Shown here: piece by piece, positions 1 through 64,000 of the stretch | Position numbering within the stretch: the first letter of the stretch is position 1 | Layout of the letters: every line of letters begins with the position of its first letter | NCBI GenBank assembly: GCA_964036195.1 | Contig: OZ038453.1 | Location: forward strand, 13,677,206 to 13,741,205 | Direction of reading: 5' to 3' | Length of the DNA: 64,000 nt | Source of the DNA: Sphaerolaimus hirsutus | Lineage: Eukaryota; Nematoda; Chromadorea; Monhysterida; Sphaerolaimidae | Position numbers and translations under genes: made by a program | The notes under the pieces: model-generated | What the model saw: only the letters and a program-made list of their open reading frames with translations | Told to the model about the DNA's origin: nothing | The model's database searches: none

Positions 1-490
1 CTTATCCCAGTTACCAGTTGCGTATTATACAAATGAGAGTGAAAACTGAAAGTTAGCTAAAAATCGTTAAAATTTGCTACGCTTTGCCAATTTCCACCTT
101 CATAATCGCCATTTTTGTTTATATACATGGTTATATAGCTATTGCGAGCCTATTTGATTCATATTAATAGCGGATTTCGAAATTTTGGCTGGCTGCCAAG
201 TTCTCTTCTGTTGGAACGGAGCAAACGAATGAAAAATAAAATAAAAACAAAAACGGTAGTTTGAACGGTAAAACGGTAGTTTGAACGGTCAAATTCTTTA
301 CAAGCAACGTTGAAAATGTAGATAACTAGGGCGTGGCACGCACGGACGCAGCGAAACGTCCATTTTTATTTTAATATGATTTTCTTTTTCAATTTCTAGC
401 GTCCGCCTGGGACACAAGTTTCGTTGTTCGCTCTATTCACGAGTGAATTCTAACTCTCCGATTTTGTAGGGTGAAATGTCCGCCGACTTT
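1..490. repeat. Direct repeat copy 1, left flank of UGT-A
   Basis: This segment matches 17335-17824 almost base for base at an offset of 17334; both end at the bases CGCCGACTTT and then diverge. The pair brackets UGT-A. It could be two copies of one interspersed element or the scar of a segmental duplication. The left limit is cut by the window edge. No protein is recognisable in it. Confidence 0.85.
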
Positions 491-687
491 AGGTAAATAT
501 TGTCACACAGACTGATTGTGCCAGAGTAATTTCTTCGACATAGTAAATACGAGTATTGTGCAAATAAATGACTTTTACTGATAAGTGATAAGGGTAATGA
601 GCAGATTGGCAAGTGAAAACCACAATATGTAGTTTCTTCCAACCTGAATTGATAGAATTAAAAAGCTGATATTTGTTTCAATACTTG

Positions 688-3600
688 ATGTTGAGCGCAA
701 CAAAAACGAAAATGGGTACAAAATGGGCAGTGTTTGTATTATTCGCGACACTTATTCACTGTTCTGCACCAGCTAAAATTCTTCTCTTTCTTCCGGCTCT
801 CTCTAAGAGTAATGTTATTTTTTACAATAATTTGGCGGACATTCTCACAGATGCAGGTGTGTGGCTTAAGATTTGTTCTGGTCGCTTTACACGTTTATCA
901 AAAGTACTTTAACCAAATGTGCAAGTAGGTAATGTATCGATTCATAAGTGGGAATTGAAGCAAATGAATGTGAACACGCAAGCTAGCTTTCGACCGAAAC
1001 TTTGAAAACTCGTAAATCAGCATTGAATGCATTTGAGTTTTCTAGAATGTGTCATCTTTATTCTCCTTCAACTGTAGATGACAGACACCTCATTCTAGAA
1101 AACTCAAATGCGTTCAATGCTGATTTTCCAGTTTTCAAAGTTTCGGTTGAAAATAAGCTGTGTGGCCACATTCTTAGAAACTCTAAAATCTGATTCAATA
1201 GAAATCTAATTTAACTAGCGAATGTACAATCTCTAATCTCATCGTTGATTGATACTCTCAGTTTATACAGCATGAATAGAATATCGTATTTCCTCATAAT
1301 ACCTCCAAGGGGGTTTATTTTTTCATAGTGGAAGTTTTGAGGGGGGCGGGGGGATAACAAGGGGTATTTCGAGGTTTTTTATATAAGTTCATAGTGGTCA
1401 TCTTGAGGGGGAGGTGGCATTTCGAGGGGGGGAGTTATTTCGAGGGGGGTATTTCGAGGAACGGTAGTGTTCATTTTCTCCCATCACAGGTCACGAAACG
1501 TGGGTGTATATGGCAAAAGTTATGAAGGAATCTCACCTCAATCTTACACAATATTCCCAGACAAGAAAGTCCAAGTGAGTTTTTTAAGCCTGGTGCAAAT
1601 TCCACAAGTGGATAAGTGACAACAAAAAAATTTATCGGTGAAGTGGTATAAATAAGTGCCATGGCAGATAGACAATTTATGACTAAAGTTTGGGTGAAAT
1701 TTCTGTTCCCACCACCGGTCCGGGCTCGAAAAAGTGGTGCCATTTGAACCCTACTGGCCTAATGCAAAAGAAAAATTAGTTCCCCGACCGAAAATATTAA
1801 CGAAAAACTATCATTTTTCAAATTTTCACTTCGATCCAGCTGTGACCGTTGACGCTGTGTTCTAGACACAATACAAGTATTGAATGAAAAATTTGAGCCC
1901 TGTATTTACAATCACCCACTTTAATGTAATCAATTTTCCATTGTAATTTTCCGTTCCCTCTTCTCCGTCAAGCTGTAATGCCCCCTTCACAACTGCAAAT
2001 CCATATAAAATTCGCTCAGACCGTTCATTGTGCCAGCTTTGGATGGTTCACAATGGGAAAGAATGGAACATCAAATGCACACGCTGATATTCACGGACTA
2101 CAGTTTTCTCAGCAAAGAAGCTAATGAAAATTTTGAATTGTTCACAGGAGTCTTCAAAGATGCATGCGAATGTAGGTTTACTTCAGTTTTGGTACCATCT
2201 TCTGGTAGACAGAATACTGCCACTTATTGTACCAGGGCCCAGGGATCCCCCTCCTTCCTGTGTGATAGATAGAAAATGCCGGCAGTGCTCGCTATCTATC
2301 GCTAGGCAATTTTGTTGGTGACTATCCCATGAGCCACCTCCCAAATAGCTCAGCTTTTTGTCTATGTGGAGCAAATTTTGTGCATTTTTCCCCAATTTTA
2401 ACACATAATCGCTAATTATTGCTAAATTACATCAATTTTCGCAATCAAAATCGCTGTTTTCAGCTATGGTTATATACCTATTTCTAGCTAGATAATACAT
2501 ACATGTCGAGCGGGTTTACATGTCTACAAGGCTACAAGCACAGGGCAGCCAATTCTCGGCGCCATTTCGAAGAAAAATGAAGTAAAAATAGTGCTGTATT
2601 CAAGTGTCTTGTCACAGGTGCTCATTTCACAGTACGTAAATAAATACAAGTGCAGCTAGCTTATAGGTATACTCGGCGAACATGATACTCTGCCCTCGCA
2701 CTAATTTATGTCTCACGTTGGAAGCGTGCCAATGGCGCTCCACACGGTGGTTGACGCTACTTTTTAGAAGTCGATTGAGTCAACTCAGAGTCAACTGTTT
2801 TAAGTATAACTATTTTTAATTTTTTACCTGTGTTGATTAAGAAATATTGAGAAGTCGATTGATGTAGAATGAAAGAAGGGGATTTTTTGGATACATATTG
2901 TAAATGGCTCAGAGTCAATTGAATTTTTGACCAGTTGACTCTGAGTTGACGCTAATTTTGGCGTCAACTAGCGTGTGTGGGGCCAATGATGATAAAGCAT
3001 GCGATTTTTGTGTAAAAGACGAAAAAGTCATTGTTGTGAATGAGTTAACGTATAGCGTTACGACAGAGATGACTATTCACAACGTTTTATGAGAATCGCA
3101 TGCGTAAATATCGTTGGCACGCTTCCAGCGGGAACCACGCGTGCAGGGTGTAAAGTGACTGGAGTATAGTTTGAATGATAGCTTTTTGACGCACCACTTT
3201 GCAAAAATTCTGATGACAAAATAACCTCATTGAGTAGATACTAGAGACACCAGATGGTCATAAATATCATATCAAAAACTAATTTCTAAAAATATAAAAC
3301 ATTTTCATTCCAGCTCAAATGACCAATAAAGAAGCCCTATCAGAGCTCAAAGCACAGAACTTTGACATAGCCATTGGTCACCACTACCATTTGTGCTGGC
3401 TGGGCATCACCCACATGTTGGGCATAGAGCCAGTGATATGGGCGACCAGTGCCGCATTTAGTCCTTTAGTTAACATGGCAGCTGGGTTGCCACCTGCTGA
3501 AAGTTTTGTGCCAGGTTTGGGTTTCGGTGGTTTTTGAATTTTATGATATATTTATGATGCATATGTGTGATGTTATTTAATTGCAAATATATTTACATAG

Positions 3601-6600
3601 TATTTGACTGGGACATTTGACACATTTAGACATTCAATTACAAGTAGTGTGTATTTGTACAAAATGCAAGTGTAGAAAGAAGGCTTAAAATGGAAGACAT
3701 GAAGAATGGTAAAAATGTAAAAAAAATAGGCTCTATCATGCCGAGAAAAATTTAATCGGGTTTATTCAAATTTTCCATCTTCATTCTATGAGTTTGGATG
3801 CATCAAGTGAAAAATTAGTAAATACCATTTTAATGACCAGTAACAATTCATAACACAGGTATGCTTACAATGTACGGAGACAAAATGACATTTTACGAAA
3901 GATCTATGAACTTTTTGGGCTCATCCCTTGGTGGTCTGATGTTGCCAAAGTTCTATGTGAGTAAACATTATTTGCAAACAGAATGGTAGTACCTGAAACC
4001 ATGCACCTGAAACTCAGTTTAGAATTATACACTAGCGGCCAGAATAGTTGAGACTCTCCACCATTGTCTCATAAGGGAAATTTGTTCAGGTGAGGTCGGA
4101 CTGTGTTTGCATGCACGTCACTCCTCAACCGCTGAGCGAAAATAGTTGATATTTAAATATAATGTAATTTTATGTCGGGGCTAACGTGAAAATCGATGGC
4201 ATCTTTCTATGACTCCCCCCCCCTAACCCAAGATATGGTGGGTCTGAAAAAAAGTCAATTTTATAAAAAAATTGGGTAGTCCCAGAAATAACAAAATTTG
4301 CATGTCAATAACTTGTTCATTTGCTGACCGATTTTTGTCAATCAACTTTTAAAATGATCACAAATGATTGGAGAGTTCATTCATTTTTGAGGTCAAATCG
4401 GTGATGTAGAATTGTGCATATATCGATTTGGGCCTGCGGTTATTGATACGGATGAAAGGCAGAAGTTTGAAGTGCTATAACTTTTGATTGGTAAGAGATA
4501 TCGATCTAATTTTTCGGTATTGTGTTTCTCTCAATCAAGAGTATATGATAGCATGTTCAGAATAAAAATTTTTTTTTTGTGTTGGAAAAATGGGTCAACT
4601 CGGCATACGATATTTATACATCACCAATCTGACGTCAAAAATGGAATCTTCAGGTTGTCCTGATCATTGTAAGAGTTGAATGATCCAAATCGGCTCGGAA
4701 ATGGCCAAGTTATTAAGCTTCAAAATCAATCACCCAGATTGGCCAAATTTTTTAAATTTTATTGACTACCTTTTTATAGACCCCCCTTATCTAGTTACTG
4801 GGGATTATTCAAGCAAACAAATTTTTTTAGTCATAGTCCCGACCTGAAAACCCAACATACTCAAACACCATCAAAATTGGGCCAGGGACAAGCGACTGAG
4901 AAGCAACAAAAGTGTGGTGGACCCCCAGCCTCCCATTTCTCTATTGTGAAAAGTCTCAACTATTCTGGCCGCTAGTGTACTTCAGTGCTGTACTCACAGC
5001 TTTAGACAAGAACCCAAGTGCATTTATCTGCAACTAATTAGTTACTATTTATTGCAGCACCACCTAAATGCAGTCTTTCAAAAGCATGTGGGGCCAGATT
5101 TTCCAGATCTAATTGAATTGGTTGGCAAAAAGACACAACTGTACATGGCAAACAGCATTGAGATGCTTGAATTCCCCACACCAATGTTCCCCAACTTTGT
5201 TCACATTGGGGGCATTGGATTGAAGAGAGGCAGACCCCTGAATGAAGTAAATGAAGGGTATTTGATTTAAATTAAATAGATAGTTTTGGTCCATTTTCTA
5301 CTGAGCCAAAGAAAAATCAAACCATGTAGAAATGGTCAAAAGTGTATAACCAGGCGAGATCAGGTGTCATCTTTGTCTCATTTGGCTCAGTGGCTTCAGC
5401 TGAATTGATGCCAGATGGCTGGAAGGAAACCATCATCAAAACAGCACAGCAAATGCCCACATACACTTTCATTTGGAAGTATGAATCCAGGGACATTTTT
5501 GGTGGGTAAACAAAATTTTATTGTTGAAAATTCATCACTATGTTTTTTTCAAACAGTCCCAATTTCACAGACAAGTTTGATGTGCCCAAAAACATGATTG
5601 TTTCAAATTGGCTGCCGCAATTGGATCTGCTGTGTTAGTTGTTCAATTTTATCAGATCATTTCAACTAAATTGAAAAGAAATGAATGCAATGTGTGTCAA
5701 GATGTATTTAAAAAAGTGTCATTGCCATTATTTATATAGTTTCAGGACTGTGCCACAAAATGTCCATTTCATGGCTTATCTTTCTGTGAATTTTGGATTT
5801 ATAGGATATATATTTATCTATATATTTATATATATATACATTTGGATATATTTTTTTGGATATTTTCAAATCTACCACAACCCATTCAGAACAAGAAATT
5901 AAATATTTTTCACTACACATTGATTTAACTATGGAGTGATTTGACACAGAATTTCTCAAATAACCATATTCAGCAGATCATGGTATCATTCTGTGCAAAG
6001 CATGCGGTCAGGCGGAGATATACAGTCTCATTTTCAACCCCTCACAGCCCACGAAAAAACATCAGCATTTGTGACACACGGGGGCCAGAACAGCCTGGTC
6101 GAGGCAGCCGTGTGTGGCGTGCCCGTGCTCATGGTGCCCCTGTTCGGCGACCAGTTCCACAACGCCGCACGCAGGACATTTCATAGGAAAAAGGAAAAAG
6201 GTGAGTTTTCCGAAGAGGGAGCAAAAGTCGGCGTGCGGTCGAAAGTAGGTCCCGTTTGTGGTCTGTGCACTCCCCGTTTCAGGGGCTGCACAGAAACAAG
6301 CGTGCTGAGGAGTGCGGAGCGGCGCAGCGGCGTCAGACACTCGCAAACAGGACGGTTTATTGTTCCTGGACGAGTGCCAAAGACGCTTAGGGACTGAAGC
6401 CAATTTGACCCGGAGAAGTGGGTCAAACCCCGTGAACCGAAGGGAGTAGTTATCTGCCCAAACGGAACACATAAGGGGTGCACTTGATGTTTCGCAACAG
6501 AGAAAAGGACGTCAACAACTAAATCAACAGGACAACAAAATCAAAAAATAGGTGGAATCAAACCCGAACAGTATGTTTTGGCACGCATTTTTGTGCGTAT

Positions 6601-9600
6601 CACTAACGATACTAACTCTCCCGATATTAGGCGTGTACATATTGGACACGCCTACAGCAGCTGGCAAGACTCCAAGCATTGGCAACGGACCAACAACTGG
6701 CGGGACGCCAAAACAATTCGAATCGACAAAAAAGAAAAGCGAAGCGGCAAAGTCAGCGGGGGTTTTCGCTTGCGATAACAAGGAAACGCGCGTGGAAACG
6801 ACCGGCGGTGGGCGCGCGTGGATTCGAGCGGACAGCGGTAGATCTTTAGAGGTCGGTTTGCGCGCGGAGGTCGATTTCCGGACTTGGGGTTTAAAATGGC
6901 CGCGAAAACGCGTAACGCGGGTCAATGACGCAGATAGTGGATGGACAGCAGCACCGACTCGACCCGCGAACAGGCCCTGCTGCAACCCGACGCGAACAAG
7001 TCCGTCGACGCAAAATCGCCGACCGCGGACGAAGAAGCGAGGCTTTTGGCAGACATCCAAGTTGGGGCGGAATCGGCAGTTGCAAACCGGACCAGGCGCA
7101 GCTCGAAGGGACAAGCGGGGAAACGCGGACCGAAACCGAAAGGCACAGGGTACAAAGGCGACCAAGTTAGTTGGGAACTGTGAGTTGAGACTGGTGAATG
7201 TGTGCAAAATTGCGGAAGTGAAAGTGAGCGGAACTCTAGGCCGCACGGTGTTGCGATGCAGATTTTACGGTTTTTTCGCGTCAAACGAGCGAACCGATGG
7301 TAAAATAGGCGGAACTAAGGGGGACACGGTGTTGCGGTGCAGATTTATCGGTTTTTGCGCGTCAAACGAGCGAACCGACGGAAAAATAGGCGGAGCTAAG
7401 GATCAATCGGTGGTACAGCTCCGAAGTGATGATTTTTGCGCTTCAAAAGAGCGAACCGGAAAACGTAAAAATCGAGTGAACCGTCAACAGATAGGGGGAA
7501 CAATTTATGGGGATACTAAACATAATTCATGCGGGACTTTCAAGGAAAAATTAAGACGGGAATTTTCGAAGAAACAGTTGCTGTCAATGGTCTTGCTAAC
7601 ACGTGAGGACACACTCAATTTTGTATGGAATAGGACTAGGGCAACTGCGCTTAAGGGTCACGCGACTGAAGTAGGGCGGGGTATAATAGGGGTAGAGACA
7701 TTTGGCCCGCACACGCCTATATACTCAGCAGCGACATATAATGCTACGAACCACACGCAGGTGGCAATCCAAAAGGCAAAAAGAGCAAAGACTATGGCGG
7801 CTCACAGAGACAGTGACGAGGCGGATACGATGATGAAAATCCCGGCGGATATGGGAAAATTGGCAGATGAACTGAAAACCATGACACATGAAGACCGGGT
7901 TGCCAGAATCGAACTTTGGATGGAGCAGCGCAGAAATGCATTGGTGCAGTCAAGGGACGATGTCATGCGGCTGGACGAAGAATCGCGCAAAGGGGAATCG
8001 GCAGATGCGGCGCAGTGCACACTGGCGCTGTGCCGGGCCGTGGCGCAGATGCAAATTTTCGAGACAGTGTCGGCAAAAATTGATGTGGGGCAGGAAGTGA
8101 ACATGAGCTGCAGGCTGGAATCGATGCGGCAGGACTGTGATACCAAAATTGCGGCTGCACACGCGGATGCGAAGCTGGCCCGCGATGAAACGGCCGCTCT
8201 GAAACGGCAAATGCAGAAGCACACAGATGATTTGGCAGGGATCCAGGGCATGATGGCGCAGAAGGGCTGGCAGCCGGAGGTGGACAAAACGGCGCTATTC
8301 ATGGTGTCGTCAGGCGACGCCACAGACCCCTTCTCGCTATACGCCCCAATGGAATTCCCAGCCGATGGCACGATCTGGAAGTGCCCCGCCTTTGCTCTTT
8401 TATGGCAGAAAGGCAGGGCGCTTTCGGATCAGGCCATGAGGGACAAGGCAGTGGAGCTGAACAAAGATTGGAAGCCGTTCACGCCAGAGGCAAGCCCCGC
8501 AACAAAGGCAATTTGGTTCGACCGCAGGACGCAGTTCTGGCGGGAGTTTTCTGCGGACAAAGAAACGGGTGACAACATGCGCCTGTGGTACGACTACAGC
8601 AACACCGACGACCTGGCCATGCAGAACAGCAAGATGATGGAAAGCATGCTGGTGGTGCTAAGCGCGCTATACGGACGGAACAAGCGGTTTTGCGCCTATT
8701 TGACTCTGACGGGAACGCGCACAATCGTGAATGCAAACCAACACCACGGCTTCATGGGCAACGGCTTCAACAAGGCCACCTGGGATGGGCTGACTATGCC
8801 GAAAGACAAGCGCAATCTGAACGCGTATGGGGTTGCTTTGCAGACGATCAGAGACAGGGCGGACAGCGTGCAAGTGCTCGTCGATGGAGAGTTGGAGGCG
8901 TACGAATCAGAGTTCAAAGATTTAGAAGATGGCGAGAAGATGTGGGAGGTCGGAGCGGCAGACAAGCACAGAGCCAGGGCGGAGATCATGCAGATGGGTA
9001 GGTTTAAAAAGGGGTTAACGGAGAAAATCATGTTAAATGAACTGAAATTTAGGAAAAACAAACCAACACTGGAAGATGGTGAACTTGACACACTGACTTT
9101 TCAGGGAAAGACGTACGTTAAAGACACCACGTACATGAAAACCATCGCTGATTATCACGCAGAGCAAAAGAAAACACAATCGGCGTCGACGCGGCTGAAA
9201 CAAGCGCGCAGCAAATCAAAGAGCACGACGGCGAAATCCACGGGGAAGGAAAGTGAGACGGTGACCAGCTCGGACTCGGAGACAGAGGAGGAGGAGAAAG
9301 AAAAGGTGAGCAGCTGGTTTCGGATAGGCGAGAAGAGTAGGTTGAAAGAGTGGATAGGTCATGCCGCGCGCAAGGGAGGGAACAGAGTGGCACAGGCGGT
9401 GGCGACTTACGCGCCGGAGGCCATACAGAGAGCCAGATATACGCTATGGGATGACAGCAGGGGCGGAAACGGCGAATGGGGAATCCTAGTGGAAGTGCCT
9501 GGCGAGAACGTTATGATGGTCAAGGATTTGATGCGGTCGCTGAAGTACAATGAAGGGGACTGGCAGGAGCAGCTTGCAAAGGACAACCTGAACTTTCAGA

Positions 9601-12600
9601 AGAACTGGTACCGTCCCAGCTGGACCGAGAAAACGGCAGTTTATTGCCCGTTTGACTCGAGGTTCAGCGGGGACGAGGCAGACACCGGCAAGGATCCGCA
9701 GATCAACTTCAAGTACCACATGTATGGCATCCCGTACACCCACTGCCCACTGTCTGTGTGGCTAACAGGGGACAGCACGGCTTGTGACAACTACCGGGGA
9801 CAATTGACCCAGCGGCTGCGAAAATGCGTGCAACACACCGAGGCAGAGAAGCGCACGGATCTGGTCAGAGTGTCACAATGCGCATCCATGTACCGCGGCT
9901 GTAGGCTAAACGTGATCATGGGATCCTGGGACATCATGCAATGGGACATGGTGAACGTCGTGGCGATCAAATGCGTGTTGGATTTTTACGACACGGTGTT
10001 CCTGGTGGTGCGCGATCAAAGGACACACTGGCTGAACGAGTTCGTCGCGAACATCTACACGGCGCTGGCGAAGCTTCGGTACTGGCTGGATGACAAAAAC
10101 GCGGCCAACGTTCCGATTGTGGGATGTTTTACGCAGCCGTTCTACCCGGCACAGCCAGGGCTGGCGACAGACAAAGGTGCACACCGGTCGATTATGGAGA
10201 TGGGCATAGTGGTGGAGACGGCACTGAAAATTGTGTGCGAGCGCATCAGGGGTGTCAGTATCGTGACGCCGCTGTTGTACATGAAGAAGAACTACCGCCC
10301 CAGCACTGAGGCTCGAAGCGCAGCGGATCCAAACGCAGTGGGCACTTTTTCCCAACCAAGGCCGCCAGTGGATTGTCTGGAAGAGCAATACTTCGGGATG
10401 CTGAACACGGATGGGCTGCACCTGAGCCCGTACGGCAACGGCTACATGGCCCGGCTGATGGCGCGTGAGATCGTCTTGTCGATTTGGACAAAGGGAAAGC
10501 CAAGTCTCAATTGGTTGGTGACAGAAAGAGGAATTAGAGTGCGCTATGGCAGTAAGGACCTGTATCCAAGAATATCATTCATCTCTTCTGTAATCGTAAA
10601 CCTGACAATGTGTTCTCGCGAAACAGTAGGTACCACGATATTATCAAACAGTATTCACATTGCACTGTATCGTAGGTATCACGAGAGCGCGGCTCCCGGA
10701 AAGGCTCTAAGCGGCCGCATGCCGAGCGAGGCAGAAGTCATTCAAGGAAATCGAAAGATCGCAAAAGTTCTGGCAAAAATCGGGATTCTCGGCGCTCGGG
10801 GTCTGATCATGGCGCCCGTGGAAACAGCGGCCGCCGTAGTGGCCGGTCAGAAGCCGGCCATTCGGAGGTGGCCAGTGGAAGCTCACGGAGCTACAGAGAA
10901 CGGTGAGGCGGGGGGCAATCTGCAATTAACTCTGGTGCAATTAAATCATGTTCGGCAGCCTAGGATTAGATGGGGAGAAGGGAAATGGGGGACACAACAA
11001 ACTGATCTAAATATGGGATTAGATTATCAAAAAACATGCAATTGGGGTTCAAAATGGGCAAAATGGGTCGTATACACAATTCTCAGTCTACTAGGATGCT
11101 TAGCGTATTTAGGGCAGGACTCCGTTGTGAAGTATCAAGCTAATCTGAAAAACGCTCAGCTACGGCAGCGATGCGCGCGGGCGAGGCGGGTACAGAGGTG
11201 GAAGTTCATACGGACGCGGAGACTTTTCCCGAAATCGCGGGGTGGGAGGCGGGCGCGGCCGCCCACACGGCGACTATCGGCGCTAGCTCTTCTAGCAGGC
11301 ACTGGTGGGTTGATAATGGTGTGTATGCTGGTAGGACTCAACACAACATTTATTTCGGGAATACGGAAATATGATCGAGAGATTAGGCAAATTGGTTTCC
11401 TGGTGAGGGGCAACACTAATGTTTTCGCACATTGCAGAGCGTTGAGGGCATGGTTCGCACGGCAGACGTATGGGGTGGCGGTATTTAGGAGCAAGGTGTT
11501 TTCCGGTACAAAGTGGCACGTGGAGATACTTTGTGATATGTGTAAAACCCTAGGAACGCGTCTCTCAAAGCTAGGTGGAATCATGGCGTCTCTCTTTGCA
11601 AGGGAGCCGATATGGTGGAAAAACCGAAAAAACAAAAACAAAAACATGAAACCGCACGAGAAACAACTACACGCAATTGAATGTCCGCAAACAATCGACA
11701 CTGAAACAACCGCGAGTGAGGTAACTCAGTCGGGGGGTCAAACAATAACAAACACAAAATTGAAACGATCAGAAAAACAACGTGAGGTGGGGAGAATAAC
11801 AGGAATACTAAGACAAAAACAAAAGGGAGTAAAAATTGGTGGGAACAAAAACGAAAAATCAAAAAAGAAAGTCCGATGGGGGAACAATTTGGTACTGATG
11901 TACCAAAATGTGCGCTCAGCACGACGGAAACAAGTGCAAATCAAATCACTACTTGACAGGGATTACTATGATATTGTAATTCTGGGGGAAGCCAATGTGA
12001 CAACAAGATTAGACACAACGGAACATGGCGACTACAACCTAACTGTTGTGAAAAAGCCAGATCACGCGAACGGTGGATTTCTGGTGTATATCCGGAAATC
12101 GCTAACTTCGTATATGCAAGGATCTGTCACATCGAGGGGTTGGGAGAGCAACACAGTGGCAATGACAGTGTCTACTCTTGCGGGGAAAGTGGATATTATA
12201 GGTGTCTATCTGGTTGATCAAGGAAGGGTGAATAGGGACGTGACACAAAAGGATGCGAACGCAGAAATTTTGCAAGACATATCTGCAGCCATTATGGAAA
12301 ATAGACGAATCAACAGGGACACTATGGTGATCGGAGACTTCAATGCGGCGCTGGGATCGGACTTATTGGGTCTGGGACGATGCAATGATGTGAGCACAAG
12401 TAACAGCAGACTGTTCAGAGGTTGGTTGGACTCAACACAGATGGAGGTGATAGATAACGCAAAAGGGCAATGGTGGACATTCGAAAGCGGAATGACAAAA
12501 ACAAGGATAGATTACTGCCTACTGGACAGTCAATCGACATCAACTTCAGCAACGGTGATGAATCTCGGCCATGCTAACAGTCCAGTATTGTCAGATCACA

Positions 12601-15600
12601 GCGCTCTAGAAGTAGATATCAAGTTGGAAACCAAAGGTCTGGGAGAGAAAGGCCAGGGAAATGAAGGACAAGAATGGTCAATCAGAGGAAAGGCGAAATC
12701 GACAAAATTCCTGATGGAGATTGAGAAAACACTGGTTTGGGAGAACCTACCGGAAAACTACGACGCCGTGCTGTCCTTATTACAGCACAGGGCGAAGGAG
12801 TGGTTCGGTAGGAAGCCTAAAAGACAACAAGAAACAAAACAGAGCAAGAAAATAAAGGCTATCAAAAGAGAACTTGGACAGAACCGAAGAGCGTTGCATG
12901 AAGGTCGACTTGGACTCGAGGCCTATCGGGAGTGCAGAAAAGGGAGTCTAAGGGCAATAAGAGAGCAAGAACGAGAATGCCACGAGGAGAAGCTGGATCT
13001 GATGTTGGAACGGGAACTAAAGTATGGGATAGAGCACACAAACCTGTACCGACTGGCAAGCAAACTGAGGGAGGCGGACGTGAAATACCCAATGCTGAAA
13101 AAAGGTGCACACCAGTGCAAAGACGATGATGAACAACGACAGGTTCTGACTGATTTCTGGAAAAGGATCCAAGACCCAAATCCCGCCGCAAGCAAATACG
13201 AAACAGATGAAGGTATGAAGGCTGTCATAGATGAGGACTTAGCAACACTCATGGACAGTGAGATTTCCAAATCGGAAACGCTAGATGCCTGCAGGAGGTT
13301 GAAATTGGGTAAGTCGGCGGGAACAACAGGGATATCACACGAAATGATAAGAATGCCAGGGGTGAAGCTGCTTCATGTATTGACCGAACAAATGAACAGA
13401 TGGTTTAACAAGGAAGAGCGAATTCCAGAAAAAGCACAGACCTGCAAACTAGTTCTACTGCACAAAAAGGGAGACAAGTCAGACGTCAACAACTACAGAA
13501 CGGTGGGCATACAGTGCAATCTCCTAAAACTGTATTGCTCCATATTGAATAAACGTTTGATGACAGCATTTGAAAGAAACAATGCATTTGGAGACATGCA
13601 AGCTGGGTTCAGAGCAAATAGAAGAACAACAGATAACCATGTAATAATACAAGGCTGTCTGGTGGAGACGAATAAACTATCAATGTGCAGCGTGGATGCG
13701 GTGAAAGCATTTGACAGGGTGGACAGAAGCAGACTGTGGACTAAACTACACGATTACGGCTACGGACCAAAACTTCGAGCAGCAATAAGAAGCACGTATG
13801 ATGACCAAAAGTGTTTCCTCCAATATAACAACGTTCGGACTAAAAACCTAGAATACCCACACGGAGTGAGACAGGGATGTTGTTTAAGTCCAACACTGTA
13901 CGTACTGTACATGGCGGACTTACGAACGAAATTGGAGAAATGCGGCTTGGGGGCAAAATTGGGAGAAAAAAGGATACCAGCAGGATTTTTTGTGGATGAC
14001 GTAATTCTCCTAGCGAACACAGACGAGGAACTGCAGAAGATCATGGACATTTTCACGGAATGGAGCTATGATTGGGGAGTGGGAATTAGTGAGAAAAAAA
14101 GCATGATTCTGCACTTTAGAAGAAAAGCAGATCCGACACGAAAATGGAATCTGGGTATAGGAGTGGATGGAGCGAAACAACAAATTGGAGAGTGCGACGA
14201 AACAACCTACTTGGGAATCAGACTCTGTAGTGGAAACGATCCTTTCAAAGTGCAAAAACAGAGATATGTGGAGAAAGCTGTGAACGGTAGGTTTCTGGCA
14301 GGGGAGGTTGCTAAGCACAGCAGGAGAAAAATTTGGGCACTCAACATGCTATGGGGGACGTATGTGGCAAGCACGGTTATGTATGGCGTGGAGATAACAG
14401 GGGTTTCGAAAACATCGTTGCGACAAATGACAAGCGTGCAGATGGGTCTGTATCGCAAATTAGGGGGGATAGGAATTCACATGTCGAACAAACTATTGGG
14501 ACTGGACTGGGACATACGAACAATGGAATGTTGGTACAAATACTCGGTAATAAGGTTTAACGACTACCTGAAATCTAACAAAGCTTCGGAAACAACAAAA
14601 AAGGCAGCTGAAATATGGGGTGGAAAAAAAGGACAGGGAACAAATGTCACACTAAGAACCAACTCGCCAGCAGGGCGGAGCCAATCATCACGAGCTGAAG
14701 TGGGGTTAAGCAATGTAGGACAAACAGGGAAAACAGAAATACTCAACGCGTGCAAACATTACGGGTGGGAGATTGGACTAAAACAAAAAGGTAGTAGAAG
14801 TATCCAACGGGAAAACCAAGTACTAACGGAAATAACACCAATCATCCCTGAAACTTTGCAATCGGACGAACACGTATGGTTTTCAGGACGGCATGGATGG
14901 CTATGTAAATTGCAACAGCTACGTTTCCGGCATAACAGGGTACGACAATGGAATAACTGTCCACTATGTGAAACGCTAGGCTGGTCGTTTTGGATGACAC
15001 TGAACCATTATTTGGGCCAGTGCCAACATCCTACGATAGTACTCTGGCGCAAGTCATGGGTAAGCTCGTTAAGTGAAGACTGCTGTAGCCGCCTGTGCGG
15101 GGGGTTCCCCCCCGGACTGGAGGTTACTGACATGGCAGCAACGAATTCACGACACCATGACTTCAATAGCACTGAGAGACGCGTTCCTAGTACAATCTTT
15201 GATGCGGCGGTGTGCCACAAGAAACGTAGTGAGGCGTCAATTTTCTTAGAAAACCTTATGGAAATACTAGCAGAATGGCCAGAACGCTGTGACGCTTATT
15301 CGTACACGAGCGGGATGGCCATTTCTGCACAATGACAAATATCTGAACATAGATGTACAAAACTGGTGTAGGGGATTTTAGAGTTAGAGTTGCAATGACG
15401 CTTCAATACGTTCAACGTGATGTAAGAGTTTTTCTCACCCGTAATCTGACTGATGTTTAAGATGCAATGTATTTCTGTCAATGTAAACTGGAAGGAGTCT
15501 ATGAAGTGAAACCTTTGAAAATTATGAGAACTAGCAATCAAATTTTGTGACGGAAAATGCACGAAATGTGGATCAATAACAAGTCTATCAAAATCAATAC

Positions 15601-17170
15601 AAAGATGCTTTTTTGGAATGCAAATTTTCAACTAACTTTTGGAAACTGGAATCAATAATGGAAATCTTTAGACTAAGGAGGTGATTAATTATGACAAAGA
15701 TGTATCTGTGTGGCGTATTTCGCTTATATCCGCGTAAAACTTCACTTGGCATTTGTTACTTTGGTTTTTTTTGTGCTCGCCTTTATACGCGAGTGTTCAA
15801 CCCGGGTCAGGGGTATTAGCGTGTTTTACACCGGTGTGACTGGCGATGTTGTTTGCCATTTTTCTGTATTGAGTCATTTATTAGGACGCTAGGTAGTTTG
15901 TAGATTTTGTTTTTCACTAGCAATCGCAATACCTGTTATCTCATCCACATTGACAATCACATGCCATTTCTATGCTGTAGCAGTAAGCAACGAGGTTAAA
16001 ATCTCACCAAATATGACCGCAGTAAGGGTAGCCGACGGGTGTATGTTGTTATTTTTACTTGCATTTGACTTGAATAGTCCGCGCCGAGTAAACTAATTGA
16101 ATTGAATTGAATTGCCATTATTTATATAGTTTCAGGACTGTGCCACAAAATGTCCATTTCATGGCTTATCTTTCTGTGAATTTTGGATTTATAGGATATA
16201 TATTTATCTATATATTTATATATATATACATTTGGATATATTTTTTTGGATATTTTCAAATCTACCACAACCCATTCAGAACAAGAAATTAAATATTTTT
16301 CACTACACATTGATTTAACTATGGAGTGATTTGACACAGAATTTCTCAAATAACCATATTCAGCAGATCATGGTATCATTCTGTGCAAAGCATGCGGTCA
16401 GGCGGAGATATACAGTCTCATTTTCAACCCCTCACAGCCCACGAAAAAACATCAGCATTTGTGACACACGGGGGCCAGAACAGCCTGGTCGAGGCAGCCG
16501 TGTGTGGCGTGCCCGTGCTCATGGTGCCCCTGTTCGGCGACCAGTTCCACAACGCCGCACTCGCTGCAAAGAGACACAAAATTGGGCAAATTGTTGCTGA
16601 GAAAGCACACATGTCTCAGCCGGACACTTTTATGAAGCAATTGAAAAGTGTTGTGACTGAAAAGAGGTTTGCTGTTTGGAACCTTCTTTTAAATTTAAAG
16701 ATTCAATGAGCTGATGCACAAACTTAACTAATTTTTATGAAAGTATATTTTTACAAAAACGTGTGCATGGGTATTTTAATTAACTGGATGGAAATTTTTC
16801 TGGTATATTGGAAAGTAGGTAGACAACCATTTCACAAAATGAAAATATTTAAAGGGAAGATTATTTTATATAATACCACACGTTTGCTTTCAGTTACCGA
16901 TCAAATGCTCAGCGTCTATCAAAAATGTTGTTGCAGCAGCCACAAAAACCCGAAGTTACAGCAGTTCAATGGGTCAATTTCCTGGCTGAATTCAAAACGT
17001 TGGAAGTGTTCCAATCAAGCTCAAAAGATTTGAACTTTTTCCAATTGCATTCACTCGATGTGGTAGCTGTGATTTTGGGTATTTTGCACATTGTTGCTAT
17101 CTTTATGTTTTTGCTTATAAAGAAATGTTGCAGTTATGTAAAAGCTGGCAGTAAGAGAAAGGTAGAATAG
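688..17170 (+). CDS. UDP-glycosyltransferase UGT-A, 10 exons, exon 9 interrupted by a LINE
   Basis: Membrane UGT of the ER, transferring a sugar from a UDP-sugar to small lipophilic acceptors (family knowledge). Exons from splice sites and phase: 712-856 (an upstream in-frame ATG lies at 688), 1490-1574, 2020-2171, 3314-3514, 3859-3956, 5058-5246, 5330-5501, 5571-5633, 16438-16666, 16894-17170. Started at 712 they total 1611 nt, 536 codons plus stop, normal for the family, with every phase matching. Seen: N-terminal signal peptide (WAVFVLFATLIHCSA), the UGT signature FVTHGGQNS...PLFGDQ in exon 9, a hydrophobic C-terminal anchor (VVAVILGILHIVAIFMFLL), and a basic tail ending KRKVE that resembles a KxKxx ER-retrieval signal. 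The first exon-9 copy (6048-6170) is cut by a 9.9-kb LINE; the second copy is intact with its own acceptor, so splicing 5633 to 16438 would keep the gene whole. Whether it is expressed is unknown. Confidence 0.88.
972..1172. mobile_element. Hairpin MITE in UGT-A intron 1
   Basis: The two halves are inverted repeats: CGACCGAAACTTTGAAAACT near 991 pairs with the complement near 1130-1150, and TTTGAGTTTTCTAGAATG near 1032 pairs with CATTCTAGAAAACTCAAA near 1090. The same sequence theme (gacagacacct centre, ...AACTCAAATGCGTTCAA arm) recurs at 18269-18417, so this is a repeated family. It encodes no protein. The ends are approximate. Confidence 0.7.
1283..1466. mobile_element. CCGTATT-type, G-rich MITE (degraded) in UGT-A intron 1
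   Basis: The left end reads CGTATTTCCTCATAATACC and the right end GGGTATTTCGAGGAACGGTA, a decayed inverted pair of the family seen intact at 25377-25789. The inside is made of the word GGGGTATTTCGAGG and T-rich spacers. Its right end lies about 23 bases before the exon-2 acceptor. Confidence 0.65.
2668..3168. mobile_element. Terminal-inverted-repeat element with a nested MITE, UGT-A intron 3
   Basis: Left end TATACTCGGCGAACATGATA and right end ...GTGACTGGAGTATA. A related copy lies at 42528-42775 and a half copy at about 55215-55315 (shared words GGCACGCTTCCAAC, CGCATGCGTAAAT). Around 2735-2985 a second element is nested, with ends CCACACGGTGGTTGACGC and GCGTCAACTAGCGTGTGTGG and inner words AGTCAACTCAGAGTCAACT. 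No coding potential is seen. Confidence 0.65.
4030..4977. mobile_element. Tc1/mariner-like non-autonomous element, UGT-A intron 5
   Basis: A perfect terminal inverted repeat of about 26 bp starts CACTAGCGGCCAGAATAGTT and is flanked on both sides by TA (4028-4029 and 4978-4979), the signature of Tc1/mariner insertion. The interior also folds on itself: about 4340-4440 pairs imperfectly with 4605-4690 (GGTGATGTA against TACATCACC). No transposase frame is visible. It accounts for nearly all of the 1.1-kb intron between exons 5 and 6. Confidence 0.85.
5721..6170. repeat. 450-bp duplication flanking the LINE, left copy
   Basis: Identical as far as can be read to 16111-16560 (offset 10390). It holds the end of UGT-A intron 8, a splice acceptor at 6047 and the first 123 bases of exon 9 (6048-6170). 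At 6170 the UGT reading frame stops and LINE sequence starts. It is either an unusually long target-site duplication or a local duplication tied to the insertion. Confidence 0.9.
6552..15335 (+). CDS. LINE polyprotein: Gag-like/esterase, APE endonuclease and reverse transcriptase in one ORF
   Basis: 2927 codons without a stop. Residues about 1-410 are low complexity and may be translated leader; an ATG at 7794 (residue 415, MAAHRDSDEAD) opens the first protein-like part and is the more likely start. After a charged, helical region comes an SGNH/GDSL hydrolase: GDST near 1073, GSWD near 1123 (Asn of the usual GxND replaced by Trp), DGLHLSPYG near 1287. The APE endonuclease has YQNVRS near 1784, a catalytic-type Glu in LGEAN, GDFN near 1928 and SDH near 2014. 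The reverse transcriptase follows with FFVDDV (active-site YxDD/FxDD box) near 2480. A Cys-rich C-terminal motif (CPLC...H...C) begins near 2802. CR1-like elements usually split these into two ORFs; here they are fused. Confidence 0.88.
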   Translation: MESNPNSMFWHAFLCVSLTILTLPILGVYILDTPTAAGKTPSIGNGPTTGGTPKQFESTKKKSEAAKSAGVFACDNKETRVETTGGGRAWIRADSGRSLEVGLRAEVDFRTWGLKWPRKRVTRVNDADSGWTAAPTRPANRPCCNPTRTSPSTQNRRPRTKKRGFWQTSKLGRNRQLQTGPGAARRDKRGNADRNRKAQGTKATKLVGNCELRLVNVCKIAEVKVSGTLGRTVLRCRFYGFFASNERTDGKIGGTKGDTVLRCRFIGFCASNERTDGKIGGAKDQSVVQLRSDDFCASKERTGKRKNRVNRQQIGGTIYGDTKHNSCGTFKEKLRREFSKKQLLSMVLLTREDTLNFVWNRTRATALKGHATEVGRGIIGVETFGPHTPIYSAATYNATNHTQVAIQKAKRAKTMAAHRDSDEADTMMKIPADMGKLADELKTMTHEDRVARIELWMEQRRNALVQSRDDVMRLDEESRKGESADAAQCTLALCRAVAQMQIFETVSAKIDVGQEVNMSCRLESMRQDCDTKIAAAHADAKLARDETAALKRQMQKHTDDLAGIQGMMAQKGWQPEVDKTALFMVSSGDATDPFSLYAPMEFPADGTIWKCPAFALLWQKGRALSDQAMRDKAVELNKDWKPFTPEASPATKAIWFDRRTQFWREFSADKETGDNMRLWYDYSNTDDLAMQNSKMMESMLVVLSALYGRNKRFCAYLTLTGTRTIVNANQHHGFMGNGFNKATWDGLTMPKDKRNLNAYGVALQTIRDRADSVQVLVDGELEAYESEFKDLEDGEKMWEVGAADKHRARAEIMQMGRFKKGLTEKIMLNELKFRKNKPTLEDGELDTLTFQGKTYVKDTTYMKTIADYHAEQKKTQSASTRLKQARSKSKSTTAKSTGKESETVTSSDSETEEEEKEKVSSWFRIGEKSRLKEWIGHAARKGGNRVAQAVATYAPEAIQRARYTLWDDSRGGNGEWGILVEVPGENVMMVKDLMRSLKYNEGDWQEQLAKDNLNFQKNWYRPSWTEKTAVYCPFDSRFSGDEADTGKDPQINFKYHMYGIPYTHCPLSVWLTGDSTACDNYRGQLTQRLRKCVQHTEAEKRTDLVRVSQCASMYRGCRLNVIMGSWDIMQWDMVNVVAIKCVLDFYDTVFLVVRDQRTHWLNEFVANIYTALAKLRYWLDDKNAANVPIVGCFTQPFYPAQPGLATDKGAHRSIMEMGIVVETALKIVCERIRGVSIVTPLLYMKKNYRPSTEARSAADPNAVGTFSQPRPPVDCLEEQYFGMLNTDGLHLSPYGNGYMARLMAREIVLSIWTKGKPSLNWLVTERGIRVRYGSKDLYPRISFISSVIVNLTMCSRETVGTTILSNSIHIALYRRYHESAAPGKALSGRMPSEAEVIQGNRKIAKVLAKIGILGARGLIMAPVETAAAVVAGQKPAIRRWPVEAHGATENGEAGGNLQLTLVQLNHVRQPRIRWGEGKWGTQQTDLNMGLDYQKTCNWGSKWAKWVVYTILSLLGCLAYLGQDSVVKYQANLKNAQLRQRCARARRVQRWKFIRTRRLFPKSRGGRRARPPTRRLSALALLAGTGGLIMVCMLVGLNTTFISGIRKYDREIRQIGFLVRGNTNVFAHCRALRAWFARQTYGVAVFRSKVFSGTKWHVEILCDMCKTLGTRLSKLGGIMASLFAREPIWWKNRKNKNKNMKPHEKQLHAIECPQTIDTETTASEVTQSGGQTITNTKLKRSEKQREVGRITGILRQKQKGVKIGGNKNEKSKKKVRWGNNLVLMYQNVRSARRKQVQIKSLLDRDYYDIVILGEANVTTRLDTTEHGDYNLTVVKKPDHANGGFLVYIRKSLTSYMQGSVTSRGWESNTVAMTVSTLAGKVDIIGVYLVDQGRVNRDVTQKDANAEILQDISAAIMENRRINRDTMVIGDFNAALGSDLLGLGRCNDVSTSNSRLFRGWLDSTQMEVIDNAKGQWWTFESGMTKTRIDYCLLDSQSTSTSATVMNLGHANSPVLSDHSALEVDIKLETKGLGEKGQGNEGQEWSIRGKAKSTKFLMEIEKTLVWENLPENYDAVLSLLQHRAKEWFGRKPKRQQETKQSKKIKAIKRELGQNRRALHEGRLGLEAYRECRKGSLRAIREQERECHEEKLDLMLERELKYGIEHTNLYRLASKLREADVKYPMLKKGAHQCKDDDEQRQVLTDFWKRIQDPNPAASKYETDEGMKAVIDEDLATLMDSEISKSETLDACRRLKLGKSAGTTGISHEMIRMPGVKLLHVLTEQMNRWFNKEERIPEKAQTCKLVLLHKKGDKSDVNNYRTVGIQCNLLKLYCSILNKRLMTAFERNNAFGDMQAGFRANRRTTDNHVIIQGCLVETNKLSMCSVDAVKAFDRVDRSRLWTKLHDYGYGPKLRAAIRSTYDDQKCFLQYNNVRTKNLEYPHGVRQGCCLSPTLYVLYMADLRTKLEKCGLGAKLGEKRIPAGFFVDDVILLANTDEELQKIMDIFTEWSYDWGVGISEKKSMILHFRRKADPTRKWNLGIGVDGAKQQIGECDETTYLGIRLCSGNDPFKVQKQRYVEKAVNGRFLAGEVAKHSRRKIWALNMLWGTYVASTVMYGVEITGVSKTSLRQMTSVQMGLYRKLGGIGIHMSNKLLGLDWDIRTMECWYKYSVIRFNDYLKSNKASETTKKAAEIWGGKKGQGTNVTLRTNSPAGRSQSSRAEVGLSNVGQTGKTEILNACKHYGWEIGLKQKGSRSIQRENQVLTEITPIIPETLQSDEHVWFSGRHGWLCKLQQLRFRHNRVRQWNNCPLCETLGWSFWMTLNHYLGQCQHPTIVLWRKSWVSSLSEDCCSRLCGGFPPGLEVTDMAATNSRHHDFNSTERRVPSTIFDAAVCHKKRSEASIFLENLMEILAEWPERCDAYSYTSGMAISAQ
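7245..7487 (+). repeat. Three 81-bp tandem units inside the LINE 5' region
   Basis: Units begin at about 7245, 7326 and 7407 (ACGGTGTTGCG, ACGGTGTTGCG, TCGGTGGTACA), with the shared inner words GCGTCAAACGAGCGAACCGA and AAATAGGCGGA. The third unit is more diverged. The period is 27 codons, so the repeat keeps the frame (RCRFxGFxASNERTDGKIGG). Tandem units in a LINE leader often act as a promoter module; here that is inference. Confidence 0.8.
15336..16110 (+). other. LINE 3' untranslated region and ATTGA tail
   Basis: Non-coding stretch between the stop codon of the LINE ORF and the right-hand duplication. It ends in GAATTGAATTGAATT, the simple-repeat tail presumed to prime on the target. No other gene is seen in it. 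Confidence 0.7.
16111..16560. repeat. 450-bp duplication flanking the LINE, right copy
   Basis: Second copy of 5721-6170. Here the acceptor (AG at 16436-16437) and exon-9 start are followed by the rest of the UGT exon (LAAKRHKIGQ...), so this copy is the one that can still be spliced into the UGT-A message. Confidence 0.9.
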
Positions 17171-17334
17171 TCGTTAGGTAGAATTTGATACAGATTCTAG
17201 ATAAAGTCGGCAGACGTATCGCCCTACAAACATTTGCGTCAATCTCTCCAGTGGAGAGTGCATGACGGCATTAGGTATTGTGACGCAATATTTTAACCAT
17301 TGGAATAGATCGGGTCACATATGAAAACTTGACA

Positions 17335-17824
17335 CTTATCCCAGTTACCAGTTGCGTATTATACAAATGAGAGTGAAAACTGAAAGTTAGCTAAAAATCG
17401 TTAAAATTTGCTTCGCTTTGCCAATTTCTACCTTCATAATTGCTATTTTTGTTTATATACATGATTAAATAGCTATTGTGAGCCTATTTTATTCATATTA
17501 ATAGCGGATTTCGAAATTTTGGCCGGCTGCCAAGTTCTCCTCTGTTGGAACGCAGCCAACGAATGAAAAATAAAATAAAAACAAAAACGGTAGTTTGAAA
17601 GGTAAAACGGTAGTTTGAACAGTCAAATTCTTTACGAGCAACGTTGAAAATGTAGATAACTAGGGCGTGGCACGCACGGACGCAGCGAAACGTCCATTTT
17701 TCTTTTAATATGATTTTCTTTTTCAATTTCTAGCGTCCGTGTGGGACACAAGTTTCGTTGTTCGCTCTATTCACGAGCGATTTCTCACTCTCCGATTTTG
17801 TAGGGTGAAATGTCCGCCGACTTT
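17335..17824. repeat. Direct repeat copy 2, right flank of UGT-A
   Basis: Matches 1-490 with scattered single-base differences. It starts CTTATCCCAGTTACCAGTTG and ends at CGCCGACTTT. The stretch 17825-18260 to its right is AT-rich and shows no gene. Confidence 0.85.
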
Positions 17825-18268
17825 TACTATAGACATTTTATGAAATAGACTTTTTAGCTCGAGTATTTACCCATTATTTTTTGTTACAATGAATGGAAAA
17901 AATACTGTTGTCATGTCAACTGTTTTCCACTTGTGTCCTCGTGCCACTCAAGTTACTGTATTTGCATGTCAGTAATGTAGCAAATCCCAGATAAGTTAAT
18001 CTTCACGGATTTTATGTACTCACAGTTCACACACACATACATACATAAATACACACCATATTTTTACCTATCTCAAGCGCGGAACTAAGTAAACAATACA
18101 ATCGGCAAATATGGCTACCTATAGAGACGGTAATGATGGAATGAAGCCAGATATCATGGCGCTAGCGCCATTTCAGAGTTCCAAAGAGGTTCACGTCATG
18201 TAAACATTGGTACCCAAACGCACAATTTTCCTGATACACAGTAGTGCGCGCGCATGCGCAGTTGCACA

Positions 18269-19358
18269 CTAGTTTACTGGCAGATTTTTGTAAACTCATA
18301 AATCGGCTTTGAACGTATTTGAGTTTACTGGAACGAGTTTTTCTTAATCCCTATCAACTGCAGTTGACAGACACCTGATTCCGGTAAACTCAACTGCGTT
18401 CAAAACCGATTTATGAGTAGTGATGTAAAGGCACCGGGGCACCGGTGCCCCGGTGCTTGGCACCGAAGGGCACCAGCACCGGTGCTGGTGCGGTGCCCTC
18501 GCAATTTTGCCGGTGCCGGTGCCATTTTTTTCAAAATAGCACCGGTGCCGGTGCGGTGCGGTGCCCTTCTTCGAGGGTGCCTTTAGGTGCTAGCACCGGC
18601 CAGAAAAAGTGGGGCACCGGGAAAGGCACCGGCAGGGTTTCAAGGTTGTGAACTGCGGTTATTATTGCACGACATGTGTGTTCATTTAAAAAGTGACCCA
18701 ATCAAATTCACGTTGAACATGTGCCCACATGTGTCACTTTTTTATTGATTTTCTTATGACAAACATAAAAACTGTTGATTTTAAACAATACTATGATCGA
18801 TTCTGAGTCGGATAAAAATGATTGCGACGTGTCCGAAAGGAGCATGTTGTTAAAATCAAACAAACATCCTGGTCCTGGCGCCGAGTACTCCTGGCGCCTG
18901 CAAACGCGCATGGCGTTGGTGCTGGTGCCAACACAAAAAGCGCCATGACTCTTTTGGCTTCAGGTGCCATTTTGCTGTGGCACTATTGGTGGTCAGCGCC
19001 ATGGCCATTGGCGCCATACTGCACCGGCACCATAGATTTTGGTGCTGGGGGCTGGAAAAGTGCCAGGGCACGTTTGGTGCTTCCCGCCAAGGTCCTGGCA
19101 CTTTTAATATCACTACTCAAAATTTTACCCGGTGCGGAGCCATTCGGTGCTAGCACCGCCAACCCTTAGGTGCCGGTGCCATTTTTTTCGGAATGGCACC
19201 GGTGCTGGTGCGGTGCGGTGCCATTTTTTGGCCGGTGCCCCAGGGTGCCAGGTGCCCTTTTCACGCGATGGTAAAGGTGCCGGTGCGGTGCGGTGCCATT
19301 TTACCCGGTGCCTTTAACATCACTATTTATGAGTTTACGGAAAACTGGAAGTAAACTA
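18269..19358. mobile_element. Hairpin MITE, split by a hAT element
   Basis: Outer arms: AGTTTACTGGCAG and GTAAACTCATAAATCGG on the left, ACCGATTTATGAG and AACTGGAAGTAAACT on the right. It belongs to the family at 972-1172. The hAT-like element 18418-19325 sits inside the right arm. The ends are approximate. Confidence 0.65.
18418..19325. mobile_element. hAT-type low-complexity MITE, CACCGG family
   Basis: Ends TAGTGATGTAAAGGCACCGG and its inverse CCGGTGCCTTTAACATCACTA. Perfect 8-bp target duplication TTTATGAG at 18410-18417 and 19326-19333, the hAT hallmark. The inside is dominated by CACCGG/GGTGCC words. A GCGCC-type segment ending ...TTTTAATATCACTA near 19116 appears nested within it. No protein is seen. 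Confidence 0.9.
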
Positions 19359-21034
19359 ATGTGCGCAGCGGCATAAATACTTTGTGCATTTCGCACAAGG
19401 TTTATTTTTTTCGGGGCACCACCCTAACGAAATTTCACCATTTGATAAGTAAAAAAACAACAGTGTTCATATAATCTCAACAATGTTCCTGAAGAGTGCC
19501 GCAGGCGATGGCGTAGCATGTGCCATTACCATTTTTCAGGTACTTTCTCATCACTAGGTAAGGGGTATATTTTTGGCATGTACATTAGAGCCGTTCGGTT
19601 AGAAACTCTACATTCGATGTTTGTCGGCAGCCCCCGCTCCCCAAGCGTTTTTCCTGATCTTTTTTAATTTAGGTGTTTTTTTCCACCGAAAAACGCTCAA
19701 AGTCACTCATTTTTCAAACAATTAACATTCGAAAAAAATTATTTTTTTAAAGATATTGTTCATTGACATTGCATGTATAATCCTAACACACCTAAATTCT
19801 GGCCCTAAACTAGCGTGCGTGAAACCACAATGTACATTGACAAAATCTAGAATCACAAGAGTTTCAGAGGTAGGTAGGTATTTACAAGTTGCATAAAACT
19901 TTGCATGTTCAACATAGAGTGTGTATTTCTTTGTCGTTGCAGAAATGTGTCCCTAAAATACTTAGAATAGGATAAAGTTTTTAAATTTGAATTTATTACA
20001 ATTATAGATTATAACCTTTTATTTAAAGATTTATACAAAATTGTAAATGTAATTATAAAGACGGATTCATTGATTTCAAATATACTTATATTTTACTGAC
20101 AAACAAAAATGAAGATTTGAAGCCACATTTGATGCAAAATATAGGTTCCAGGGAGGTAATATAGAACAAATTCAAGAACACAAAATTATGGATAGAATTA
20201 TCAGACTATTACTATTCTTGCTTTTTCTGACACATATTTGTTCACCAGCAAAAATATTGCTATTTGCACCTGCTTTATCTAACAGTCACCTTATGTTTTA
20301 CAATAAAATGGCTGATGTATTGGCAAATGCTGGTTAGAGGCATTGCATTTCTGTTTTTTTCTTCTTTTTTAAAATTTTTGATTTTTTCCATACTTTATTT
20401 ACATTTAAACAGGACATGAAACCTGGCTATATATGGCACAAGAGACAAAGGAATCAGACTTGAATTTGACACAATTCATAAACAAAGCAAAGTATGTGAT
20501 TTTCTTTTTGAAAATAAATATATGAAAAGTTACATTTTTAGATATTTACAGGCCATATATAGTGCCAGCATTGGATGGAACAAAATGGGAGAAAATACAG
20601 AAAATGGCAAATACAATGTCATTTGATGATGGTTCAGATACAAATGAACTGAATGAAGAGGATTATCCATTGATGGATACAATGTTCAGTGAATGGTAAA
20701 TTTGAAAAATAACAATGTTGATTCTAAAACAATAGAAAATGTGAAATGTTGAAAGTGTGCCAAACCACAAATAAAATAAAATATTCATGCAGTAGTTATA
20801 GGCGCTGGCACTAATTATGTCATTTTATTTCTACTAGATCCCCACATAAATACAAGTATCACAAATTGACACCCAATACAGTCTCAACCCATAAATCCCA
20901 GCCCAGCTGTCCAACACGGGCGCGTTATCCGTTCTCCGCGCCGAGCACTTCGACATCGCCATCGGCAATCACTTCCATCTGTGCTGGCTGGGCATCGCCG
21001 ATGTGATAGGCGTTGACTCCATTGCCTGGTCTCA

Positions 21035-21380
21035 AATTCAATTAGAACCCAAGGCGCGTGAGAAAAGCCTTACGCACACTAGTTGACGACTATGTTAAAT
21101 CTCAACTGGTTCCCATCCCAATTCAAATATTGCTGACTCGTAGCACTGTGCATTATTGTATACACATATGTATACTACAAAACCGCAAAAAAAACTTTTT
21201 TTGCATCACTTTTTTGCATACAGCTTCATTTGTAACCTAATTCAACACTTACATTTGAACGTTGTTCGTCGGCTCGTCAGCAAGCTTTGAAATGGGATCT
21301 GAACCAGAAGACATTTGATGTTGTTGTCAATTAGTGTGTAGGGCCATGTCGGGCGCCTTAGGTTCCAATTGAATCTGGCC
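21035..21380. mobile_element. Nested MITEs inside UGT-B exon 4
   Basis: An outer inverted pair (CAATTAGAACCCAAGGCGC at about 21040 and GCGCCTTAGGTTCCAATTG near 21373) encloses an inner element of about 21066-21345 with ends ACACTAGTTGAC and GTCAATTAGTGTGTAGGGCC. The inner family also occurs at 30676-30843, and a fragment lies near 53440-53500 (shared words TTTGAACGTCGTTCG, GTCAGCAAGCTTTGAA). Confidence 0.75.
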
Positions 21381-21983
21381 CCTGGGCTACAACCTGCGGA
21401 TTTATGCCGGAAATGTGGCAGGTGGCTGGGCTGCCGCCTACGATCAGTACTTTTGTACCCAGTGAGTTTCTGATTTGAGTTTCAAATTTTGGGAAATTTG
21501 AGTTTTGGTTGGAGGTTCGATTATTGATTCCAAAACACTTCTTACTATTGCTGCTTGCATTTTTTGCAGATTTGTTCTCCGCTTATGGAGATGAAATGAC
21601 ATTTTATGAAAGGGCAATGAATATTATGGAGACAATAAACACTAGGAAATACACTGATCAGTACTATGTGAGTTTGAGCATTAATTTTTGAAAAAATGTG
21701 CCTTCAAATGTAATTTTGTGACTCTCAGAGCGCGGGTACAGAGGTTTTCCGCAAACATATCAGACCAGACTACCCAGATTTGCAAGATTTGGCAAAAGAA
21801 AAGGTTCAACTATACATTATGAACGGCATTCAAATGTTGGAATTTCCAGCGCCAAATTTCCCAAATTTCATTTTCATTGGTGGCATTGGTTTGAAGAAAG
21901 GACATGGCGTCTTAAATGAGGTTTTGTCAGACACAGTATTTATAACATTTGATGTTGATGCTTGGTGCTTTTACCATCACTAG

Positions 21984-22180
21984 TAGGGTGTCAACTTTTT
22001 ATTTTCCGTTTTCTGTTTCCGCTTTCCACAGGCACACTTTTTTTCCGTTTCCGTTCCGTTTTCCGGCAAATGCAAAATTTTTGTCCGTTTCCGCAGGCAA
22101 AATTTTTCTGTTTCCGTTTTCCAGCAAGTGCAACAAATTTACCGTTTCAGTTTTCCGTAAAAACTTTTGTTGACACCCTA
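21984..22180. mobile_element. T-rich MITE, CCGTTTTCC family, UGT-B intron 6
   Basis: Ends TAGGGTGTCAAC and GTTGACACCCTA. The inside is repeats of TTTCCGTTTCCG/CCGTTTTCC on one strand. The ends fit the hAT YARNG pattern, but I could not find a clear 8-bp duplication. Confidence 0.7.
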
Positions 22181-22837
22181 ATCTTGTCTAAATAGTCATC
22201 CCATATGTTCAATAAATTGAGCACAGAAATGGTCGAAAGTGTACAATGATGCCAAGTCAGGTGTGATTTTCGTCTCGTTTGGCTCGGTGGCTTCAGCTGG
22301 CTTGATGCCAGACGGCTGGAAGGCGACCATCATACAGGCCGCCCAGCAGATGCCCAGCTACACTTTCATTTGGAAGTATGACTCCATGGACATCTATGGT
22401 AAAGTGCGATAAAAAATAAAAACAGCACACATATTCCTTCGGAAATTTCAGACAGAATTTACAGCCAGGGCCTTTCCCATGCCATGAAACAGTCATCATA
22501 GGTATGTCAAATGTGAGGTAGTGTAAAATGTGTGAGAAGCACATGGCATTTTGCACTTTGACAAACGGTGTGGTACTGGCCCCAGCTTCCGAAAATACCA
22601 GTAATGAGTCAATGCCATCGCAGATAAATTCAAAGTGCCCGAAAATGTGCATGTATCAAACTGGCTGCCGCAATTGGACATGCTGGGTGAGTTTATGATA
22701 AGTGCAAGAAGATAAAAATGGTGGACAAAAGGATGATGGATGAAATGGTGGAAAAATTTCCGACAGGTAAAAATAAAACCTATGCACTACAGGGATGTAC
22801 AGTTTTAAGTTTGCAGTGATTGCATGTGCCTTGCCGG

Positions 22838-22928
22838 ATGTAGAAGCGTCGCAGCGCTGGCGCCAGAAACAAAGCATCTATGGCGTTCTTGGCGCCAAAT
22901 TGCTAGCGCATTTTACATCAGTAGTGTG
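22838..22928. mobile_element. GCGCC-family MITE remnant, UGT-B intron 8
   Basis: A short run of GGCGCC/GCGCTGGCGCC words ending AGCGCATTTTACATCAGTAG, like the right end of the GCGCC elements at 52683-53898 and 54165-54909. The left end is unclear. Confidence 0.5.
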
Positions 22929-23929
22929 GCATTTAGCTCCGCCCACACACGCACGCGTACCTACCGGCCCAATTTAACTTAAAGCATACAAGCAAAATAA
23001 GAATAAATAAATAACATCAAAAATGCTAACTATAAACATTCAAAAAACACTCTCAGCGCACCCGAAAACGTGCGCCTTCGTGACGCACGGGGGGCAGAAC
23101 AGCCTGCTGGAGGCGTGCATCAGCGGCGTGCCCGTGCTCATGGTGCCCCTGTTCGGCGACCAGTTCCACAACGCCGCACTGGCCGCAAGGAGACACACGA
23201 TTGGACTGCAAATTGAGAACAAGGGGGATATGAAGGATAGACCGGAGGTTTTTCTGAATATGCTCAAGGCGCTGACAAATGATAAAATGTTAGTAAAGAA
23301 TGTATCGACCACCGTATATTCTCGAATAAGACCACAGGGGGCTTTTTTCATCGTAGATTTTTTTTGGGGCGGGGGGTTATTAAAGGGAGGGAGTGGTATT
23401 TTTTCCTCAGACCTTTCAGGAAAACTTGCACTTATTCATTACGTATATGAATGCATTCCGTCAACTCATGTAATATGGGATAACTGGGGGTTATTCAAGG
23501 GTTTCAACTCTTAGCAGCGAAACAATTAAAAAAGTAAGATGCAATTTTTCGATTCTCTGAAGATTTTAAGAAGTGATTTTATATCCGAAGAGAACTTGAC
23601 AACTTTCCAAAAACAACCGCAGGTACAAATCCAACGCCGAACGTCTATCAAAAATGTTAATCCACCAACCAGAAAATCCAGAGAAAACTTTGGTCCAATG
23701 GATAAATTTTCTGGCCGAATTCAAGACATTGGAAGTTTATGATTCATATTCAAAGCGTCTGAATTTATTCCAGCAAACTTCCTTAGATGTTATAGCTGTG
23801 ATTTTGGGCATTTTCCATTTCATTTTGCTCACTGCACTACTTTTGATAAGCATGTGCTGTAAATTTTTCAAGAAAAGTGGTAAGAGGAAAACTGAATGAA
23901 GAGGTAGGCTAGGTTTCAAAGATAATAAA

Positions 23930-25375
23930 AGAGGGCTTTAAAACGGTGCGAATTTCTTACAGTGAAATGGCAAATTTTTGGCTTTGAGCCAGGTTAACAA
24001 ACCTTGAATTTGAATGTTTTGACTCTTGTGAATTTATCAACACATTATTTTTTCTAACAAAATTTATTCAAACTAAATATTCATGCTAGATTATTTTTTA
24101 GAAGTAATTTTCTACCTTGTATAGGAGGAATATTGTTTACATATACTAGTACAGTCGTACTATCGCTCAGACGATATAAATATGTAAATAGTTCATCAGA
24201 CAAGTAGATTCATTGTATTTTTGTATAAATAAAACCCATGAAAACTGGGATACAGTGACGTAAAATGCCTAGCTGCCAATTTCCTAAACTAAAATGCCAA
24301 TAGTGCAAAAATGTACATAGCAACCATTAAATAAAAAAAACACACAAACTAAGCTCGATCATGTGAAAAGAAAGCAGTATAATTTTTTAGTACACGCACA
24401 AAATGACGAACTGATAAAAATGGTGAACAGATATGGTATATATTGGATACAATAATTAAAAAATGGGACAACAAGGTTAATTGATAAATAGTGATGTACA
24501 TAATTATGTACACATATTTGTAGCCACAATTAAAATGAAATCAAACCACTTGCCAATTTTATAGATCTCACTTCTCACTATGTTATTGTTAAGGAACAAA
24601 TCAGAAAAAAGTTACACACATGTGATCCAAAACTTTGGCAAGTCCAATTTTGTGCAAAAGCAGACAATTTGTGTACGAAAATGTTGAGAAATGCTTGAAA
24701 ATTTGAGCAAAAGGGGTGCGTGATTTGTGCAAACACAACGAAAGAGAATGTTGATAAATTTTTTCATGCGTAAATACAAAAACATTTCAGTTCTATTTTA
24801 AAGTATTCAGATAAGCGTGATTTGCACAATTCCCAATCACCCCAAAAACGCGATATCTACACACATCAATATTCAGAAAAACCGACAAAAACCATAAATA
24901 ATAAATAATTAATTAAATAATTAATTATGTAGAAAATATACGTTATAGCAACCTACGACAAAAAATAAACCGACGTACAAAAACTCGTTGTATTTTTGAC
25001 TACCATATGGCACCATACAGAGATTCGTGGTGAATACAAACCCTCATAAATCCAGCCAAACGAATATAAATACCGTCAGTTCTCGATTAGTTTCCCTTCA
25101 GCTTGGGAATTGAGGAAAAGGTTAAAAAAGTACCCCCATGAAAAATCCCCTCTTTGTGCTTTGTTTGGTAAACGATATTCAAACATTGAAAAAGACACAA
25201 TTTATTCACGCACGCCATACAATGTTCTAAACGCAACACTTCAGCATGACGTCATCGTCAAAAAATAAAAATCAGCCCCCCCCAAAAAAAAATTTAAAAA
25301 ATTTCATGTGCGAAAATTGCGCTATGGTTTTTGGTTGATTTTGGGTTTTTTGTTGAGAACTGTTTCTATCGATGT
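23930..25375. other. Intergenic, AT-rich, no gene seen
   Basis: Between UGT-B and the first CCGTATT element. It contains AATTAATTAAATAATTAATTA-like simple sequence near 24900 and no credible ORF or exon. Confidence 0.6.
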
Positions 25376-25376
25376 A

Positions 25377-25789
25377 CCGTATTACCTCGAAATACCCCCA
25401 TGGGGGTTTATTATTTCGCCAGTAAAATTTGAGGGGGGGTTAAATCGAGGGTTTTTTTATTATTTCGTCAGAAATTTTCGTAAGGATCGTAGTAAATAGT
25501 AGGCATTTGCATACCCAAAACAGGTAATAAATGTGTCCAAACAGGATTTATTTGGACATAAAAACGTAGATAGCTAACTAGTCTATGTGTAGCTGCAATG
25601 CAAATTAACAGTAATATACATCATGTACATTGCATACATGACGTATTTATTATGTACATGACGTACATCATTCCGAAGGGGGGGGGGTATTTCGAGGGGG
25701 GGGGGTATTATTTCCCCAGCCCATCTTGAGGGGGGGTTAATTCGAGGGGGGGGGGTTAATTCAAGGGGGGATAATTCGAGGTAATACGG
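25377..25789. mobile_element. CCGTATT-type MITE, intact copy
   Basis: Ends CCGTATTACCTCGAAATACC and the inverse GGATAATTCGAGGTAATACGG, flanked by TA at 25375-25376 and 25790-25791. The inside is GGGGG plus TTATTTCG / TTAATTCGAGG words. The uninterrupted stretch around CATCATGTACATTGCATACATG (25622 onward) is the empty-site counterpart of the insertion in the copy at 55892-57807. Confidence 0.85.
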
Positions 25790-25791
25790 TA

Positions 25792-26590
25792 TGTGAAAGT
25801 GGGTACGTCGACGAGTTGTTGCGTAAAACATAGCACGCGCGCGTGCCAACTGTGTGCACTCCGTGGAGTATAGAGACGTGGTTGAAAACTACGACAAAAA
25901 ATAACCCCCCCCCTTGCATAGTCCCCCCGCAAAAAGTATGATTTAAAATAATTTCCCAGGGGAACTAATCGAGGACACACGGAATTTGACAACAATACCC
26001 ATCCAAAATGCCTCAAATTCCAAGCACACAAATATTGTGTATTCAGTCACATTCTACATACATGAATATCACACAAACAGGCTCAAATGTTGATGGAAAT
26101 TGTTTAGAGCGCATAAAAGTTGTTCCGCACTAGGCCTCGATGCGGGCCGCGCCGCCCAACAGCAAAACATCACGCCGTAACTGAAAAATTAATTTTAATT
26201 AATTCATTCAATATTCAGTGAATTAAAATTTTTGAAAGAGTCGCAAAGTTAAGATAGGAAGGGTAAAAAATTATTGCAGAAGTAGCTTTAAATCTTGTGC
26301 ACTCCGTTATGTTTGTAAATATATAATACATTCTACAAATGCAGTTTTAATCATTTACGTTCTCAATACAATTTCGAAGGGGGGTTTTCAAGTGGGGGGG
26401 GGGGGTAAATTCTTGGAGAGCGATAATTTGAGGTAATGTTTATGTAGGTTTAGTTTTCCAGCAAAAATTCAAATAAAACAAATAATTCGAAACAAAAAAA
26501 TTAACAAAAAGCGAGATATCAAACAAACAGGCACACTATAAAGGCATACCACTCAGAGCCTATAGAAATCGCATCAATACATCACCTAAA
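25792..26590. other. Intergenic with G-tract repeat debris
   Basis: No exon was recognised. The 3' end of the Ryk-like gene (rest of the kinase domain) would be expected to the left of 27302, but I could not find it here. Short G-rich runs near 26380-26440 look like a decayed CCGTATT element. Confidence 0.5.
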
Positions 26591-27264
26591 TAGGGTTGGC
26601 CGATGTTTTTTTTTACGTTTTTTATTTTAAAAAACGTTGTTGTTTTTTAAACTTGACGTCCGAAATGTTTAAAAAAAAAACATCGACCGAATTTTTTTAG
26701 TACTAAGCACAAGGTATTTTGCAAAAATTTTGCGCGCAAACGCGCAATTTCACACACAAATTGACATTGGCGGTTGTTTTCATTGGTTTTGTGGCATTTT
26801 TAGTAACAAAGTATCCATTTATATATGCTACCATGGGTTAATAAGCCGTCATATGTCGGTGTAGTATATAATATTGAGGTAATGTGCATCCATGTACCTC
26901 CACAGTGTGTAACTTCACTCCCAAAGTAACAACCTCCTTTTATAACCTTGTTTCATCACTATTCCGTGCCAAACTTTACCTGAAGTCACGAACATTTGAC
27001 TATAAGGCGATATACGAACGTATCGACAAAAAATTGATATTTTTTACACAAATCACCACTTATAATGCTATCCCATGGCTCGACAGCCATTATATGGTCA
27101 TATATAACATCAGAGAGTATTGCCACTGTCTGATATACCTATATATGTTGACACAAGGTCATATCTGGGAGCTTTAAAAAAAACAACGTTTTTATTTAAA
27201 AAAACGTTGTTTTTAATAAAAAAAAACATCGAGTTAAAAAAAACGTTTTTTTTCTCCAACCCTA
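26591..27264. mobile_element. hAT-type MITE, AACGTTTTT family, copy 1
   Basis: Ends TAGGGTTGGCCGATG and CTCCAACCCTA. Perfect 8-bp target duplication CACCTAAA (26583-26590, 27265-27272). The terminal parts are poly-T/A words around AACGTT. The core (about 26700-27170) is unique sequence shared with 34731-35399, including GCGCGCAAACGCGC at 26732-26745. Confidence 0.9.
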
Positions 27265-27301
27265 CACCTAAATCAACAAAATTTCCCAACCCCAAACTCA
27301 C

Positions 27302-30300
27302 AATTCATCTGGACAATTATACGGATGTGGCAATCTCAAACCATCATTCAAAGCTGGTTCAATTTCGTCAGCTTCCAAATCGCCGTACGGCTGCGCAGCC
27401 AAAGTTGCCAATTCCCATAAAGTGATGCCCAGCGACCACTGAGTTATTGGGGGGTAACTATGAATTATGAGTGAATGGGGGGGGGGGTAAGTTGACAATT
27501 TTCGAGCGATTTTGTCGACACCCAAACGATCCATCTATCTAAAATTTTGATAGTTACTTCCCCTGACGCCCCACCCCAAATCGGCCAGCTATCTAAATAC
27601 CTATCTGATGTCATTTTTGAGAAATTTGACCTCAATTTTCGCGCAAAATCACTTATTTTCATTCTTTTTATTCATTTTCACCATCATAATCACTAGTTCA
27701 TGTGCCTTATTGATTTTTACCATCTATTTTTGGTTATATTTGTGCTTATATACCTATGTTTAACTATTTTTATATGCTTGAAATTTTTAAAACCCACACT
27801 TCCGCTTTTTTTTATTTGTTTTTTTTTTGGGGGGGGTGTGAAGACCTTCGTACAAAATGCAGAAATGCGTACATTTAAAAAAAACGATAATAAAATAATA
27901 ATTGCAAAACAAAACCGACCACATCAGAAGCGGAGCTAAATTCCCGCAAATCCTGGTTAATCACTTCAGGCGGCATCCATCTTAAAGGTCGATTTTCGTT
28001 GTCACCCAAACAATCGTAATCATTAGGGAATAAATCTCGAGATAACGATGCATCGCATAATTTCGCAGTAAAGTCAATTGATAGCCTGTAAGTTTAATTC
28101 ACAACTTCATAAAGTGCTTAAGTGCAAATTAAGTTGCGTGTTAATTATCCTGTTGTGACGATCAAAAAATGGAAGATTGGGGAAAGATCTGAGTGAATGC
28201 ACGAGGAAGGCATAGCTACATATTTAAATACCGTATTTGCTTGAATAGTTCACCCCTTGAATAATTCCCCCCTCGAATAATCCCCCCCTGTTAGACACGT
28301 GAGGAAAAAATAATTCCCCCCTTGAATAATCCCCCTACATATGGACTAAAACAGAACATAGGTAAATACATGAGTATGTTGTGTGTACGCATTGTGCACA
28401 ATGAATGTGCGCTGACGCTGATCCTGTTGAATATGAATTTTAGGCATTTGATAAATGTGTTGTGTGCAATTTGAACAAAAATGTTATAGTGCTTATAAAC
28501 TATATTTATTATCTTGCTAATAAACCATATTTTGCTAAATGAATTGATAGAAAGATGCTTGAATCTTTTGACAAAATAATAATCTCCCCCCCCCCCTCAA
28601 AAAAGTCTGACGAAATAATAATCCTCCAGGGGGATTATTCAAGCAAATACGGTATATAAAATTTTGCGCTTTCGATTAATCATTTCCACAAAAATGATAT
28701 AGTCAAGCAAGTAAAATAGCAGCAAATTTATACATACATCTTGCATGCAAAGAAAAAAGTTTGATGCAAACAAACCTTGCATGCACTCTAAATTCCAAAA
28801 AAACTCACACAGCATTCCTAGCAGCCACATCTCCGTGGACCACCTTGTATCTATGCAAATGAAGCAACCCTCCAGCCAAATCAGCGCCAATTTTTACCAA
28901 TTTCTGCGTGGCCACGCTCGGAAGTGGGACACACCTCAAGGGGCGGTGAAAATTCTCATCCAGACAGTTATGCGCATCATTTTGGCACGCATCCAAATTG
29001 CCGGGCGAGAAATTCGATGTGGACGTGTTTGTATGTGCTATTTGGGATTCTAACGGCCGACCGGATGAGCGTTGTAAAAAGTGCTGCAAAATGAGATGGG
29101 GAACAGTAATGGTTATGCAAATTCACTTTTGGGCACATAAATAAAACTGAAAATCACAGCTAACCTTCAAATTTCCATAAGAACAATCTTTACCATAAAC
29201 CAAACATGGTAGATTTTCTGCCCAGAACAACGATGTCAAGGTATATACACAATTATGAGCAGGGATTCCATATAAACACAGCGCTTCTCTGAGATAGTTG
29301 TCTTTGTGTGTTTTTGATGCGTGTTCTTTAAGACATTTTATCATAAAAATGGAATTTGAACCGCGTTTCATACATAAGCGCATTTCACCAAAAGTGCCTG
29401 TGAAAATGTGTGAACTTTTCAAATAAATGGTGTTGAAATTTTTTTGTAACTTTTTCATTGAAAATGATGAAAAACAAATGATTTTTTTCTTTTTTTAATA
29501 AACATCAGCAATTAAATCTTTCGAAATATTATCTGGAAACACTAAATCTAGAGCAAACTGCTAGTCACTCGCCAGAAACAAATCCTTAATGAATTAGGTT
29601 TGAAGACCAGGCGATAAAAGCTCGCCACTAGCTATTTTACAAAATCTTCGTGAGCACAAAGAAAAACGCTTTTCGATACATTTCCAATTAAAATACACAG
29701 ATTCCACCCAAAATATTCGTAGATACCCCCATTCATCGATAAAATAATTTTCAAACAAAAATCCAAAACCCTACCCACCCTGTAGTTCAACCCACGAATC
29801 CCAATGACTCTTCTCATCCATTTCCCCTTGACAATCAGGGATCTCCGACAACAATTGATCGCAATCGATGTTTCTTGGCTCAGCGCCAAAATACAGGGTG
29901 GTCCCGTTGCTGCTGCTCGGAGCGGGTGAGGGTCTAGCTAATTGGTTGGCAAAGGGGGCGGAGCTTCGGACGGCAGAGTAGACAGAGCTGGTGTCCACTG
30001 AAAATTGGGGTGTTAAGTGTTGACTAGGGATGAAAAAACGTTGTTTTTTCAACGACCCTATTTTTTTAAAAACGTTTAAAAAAAACTTTGAAAAAGCCTC
30101 GGTCAACCCCTAATGTACATATTTATGAGGGTGTGTTTGAAAAGTTGTGCGACAGTATAAAAAAGTTGAAATGATAGGGTACGTAGAAAAGTAATATAAA
30201 ATACAATGTCTAGTCGGGATGAGCCAGGGGGTGCCATGCGGCCCCAATTTCATCATGTTTTACACATTTTACATTTATTCACATTTTTACCCCGTTCACA

Positions 30301-33300
30301 TTTTTCCCACCAAAGCCCGCCTCAAATTTAAAATCTAAAAAAACTCACTCTGGTGCGGCATGGCCAAATTACCATGTTTATCCACATTCAAAATATTCTC
30401 CCCATAACTACCATCGCAGTTTCTCTTCAAACTATTGAAATTGTCCCGCCTCCTAGCAGATGGGGAACTATTCAGTCGAAAGTAACTTCCATTGACCATT
30501 TGGTTCCCGATGTTGATTGGTTGATGGGAGGAGTCTATTGTAGGTTGAATCGATGTGTTCGCGCAGGCGACTGAAGCTGGAAGGAAATGGAAATATCTTT
30601 TGGGGGGATTAAATATCAGATCAGTTTTAAAGGTTTGAAGATAGTATTGGTAGTTAGCTAATCCTGCGCAATATTGGCCCTACACACGCTACGCTAGTTC
30701 ACATCGACACCAAATGTCAACTGGTTCCGTTCCTAATTCAAAGATTGCATTTGAACGTCGTTCGTTCATACGTCAGCAAACTTTGAATCTGGATCGGCAC
30801 CAGTTGCCATTTGGTGTCGATGTCAACTAGCGTGTGGGGGCCCATTCAACCACAAAAATAAAATTTCCCATCACATTACTTTACCCACATCGCCCATTGA
30901 ATGTCCTATACATTACATTATGGGTGAATTTCGCGGACAATCTCTCACGGGTTTTTATTCATCAAAATACCGTAACATCGGTCAACTCAGATCAGCATCA
31001 TATAAAATACAACCCAGACTATAACAAACCATATTTATTGCTGGACACTGCGCTAGTCGGTCTGCACAAAGGTACTTGTGTTTCAATCGCAGCCCCGCCG
31101 CTCGGACACCTGTAAAAATGTTTTATGGTGGTCACCGTGAACAAATTATTTTGTTGGTTGATTATTTTTACGATTGAATTTATTGGATTGGAACGGTAAA
31201 ATAGGAATTTCGTTTGAATGTAAAGTTCCATTTATATATGATTATTCACAGTTCAGTTGTGGTATCCACGGGCCAAGCAACCAAATACACTATGAAATGG
31301 CCTGTCGAGTGACGACTTCCAAAAATCCATCATAATGTCAAAATGAATTGATGTGGAATGGCATACATATAGAACCTGAAACCTGATATTTGCAACAATT
31401 TGCAACTTAACACAAAACTTGTCACTTAAGAAGGTGTAACTTTTCCACCAATCTACAAAAACCGCATCAAACTAAATTTTCGAACTCAACCAGAACTCAC
31501 CCGCACTCATTTCCATTTTCATCAAACTTTTTCGCCTTGGCAAAATACACGATAATCACGCAGGCAACCAATAGAACAAAAGCTGAAACTCCGCCCATCG
31601 AAATGTAGAAAACGTGACTGGCATCCATGGCGAACTGTTCGCCCCCAGTTCTCGGAATGACGACATTTTCAGAATGAAGCGTGTCGGAAATATAGTCGGA
31701 AAAAGATATGGCCGCCTCACTTTTTACATTGGAATCGGGTGAGGTTGGACGGTTTTCCGATTTTCCCGCGTGTGGCGGGATATTTTCAGCTGGAAAGAAA
31801 CGGGGGAAATTTTGAAATGGGTTTTATTTATAGTTATCTTAAAATTTGAATTTGTTTGAAATCGGTGTTAAAGTTACAAATTGAATTTATAAACTGTCAG
31901 AGAATGAAGTTCGATCAAAAAATCTTAATCGATTACGAAATCTGAGTTTACACAGACCGGTTGATACAGACCAGTTGACACAAATGTGTCAACTAGTGTG
32001 TGGCCGCCAATAGCATTTAACTTGACTATTGCAAGCCGCGGGACCGGCTTTATAAAATTATGGTGTACTTAGGTACTCTCTATAAAAAGGACATTCCACC
32101 CAAGGCCCATAAACACTTACCCTGTGCGCAAATTTTCCGCCTAACAAGTGTCACAGCTGTAACCGGCTGGTCAGACTTCAAACTGGCATCCGGCAGAGTG
32201 ATTTCAGTGTAATTCAACTGGAGACGTACTTTGAATTCGCCCAATTTCACGCCGCTGCACTGGAGGAAAAGCGTGAATTCTGTGGGGGGGGGGGGGTAAT
32301 TGGGTGAGGGGGTAGTGATGGTGTATGATTATGATCTATTTCAATGTTTTAGTGGACGTAATGTAATGTATGGTTTAATGTATCGTTTTTGTTCACCAGT
32401 TGACGGATACAAAAATGAAAAGTTTTCGTCAACTAAAAAGCTTTAAGTTCGATTTTCGCGCTGATCAGCAGTGAACCAGCGTGCATAACCACAACTATTT
32501 GAGTTATTGACTAGGGTTCAAACGGGATAGACTTTTCGGGATCGGCATTGTTTTTTTTGTAATTTCGGGATCGGGATCGGGATTGGCCTTTCGGGATCTG
32601 GATCGGGATTGGCTTTTGAGATTTCGGGATCGGGATTGACATTTCGGGATCGGGATTGGCGTTTTTTCGGGATCGGGATTTTGGCCTAAAAAAATTGGTT
32701 TTCAGGGTTTTCCCCCTGATATTTCACGAAATGACCCAAACCACCAAAAACAATGGATGCCAGAAAACGTTAGTGTCAATTGGCATCCAAAACAATGTTA
32801 TGGATTCATTTAGGCACTGAGTAATGGGCTGCCTGGCATTGGCATTCATACCACTGTCTACCATATATGCATGTGTATTAACCTTAAACTATGGTAATGG
32901 GCACTGTATCGGGTCCATCTGTAGTGGTGTCCACGCCCACGCAACAGTGCTAGAGAGGGAGGTGGGGAAATGCGCGCTTGCGCGCAAAATTTTTGCAAAC
33001 TGCATACAAAATGGTCCTTTAAAAGTGCCATTTCTGGCACCTTTTGTGTCTGTGAATTTTTCCGGGATCAGGATTGGGGCATTTGTTCGGGATCAGGATT
33101 GGGATTTTCAAAATCTCGGGATCGGGATTGGCTTTTTCAAATTTCGGGATCGGGACCACAAAATCCCGATATTTCTCGGGATTCGGGATCGGGATCCCGT
33201 TTGGACCCTATTATTGACCCAATAGTGATTTTATGACCCTAACTTGTATATCGTTCTCTCATTTATTTTCACGCCGTAAATCACTTTTATAAAGACTTCA

Positions 33301-34301
33301 AAGCCACAAATTGTCATTGAAATAACTATGCAATAAGAAGATGGCAATGAGCAGGAAATAAGGGCAAAACTGACGCGAAAGTTGTTTTGGCACGGTGCCA
33401 GCTGCCGGCACACTGACGGATGCAAAAACGGCGGTGGGGTCTTCACTGATAACTCGCATCCAATAGCGCATCTGGGATTAAAAAGGTAATAGACACAATG
33501 TTGTAAATTTATTGGGAAAAAAATTCGACAAAAATGCACATGGATGAGCCTTGTGGTAAAGATTTAAGTTTCACTGGTCATTTTCGATCAAAGTTTGTTA
33601 ACTTATAAAAAAGTAAATAGCGAAAAACGCTGGATCTGATTCCAACTACTGATTCTGATCGGATGAGAGATTACCAGATGGGAGCTATTACTACCTATTA
33701 GGGTGGGGTTACTATACTACCAGAATATTCTCCACCATATGACCAATGAGCAATTGAGGTGAAAACATCTTACATTATCCCAGTGGCAGTTCCGCACTCT
33801 GTAAAGCGTTATTTGAAGTGCCAAATGTCATGCAAAGTGTCAATCAAAATGAAAATAAAAAAGATTTCCTTACTGAACTACAACTGTCATTTTACATGAC
33901 ATTTGACACTTGACTTTTCACATTTGACAGTGCGGGCCTGCCCCAGGGGGTGGGGCGTGGGGGGCAGGCCCGCGGTGGTGGTAACTCCAGTACCTCGTTC
34001 AGAACAGGTTCTGCAGTATAAACTGTTTGCACCTTCAAAGTGCTGTGCACATCCCGCCTAATTAGACTGGGGGTTATTCAAGGAAAAGGAATCCATTTTC
34101 CTCCCATGACTATTTTACCAAATTAGCACAAGCCCCCTACACAAAAAAAAACAATAAAAAACCCCACCGTATGTCCAATTTTAGCCGTATTTCTCCACGA
34201 AAATCGCACATACGATACATTGGGCCGGACCAAGTACGGGAAAGCGATGGCGTAGTGCGACGGCGTGCCGGCGCTGATGTACTGCACTCGGGACGCGGTG
34301 C
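27302..34301 (-). CDS. LIN-18/Ryk-like Wnt receptor: WIF domain, one TM segment, pseudokinase
   Basis: Exons in transcript order: 34301-34168, 33471-33375, 32279-32121 (WIF domain, the Wnt-binding module), 31789-31501 (linker plus TM segment HVFYISMGGVSAFVLLVAC), about 30576-30349 and 29997-29779 (cytoplasmic linker), 29397-29165 (N-lobe: GTFGEM loop, lysine in MIKCLKE), 29083-28809 (HGDVAARN catalytic loop), 28085-27920 (CDASLSRDLFP in place of DFG, then PPEV), 27438-27302 (SLGITLWELATL...NCPDEL). Phases agree at every junction except TM exon to linker exon (31501 to 30576), where a small exon may be missed. Ryk family members are known pseudokinases; the HRD Arg to Gly and DFG to DAS changes seen here fit. 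Signal-peptide exon(s) upstream and the last kinase exon(s) downstream were not found. The call is firm; completeness is not. Confidence 0.88.
28231..28652. mobile_element. CCGTATT-type MITE, TTGAATAATCCCCC variant, in a Ryk intron
   Basis: Ends CCGTATTTGCTTGAATA and TTATTCAAGCAAATACGG, flanked by TA at 28229-28230 and 28653-28654. The internal words are TTGAATAATTCCCCCC. It lies between the catalytic-loop exon and the DAS exon. Confidence 0.85.
30014..30112. mobile_element. Short AACGTTTTT-family remnant in a Ryk intron
   Basis: It reads TAGGGATGAAAAAACGTTG at the left and GGTCAACCCCTAA at the right, with T/A runs around AACGTT between. It is a degraded relative of 26591-27264, lying just upstream (in transcript order) of the 29997-29779 exon. 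Confidence 0.55.
30676..30843. mobile_element. MITE with CTAGTTGACA-type ends, Ryk intron
   Basis: Ends GGCCCTACACACGCTA and TAGCGTGTGGGGGCCC with arms (TCGACACCAAATGTCAACTG against its complement) enclosing TTTGAACGTCGTTCG. Possible 3-bp target duplication ATT. Same family as the insert in UGT-B exon 4. Confidence 0.75.
32512..33210. mobile_element. hAT-type MITE, CGGGATCGGGATT family, Ryk intron
   Basis: Ends TAGGGTTCAAACGGGAT and ATCCCGTTTGGACCCTA. Perfect 8-bp target duplication TTATTGAC (32504-32511, 33211-33218). Both flanks consist of CGGGATCGGGATTGG words. The middle (32690-33050) has unrelated sequence including GCGCGCTTGCGCGC at 32972-32985. Confidence 0.92.
33931..33975. other. 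GC-rich hairpin in a Ryk intron
   Basis: GCGGGCCTGCCCC at about 33933 pairs with GGGGCAGGCCCGC near 33961 across a loop of G-rich sequence. Function unknown. It could be the end of an unrecognised small element. Confidence 0.45.
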
Positions 34302-34730
34302 CTAAGCGAAGGGAACGTTTGGAGGGAATGCTAGTCAGGGGGTGGGGCAAAGGTCTTGTTGGATGTGGAATGGGGTTCGATACTGCGTTTCTTTGATAGC
34401 GATACCAATTATACTGATATTTGAATTGTTCCATAGCGATACCGATAAGTTTGGACCCGTTAATCTATGATGGGAGGGGGGGGGGGGGTTACCCCCCAAA
34501 TCGTAATATTTATATTTATTCGAATATATTCATCTAATTATCTGGAACAAATTTTGGGCGACTTTGCCCTAATTTTCAGTAAAAATAGCTAAGTGAGTGG
34601 AAACTACCATTTTCACATTCAAAATCCATATGTTAGGCTACATTTCTGTTACATATCTATGTTTAGCTTGTTTTAACCTAGTTTTGACTAATTCAAATAT
34701 ATTTTATAGCATATAAATTGTCACGCCAAC

Positions 34731-35399
34731 TAGGGTTGGCCGATGTTTTTTTTAAACGTTTTTTTTTAAACGTTTTTTTTTTAAACATGACGTCCGAAAT
34801 GTTGTTTTTTAAAAAAAAACATCAGGCGAAATTTTTGGTACTAAGCACTAGGTATTTTGCAAAATTTTTGCGCGCAAGCGCGCAATTTCACACACAAATT
34901 GACATTGGTGGTTGTTTTCATTGGTTTTGTGGCATTTTTAGTATCAAAGTATCCATTTCTATGTGCTTCCATGGGTTAATAAGCCGTCATATGTTGCTGT
35001 ACTATATAATATTGAGGTAATGTGCTTCCATGTACCGCCACAGTGTGTAACTTCACTCTCAAGGTAACAACCTCCTTTTACAACCTTGTTTGATCACTAT
35101 TCCGTGCCAAACTTTACCTGAAGTCACAAGCATTCGACTATAAGGTGATATACGAACAATATGTCGACGAAAAATGGATATTTTTGACACAAATCACCAC
35201 TTATAATGCTATCCCATGGCTCCACAGCCATTATATGGTCATATATAACATCACAGGGTATTGCCACTGTCTGATATACCTATATATGTTGACACAACAT
35301 CATATCTGGGAGCTTTTAAAAAAAACGTTTTTTTAAATAAAAAAAACTTCTTTTTTTTAAAAACATCGAGTTAAAAAAAAACGTTTTTTTCCAACCCTA
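34731..35399. mobile_element. hAT-type MITE, AACGTTTTT family, copy 2
   Basis: Ends TAGGGTTGGCCGATG and TCCAACCCTA. Target duplication ACGCCAAC/ACCCCAAC (one mismatch) at 34723-34730 and 35400-35407. The core is nearly the same as in 26591-27264, including GCGCGCAAGCGCGC at 34870-34883. Confidence 0.87.
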
Positions 35400-35669
35400 A
35401 CCCCAACCCCAGCAATTTGTTTAGCTATCCCATGCCCCGTTGAAGAGATTTGCTAATTATTCACCCCCCCAGGGTGGCACGTCTGTAAACTGCTGTTTGA
35501 ACCCTAAATAGTTGTGGGGTGGCAACTAGTAATGTAAGGAGAGCCTAAGTAGCTTTTACATTCATTTTATCGTTTTTTGTACAAGTTTCACAAACTGATT
35601 TATTGCGTTTGTTGTTTTTCAGTGAATGTGAAGTCACCAGGTATAAATTACTTTAACATTAAGTGCGAT

Positions 35670-36117
35670 CAAGGACGTATCCAGGGGGGGGGCGGGGGGG
35701 CTGCAGCCCCCCCCCCCTTCCCGGGGTGAGACCTAAAATGTCCCGGAAAATGCACCTTTTCCTATATATTTTTCGATGTTTCTTAAAAAATTTTCCGCGC
35801 AAGCGCGCAATTTCTTGCCCATGCATTGTATTTACAGCGGATCGGCCCCTGCAACCAATTTCCTTGGAAATGAACAGATTTTTCCAAACTTCGCTGTATA
35901 TGCATGCATATTTACATACATACAAAGCGGTTCCTGGCGCTGGCGCCAACGCCAATAGCGCCATGGCGTGGCGCCTTTGTATGGCGCTAGCGCCAAAACG
36001 CCTTTCCGTCCCTATATAGTGAAAAAAAATTGAAGGGGGGGGCTGAGCCCCCCCCCGTTCGCCGGCCCCCGTAAACAAGCAGCCCCCCCCCGCTCAAAAA
36101 TCCTGGATACGTCCCTG
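35670..36117. mobile_element. hAT-type MITE, GGACGTATCCAGG family, copy 1
   Basis: Ends CAAGGACGTATCCAGG and CCTGGATACGTCCCTG. Perfect 8-bp target duplication AGTGCGAT (35662-35669, 36118-36125). Pure G and C tracts lie just inside the ends. The core has CGCGCAAGCGCGCAATTTC at 35796-35814 and GGCGCC-type words. Confidence 0.92.
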
Positions 36118-36125
36118 AGTGCGAT

Positions 36126-37740
36126 ACATTTTTTGACAATCGAAAATTAATGTTTCTGCTGTAGGTTTTTCCCCGGATTAATCGGGATGTCAATGTAAAT
36201 ATTTAAAAAATGTACGAGTTAGACATCATAAAACACAGAATTATTAGCGCCAGATGTGTCGACACGCGAAAACTTGAAATTTGGAAGAAAACCTATAAAC
36301 GCTATTTTTTGTTTATAAACTTGCCCGATGTTGCATATTTAGATAAAATCTGTCTGCAATTTTGCATGTACGCAGAACCATCTGTGCACAACAACATTCA
36401 AACCGCCGAAATTTATCGCATCACTTCACAAAAATGAATTTGTAAAGCTGGTTTTACATAGGCCAACATAAAACTTTCAATGTGAGAAATGTTTTTCGAT
36501 CGTTTTCATTGTACACCCACCAATTCACACATCTGTATATACCTAATCCATACACTTAAAATAAATAAAAAGCACTTTTTGCCTCAATTTTATGTATCCG
36601 TCTGTACGCATTTATTTTATGCCCATTTTTATTGCATGCTCAAAAATTAATTCGCCCCGGTGAAATTGCAGCGGGCGATACACACGAAAGTGGTTTTTGC
36701 CAAACTAGTAACTGCCACCGCGAGTAATAATTTAATTGCCAAACATGTCAACGCGCATTACACATTTTCTAATCAAGATGTACAAACGACAGATGGCACA
36801 CGAACCACAATTATGAATGCGACCAAATTTCCTTGTGGAATTTGGGGATCTATTTTGTATGGACACTATTTCCTTGCAGACAACATAAATAGACATTCTG
36901 TTATAATTTTTTCAGTAACCTTAATACACAAAAAAACGTTTGTGATTCCCGATTTCGCTCTTTTTTCGGCAATTTTTGTCAAAAGCTCAAAAATTATAAT
37001 TGATTTATGGCAGCAACTGGCGCGCCTGTTTTGCGGTGATTCACGGAAAATTTATTTCATGACAGCAGTAGCATATATTTGCATCTGCATATGTAAAACC
37101 AACACAAACAGTGCATAAATTGTGACTTTTCCGCAATTTTCCACAGGCAAGTCGATCCATCTTTCAGTTCACTCAGGACGCAAAAAGTGTGCACATAAGT
37201 GCCCGCATGGGCACATAAAATGGTGAATGGCTTGTGTTTTGACGGAATATTTAAAGTGTCCATTTATTTGCATACTTTGATATGGACACTTGACTATGGA
37301 CACTTCAAGTTCAACTTGAGCACTTGACAACAAAAAAAATTAGAAAAATTTTCCACCAAAAATTCTGCCAAAATGCAGTGCCAATAGCCCCCAAAGGACA
37401 ATACATCACACCATTTCTATACATAATACATCAGCTTACTGAAGAGTAAAAAGGCCATTTTTCACTGTCACTACATTGGAAGATGGATGGATTGAGATGT
37501 GAAAATCTGTAATTTGATATGGGAGGTAAAAAATTTCATGAAATTGCAGCACAATTTTTGGGTTTTTAAGAATTATTTCAAAACATTTTTTTGTCATGCA
37601 GTCACGATCAATCAATTGGGGTAATAAATCATAGGCGCGTACAGCGCAAACATGAAATAATAAATTTTATACAAAATGTATTTTATGTTCAGTTTTCGAA
37701 ACAAAACTGATTTAATATTGATAATGTCATTCAGTTTAAG
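36126..37740 (+). other. Intergenic with two unrecognised ORFs
   Basis: ORFs at 36210-36437 (75 codons) and 36660-37118 (152 codons) are open from ATG or a near-cognate start but resemble no family I know; both could be chance. The longer one begins after a possible acceptor (TTGCAG at 36664-36669). Nothing else is seen in the stretch. Confidence 0.3.
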
Positions 37741-38164
37741 CAGGGACGTATCCAGGATTTTTGAGCGGGGGGGGCTGCTTGTTTACGGAGGCCGGCGAGG
37801 GGGGGGGGCTCAGCCCCCCCCCCTAAAATTTTAGCTATATAGTGGCGGAATGGCGCCGGCGCCATTTGTATGCGCCACGCCATGGCGCCATTGGCGTTGG
37901 CGCCAGCGCCATGGAACGCTGTATATGTATGTAAATATACATACAAAACAGCAAAAAGCACAACATTGAGTGTATTTATAGCGATTTGCGACCACAGGGA
38001 GCAAATCTGATGATAATACCCTATGTGTGGTGAAGAATGCGCGCTTGCGCGCAAAATTTTTTACGCTGACGTTGAAAAAGTCGCATTTTCCTGTCACTTT
38101 CTGGTCTCGCCCCGGGAGGGGGGGGGGCTGCAGCCCCCCCCGCCCCCCCCTGGATACGGCCCTG
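37741..38164. mobile_element. hAT-type MITE, GGACGTATCCAGG family, copy 2
   Basis: Ends CAGGGACGTATCCAGG and CCTGGATACGGCCCTG. Perfect 8-bp target duplication AGTTTAAG (37733-37740, 38165-38172). G/C tracts lie at both ends. The core has GGCGCC words and GCGCGCTTGCGCGC at 38039-38052. It is inverted relative to copy 1. Confidence 0.92.
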
Positions 38165-38172
38165 AGTTTAAG

Positions 38173-39341
38173 GAATAACCTTCAACTAAAGAAAAATTTA
38201 TGATTGTTAACCTCCATTTAAAAACATTTAGAAAATACATGCATAGATTGGTCACACTTTTATGATATAAACATTTTTATAAACAGCCTCCACTACAATC
38301 AAATAATGTAATCCCCTTCAGTTCAGTGTACCTTGAAACAGAAATCCACATAATTCAGCTTAAGCAAGTCTATTTCTAGCCATAGCATTTAGTAAACAAT
38401 GTAAGCAGATACCTTAGTTCCAAATGCATTGTCCCTTTTATTACTTGCACACTGGCACAAACAGAAGCTTAATTAAAACATGGGGATCAATTTTATTGTG
38501 GCTTGGGTGTAGGGGTGGCAATGTGACAATGTGAAATGGTGAATAAAATAAAATTGTAAAATCCTCATGTTATTCCCAAATTTTATTGATAACCCCAAGT
38601 ATACTCCAAGCAGAATCAAGCAAATCTTCAGAAGTAACAAATACTTCAAATTTCCAAAAGCAACCCAAACCCCAAAAGCACACACAAAATGAATCCCCAA
38701 AAGCCATGCTCCAGTTTCATTTAAGCCCCATAATCTGTCTGTGGAATGTGAATGCAAGCTGTTTGCACCCAAGCATGTCTAATGAGCTTTTCTGCCAGTA
38801 AATATATTCTATATATAAACTGGCAGTGTACAAATTGCATTAGTTCATGCATTTTGCATGCATCTTGGCTGTGCTTTGGATGGTGCATGCAAAATGTGAA
38901 TCATGCAACACGCTATAGAGCTGGAAAAATGTCATTCAAAAACACGTTTTGAAAAAACAGGTTCATCGAAAAAATGTCTTTTGACATCCCTGATGACTAC
39001 AACCCCACATATTGTGTTCTGGGTTCACCACCATGTGCAAAATGAAAGACACAGATTTTTTCGATTTTGGAGGTTGATAAAAGCAGACAGTATTTTTTGT
39101 GTGATTGGCATTTGAGATGCATTTTACAGGATTCCCCTGAACTGCGGCATGAATTATATACTTTGGGGGACTGGTTGTTGAGTAAAGAATGATCCCAAAC
39201 ACTAAATTCGGTTTATGGTTGCAATGATCAAACCAGATGAATGGCAGCTAAAACGCGAAGAAAGAAAGTTGATTTGAAAGAAAAAACACATAAAAAGTAT
39301 CTAAGTGACAGTCGCAGACATCGGGTGAAGAAATGCACATA
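38173..39341. other. Intergenic, no gene recognised
   Basis: Repetitive GCATGCA/TTTTGCATGCA words occur near 38850-38900. No exon-like segment with convincing protein similarity was found. Confidence 0.5.
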
Positions 39342-39673
39342 CCGAAATGCATTTCCTCGAAATAACCCCAGGGGGGGGGTATTTTTTCAGAGTGAACATT
39401 TTGAGGGGGGCTTACTCGAGAAGGGGTATTATCTCGTCAGAAATTTTCGTGAAATTCATAGTAATGAATACGCTTTTTCATCCACAAAAACGGTAATAAA
39501 CGTGAGAAGATAGGTTATAGTCGGGCTATAGACATACATTTGGACACAATTGAACGTATACGTGTATCAGCGATGCTAACTGGCATCAATAAGCACATTG
39601 CACACATGAAGTAGATCATTCTAGATTATTTGGGGGGGTATTCAAATGGGGGGTGTATTTCGAGGAAATACGG
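39342..39673. mobile_element. CCGTATT-type MITE, partial left end
   Basis: The right end CGAGGAAATACGG is followed by TA (39674-39675). The left end reads CCGAAATGCATTTCCTCG, altered from the family consensus. Inside are GGGGGGGTATTTTTTC words and the ATTTTCGTGA...CATAGTA segment shared with 25377-25789. Confidence 0.75.
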
Positions 39674-39675
39674 TA

Positions 39676-41459
39676 CATCGATGGCAACATGTGGACAAAT
39701 GTACAACTAAGCAAATGTATGCAAATGTACAGCGTTGAACTATGTGCGGCTACGCTTTGTATGAAGATGAATTAAACAGAAATCGTTCAGCACCTAGGAT
39801 TTGCTCAGTACTTTAATATTGATGGTAGCGGAAATGATAGCTCGCTTTTTCTGTTCACTTTGGCACCCCAAGTACTATTTTTGCTGCCACAAGACATTCA
39901 CACAAGTGTAAATGCATCCAATGGACAGATTGGGGCAACCCCTATGCAAAAATTGGCCCCCAATGGTTAACCCCCAGATCTTTCTAAACTGGGATATCTG
40001 TTTACGCGTGTCTACACGTTGAAAAAAGCCTATAACATGAACAAACGGCGACGCCTCCCGCAATTGAATTTTGTTAACTATGTATCTTCCTAAAATGCGT
40101 TCGTGTGTTTTGGTACCGCTATAGTGGAATAAAACAATGAATATACACCGAAAAATAACAGTGACTTTGGAAAATGCAAACAAACAGAAACAGTCAAAAT
40201 ACCCAATAAAATCGAAACAAAAGTCCCCAAATCAAGACCCACCTAGTGTTCTATTCATTTCATCTCTTGATATAAAAAGGTCGAGCTTCCCATCGCATTT
40301 CTGCATCAGAAAAGCCATCCAAATAGTTCCAAGAATTTTGGCACAATGCCAAAACGTGTAGTTTCTCCATTTTTGGTCGTAATATTGGTTAAGAATCATC
40401 TTTAAATGCTAAATTTAGTCGACAGCATGTCTAAATCTTGATCGGAATTGCCAAACAGGTCGCCATTCTGCGCAAAGTGTATTTGAAGTGAGAAAAAGTA
40501 AAGGAGAAGAAACAAAATGGCAAACGGGGGTCATATTATTTTATATTTTTGCTCGCAAAAATAACATTTGGATACCGACCAAAAATAAGCCGGCCTAAAT
40601 TCTTCCGATCGGGGCACGAATGTGAAGTTGGCTTACGTCCGAGTTTGTGCGGTTACGTATAGTACCAACGAGAGCAAAATACGCAGCATTTCCGTCCGAG
40701 TCACAGATAGTGGACGCAGAATACGATTAAGCGAGGGGAAATGGTCGCTAATGGCGGCCCACACACTCAAATGCCGCGCCAGTCAACGGCTGTATAACAG
40801 GAGTGTATCCAAAAACTGTTTTGGCCAGCTGCCAACTCGACATCAGGGGTATCGCCGGTTACGGTTCTGATATAATAAAAACCACACATTCTGCAGAGGA
40901 ATCTTCCATCGAAACTATTAACAAAGAGTATCTTATTTTCGCGTTACATTGTTAACAAAGAGTATCTTATTTTCGCGTTACCTTGCACTGCTTTCAATTT
41001 CAGTGAATTTTATTCATACTTCACCACGTTATAACTTATAAGTTATAGGTATTCATCAAAACACGGTAATATTCTCTGTAAAGCCCGCACACACACTGTT
41101 CAAAAATAAATTCAGTCAAAATAAATGTGAAATTATCAAAGTGATAAAATTATGGACAGCAAACTACTATTTGTCGATAGAATTTATACAATCACCATAA
41201 AAATATTGCCGCTTTGCATAGGTATTTTGCATTTCGGTGTAGGAAATGTGCACGACGGAAAATATTTTCGGCTTGTTTGACGGCAAATAAATATTATTAT
41301 TACACAAAAATAGCTATTGAAATGTTTGATTCGATTTAATAATCAACTGTAAAGTTCAACTGGTTCAACCGTTCGTCATCATGTGCAGCAATGAAATTAA
41401 AACCCTGCATCACGTCACAAATTGTATAATATCGATAAATCTTCATTCTCCATCACATG
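39676..41459. other. Intergenic with a 34-bp tandem duplication
   Basis: No gene recognised. At 40918-40947 and 40952-40981 the sequence TTAACAAAGAGTATCTTATT and its continuation appears twice with period 34. An ORF at 40622-40870 (82 codons) has no recognisable similarity. Confidence 0.5.
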
Positions 41460-41864
41460 CCGTATTTCTTCTAATATAACGGCATACCTCCAATTCCAAT
41501 AGAACGGCACCTCGAATAAAACGGCAGGTTTTGGCACTTTGTACACCCACGGAAAGAATAGAACGGCACCTCCAATAGAACGGCGGCTAGAAATAACGTT
41601 GCATTGCGCCAAAACACAAAAATATTTGAAAAGTTTGTCGTGAGAACATCCAGGATGTCAGGATTCAGGGTTTTTTCACATTTGTTTTTTTTAATTGATG
41701 TTCTGATATTAAAATGGCGTCCATGTATCACTAAAAATACTGTGTTCAAATGAAAATCACTTGAAAATGTTTGATAAATAAAATATAACGGCAGCCTCCA
41801 ATAGAACGGTAGGCAAAAAGTTCACGAAAAAATAGAATGACGCCGTTCTATTAGAAGAAATACG
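41460..41864. mobile_element. CCGTATT-type MITE, TAGAACGGC variant
   Basis: Ends CGTATTTCTTCTAATA and TATTAGAAGAAATACGG, followed by TA. The inside is made of words such as CTCCAATAGAACGGCA. The same word set recurs near 44280-44430, 51678-52034 and 53025-53388. Confidence 0.82.
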
Positions 41865-42066
41865 GTAAATATTTAGTACACCCGTGTATATAAACCGCGA
41901 ATTTTACATAAATCTGTCTGTGGGTGAATTTAGGTCAGTTTTTCTGATTTGATATTTTTTGCAACTTTTCACTTTTAGTTTTGTCTGTCATAAAAAAACA
42001 CCCATTGTGAGAGAGATCTCGTAATTTTTTCAGACTTTTCTCATAAAAGACTAAAGAAAAAGAAAG

Positions 42067-45000
42067 ATGAAAATGCAAGAACTTACTTCATCGCCAACAA
42101 TTTCCACCGCAAGTATGGATGAAAATTTGAATCGTGACAACAAAAACAATGCCACAAACGATCGCCAAATTCAGGTAGCGTTTGCATAGCTGTTTTAAGT
42201 TTTCACTTTCAGTATTTTCCCGGGATTACCCCAGCAGGTCTGAGTGGTCTGGGGAAAAATACCCCCTAGCCTCTCGAAATATCCGTTTATGAATACTTTT
42301 GATGAATATGATACTCAATGCTTATCATGTATTTATTTATCAGTGACTGCCACACATTATCTACCTACCGTAAATCCTTGAATGAGACCCTCCCTTGAAT
42401 AACTCCCCCCTGTTGGCCAGGTGAGGAAAAACTAACTCATCCCCTTGAATAACTCCCCCCTGTTGGCCAGGTGAGGAAAAACTAACTCATCCCCTTGAAC
42501 CCCCCCTCTGTGTATTTTAAATGAGTATACTCCGGTTACTTTACACCCTGCACGCGTGGTTCCCGCTGGAAGTGTGCCAACGATGGTTAACGCGTCCGAG
42601 TTTCATAAAAAGATGACAAAATGGATTGTTGTTATAATGTTATTCATTAACATATTCACATCGATGAATTTTTTTCATCTTTTTACGGAAATCGCATGAC
42701 TTAACAATAAATGGCACGCTTCCAACACGAGACATAAATCAGTGCGACGGCAGAGTATCATGTACGCCGAGTACAACCACAATGTGTATTTGAATGATTT
42801 GGATGCTGATGAACATGAATTTTAGCATGAGTACCTTGTTTTTGTATACTGTACTGTTTTTTGTATGTATTTTTGTATTTATACTATGTACATGATGTAT
42901 TAATCCATGCCATCTACCATCTGTGTCCATCTACCTACCTACATTGATACATCTAAATCTACATTGATATATCTGTTTTGTCACTTTTTATCAGGTTTGG
43001 GTATGTAGAACGAAAGCCCATGTTTACTGCGATCCGTTTCGAAAATTTTTGAGGAAATAATGCCCCCCCTCTTGAAATACCCCCTCAAAATGTCCACTCT
43101 GAAAAAATAAACACCCTGGGGGTATTTCAAGGAAATATTTACGGTATTCCACTTTAGCTAAAAAAATTACTTCAATAGGGTGTGAAGTTTTCTCGTATAC
43201 CGGTAGGTAACCGATATTTATTTTTACAATAACAATTAAATACAGTTTATTCTAAATTACCTCAGATGTGCCAATGCAGATGTAGTGGTAAAAGTGCGAC
43301 CAGAAAAAAACGTTCAGACAAAAAGTGCTCTGAAAGTTCATCACAAACAGGGAAAGAGGTTCAAAAGAGAGGAAAAAAGCAAGTTTACCTACCGTATTTC
43401 CTCGAAATACCCCCAGGGGGTTTATTTTTTCAGAGTGAGAATTTTGAGGGGGGTATTTCGAGGGGGGGGGGGTAATTTGAGGGGGGGGGGTATTATTTGG
43501 TCAGACATCTTTTGAACACCCAGACTCAGTACTAAAAACGTACGCAGACCTAGAAAAATGCAACAAAAACCACCATTTATAAGAGTCTATAGCCTTATAT
43601 AAGTATGTAGATGATATAAAACATGTTCTAACGTAACACAATCATTGTTTTTAACCTGTGTTCTGCGTTTCCCAGAGCTTTTGTCGTCTACGTTCCCAAT
43701 ACACTGAATTTTGGGGGGGGGGGTATTTCGAGCGGGGTTTATTAATTCATAGTGGCCATTTTGAGGGGGGTATTTCGAGGGGGGTTTATTAAGTCATAGT
43801 GGCCATTTTGAGGGGGGGGTATTTCGAGGGGGGGGGGGTTATTATTTCCCCAGCCCATTTTGAGGGGGGGTTAATTCGAGGGGGGGGTTAATTCAAGGGG
43901 GGGGGATAATTCGAGGTAATACGGTACATCATGTATGCAATGTACATGATGTATTTATTGATGCCAATTTGCATCGCAGATACACATATACGTTAATATG
44001 TGTACAGATGTACGTCTAAATAACCGATATGTCCCGATATATCCTATTTACCTACGTTTATTACCGGTTTTGGGTATGAAAAAGTGTACTGTTTACAATG
44101 AATTTCATGAAAATTTCTGACGAAATAATAACCCCTCCCTCGAAATACCCCCTCAAAATTTCCACTCTGAAAAAAAAACCCTGGGGGTATTTCAAGAAAA
44201 TACGGTATATCTGAATGCTTTGAATGTTCTCACCATCTACTTATATTTATTTTTGTGTTTTGGCACACACACACCCAACAGAATTTCCACCTGTCATTCT
44301 ATTGGAGGTGTGGTTCAATTGGAGGATGCCGCTCTATTTTTTCGCGAGTGCAAAAACGTGCCAAAACCGGCTGTTCTATTTGAGGTGCCTTACTATGAGA
44401 GGTATGTCATTCAATTTGAAGAAATACGGTATTAGATACCATTTATCGCAGCTCTAAGCATGTGTGAAAAAATGTGAAAACCTCAAAGAGATCAATTCAC
44501 TCTCAGATGATCTATGCAAATTATAACACGAGATCTTGTCTGCTCGATTGTACAGTGAGAATGATTTTCGAAGTATGCGGGTGCACTTTGGTCATGGATT
44601 CTTACATGTTCAAAGACAGTTACAAGAATGTTTCAGGATGCACGGTATGTTTTTGGTTGAAATGTTTTGCTTTAAGTTGTGTAGCACCACTAGTGATGGA
44701 ATGGCGCCATTTGAAGGCGCCAGAAGGCGCCGCGCCATGGCGCCATTCTTTTTCTGTGGCGCCCGCGGCGCCTGGCGCGCAGTCCTAAAAGGGCGGCAGA
44801 ATGGTGCCAACAGCCAACACAATACTTGCACGAATGTTTTTAGAGTATAATAACTGTAAATCCCCCTTATAACAACTGCTTTTTACCACCCAGCCGCCAG
44901 AAATGCGATACTGCGTACTAAACCCCGATGACGAACGCGGTCGAAAGTACACTCCAAAAATCAATGAAAAAATTCAAAATTGCTCCATAAAGTGCCACAG

Positions 45001-45641
45001 CCCACCGTGCTACAGTGACCGGATTGAAATAAAAACAGTCACAAGTGCCACGGTGCCATCGAGTTTCCTGGAAGAGTTTGAAAAGAGCCACCATATTTTG
45101 TTGACGATTGGATTTGAGAATGTCGAATATATTAGGATTATACAGGTGGGTCAGATCAGATCATAATTTAAGGGTGCTAGTGCGAGTTTTAAGAGGTAAT
45201 GCCGTTTCCTTTTTCGAGATTTTTGGTTGAAAATGTTTAGATAAAAAGTACGGAAACACAATTCAAAATATCGATTTCACATAAATGTATTATATGGTAG
45301 CGGCAGAATAGTGAAATGTCCAGACAATTCATATTTAAAGTAGCCATTGGTAAAGCTAAGTGAGGAATGGCTGAGATATGGAGTTTTGGAGTAAACTCGG
45401 CAGACATTATGCTATAAACGCTTCTCCCATGTGTTCCCTCGATATATTTTTTATACTTTCTCCACAGGAAAACTCAATGACATTTGCAACATTCCTGGGC
45501 AACATCGGCGGGCACATGGGACTTTGGCTAGGTGCCAGCATTGTCTCAGCCATAAAATTGTTTGTGATTCTGATATTCATCGCTTGTCGGTATTGCGGGA
45601 AATTGAAATCTAGAAGAAATAACAGTGTGAAACCATCATAA
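42067..45641 (+). CDS. DEG/ENaC (degenerin) channel subunit A, middle exons not found
   Basis: Amiloride-sensitive sodium channel family, two TM segments around a Cys-rich extracellular domain. Exons supported: 42067-42174 (MKMQELTSSP..., phase 0 donor), 43266-43378 (or to 43382; MCQCRCSGKSA...), 44507-44644 (YNTRSCLLDC...CGC, the conserved Cys motif), 44894-45145 (NCSIKCHSPPC and onward) and 45468-45641 (NIGGHMGLWLGASIVSAIKL, the GLWLG/S signature and TM2, then a basic tail and stop). The last three join in phase 0. Missing between 43383 and 44507 are TM1 and most of the extracellular domain; that interval is full of CCGTATT-type elements. Either those exons were lost, or they are so diverged or displaced that I missed them. 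Gene B at 57961-58302 holds the matching second and TM1 exons. Confidence 0.8.
42392..42495. repeat. 50-bp tandem duplication of CCCCTTGAATAACTCCCCCC
   Basis: Two head-to-tail copies (period 50) of a unit that includes TGTTGGCCAGGTGAGGAAAA, within what looks like the left half of a CCGTATT-family element starting CCGTAAATCCTTGAATGA near 42368. It lies in DEG/ENaC-A intron 1. Confidence 0.75.
42528..42775. mobile_element. TIR element related to 2668-3168, DEG/ENaC-A intron 1
   Basis: Starts GAGTATACTCCGGTTACTTT and ends CATGTACGCCGAGTAC. It shares TTTACACCCTGCACGCGTGG and GGCACGCTTCCAAC with the element at 2668-3168, in the opposite orientation and without the nested insert. Confidence 0.65.
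43392..43924. mobile_element. CCGTATT-type MITE, DEG/ENaC-A intron 2
   Basis: Ends CCGTATTTCCTCGAAATACC and ATAATTCGAGGTAATACGG, flanked by TA (43390-43391, 43925-43926). It begins fewer than 15 bases after the donor of exon 2. Partial relatives lie at 43050-43147 and 44110-44206. Confidence 0.82.
44690..44810. repeat. GCGCC-word cluster in a DEG/ENaC-A intron
   Basis: It starts CACTAGTGATGGAATGGCGCC and continues with GGCGCC, GCGCCATGGCGCC and GGCGCCTGGCGC words, a short relative of the GCGCC hAT family, without a clear right end. It lies between exons ending 44644 and starting 44894. Confidence 0.6.
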
Positions 45642-46031
45642 TGGGCAGATTTTTTTGTAAATTTTCAGGCTTTAAAATGGTGAAATAACATACGTGTGAA
45701 TATTGCACTTTCATTGTGATTTTCATTTCATCGTTATATTTACAGCGGCATCCAGTCTACCTAGTCCCGCTGGGAACAAAAGGTGGGATTCACTTTGAAT
45801 ATCGTTTACGATGTTAATAACTCTTTTGCATAAAAAATCGCTTATCATACATAAATTTTGTAGCTATTAAAATATTTATTTATCACTAAACTTATGTAAA
45901 GTGACAGAAACCAGACAGCGGACAAAATTAACTTTAAAAAACTACCAATTAGACTTGTCTGGCGACGGACGTCGGTCACATCGCGTCGTGTTTTTTGTAG
46001 ACAATATAGGTATGCATTTTGGTCCCATTGC

Positions 46032-46248
46032 TAGAAATGGAAAGGCACCGGGGCACCGGTGCCCCGGTGCTGGGCACCGAAGGATGTGCTGGGCACCGAA
46101 GGCTCCCAGCACCGGTGCCTTTTTTCGAGGGTGCCATGCCGGTGCCGGTGCTATTTTTTTGCCGGTGCTAAAGGTGCCAGGTGCCATTTTGACGCGATGG
46201 CACCGTGCCGGTGCGGTGCCATTTTTTCCGGTGCCTTTTCCATTACTA
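46032..46248. mobile_element. hAT-type MITE, CACCGG family, short copy
   Basis: Ends TAGAAATGGAAAGGCACCGG and CCGGTGCCTTTTCCATTACTA. The 8-bp flanks CCCATTGC and CCTGTTGC agree at 6 of 8 positions. The inside is CACCGG/GGTGCC words. Confidence 0.8.
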
Positions 46249-46859
46249 CCTGTTGCTTGATGACAGTACCGCGTGTATACACTTAAATCTACGGTACTAT
46301 TTATCGTCAAGCAACATGACCAAAATTTATTGTCTACATAAAAAATCACCACGTCGCATGATAAGCGTTTTAGTGCCCTGCCAGCAATGGCAAAAACACA
46401 CGTATTAAATACAGAAACTCATTGAGTTGCTGTGTTTATGCTTTACACAGAAACATGGAAAGTCAACATTTTTAAAATGTTCAAAACTCAAATGAGTTTC
46501 TTCTTGAAAAAATTTTTTTAGTTTTTTTATTTGGATTTACATAAATACTGTGTTTAACCGAACAAAATAAGTCATGAGTATACATATCAACAGATCATAG
46601 TTGTTAAAACGTATTTACTTTTAGGTACCCGATAAATACATATAGGTACTCATGTACTGAGTAAATACATATTTGTTTCCTTCAAAAAAGTTTTTGTACT
46701 CACATTTTACGTATGTTTTTTGAAAGTACTTGAGTACAGAAAACATATTTCTGATAGGCATTTATAGAGGTTTTTTAGGGCATGGAAGGGAGAAAAGTGT
46801 GAAAAAGAAAGGCTAAAAATGGAGAGAAAAATAGCCAATATGGGTATATATATCACCAA

Positions 46860-47207
46860 TGTTGTGCATGTGGAATGCACATAGTGATTGAACCCGCAAC
46901 TATTATGTTTCACTGTTCATTTATAAGGTAGCAGTAAGAATGCAACATTAGTCACTTCTGACTCATTTACAGATCTATTTCCCCCTTTCCCCAGGTGCTC
47001 AGATATCATCTTATGCCTTTACCAATAAAGTTGTGATACTTTAGAAGGTTGAGATTTGAGGTCAGCTGAACATTTAGGGAACTCTCTTCCATTTCTGCAT
47101 ATTTGCAAGTGGACAGCAGGATCAGACCTTTTGCCAGTCTTGAGTCCTGAACACTTGAAAGCGGACATTCTTTGGTGCCCAGAGCTCTCACAGCCTGGCG
47201 CACTACA
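46860..47207 (+). repeat. 5' LTR
   Basis: Matches 50585-50932 at offset 3725. It contains CAATAAAG near 47027, a candidate polyadenylation signal. It is bounded by TG...CA. Confidence 0.9.
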
Positions 47208-47267
47208 TGGTGATCGTACTTTACTGAAAACGTGACAAGTTTTCAGTCGAATCCCCGAGCAGCATAC

Positions 47268-47690
47268 ACAGGTGGTGCACCCAGCCGAGCGTCGGCCACA
47301 GGTATCGCTGCGAGTGCTCAGGGCGCCTGGGCAAGGGATGCTGATTTGACGCTCATGGAGCGCATTCACTGAGCCGCGGGCTCAACGCAGATTTACGCAG
47401 TTTACACAGAGTGGTGCACTCGGCCGAGTAAAGGTACTGCGGCATACACTCAGGGTGCCTGAGTATAAAAAACCAGCGCTTGTGAAGCGCACTCATTGAG
47501 CCGTGGGCTGATTTACGCAGCATACACAGGTGGTGCACTCGGCTGAGCGTCAGTTTAAGGTACTGCAGCATACACTCAGGGTGCCTGAGTATAAAAAAAC
47601 AACAGTGCTTATGAAGTGCACTTATTGAGCCTGTGGGCTCAACACAGATAAAACAGTGTACCAGCTGAGTGTCAGCTGAAAGCATTGCTG
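47268..47690 (+). repeat. Tandem repeats in the LTR element leader
   Basis: Three to four diverged units start GGTGCACYCGGCYGAG at 47274, 47413 and 47532 (spacing 139 and 119), each followed by GGTACTGC, CACTCAGGGTGCCTG, GCGCACTCATTGAGCC and TACGCAGCATACACAG. They lie between the primer site and the ORF, where a packaging signal would be expected. Confidence 0.8.
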
Positions 47691-47883
47691 AATCTGCTCT
47701 GTGTGACAGATCACAAGTTTTAAAGGTGCACTTGTGGAGCGACAGTTGTCAATGAGTGACGACAGTTTTTTCAGCCCAGAAAGCGTAAATTCATGCAGAA
47801 TGGCGGGCAAGTTGCAGTTGACCAGTGATGAATTCACAGATAAAATCACAGAGTGGTTAGCGGGGCGGTAACGACCAGCACTA

Positions 47884-50379
47884 GTGTTCATGGCATTCAA
47901 GTTGCTAGAAAAACGGCAGGCCACATGGCCAAAATTTAAAAACCCAGCAGAATCGACCACGAAAGTGCTAGCAAAAGATTTGCAGACTATGGCAACAGCG
48001 TATTTCACTACTAACAACACATTGACAATTGATGACCCGTATGGGGATGGCGTAGGTGACACAGGAGCGACCGCTGACCCAGATGAGGATGACACAGCAA
48101 GCAAAGTGGATGACCTGATCCAACTGGTCCAAAACACAATGAGACAGCAACAAGCTGCATTGCAGCAGCAACAGGCGGACATCGCAAAGTTGACAGTACA
48201 GGTGCAACAGGGGCAGGGTACAATGGCAAGTAGCAGCCAAGTACTGCCGCCAGATGTGAAGCCGGCAATGCCGATCAATGCAGGTACAGACTGCTGGAAA
48301 ACAACCACTGAAGCCCGACTGGCCACGTTGCGACAGGATACATTGCTCAATAAAATCATCCAGTACATCGAATTGTTTGTGATGACCCCAGCTGACCACA
48401 TGCAGTCCCTATCACAGGCGGCGCTGTTGACCACATCACGTGACAAAATGGGTGCAGGTCATGTCGCAGGGGCAGCCAGGAAGCAACAACAATTTGATGG
48501 AGAGTCCAACGCAACCACTGGGCCATTTAAATGGTGGCTCCATGGAATTGCGCAACAGGCGATTGGAGTGCCAGAGGCACGCCAGCAGATGTATTGGACC
48601 TTAGTTTTTACCACTTGTCTCACAGGGGAAGCGCAGCAAAGGTACCAGGCTGTGAGTGCAGACCGGTGCCATGATGCACTGTTTGTCATTGACAGATTGA
48701 CGCACATTTACAGGATTGACCACCGGCTGCACTCAGTGTCAGACTGGTATGCGCTGAAAGCGAAGCCGGGCGATTCTATTGTAGAATTGCAGACTAGGCT
48801 GAGCACAGCTTTCCACCATGTCAGCACCACCATGTCCGACCAGGACCGTGAGAAAATGATTGGCGATAAGCTTTTTATTGAGGTCATGAAGCTGATCCCA
48901 ACGGCATGTTGGTACTCATGGCGAGAAAGATGGCAGGAGAATTCATGCGACCTAGATACTGCAGTATCAAAAATGGAAGCAGCCAGAATCGAGATCCAGA
49001 AAAATCGATTGCAGAAGCACAATGAGCAAAAGGACCGGTGCCACAACTGGACCTCAAATTACAGGTTGCAGAGTGCAGTTGCTGGTGAACCAGCAGTTAA
49101 GGCAACTTTTGATCCGCAGACACACAAGGGGCCATGGTGTACACACTTCATGCACAGAAAACCCCTGCCACATGACTCAGCACAGTGTTACGTCAACCCC
49201 AGCTCCATGGAATTTCAGCCAGACAGGGTGGAGAGAATTAGGCAAGGGTTGGCACGGAGGGGGAAGACAGAAGATGATGCCATCACATGGATGAAGAAAA
49301 AGTGCCAAGAAATGGGAGTGACATACCAGGCCCAGGACAGCGCAGCCATGTGCACACTAGAGGAACCTGTGAGTAATGACTGGGATGCACCAATCAGCGA
49401 AACAGGTGATGAACACGACATTGACGACTGGTGCCCCATTGCATCCTGGGCTGACAGTCCAGAAAGCGTGCACAGGTGCTCACAGGTGGGGGAACCAGAC
49501 CCAGTGGCCACGATACAGTTCATGGGTGTAGATATCCAAGGACACATTGACACTGGCTGTAAAATCGGGATTTTTATAGATGACACAGTGCTAGAGCAGG
49601 CATGGGCAAAAGCAGGATGTGATCCAGGGGCTGAACGACAGAAATTTAAGCCATACCCATATGCCAAACTGCACACTTCAGGTGAAGCGATTCAAGGGAA
49701 AAATTTGAGGGTGTATGAAATGCAGGTCACACACAGGACACCCGACCAGGTCACACACACTGACAACCTCCCCGCTGTAGTAAAGCTGATGGCACATTTG
49801 CCGCCAGCGGACCCACTGCTGCTGTTGGGCCATACAGCAATTTGGGGAAAGTTACAGATTTTGCAGGATGCACATGCAGAACTGGACAGGTTATCACAGA
49901 TTTACAAGGAGTCGCATAGCACATTTTATGCAGGAAAAGACCAAAATGACAGTACTTTCTGCGCTGCAAATGTGCAAGTTCTGACACAGACAGACCAGGT
50001 GACAGATTACCTATGCAATCATACAGGGTTGCTAAAAACTTTCAGCACCACCGCAGATAGACTCACAGATTTGGCAGTATGCAAAGGGAAACTAGCAGGT
50101 CTGGGGGGCCAAGCCCGCCAGTGCTTGCAGCATACACAGAACCTATCAGTGGCACTAATCCCCAAACATCAGCAACAAGAGCAGGGGCCCTTGAAGTCGA
50201 GCACAGTGCGACCGCAGCACAGACCAGTGGAGCAACATGCCAAGAAAATCCCTTCCCACGCTTTGCATTGGAATGTACCCAGCGATGGGCTGGTGACTGA
50301 CAAGTTGGCAGCGGACAACATGCACAAAAACCCAAAGAAGCCTAAAGTGAAATGGCGGCCAAACGATCCACACTATTGA
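47884..50379 (+). CDS. Gag-protease polyprotein of the LTR element
   Basis: 831 codons; ATG at 47884 follows two stop-containing leader frames. Residues 70-110 are Gln-rich coiled coil. A capsid-like helical region follows (about 200-390). A Cys/His knuckle of the C-x2-H...H-x4-C type (CTHFMHRKP...C) begins near residue 419. An aspartic protease follows with GHIDTGC near 554 and LLLLGHT near 645, as in retropepsins. The C-terminus is basic (PKKPKVKWRP). It ends without any polymerase domain. Role by family: virus-like particle assembly and polyprotein cleavage in the cytoplasm. Confidence 0.82.
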   Translation: MFMAFKLLEKRQATWPKFKNPAESTTKVLAKDLQTMATAYFTTNNTLTIDDPYGDGVGDTGATADPDEDDTASKVDDLIQLVQNTMRQQQAALQQQQADIAKLTVQVQQGQGTMASSSQVLPPDVKPAMPINAGTDCWKTTTEARLATLRQDTLLNKIIQYIELFVMTPADHMQSLSQAALLTTSRDKMGAGHVAGAARKQQQFDGESNATTGPFKWWLHGIAQQAIGVPEARQQMYWTLVFTTCLTGEAQQRYQAVSADRCHDALFVIDRLTHIYRIDHRLHSVSDWYALKAKPGDSIVELQTRLSTAFHHVSTTMSDQDREKMIGDKLFIEVMKLIPTACWYSWRERWQENSCDLDTAVSKMEAARIEIQKNRLQKHNEQKDRCHNWTSNYRLQSAVAGEPAVKATFDPQTHKGPWCTHFMHRKPLPHDSAQCYVNPSSMEFQPDRVERIRQGLARRGKTEDDAITWMKKKCQEMGVTYQAQDSAAMCTLEEPVSNDWDAPISETGDEHDIDDWCPIASWADSPESVHRCSQVGEPDPVATIQFMGVDIQGHIDTGCKIGIFIDDTVLEQAWAKAGCDPGAERQKFKPYPYAKLHTSGEAIQGKNLRVYEMQVTHRTPDQVTHTDNLPAVVKLMAHLPPADPLLLLGHTAIWGKLQILQDAHAELDRLSQIYKESHSTFYAGKDQNDSTFCAANVQVLTQTDQVTDYLCNHTGLLKTFSTTADRLTDLAVCKGKLAGLGGQARQCLQHTQNLSVALIPKHQQQEQGPLKSSTVRPQHRPVEQHAKKIPSHALHWNVPSDGLVTDKLAADNMHKNPKKPKVKWRPNDPHY

Positions 50380-50584
50380 TCCATGATTTTGTACTGTGGT
50401 TCATTTCTGTTTAGTATTTTGAATGCAGTTTCTCTTTTTTCATTTTATCCAATTTATTCAAGTCAATTCTACCTGATGTGTAAATTTATTTCTAGGTTTT
50501 GATCTGTTCAACAAATTTTACTATTTTTCATGGGTATTTTTCTGTCTTTTCTTTGTGGCTCCCTTCAGTTGCCATGGAGGGGGG

Positions 50585-50932
50585 TGTTGTGCATGTGGAA
50601 TGCACATAGTGATTGAACCCGCAACTATTATGTTTCACTGTTCATTTATAAGGTAGCAGTAAGAATGCAACATTAGTCACTTCTGACTCATTTACAGATC
50701 TATTTCCCCCTTTCCCCAGGTGCTCAGATATCATCTTATGCCTTTACCAATAAAGTTGTGATACTTTAGAAGGTTGAGATTTGAGGTCAGCTGAACATTT
50801 AGGGAACTCTCTTCCATTTCTGCATATTTGCAAGTGGACAGCAGGATCAGACCTTTTGCCAGTCTTGAGTCCTGAACACTTGAAAGCGGACATTCTTTGG
50901 TGCCCAGAGCTCTCACAGCCTGGCGCACTACA
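50585..50932 (+). repeat. 3' LTR
   Basis: Copy of 46860-47207, preceded by the polypurine tract at about 50576-50584. Confidence 0.9.
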
Positions 50933-51258
50933 CCAAAAAGCTGAAAATAAGTGAATTTGAAATTGAAAATGGGACAAAAAATTCAAATTAGTGATTTTGA
51001 CTGAAAATTGGGTGGAATTTCCTCAAAAATAAACACTATTACCCACTACTCAGGGGGGGGGGTGAGTAAAAAATTAAATACTTTACATTTACATATACTT
51101 TGGAAAAGTTCAGTACTTTTAACAACTCTGCAACAGATGCATACAACAAGTATCCAAAAAGTAACAAAATACAACTGGTATCCATGGACCTGGTCATTTT
51201 GACAATGATTTGAATTATGATGGATGCATTGAAGAGAAACATTCAGCTCACTATACAG

Positions 51259-52298
51259 CAGAGTTGCGAAACCGTATTTACGCTTACCCGAAATACCCGG
51301 GTAAATGGGTATTTATACTTTCGCTTACGCTTATGCTTTCATAAAATACCCGTATGCTTTTTTACGCTTTTCCGGGTACTAAAAGCGTAAAAAAACTTTT
51401 CACACGGTTCAGTTTTACACTTTTGAAAAAGCATAACACCACAAAAAAGGGTGAACGAAACTGCGTACCAAAAAAATTACTGCGTGCGTGCAGTAATGTG
51501 CTGGAAATAGTGGCACATTTACAAATTGTGTCGCAGGTTGAATGTCTTGCTAATACTGTGTCGTCGAGCAAAATCGTGGCTTCAGATAAGAAATTTTGGG
51601 CTGAAAATGGATTCCGACGACGATGTTGTCGCTGTCGACAGCAGTAACTCCAAGTTGGAAGATACAAAGATGACTTACCGTGTTTCTTCTGATAGAACGG
51701 CAGCCTTCAATGGAACGGCACCTCCCATAGAGCGGCAGGCAAATAAAGTTGACAAAAAAATTGAACGGTGCTCTTCTATTATTGTGCCTACACACACTAG
51801 TTTTCACCGTGACTTCGTGTGAAAACTGAAATTTTTTCAAATGCAAATTAATGAATGATTTAATTTCAAATAAATTTGAATTTGAATTAAAAAAAGTTTA
51901 ATTTGAATATTTGATAACTAGAACACATAAAGCATACAATAAGAGTAGGCTGGATGACGCCATGTCGCCATTTCAGTTTTCACACAAGTCACGGTGAAAA
52001 CTAGTGTGTGTAGGGCCATTAGAAGAAATACGGTAAGTGTCGCTGCCGATGAATTGCCAAACAACATATGAGGGCAGACTACTAAGTGGACATCCGAAAA
52101 TTGTCGCTGAGAGCTTGATTTGGAAAGAATTCACTGAGAAAACATCTCTTAAAAAATTTTTACGCTTACGCTTTTATTAACGCTTTCCCAGGTATTTTAA
52201 AAATACCTTACGCTTTCAGTATCCATACTGAAAGTTTGGAAAGTGTATTTACGCTTACGCTTACGCTTTCCAAAAATACCGGTATTTTAACAACTCTG
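51259..52298. mobile_element. hAT-type MITE, TACGCTT family, with two nested elements
   Basis: Ends CAGAGTTGCGAAACC and TTTTAACAACTCTG. Perfect 8-bp target duplication CTATACAG (51251-51258, 52299-52306). Both flanks consist of TTTACGCTTACGCTTT words. Inside, about 51678-52034 is a CCGTATT TAGAACGGC element (TTACCGTGTTTCTTCTGATA ... TTAGAAGAAATACGGTAA), itself split at about 51787-52017 by a hairpin with ends GTGCCTACACACACTAG and CTAGTGTGTGTAGGGCC: three levels deep. Confidence 0.9.
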
Positions 52299-52682
52299 CT
52301 ATACAGAGGTGAGGGCTAACCCCAAAAGCATCACCTGGTCAGTCATAAGGTATTATCTACAAGGTATTATTTCATTTTTAATGGGCCTAAAACTGAGTCC
52401 CTTGTGCCTTGTTGATAGGTGCAAGAAAGTTTTTAAGTGATAATATTTGAATGTGTTCACTGACGTTTTTTTTGCAAAAAATAGAAAACAATCGCTCAAT
52501 AACTTCGGCACTGGTAGGACGTGGTTACCACAGTTGTGAGAATTACTGAACTTTTTTAAAAAGTATAAGAAGATGAGTATAAGACCGGATAGTATAAGAC
52601 CGGCACCGGCATGGCACCCCTGAAGATTGCAATGGTACCGGTGATGGTGCGGTGCCATTGCAATCTTCAGGGGTGCCATGCC

Positions 52683-53898
52683 TAGTGATGTAAAAAGCGC
52701 CAGACTTTTGGCGCCAAGCGCCAAAAGCGCCATGGCGCTTTTGGCATGCGAGCGCCAAGCGCCAATGGCGCCACAGCAAAATAGCGCCAAGCGCCAAAAG
52801 CGCCATGGCGCTTTTCTGGACCATGGCGCCAAGCGCCAATGGCGCCAGAGGATGTTGGCGCCAAGCGCCAATAGCGCCAGCGCCAAAAAATTTTGCTGCT
52901 CATAAAGTGCAACCATGCTAATGCAGTGTTAGTTACATATTTGTGTGAGAAGCAAGATATAAATAAGTCAAATCGAGTTAACTTTTCTTTATCTGATGTT
53001 ATTCTACACCTGAGAGTTGGGTATTTCTTCTAATAGAATCGCATACCTCCAATAGAACTACACCTACAATAGAACGGCAGGTTTTAGCACGTTTGCGTGC
53101 CCACGAAAACAATAAAATGGCACCCCCCCCCCAATATAACGGCAGGTAGAAATTACGTTGGAAGATTCATATGGTTGTTTTCACATTTGGTTTTGTTTGA
53201 ATTGATTCTGTGATATGGAATGTTGTTTATGTTTCATAAAAACACTATGTTCAAATGAAGAAGGTGCGAAAAATATTGGTGAATAAATAGAATGGCAGCC
53301 TCCAATAAAAAGGCACCTCCAATAGAATGCCAGGTAAAAAAGTTGGGAAAAAAATAGAATGACGCTTTTCTATTCGAAGAAATACGGTAACAATGGCAAG
53401 CCATCTCGAAAAAGTGCTTAGATTTTTATAGATACGCCGATGAACGTGCATTTGAACGTCGTTCGTCGGCTCGTGAGCAAGCTTTGAATTGGGATGGGAA
53501 TCATTAGGCCCATTATTCCGGAAAAGTTTTGGATGGAACGGATGCACGGAAATGGTTTACAAGATATACAAGTACGTAGATTTGTTCTTCCTGGAATACG
53601 CTTAAACACATTTACTCATGTAAATTATGCACACAAGGTATTTTTACATAAAAAAATGATATATTTTTTTGAACCACTTGGCGCTTTTTTGGCGCTTTTT
53701 AAAACGCTAGCGCCAAGCGCCAATGGCGCCACGGCATCATAGCGCCAAGCGCCAAAAGCGCCATGGCGCTTTTCCGTAGCACAGCGCCAAGCGCCAATGG
53801 CGCCACAGCAAAAAGGCGCCAAGCGCCAAAAGCGCCATGGCGCTTTTTGCTTTGGCGCTAGCGCCAGGCGCCAGCGCCATGGCGCTTTTACATCACTA
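52683..53898. mobile_element. hAT-type MITE, GCGCC family, copy 1, nested in a CACCGG element
   Basis: Ends TAGTGATGTAAAAAGCGCC and GGCGCTTTTACATCACTA. Perfect 8-bp target duplication GCCATGCC (52675-52682, 53899-53906), which lies inside a CACCGG-family element whose right end CTTTAACATCACTA is at 53988. Both flanks are arrays of GGCGCCAAGCGCCAAAAGCG. The middle holds a TAGAACGGC element (about 53025-53388) and a CTAGTTGACA-family fragment near 53440. Confidence 0.92.
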
Positions 53899-54164
53899 GC
53901 CATGCCGGTGCCGGTGCCATTTTTTTCAGAATAGCACCGGTGCCGGTGCGGTGCGGTGCCATTTTTCCCGGTGCCTTTAACATCACTACTCACCACAAAA
54001 TATAGAAAATGTAAAATACTTTTTTTACTCGTACTCATGCGTAAATGTGAGTAAAATACGTTTTTCCCCAGGAAAATGTAAAAGCGAGTACTTTTCCCCT
54101 GGAAAACGTGAAAAAGCCACTTCTATTTACATGTGAGAGTCAGTTTTACACGGGAAGACATAAT

Positions 54165-54909
54165 TAGTGATGTGAAAAGCGCCAGAGTTTTGGCGCCAAG
54201 CGCCAAAAGCGCCATGGCGCTTTTCACATTGCGGCGCCAAGCGCCAATGGCGCCAAACGATTTTAGCGCCAAGCGCCAAAAGCGCCATGGCGCTTTTCCA
54301 GACCGTAGCGCCAAGCGCCAATGGCGCCAGAGGACAATGGCGCCAAGCGCCAATAGCGCCGGCGCCAAAAATTTCTGGGGATAGATAGATAGCTGGAGCG
54401 TTTGGGGCGGGGGGGGGGGGGGTGGGTTACCGTGGGGAAAAATAATTGTGATATGATAGATAGAATGTTTTAACGTGTACATTCAGCATGCTATTTAGGT
54501 AGTTTAAGTTTCAGTAGGTTACTCTTTTAAAGCAAGTCAAGTTGTGCTATTTATATTAAAATTATGAAATTTGGATGTGTGAAGCATAATCGTTAGGTGA
54601 TGGAAAAATTGGATGGAACAAAAAAAAGCAATCATCTCATATTTTTGATAGCATTTTTGATGCCACCTATCGAAATCGTACAGATGGTATGGCGCTTTTT
54701 TGGCGCTTTTTAAAGTGTGAGCGCCAAGCGCCAATGGCGCCACGGCAGTATAGCGCCAAGCGCCAAAAGCGCCATGGCACTTTTGGAGGTCTCGGCGCCA
54801 AGCGCCAATGGCGCCACTGCAAAAAGGCGCCAAGCGCCAAAAGCGCCATGGCGCTTTTTGGTTTGGCGCTAGCGCCAAGCGCCAGCGCCATGGCGCTTTT
54901 ACATCACTA
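54165..54909. mobile_element. hAT-type MITE, GCGCC family, copy 2
   Basis: Ends TAGTGATGTGAAAAGCGCC and GGCGCTTTTACATCACTA. Perfect 8-bp target duplication GACATAAT (54157-54164, 54910-54917). The flanks are GCGCCAAGCGCC arrays and the centre (54400-54670) is AT-rich unique sequence. It appears inserted in an older TACGCTT/GTACTTTT-word element whose right end CACAACTCTG is near 55168. Confidence 0.92.
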
Positions 54910-55214
54910 GACATAATATGTGTCGTTTTAGTGATTATTTAGTATTTTTTGTACAAATGATATGATTTCTTCACAATTTTCTTATTTTAGCAACAGAAAC
55001 TTGCGATTTTAGAACAAAAATACATTTTCTCTGTACGCGTGTACTTAAAAAATGTACGCGTAAAAGTAAGTACATTACTTTTTTAAAAGTAATTATATGT
55101 AAATGTATTTACAACGTACTCGCGTACGCGTATTTTTCGAGTAAATGTACGTACACTTTCACAACTCTGGTGGTCACTTCACATCACAACAATGATTTTT
55201 CATCGTTTTACAGG

Positions 55215-55500
55215 AATCACATGCTTAAATTATCATTGGCACGCTTCCAACATGAGACATAAATAAGTGCGCGTGCATAGTATCAAGTAGCGTCGACGTC
55301 GAGTATAGTGTGTAGCTATGGGCCGCGGGAATATTGGCGGTCGCGGCTGGCTTCAAGGCGGGCGCGGCGTCGGCGGACAAGTCGGCCAACGCGCTGATGC
55401 CGAACGTGGTGACGCACAGCATCAGAACCGAAACCCGGTTGGCAACAGGCCAAACAACTCACCTGTGAATTCTCAAAGGCGGACTAAAAGGGCGAACAAA
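55215..55500. other. Half TIR element followed by a GC-rich possible exon
   Basis: About 55215-55315 matches the right part of the element family at 2668 and 42528. It is followed by a GC-rich block (55316-55450), unusual for the region, open on both strands. The frame LWAAGILAVAAGFKAG...NVVTHS starts after an AG and is hydrophobic at first. I cannot assign it; it may be an exon or GC-rich repeat. Confidence 0.3.
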
Positions 55501-55750
55501 AAGGTCGGTGGAATTGGTTGCGGAGTTGGCCCGAGTGGGGTCATTTTTGATAAGAAGTGCTTTTTCTAAAATTTCGTTGTTGTTTTTTGCCAAATGTTTA
55601 TTGATGAGTGAGGCTTGGGTTTGGGAAATAGTACCAACTATCGAGTTTCTATACTGATGAGATCCAGCTCATATTAGGTAGTGTTAGTCTAGCAAAATTG
55701 GTCAAAACTAGCATGGCTGTGAAATTCTCATTCAATGTTTTATTGACATA

Positions 55751-55860
55751 CCGTATTTCCTCGAACTACCCCCCGGGGCTGATTGTTTCAGACTGCAAAT
55801 TTTGAGGAGGTATTTCGAGCGCAGGGGGTCAATTCAAGGGGGGGATTCGAGCAAATACGG
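55751..55860. mobile_element. CCGTATT-type MITE, 110-bp minimal copy
   Basis: Ends CCGTATTTCCTCGAACTACC and GGATTCGAGCAAATACGG, flanked by TA (55749-55750, 55861-55862). It is the shortest complete copy in the window. Confidence 0.82.
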
Positions 55861-55891
55861 TAATTGTGATTTTGTTTAACTTCGTCTAATA

Positions 55892-57807
55892 CCGTATTAC
55901 CTCGAAATACCCCCATGGGGGTTTATTATTTCGCCAACAAAATTTGAGGGGGGGGGGGTTAATTCGAGGGGGGGGGGGGGTTATTCGAGGGTTTTTTTTA
56001 TTTCGTCAGAAATTTTCGTGAGGATCGAAGTAAATAGTAGGCATTTGCATACTCAAAACAGATAATAAATGTGTCCAAACAGGATATATTTGGACATAAA
56101 AACGTAGATAACTACACAAACTAGTCGATGTGTAGCTGCAATGCAAATTAACAGTAATATACATCATGTAAACACCTTCCCGATCAAGTCCGGCCGCCTA
56201 TTTTTTTTCACGTTGCAGGCCATATCTCCGGTTGTGGGAGGGGTGGAAAACTAAAACTTGGGTGGTATATAGGCGCAACCACCCACTACCCCTCATGAAT
56301 CAATGGGGCAGCGGCGACTCACTATAGAGGGGGTCGCCGTATATGTGAAAAAAATTTGCGGCGTTTTCACTGTCCCACACAGGTCCAGCCCCCACTTGAT
56401 TTCTTACACTGCGGGTGCCGTATCTCCAGCTGTGGGAGGGGTATAAACTTAAAATTTTTGGGGATGTGTCGCCAACATTCCTCCCCTACTATACACTGGC
56501 CAGGCGGTTTTTGGCAACTCACCACAGTGTGGGGTGCAGCGCTAAAAGTTTGGACAAACATTACGGTCTCACACAAGTCCAGCACCTAATTGCATTTCAA
56601 AAAAATGAACACTTTTGTGTTGTTTTAACAAGTAAGTTTTTGATAATGTGACATAAACATGAAATATCCTCTAAAAATATCTTATCCCACCCAAAACCAC
56701 CCACCACATGAACCCCTCCCCCAGGTGGTTCACAAAAAAATCACTTTTTACAACTTTTTTATTAGACACTTGAACAGCTGGTTTACAATAATTTATAGGG
56801 GAGGGTTAAAGGTCTCAAGTTGTGTAAAAAATCGTACCTCAAAAATGCCTTCATAAGAAAATTTGCTGGGGGTGAATTTCAAATTGTAAAAATGACATCA
56901 TTGCAAGAACAAAAAATAGGCAAAATTTACAATTTTAACTTTACCCCCAGCAAATTTTCTTATGAAGGCATTTTTGAGGTAAGGTTTTTTACACAATTTG
57001 AAACCTTTAACCCTCCCCTATAAATTATTGTAAACCAGCAGTTCAAGTGTCTAATAAGAAAGTTGTAAAAAGTGATTTTTTTGTCACCCACTTGGGGGGA
57101 GGGGTTCATGTGGTGGGCGGTTTTAGGTCAGATAAGATATTTTTAGAGGATATTTCATGCTTATTTCACATTGTCAACCACATTTGTGTTAAAACAACAC
57201 AAAAGCGTCCATTTTTTTAAATTCAATTGGATGCTGGACTTGTGTGGGACAGTAACATTTTGTTAAATTTTAAACGTTGCACCCCACACTGTGGTGAGTT
57301 CCCAAAATCCACCTGGCCAGTGTATAGTAGGGGAGGGGTGTTGACGACACATCCCCAAAATTTTAGATTTATACCCCTCCCACAGCTGGAGGTACGGCAC
57401 TGGCAGTGTAAGAAATCAGTAGGGGCCGGACCTGTGTGGGACACTAAAAAAGCTGCAAATTTTTTTTGCACTCGGCGACCCACCCTGTAGGGGGTCGCCG
57501 CGACCCCTTCAATTCATGCGAAGTGGAGGGGGGTTGCGCCAATATCTACCCCAAGTTTCAGCTTCTGGCGCGTCCTAGAACTGTAGATAGGACATCAGAA
57601 GTAAAATAAAAAATAGGGGGCCAGACTTGATCGGGAAGGTGTTTACATTGCATACATGACGTATTTATTATGTACATGACGTACATCATTCCGAAGGGGG
57701 GGGGGTATTTCGAGGGGGGTTTATTATTTCCCCAGCCCATTTTGTGGCGGTTAATTCGAGGGGGGGGGGGGGTTATTCAAGCGGGGGGATAATTCGAGGT
57801 AATATGG
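55892..57807. mobile_element. CCGTATT-type MITE split by a palindromic transposon
   Basis: Left end CCGTATTACCTCGAAATACC after TA; right end GGATAATTCGAGGTAATATGG before TA. The outer parts align with 25377-25789 (shared GTAGGCATTTGCATAC, CAAACAGGAT, TGTAGCTGCAATGCAAATTA). The central 1473 bases are a separate insertion. Confidence 0.88.
56171..57643. mobile_element. 1.47-kb palindromic TA-inserting element
   Basis: Ends AACACCTTCCCGATCAAGTC and the inverse, flanked by TA on both sides (56169-56170, 57644-57645). Nearly the whole length is one inverted repeat: arms of about 720 bases meet around a spacer of about 35 bases near 56891-56925 (ATTGTAAAA / TTTACAATTT). Arm words such as CCCACAGCTGGAG and GGGGAGGGTTAAAGG recur inverted. 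No transposase is seen. TA duplication points to Tc1/mariner-type mobilisation. Confidence 0.9.
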
Positions 57808-57960
57808 TAATTGGTCTAATAAGTGGTCTAATAAGTCTAATAAGTGGTAAAAAATACTGAAAATAATTTCTTCGAAAAGAGCTAGCTTTTTCTTGACACC
57901 TGTTATGTAACTGATGTTTTCTTTTAGAAAAGTTATTAAATGTAAATTTTGTCACCTCAG

Positions 57961-58302
57961 ATGTGCCAATGCAGATGCGCTTGTTGTGGAAAAGATGTGA
58001 CTGGGAAGAAAATTTCGGGTGAAAAAGATACAAAACCTTCATTAGAAACAGTAAAAGAACCACAAGAGATAAGAGAAAAGCTAGTTTAAACCTTTCCAAA
58101 CTTTTTATAGATTGACAACCTTGTCCTTAATCACAAAAAATCACATTTCAGTATTGGAAAATACAGTGTTAAAGATCTGCTTGTAAAAACGGACTGCCAT
58201 GTGCCACCTGCGATGGTGGATGCTTGGGAAAATGGCAATTTGATTGAATTTATTATTTGGTCATCGTGTCTGGTCATCAGTTTAGCTATGCTTTTTTACC
58301 AG
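57961..58302 (+). CDS. DEG/ENaC channel gene B, N-terminal exons
   Basis: Exon 57961-58079 (or to 58083) starts after CACCTCAG and encodes MCQCRCACCGKDVTGKK..., paralogous to exon 2 of gene A. Exon 58152-58302 encodes a segment with LLVKTDCHVPPAMVDAW and the hydrophobic FIIWSSCLVISLAMLFYQ, the expected cytoplasmic motif and TM1 of DEG/ENaC subunits, with a GTAAGT donor. Phase works only if the first intron uses a GC donor (AA|GCTAGT). The start exon upstream and everything after TM1 are not seen; a 3-kb inverted repeat and an assembly gap follow. Confidence 0.7.
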
Positions 58303-58329
58303 GTAAGTAAATATGTCACATAAAGTACT

Positions 58330-59332
58330 GTTGTAGTCACACTACATTACACACTATTCTATACTCTATTCCTTACTTGTACTCTGTATTCAATTCTGAG
58401 TAGGTTTTGAGTGATTGGTCTGAACCGTTAACTTTTATGTTTCAACCAATCTTGAGTAGTGACCACTTGAGTGTTTAGGTCAGTTGATGTTCATTAACTC
58501 ACTTTTCCCTCATCATTCATGTCCCCTTCAGGGGTTGATGATCTATGAATATGAGATGCAAGACTTTGAGACCCGTGTCGCCGAGTGATGTTCCACCTAA
58601 AATGCAACAACACAACGTCTCAAACACAACTCTCCTCTGGTCGTTGGCTTAGTGGACTTGGCTTCACCTCTTGCCCAAGGTCCACATGCCACCAATCCAT
58701 CTGAACCCCACACATGTTTATCATCTGTGTCACGGACTCAGTTTGCTGTGAGCTGTTTCCTGTGTGCACAACATGGTGACCACACTCGCTTGAAACTTCT
58801 CAAGCCTATGTGAACCCGCCCGCTCCCGACTGTCCCACAATGACATTGGTGGCACCCCAATCGAACCTGTGGCAGCACCTGCCAGCAAGAGCAGCCCCCC
58901 ACAGCGTGCCACAAGAGCGCATGCATGACACAAAAGATGTCAAATGCAAAAACCCTGGCCGTCAAAGCAGCAACCGGGAACAGAGGCAAACAGGTCAATG
59001 GTCCAACAGAGACACCGACAGCCTAAACCCTGGCCATCAAGCAGTGACATCAAGAATTGAGGCAAACAGGTTGGCCGTCAAGCAATGACACCGACAGCCT
59101 AACCATCCCAGCTGTCAAGCAGCGACACTGGGAACCCTCACCAGCATACCAGATGTCAATCAGTGACACTGGTAAATTAAAAACACCACTTTGGCCATTA
59201 ATCAGCAATGCCAGGACCCAAACATACCCTGACTGTCAATCAGTGACACCAGCAGAACTTCCCACCCAAACACCCACCAACCTATGTCAATGCACAATTA
59301 TCCAATACACACCTCTGAAACGGTCCACCTAC
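58330..59332 (+). repeat. Left arm of a ~1-kb inverted repeat
   Basis: Pairs in inverse orientation with 60717-61691. Matches include GTGATTGGTCTGAACCGTTA, TCATTCATGTCCCCTTC and CACAAAAGATGTCAAATGCA. The arm contains degenerate short repeats of the type GTCAATCAGTGACAC. Several indels and substitutions separate the arms. Confidence 0.88.
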
Positions 59333-60516
59333 ATGAAGTCCAAATAATGAGATGTATTTGAGGTACAGGGAGTTGACATGCAATTCAGAAACAGTCACCA
59401 GAACCCCTTGAGGTCCTGGCAAGTTCCTGAGGATGGACACGTCAACTTACCGGCCGTTTCGTATCTGCTGACGGTTTACTTTGGTTAATTGTTAGGTTTA
59501 GATAAAAGTAAATTACAAGCTCCAGTTAGCTCCAAGCAGTTAGTATGCTTCAGGGGGACCGAATTGGTTTGCATGGGAATTTATTTAGCAAATAATCGGA
59601 GTCAATTCACAGTAGCCCAAACAAGTTGTAGAACCTCTAGTGGGTACAAAAATTGCAAAACAGCATGTTTTATAATCAGCACTAAATTACCATAATACAA
59701 ATGAATAATAAATTTAAGACACACGACAATATACTAGTCGAATGAATTCAAAGGCAAGAATTTGATCACGTGAAAACCATAAAATGCAAAGCGTAATAAT
59801 TTATTGGAAAAATGAAAATACATGGTAACATATCAGAAAGCGATTTCCAATGGACAGCGTAAACTTGTAAAATCAGGGGAGTGTAATTACAATATAAATC
59901 TTCCTTATTTAATTCACTAATTTTCACTTTCGAAGTGTCAAAAGGTGGGCTTTTATTTTTTGGATTACGGTAACAACTTGAACAGGTGGTGGTGTCGCTA
60001 TGTTATCACCGCGCGCCACTAGGCAAAAATATTCCAGTTGCCCGCCCGACCAAGGTTATTGAAAATATGTTTCGTGGGGGTTTTTCAAGGTTATATCATA
60101 GCCGGGTAATGAGTGGAAACGTACGGGCACAGTATGCACTGCAACGACACTAGCACTTCTGAGTTCACCAGATCACCCTAGGTGATGGCAATTTTTTAAT
60201 TTGCACTGTGGTGCTCTTCACGTTATGCCGTGCTCTGCACATATCGTGCGTACATAATTTCTAGTAATTAATTGAATTTTGCCACTTCTCTGCTCATTAC
60301 CCATTCCTAAATAAAATGCACTCAGTCGGGGGAAACGAAGGTTATCTCAGAGGCTAAAACGTGCTGACAAAGTGAACACCTTTCTTACGTGATAAAAGTT
60401 CTATACATTTCAAGCCCATTTCTAGCCACAACACTTTTTGTAGTTACATTTTTGGTCAAAAACTCATAAAAATGAAATGGAAAAATAAAAGTTCCGGCAA
60501 CTAATTAGAATTATAC
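59333..60516. other. Spacer between the inverted arms
   Basis: AT-rich sequence with no recognised gene; an ORF at 59489-59695 resembles nothing known. It runs into the assembly gap. Confidence 0.5.
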
Positions 60517-60716
60517 NNNNNNNNNNNNNNNNNNNNNNNNNNNNNNNNNNNNNNNNNNNNNNNNNNNNNNNNNNNNNNNNNNNNNNNNNNNNNNNNNNNN
60601 NNNNNNNNNNNNNNNNNNNNNNNNNNNNNNNNNNNNNNNNNNNNNNNNNNNNNNNNNNNNNNNNNNNNNNNNNNNNNNNNNNNNNNNNNNNNNNNNNNNN
60701 NNNNNNNNNNNNNNNN
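60517..60716. other. Assembly gap, 200 N
   Basis: Exactly 200 unknown bases, a conventional filler length, so the real distance is unknown. The right inverted arm begins directly at its edge. Confidence 0.98.
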
Positions 60717-61691
60717 AGTCCGTTTCAGAGGTGTGTATTGGATAATTGCATTGACATAGGTTGGTGGGTGTTTGGGTGGGTAGTTCTGCTGGTGTCACTG
60801 ATTGACAGTCAGGGTATGTTTGGGTCCTGGCATTGCTGATTAATGGCCAAAGTGGTGTTTTTAATTTACCAGTGTCACTGATTGACATCTGGTATGCTGT
60901 TGAGGGTTCCCAGTGTCGCTGCTTGACAGCTGGGATGGTTAGGCTGTCGGTGTCATTGCTTGACGGCCGACCTGTTTGCCTCAGTTCCTGGTGTCGCTGC
61001 TTAATGGCTGGGGTTAGGCTGTCAATGTCTCTGTTGGACTGCTGACCTGTTTGCCTCTGTACCCAGTTGCTGCTTTGACGGCCAGGGTTTTTGCATTTGA
61101 CATCTTTTGTGTCATGCATGCGCTCTTGTGGCGGGCGGCGGGGGGCTGCTCTTGCTGGCAGGTGCTGCTACAGGTTCGATTGGGGTGCCACCGATGTCAT
61201 TGTTGGACAGTCGGGGGCGGGCGGGTTCACATCGGCTTGAGAAGTTTCAAGCCAGTACGATCACCATGTTGTGCACACGGGAAACGGGGCTGACTGCGTA
61301 CCGAGTCCGTGGCGCACAGATGAGAAACGTGCAGTGAGTTTCAGCTGGATTGGCATGTGGACCTTGGGCAAGAGGCGAAGCCAAGTCCACGAAGCCAACA
61401 ACGGGAGGATATTTGTGTTTGAGATGTTGTGTTGTTGCGTTTTGGTGGAACGTCGCTCGGCGACACGGATCTCAAAGTTTTAGCATCTCATATTCATAGA
61501 TGGTCAACCCCCGAAGGGGACATGAATGATGAGGGAAAAGTGAGTCAATGAACATCAACTGACCTAAACAACCAAGTGGTCACTACTCAAGGTTGGTTGA
61601 AACATAAAAGTTAACGGTTCAGACCAATCACCCCAAACCTATCCAACCATAGGAATGCAAGTGTATATAATGTAGTGGACTCTAACTACAA
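60717..61691 (-). repeat. Right arm of the inverted repeat
   Basis: Reverse complement of 58330-59332 with differences. It ends near AACTACAACAA, matching GTTGTAGT at the left arm start. Together with the gap it forms a foldback structure or a mis-joined duplicate. Confidence 0.88.
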
Positions 61692-61785
61692 CAATACTCA
61701 TATATGGGTATTGCATAATTTAAACTTTCAACATCGATCATCTCAATTGATTTTTGTAGACACTTTCATTACACCTCATGGGAAG

Positions 61786-64000
61786 TGTGCGGTTCCGCCT
61801 AATTTACCGTAACCTGCATTTTTGTTTCACTTGAATAATTCTTATTTCACTTAGAAATATTTGCCTTTTCTTGCCTGCTGTAAACAACGGGTGATAAAAG
61901 TAATGACATTCATAATATTTAATCTATGTTTTTATTAATCTTTATAATTCTTTATGTCAACCCATTTTCTAACGACATGCGACAGGTGCAAAACCTGATA
62001 TTTGCTTTAAAGTAGACATAATAAGCAATTTGCTTGCGTTTTGAAGGTTAAATCGCCCATATGTAAGGCCGTTCTTGCCTAAAGAACAGCCCAGTCTACG
62101 ACTACTGATATCTGAATTTGAATGATTACTTTGTTTGATAGAAATAAAATATAAACTGAAAACAACTTGAATAAAACCTTTTGGATAAAAGCTAAAGTTT
62201 CTGCACTGTAGAACGCAGGAAAAGTAACCCCAAATAGTGTGAAACTTTACATGGCGCAGCGGAAAGGATAGAATTAGTAATTCAGTCCTGCAAAAAATAG
62301 AACCTGCACAACAGAAACCCCAATAACATCCAATTTTTTACAAAACACATAAACCAACATAAATTACTAAAATTTTATAATGCAGAAGCTAAATTCAAAT
62401 CTAAAGCGAAGCGTAAAAAATCATGAGCAAGGTCACCCCCACTGGACCGCTCAGGATGAGGCTCAACGCCTACAGAACCGACGCCTTGAAGATCCTACAG
62501 GCCGAAATACCGTATTTTAAAGTGGACAAAGATCAAGATTACCACCACAACAAGGACACCGCAGAAGCAGCTACAACACAACAACAGATGCTGCTCACAA
62601 AAATTCGAGACAAAACAACACTGTTACAAACCGCTACGGACAAATACGAAGAAGCTGTGGCTGAAATTCTAAAAGCTGCCAATGGGCCAAATGCTACACC
62701 GGAGATGATCAGCGCAGCTAACAAGGAAAACGACAAACTGAACGACAAATTATATCGTGACGATGGCATCATGGCAATACTAGCAAAAATGCAAGAACGA
62801 CAAAGCCAGCTGGATGCCCTGAAAGACAGCACGGAATGACAAATAAAAGACCTGAAAGAAGGTATAACGGGTGGATTAGAAAGGAAATTACAACATTTAG
62901 ATAGTTCTAGCGATGACGAAGAATTAATGAGGTTGCCAAAGATAAACGTGCCAAAATTCTCGGGCGACCCATTAGAATGGACTCGCTGGTGGAACATCTT
63001 CAAAACCCAGATCCACCAACGAAAGAAAATGAACGTCACTTTAAAATTCACCTATCTGAATGATTCACTCAAAGGTGAAGCCAAAAAATTACTTGGCGGA
63101 TTAAACATGGATGGCGCTGATTATTTGACAGCAATAAAACTTCTAAAATCCAATTTTGGCAATACAACATATGTCACCAACACATTATGGGAAAAATTAT
63201 ATAATTTACAACCCCCTACAATGAGAGGTGACAGTCTCATGACGTTTAGACGGGACGTCGGTACAACACTGACTCAACTCGCAGAGCGCGGAGAGAACAC
63301 GGAGTCCGGAGCGGTGCTGCGCGAACTGAGGAAATACCTCAGCCCAGAAATTCGCTTAGCAGTAACCGAAGACTTCAGGAGAGAAAACCCGCGCGACGAC
63401 GATGATGACGACGAAGATGGACCGGCAATGACCGTCAAAACGTTTGTTAAAGCTTTGGGAAATGTGGCCCAGGCCCGATTAGAATGCCAAACAGCAGCAG
63501 AAGCATCAAAACAAAATGATAACACTTCAAAGCAACAAAACAACAAAGTTAAATCTAAAGGAGTTCACAATACCGTTGCCTATTCCAGCTCCGAGAAACA
63601 AGTGGAGGAGGAAGACGAGGACAACACCACGTGCGCGGCTGCTACAACACAATGCCCAGCACCACGCACTTACGAAAAACGACAACAACAGAAACAAACA
63701 AAACCACACTCGAGCTACAGGTGTTTGTTTTGGTCTGGCAATGAACACTGGACGACCGACTGCGATCAGTGCCCGACGATCGAGGATCGCAAATTGGCGC
63801 TGAAAGCAATGGCGGACAGATGCCCGAGGTGCACAAAACTGGGCCACAACAAAGCCAATTGTCAGTCGGAACTAAGCTGTTATTACTGCCGAGCAAAGGA
63901 TAAGCACCATAGCACCATGTGCCCGGACCAGTTCGACAGAAGCTCCAACAACAAATCAACATCCAGCAGCAGCTCAAACACGAAAGAACAAAAAACGACA
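61786..64000 (+). mobile_element. BEL/Pao-like LTR retrotransposon, 5' part
   Basis: A likely 5' LTR spans 61786-62251 (TGTGCGG...TTTACA; AATAAA motifs near 62146 and 62170). A primer site TGGCGCAGCGGAAAGGAT follows directly at 62252-62269. Gag follows and runs off the window. The LTR borders are inferred from TG...CA ends and primer-site position, since the partner LTR is outside the window. Confidence 0.7.
62423..64000 (+). CDS. BEL/Pao-type Gag, split by an in-frame TGA, truncated by the window end
   Basis: The first ORF (62423-62839, 138 codons, mostly coiled coil) ends at a TGA; the same frame then stays open from 62840 to the window end. The second part carries the DUF1759-type Gag motif (PKFSGDPLEWTRWW near 62950), acidic and Gln-rich linkers, and three Cys/His knuckle-like motifs near 63718, 63820 and 63870 (CPRCTKLGHNKANC is the clearest). 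The TGA is followed by CAA. The break may be a point mutation, a sequencing error or a readthrough site. Polymerase genes would lie beyond the window. Confidence 0.8.

Follow-up and report, generated by a model that had tools for sequence, protein, structure and literature searches.

The window, i.e. the whole 64,000-nucleotide stretch of Sphaerolaimus hirsutus DNA analysed here, contains ten short hAT elements. Its features are listed below, with the 8-bp target-site duplication (TSD) of each element and with strand given where it was assigned.

18418..19325: hAT element, read as non-autonomous; tip TAGTGATGT, word GCACC/CACCGG; TSD TTTATGAG, perfect
26591..27264: hAT element, read as non-autonomous; tip TAGGGTTGG, weak array of AACGTTTT words; TSD CACCTAAA, perfect
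32512..33210: hAT element, read as non-autonomous; tip TAGGGTTCAAAC, word CGGGAT; TSD TTATTGAC, perfect
34731..35399: hAT element, read as non-autonomous; sister of 26591; TSD 7/8
35670..36117: hAT element, read as non-autonomous; tip CARGGACGTATCCAGG, G/C tracts; TSD AGTGCGAT, perfect
37741..38164: hAT element, read as non-autonomous; sister of 35670 in reversed orientation; TSD AGTTTAAG, perfect
46032..46248: short hAT element, word GCACC (18 GCACC, 0 GCGCC), nearly all array; TSD 6/8
51259..52298: hAT element, read as a deletion derivative; tip CAGAGTTG, word AAGCGTA/TACGCTT, BED exon remnant; TSD CTATACAG, perfect
52061..52141, + strand: remnant of transposase BED exon 1 within 51259-52298, found by tblastn (element positions 803-883)
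52683..53898: hAT element, tip TAGTGATGT, word GCGCC, lying inside a GCACC element; TSD GCCATGCC, perfect
53899..53988: right end of an older GCACC element, host of the 52683-53898 insertion; tip ...TTTAACATCACTA
54165..54909: hAT element, tip TAGTGATGT, word GCGCC; TSD GACATAAT, perfect

All ten elements carry a YARNG tip at either end and are flanked by an 8-bp duplication, perfect in eight of them. A sequence-only reading of this DNA had claimed as much, and the boundaries that it gave held in every case. When the window was scanned de novo for YARNG tips alike at 9 or more of 12 positions, with duplications matching at 7 or more of 8, nine of the ten elements were recovered (46032 was missed) and there were no extra calls, as compared with 0.6 calls on average in five block-shuffled windows. 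Genome-wide, tip counts of 16,617, 9,542 and 15,578 stand against 37, 122 and 244 in the controls. The tip of the Ac element is different in sequence from the tips found here. No left tip was seen for the older GCACC element whose right end lies at 53899..53988.

We read the ten elements as non-autonomous deletion derivatives, because only 51259-52298 holds a transposase exon remnant (E=4e-5 and 7e-6 in tblastn with two BED exon 1 peptides), and in the nine window elements tested no transposase piece besides this one and no PF05699 dimerisation region was found. Many of the fetched relatives carry such a remnant as well. As in MITEs and deletion derivatives generally, the elements are small, present in many copies, devoid of a full transposase and, in the CAGAGTTG class, equipped with the tips of a relative of autonomous size; a genome search with the 54165 element gave at least 137 matches from the 40 places scored among 4,017 candidates. 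With respect to the two sister pairs, the 26591 interior is 90% alike to the 34731 element across 229 bp, and the interiors of 37741 and 35670 are 73% alike across 216 bp.

Word arrays occupy the element ends

The earlier view that the element bodies are expanded from short words did not hold, since words fill about 200 bp per end and then nearly stop. In 30 elements of at least 1 kb (60 ends), fetched or from the window, the number of words per 50 bp inward from the tip is 3.4, 3.4, 3.8 and 2.5, then 0.6, then 0.02-0.2, the arrays nearly ending 200-250 bp from the tip; the word classes for this profile were hand-chosen by the analyst. Short copies are almost entirely array, and some interiors hold words, namely 18418 (8 GCGCC and 7 GCACC) and L056 (38 CGGGAT). 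Mean coverage by repeated 6-mers, where defined, is 0.67 in the ends, 0.19 in the interior and 0.18 in the flank for 49 calls at loci selected for a PF05699 match or for similarity to the GCGCC element, a set that includes one overlapping duplicate (L019 988-2487) and the near-identical L024 and L025.

In the strong families, each element uses one word of 5-7 bp almost exclusively, in an array of about 200 bp per end. Such one-word arrays, described earlier for every family, were confirmed for six of the ten elements: 18418 and 46032 (GCACC/CACCGG), 52683 and 54165 (GCGCC), 32512 (CGGGAT) and 51259 (TACGCTT). The ends of 52683 and 54165 each contain 49 GCGCC and 0 GCACC, those of 18418 contain 40 GCACC and 0 GCGCC, and those of 32512 contain 23 CGGGAT, 1 CGGGAC and 1 CGATAT. 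The arrays of the other four elements are weaker: 26591 and 34731 have 6 and 8 AAACGT, respectively, and the ends of 35670 and 37741 are G/C tracts with no word, GCGCCA words being found mid-element. In strongly polar classes, the word faces the interior at one end and the tip at the opposite end (CGGAAA, 137:0 and 0:153); the two ends were sorted by orientation in the 60-end profile, which favours apparent polarity in the weakly polar GCGCC and GCACC classes. It had also been considered that interiors might be unique, with arrays only in decayed copies. Interiors are indeed mostly unique, but arrays are found in little-decayed copies with perfect duplications as well.

An inward amplification of the end sequence, which had been proposed as the source of the words, was rejected. 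The exact 8-bp tip recurs inside 0 of 39 elements, and several words are found under one conserved tip. For example, GCGCC and GCACC share a common tip, while CGGGAT, CGGGAC and CGATAT share a common 12-bp tip and have stretches that are alignable by eye. The TAGTGATGT sample comprises usable elements from 12 of 16 fetched regions (L086 was poor; L071, L081 and L084 gave none).

A 6-kb relative carries transposase exons

A 6,006-bp relative (L037:3044-9049) has word arrays together with BED-finger and hAT dimerisation exons. Its spliced BED finger scores 22.6 bits against PF02892 (Pfam cut-off 20.6) and Dimer_Tnp_hAT is matched at 4.9e-17; a catalytic core is plausible by eye in its exons, no catalytic Pfam family being matched. 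A relative of autonomous size, L037, was seen for the CAGAGTTG class only, and it carries a different word. BED-finger evidence comes from L037 and from the 51259-52298 remnant, both of the CAGAGTTG class. Among 28 PF05699 matches, 22 lie inside elements bounded by tips and TSDs, with tips TAGGGTGTCAA, TAACGATGG, CAGAGTTG or TAGGGTTCAAAC.

The second BED exon is clear at four places only, and has its own ends only at L037. At L100, an exon 86% like that of L037 has a CGGAAA array directly upstream; this array, however, is part of another element, of the TAGGGTGTCAA class, whose end lies at position 488, and the tips of L100 itself are outside the stretch read. L101 contains two BED exon pairs (C1:12784430-12787389) with one CAGGGGTCTCC element within, and no hAT tips of the types seen here were found beside these BED pieces in the 3.8 kb read. 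Six further BED matches (C1:7466186-7488779) also stand without detected element ends beside them. The remaining fetched matches are exon-1 remnants or unclear, and the attempt to assign BED recognition helices to two sister words failed.

Sister families switched their words in concert

Sister families on one CAGAGTTG scaffold have switched nearly all of their word copies in concert. AAGCG is replaced by AAGTG at 13 of 15 places and kept at 0, with 204 of 228 spacer columns identical, and by AAACG at 12 of 15 places, again with 0 kept, 196 of 233 spacer columns being conserved. The switched copies are dispersed over both ends in both orientations, and words more than 50 bp from the tip were switched too. 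This scaffold test was quantified for the CAGAGTTG class only, for which 8 of 13 regions yielded an element (none came from L089, L090, L094, L095 or L097), and the AAGTG consensus was built from two elements.

Of 4,200 genome matches, the first 100 were scored, and 81 of these have three concordant words, where 10.6% was expected and 10,000 shuffles gave a maximum of 24; these 100 rows were the first listed, come from one contig, had their codes entered by hand, and share ancestry and so are not independent trials. The other 19 triplets are incompletely concordant. Where left and right ends were compared among the matches listed, 29 of 30 pairs had matching words. In a tree built from the scaffold only, the AAACG elements separate at 0.98, and the AAGTG elements form no single clade, most nodes being weak; three degenerate copies (L031, L107 and L109) were omitted from its 28 P ends. 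The 20 single ends fetched consist of 12 P ends, which were used or dropped, and 8 TTAAA ends, namely L125 with AAGTG words and L119-L124 and L126, which belong to different classes or are unclear in class and were left out of the counts. Three elements (L096, L108 and L115) are mixed, holding both GCG and GTG words.

Words as putative binding sites of changing readers

We consider it probable that the words are binding sites for the BED domain of the transposase that have followed the specificity of their reader, a step that we infer from the sequence patterns described above. Each word would be the predicted site of its family's transposase, recognised by the BED zinc finger, and the many sites per end would load transposase near the tip. 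Should the specificity of a transposase lineage shift, elements with more matching sites would be moved more, and such variants would amplify until nearly all of the roughly 15 sites fit the new word. The spacers and the tip, the latter perhaps read by the catalytic part, would remain unchanged. The expected outcome is a set of parallel families that differ mainly in their word, with a separate reader for each. Of the origins suggested beforehand, the best fit is a large number of putative transposase-like sites in each element, given the arrays in the ~200-bp ends, the 6-kb relative with BED and dimerisation exons, and a known hAT design. The elements are hAT elements with subterminal repeats, as known from Ac, Hermes and Herves, and the statement that no described group has such a design was too strong.

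Short repeats at both ends that are bound by an element-encoded protein are also a feature of CACTA elements (En/Spm), a separate superfamily with 3-bp duplications and CACTA tips. What is new here is the occurrence of several words per tip, plus the concerted switching of dispersed words on a kept scaffold, of which no description was found in the literature searched.

In Ac, the ends of ~200 bp contain multiple AAACGG hexamers to which the transposase binds, and Ds elements are either Ac deletion derivatives or have little beyond tips and hexamers in common with Ac (PMC3260210). Similarly, AAACGG occurs 15-22 times in five of nine TAGGGTGTCAA elements (in the other four it is not among the three words listed); this is the only class with AAACGG in the terminal 200 bp, and the window's ten elements use other words. 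Here, unlike in Ac, the ends of one element together have up to 49 words, words vary under one tip, and sister families show a concerted switch. The BED fingers of Hermes bind AAG(T/C), which resembles AAGC/AAGT here; ~220 bp per end are needed, and the repeats are sense at one end and antisense at the other (PMC10368747). A Hermes-like end polarity is tentative here, as the strand naming is unstated in the passage on Hermes. With its left-end sites beyond 50 bp mutated, Hermes retains ~70% activity, and a role of auxiliary transposases was considered unlikely (PMC10368747); thus not every distal site has to be in use, whereas here words beyond 50 bp were also switched.

Short repeated motifs near the tips are likewise known from Herves, whose transposase binds CG/AATTCAT (PMC3143072), and from Kat1, where AATTCA repeats are implicated in activity (PMC4763223). 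Their copies are few, unlike here, and sister families with switched motifs are not described in the available parts of these two papers. Of the hAT-type BED domains tested on arrays, most favour 8-mers of their own (with CGG, GCGC or AT-rich motifs), and the preferences of four hAT-encoded ones match the subterminal region of their own element (PMC8097297). That work on CGGBP-type BED domains (hAT-19) shows reader diversity across species, whereas the present data give the sites' side within one genome, including mixed copies.

The words might instead be recognised by a host protein, e.g. a reader of chromatin or methylation or a domesticated BED or CGGBP-like factor, with the arrays recruiting or evading it and the words tracking the factor. 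We find this unlikely. The BED exons lying apart from detected element ends (the L101 pairs and C1:7466186-7488779) are compatible with such a protein, and many words contain CpG, the pooled CpG observed/expected ratio being 1.44 in ends, 0.87 in interiors and 0.92 in flanks. However, AAGTG has no CpG, the CpG excess is absent in GCACC and G/C-tract elements, and one host factor would be insufficient where different tip and transposase lineages use different words concurrently.

Still more doubtful is an origin with no reader, in which slippage, gene conversion or template switching in gap repair would make the words of an element uniform, with a chance variant spreading to all copies. Slippage at the ends, another of the origins suggested beforehand, can alter the number of tandem 6-bp words, which does vary (one unit is missing in L087, L092, L096, L115 and L118), but it leaves unexplained the same-base change in dispersed, opposed copies. 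A switch of 13 and 12 of 15 words between unlike but conserved spacers (204/228 and 196/233) would require conversion tracts of just a few bases. A purely mutational switch, e.g. by CpG deamination of methylated words, is the least credible: the change from GCG to GTG is a transition at a CpG, some copies contain GTG and GCA at scattered sites (5 GCA and 2 GTG within GCG-majority rows), and the AAGTG consensus has lost 3 of 7 CpGs outside the words, but 4 of 7 are kept, and CpG decay was rejected as the switch by strand bias (decay predicts GCA about as often as GTG, while GTG-majority rows hold 72 GTG, 2 GCG and 0 GCA) and by changes that it does not explain, i.e. AAGCG to AAACG, which lies outside CpG, and the CGGGAT/CGGGAC/CGATAT set.

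Returning to binding sites that follow their transposase, we regard as evenly poised the wider proposition that these families form a lexicon, in which one ancestral end was re-spelled repeatedly as BED specificity changed, giving mutually exclusive mobilisation systems. The G/C-tract families fit the word model poorly. It has long been asked how a DNA-binding protein can acquire a new target if many sites have to follow, and here one genome records the AAGCG/AAGTG/AAACG switches on a scaffold of measured conservation, with some mixed copies. The co-evolution of transposases and transposon ends is now testable with a few proteins and oligonucleotides, and there is an evolutionary argument for the importance of distal subterminal repeats, which the Hermes experiments left open. 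If the proposal is true, words and readers together would constitute a natural recognition code of BED fingers.

Boundaries and relatives of the window elements

The sequence-only reading described ten hAT elements with YARNG ends and 8-bp target duplications, and all ten intervals indeed have inverted YARNG tips and an 8-bp duplication, the latter perfect in eight. Scanning the window de novo recovers nine of the ten, without any additional calls; five block-shuffled windows give a mean of 0.6 calls in the same scan. The element at 52683-53898, with duplication GCCATGCC, lies within an older GCACC element. This host is itself surrounded by sequence (52529-52580 and 53987-54141) alignable to the left end of L037, a CAGAGTTG element fetched from the same genome, which makes the nesting three levels deep. 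Window 52529-54165 thus holds a CAGAGTTG-type end split by a GCACC element, itself split by a GCGCC element.

The 348-Mb genome contains 28 matches to PF05699, the hAT dimerisation domain, of which 22 lie inside elements bounded by tips and a duplication; the other six (L016, L020, L023, L027, L031 and L035) have no bounding element in the DNA read.

Tip classes bearing PF05699, with their words, and the L037 element
TAGGGTGTCAA: words CGGAAA/AAACGG
TAACGATGG: word TTCGAA
CAGAGTTG: word AAACGTA; in L037 instead ACGTACGCG
TAGGGTTCAAAC: word CGATAT
L037:3044-9049: 6,006 bp; tips CAGAGTTGTTA; duplication CCTTGGCG, perfect; both ends carry words

In L037:3044-9049, BED zinc-finger exons lie close to one end and the dimerisation exon close to the other, and the window element 51259-52298 combines a tip of the L037 class (CAGAGTTG) with a remnant of the BED exon. 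Eight further window elements (the remaining ones apart from 46032) were searched with seven transposase peptides and gave no match. On the plain reading, the window elements and their relatives are hAT elements with subterminal repeats, and deletion derivatives. Clusters of BED-finger exons also occur at C1:12784200-12788000 (locus L101) and C1:7466186-7488779; none of the analysed tips flanks those of L101 within the 3.8 kb read, and the clusters may thus be host genes of transposase origin.

Words are subterminal, and polar in some classes

Across 49 calls (window plus first 40 loci), the mean coverage by repeated 6-mers, where defined, is 0.67 in the terminal 200 bp, compared with 0.19 inside the elements and 0.18 in the flanking DNA. 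At the 60 ends of 30 elements of at least 1 kb, and with word classes of our choosing, word density is 2.5-3.8 per 50 bp up to 200 bp from the tip, 0.6 in the next 50 bp and 0.02-0.2 thereafter; the arrays are therefore subterminal. The earlier description of bodies expanded from short words applies to short copies only, the words of longer elements being subterminal, and its suggestion that the end sequence was amplified inward is not supported, the exact tip being found inside none of 39 elements. Words are present within the interiors of a few elements (18418, L056, L039). Two pairs of window elements are less clear examples of arrays: 35670 and 37741, with G/C tracts, and the AACGTTTT elements 26591 and 34731. 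In polar classes, words that face inward at one end face outward at the other, with orientation counts at the two ends of 137:0 and 0:153 for CGGAAA, and 74:0 and 13:62 for CGGGAT.

One tip, several words

The TAGGGTTCAAAC tip is found 16,617 times in the genome, versus 37 for its reversed control, and with GRKAY it matches 14,672 places, the first 100 of which read GGGAT (54), GATAT (25), GGGAC (20) and GAGAC (1). Each element uses one word: CGGGAT/CGGGAC/CGATAT counts over both ends of example elements are 23/1/1, 0/34/0 and 0/0/29, and in the alignment of the trio shared stretches are visible by eye only. The two ends of neighbouring plus/minus pairs agree in 29 of 30 cases versus 39% expected, the sole discordant pair being GAGAC with GGGAC. 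For the TAGTGATGT tip, GCGCC/GCACC counts are 49/0 in both GCGCC elements of the window and 0/40 in 18418, with up to 3 GCACC within GCGCC copies.

Concerted word switching in the CAGAGTTG class

Sister families of the CAGAGTTG class can be aligned on a single scaffold of non-word columns. Between the AAGCG and AAGTG families, 204 of 228 such columns are identical, and the 15 word places hold AAGTG 13 times and AAGCG never, two being gapped or misaligned. Between the AAGCG and AAACG families (196 of 233 columns identical), the 15 word places comprise 12 AAACG, one AA-CG, one ATACG, one misaligned and no AAGCG. The AAGTG consensus was built from two full elements and is consistent with six more single ends; across the 8 AAGTG ends, GTG occupies 60 of 64 word places, GCG and GCA none. 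Switched places occur in both orientations and are distributed across the ~145 bp examined per end.

Genome-wide, a pattern of three neighbouring words, with eight variants allowed per word, has 4,200 matches versus 0 for the control. The first 100 triplets comprise 34 ACG-ACG-ACG, 25 all-GCG, 22 all-GTG and 19 non-concordant; independence predicts 10.6% concordance, and the maximum over 10,000 shuffles is 24. In a tree of 92 non-word columns, the four AAACG elements separate with support of 0.98; the AAGTG elements fail to group as a single clade, and support at the remaining nodes is lower. L096 and L115 combine scaffolds close to those of AAGTG and AAACG with mainly AAGCG words, and L108 has mixed words. 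L096 has 80% of a 153-bp interior stretch in common with the AAGTG element L087.

Plain CpG decay as the source of the switch is countered by the bias between GCA and GTG and by a non-CpG change. Among the first 100 triplet rows, changed sites in GCG-majority rows are GCA (5) and GTG (2), and GTG-majority rows hold 72 GTG, 2 GCG and no GCA. The base altered from AAGCG to AAACG is not within CpG, and, of seven non-word CpGs, the AAGTG consensus retains four and the AAACG consensus three.

Words as putative binding sites

Known hAT transposases bind short subterminal repeats: Ac binds AAACGG (PMC3260210), Hermes binds AAG(T/C) via its BED finger (PMC10368747) and Herves binds CG/AATTCAT (PMC3143072), with AATTCA repeats in Kat1 (PMC4763223). 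Most BED/Hermes domains of hAT origin prefer 8-mers of their own, often CGG or GCGC; for the four hAT-encoded domains, the preference matches the element's own subterminal regions (PMC8097297). The words here are of the same kind. This likeness, together with the word polarity, leads us to read them as putative binding sites that would follow their reader, the protein recognising the word; its identity, and a change of reader behind the word switch, we likewise infer. Counter-evidence comes from Hermes, which retains ~70% of its activity when left-end sites beyond 50 bp are mutated (PMC10368747). Among the open-licence papers listed on hAT subterminal repeats and MITEs, no title or opening part of an abstract describes concerted word replacement across sister families.

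Other repeats in the window

6552-15335, + strand: ORF of 2,927 aa; domains: endonuclease (PF03372), reverse transcriptase (PF00078)

On either side of this ORF lie 450-bp direct repeats (5721-6170 and 16111-16560) that are 100% identical; the whole is perhaps a full-length LINE adjoining a truncated copy, or the repeats are perhaps a real terminal repeat. At 46860-50932, an 835-aa open frame that matches no Pfam family, and for which one protein search found no relative, is enclosed by 348-bp direct repeats that are identical and have TG...CA ends; the whole appears to be a young non-autonomous LTR element. G-run units of AATTCGAGGGGGGGGT type recur in several repeats (25670-25791, 43448-43926, 55941-55991 and 57644-57809). 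Finally, 58401-59323 and 60720-61641 form an inverted repeat (91% identity over 929 aligned positions), the latter arm being overlapped by an ORF (60511-61167) that partly reads as X.
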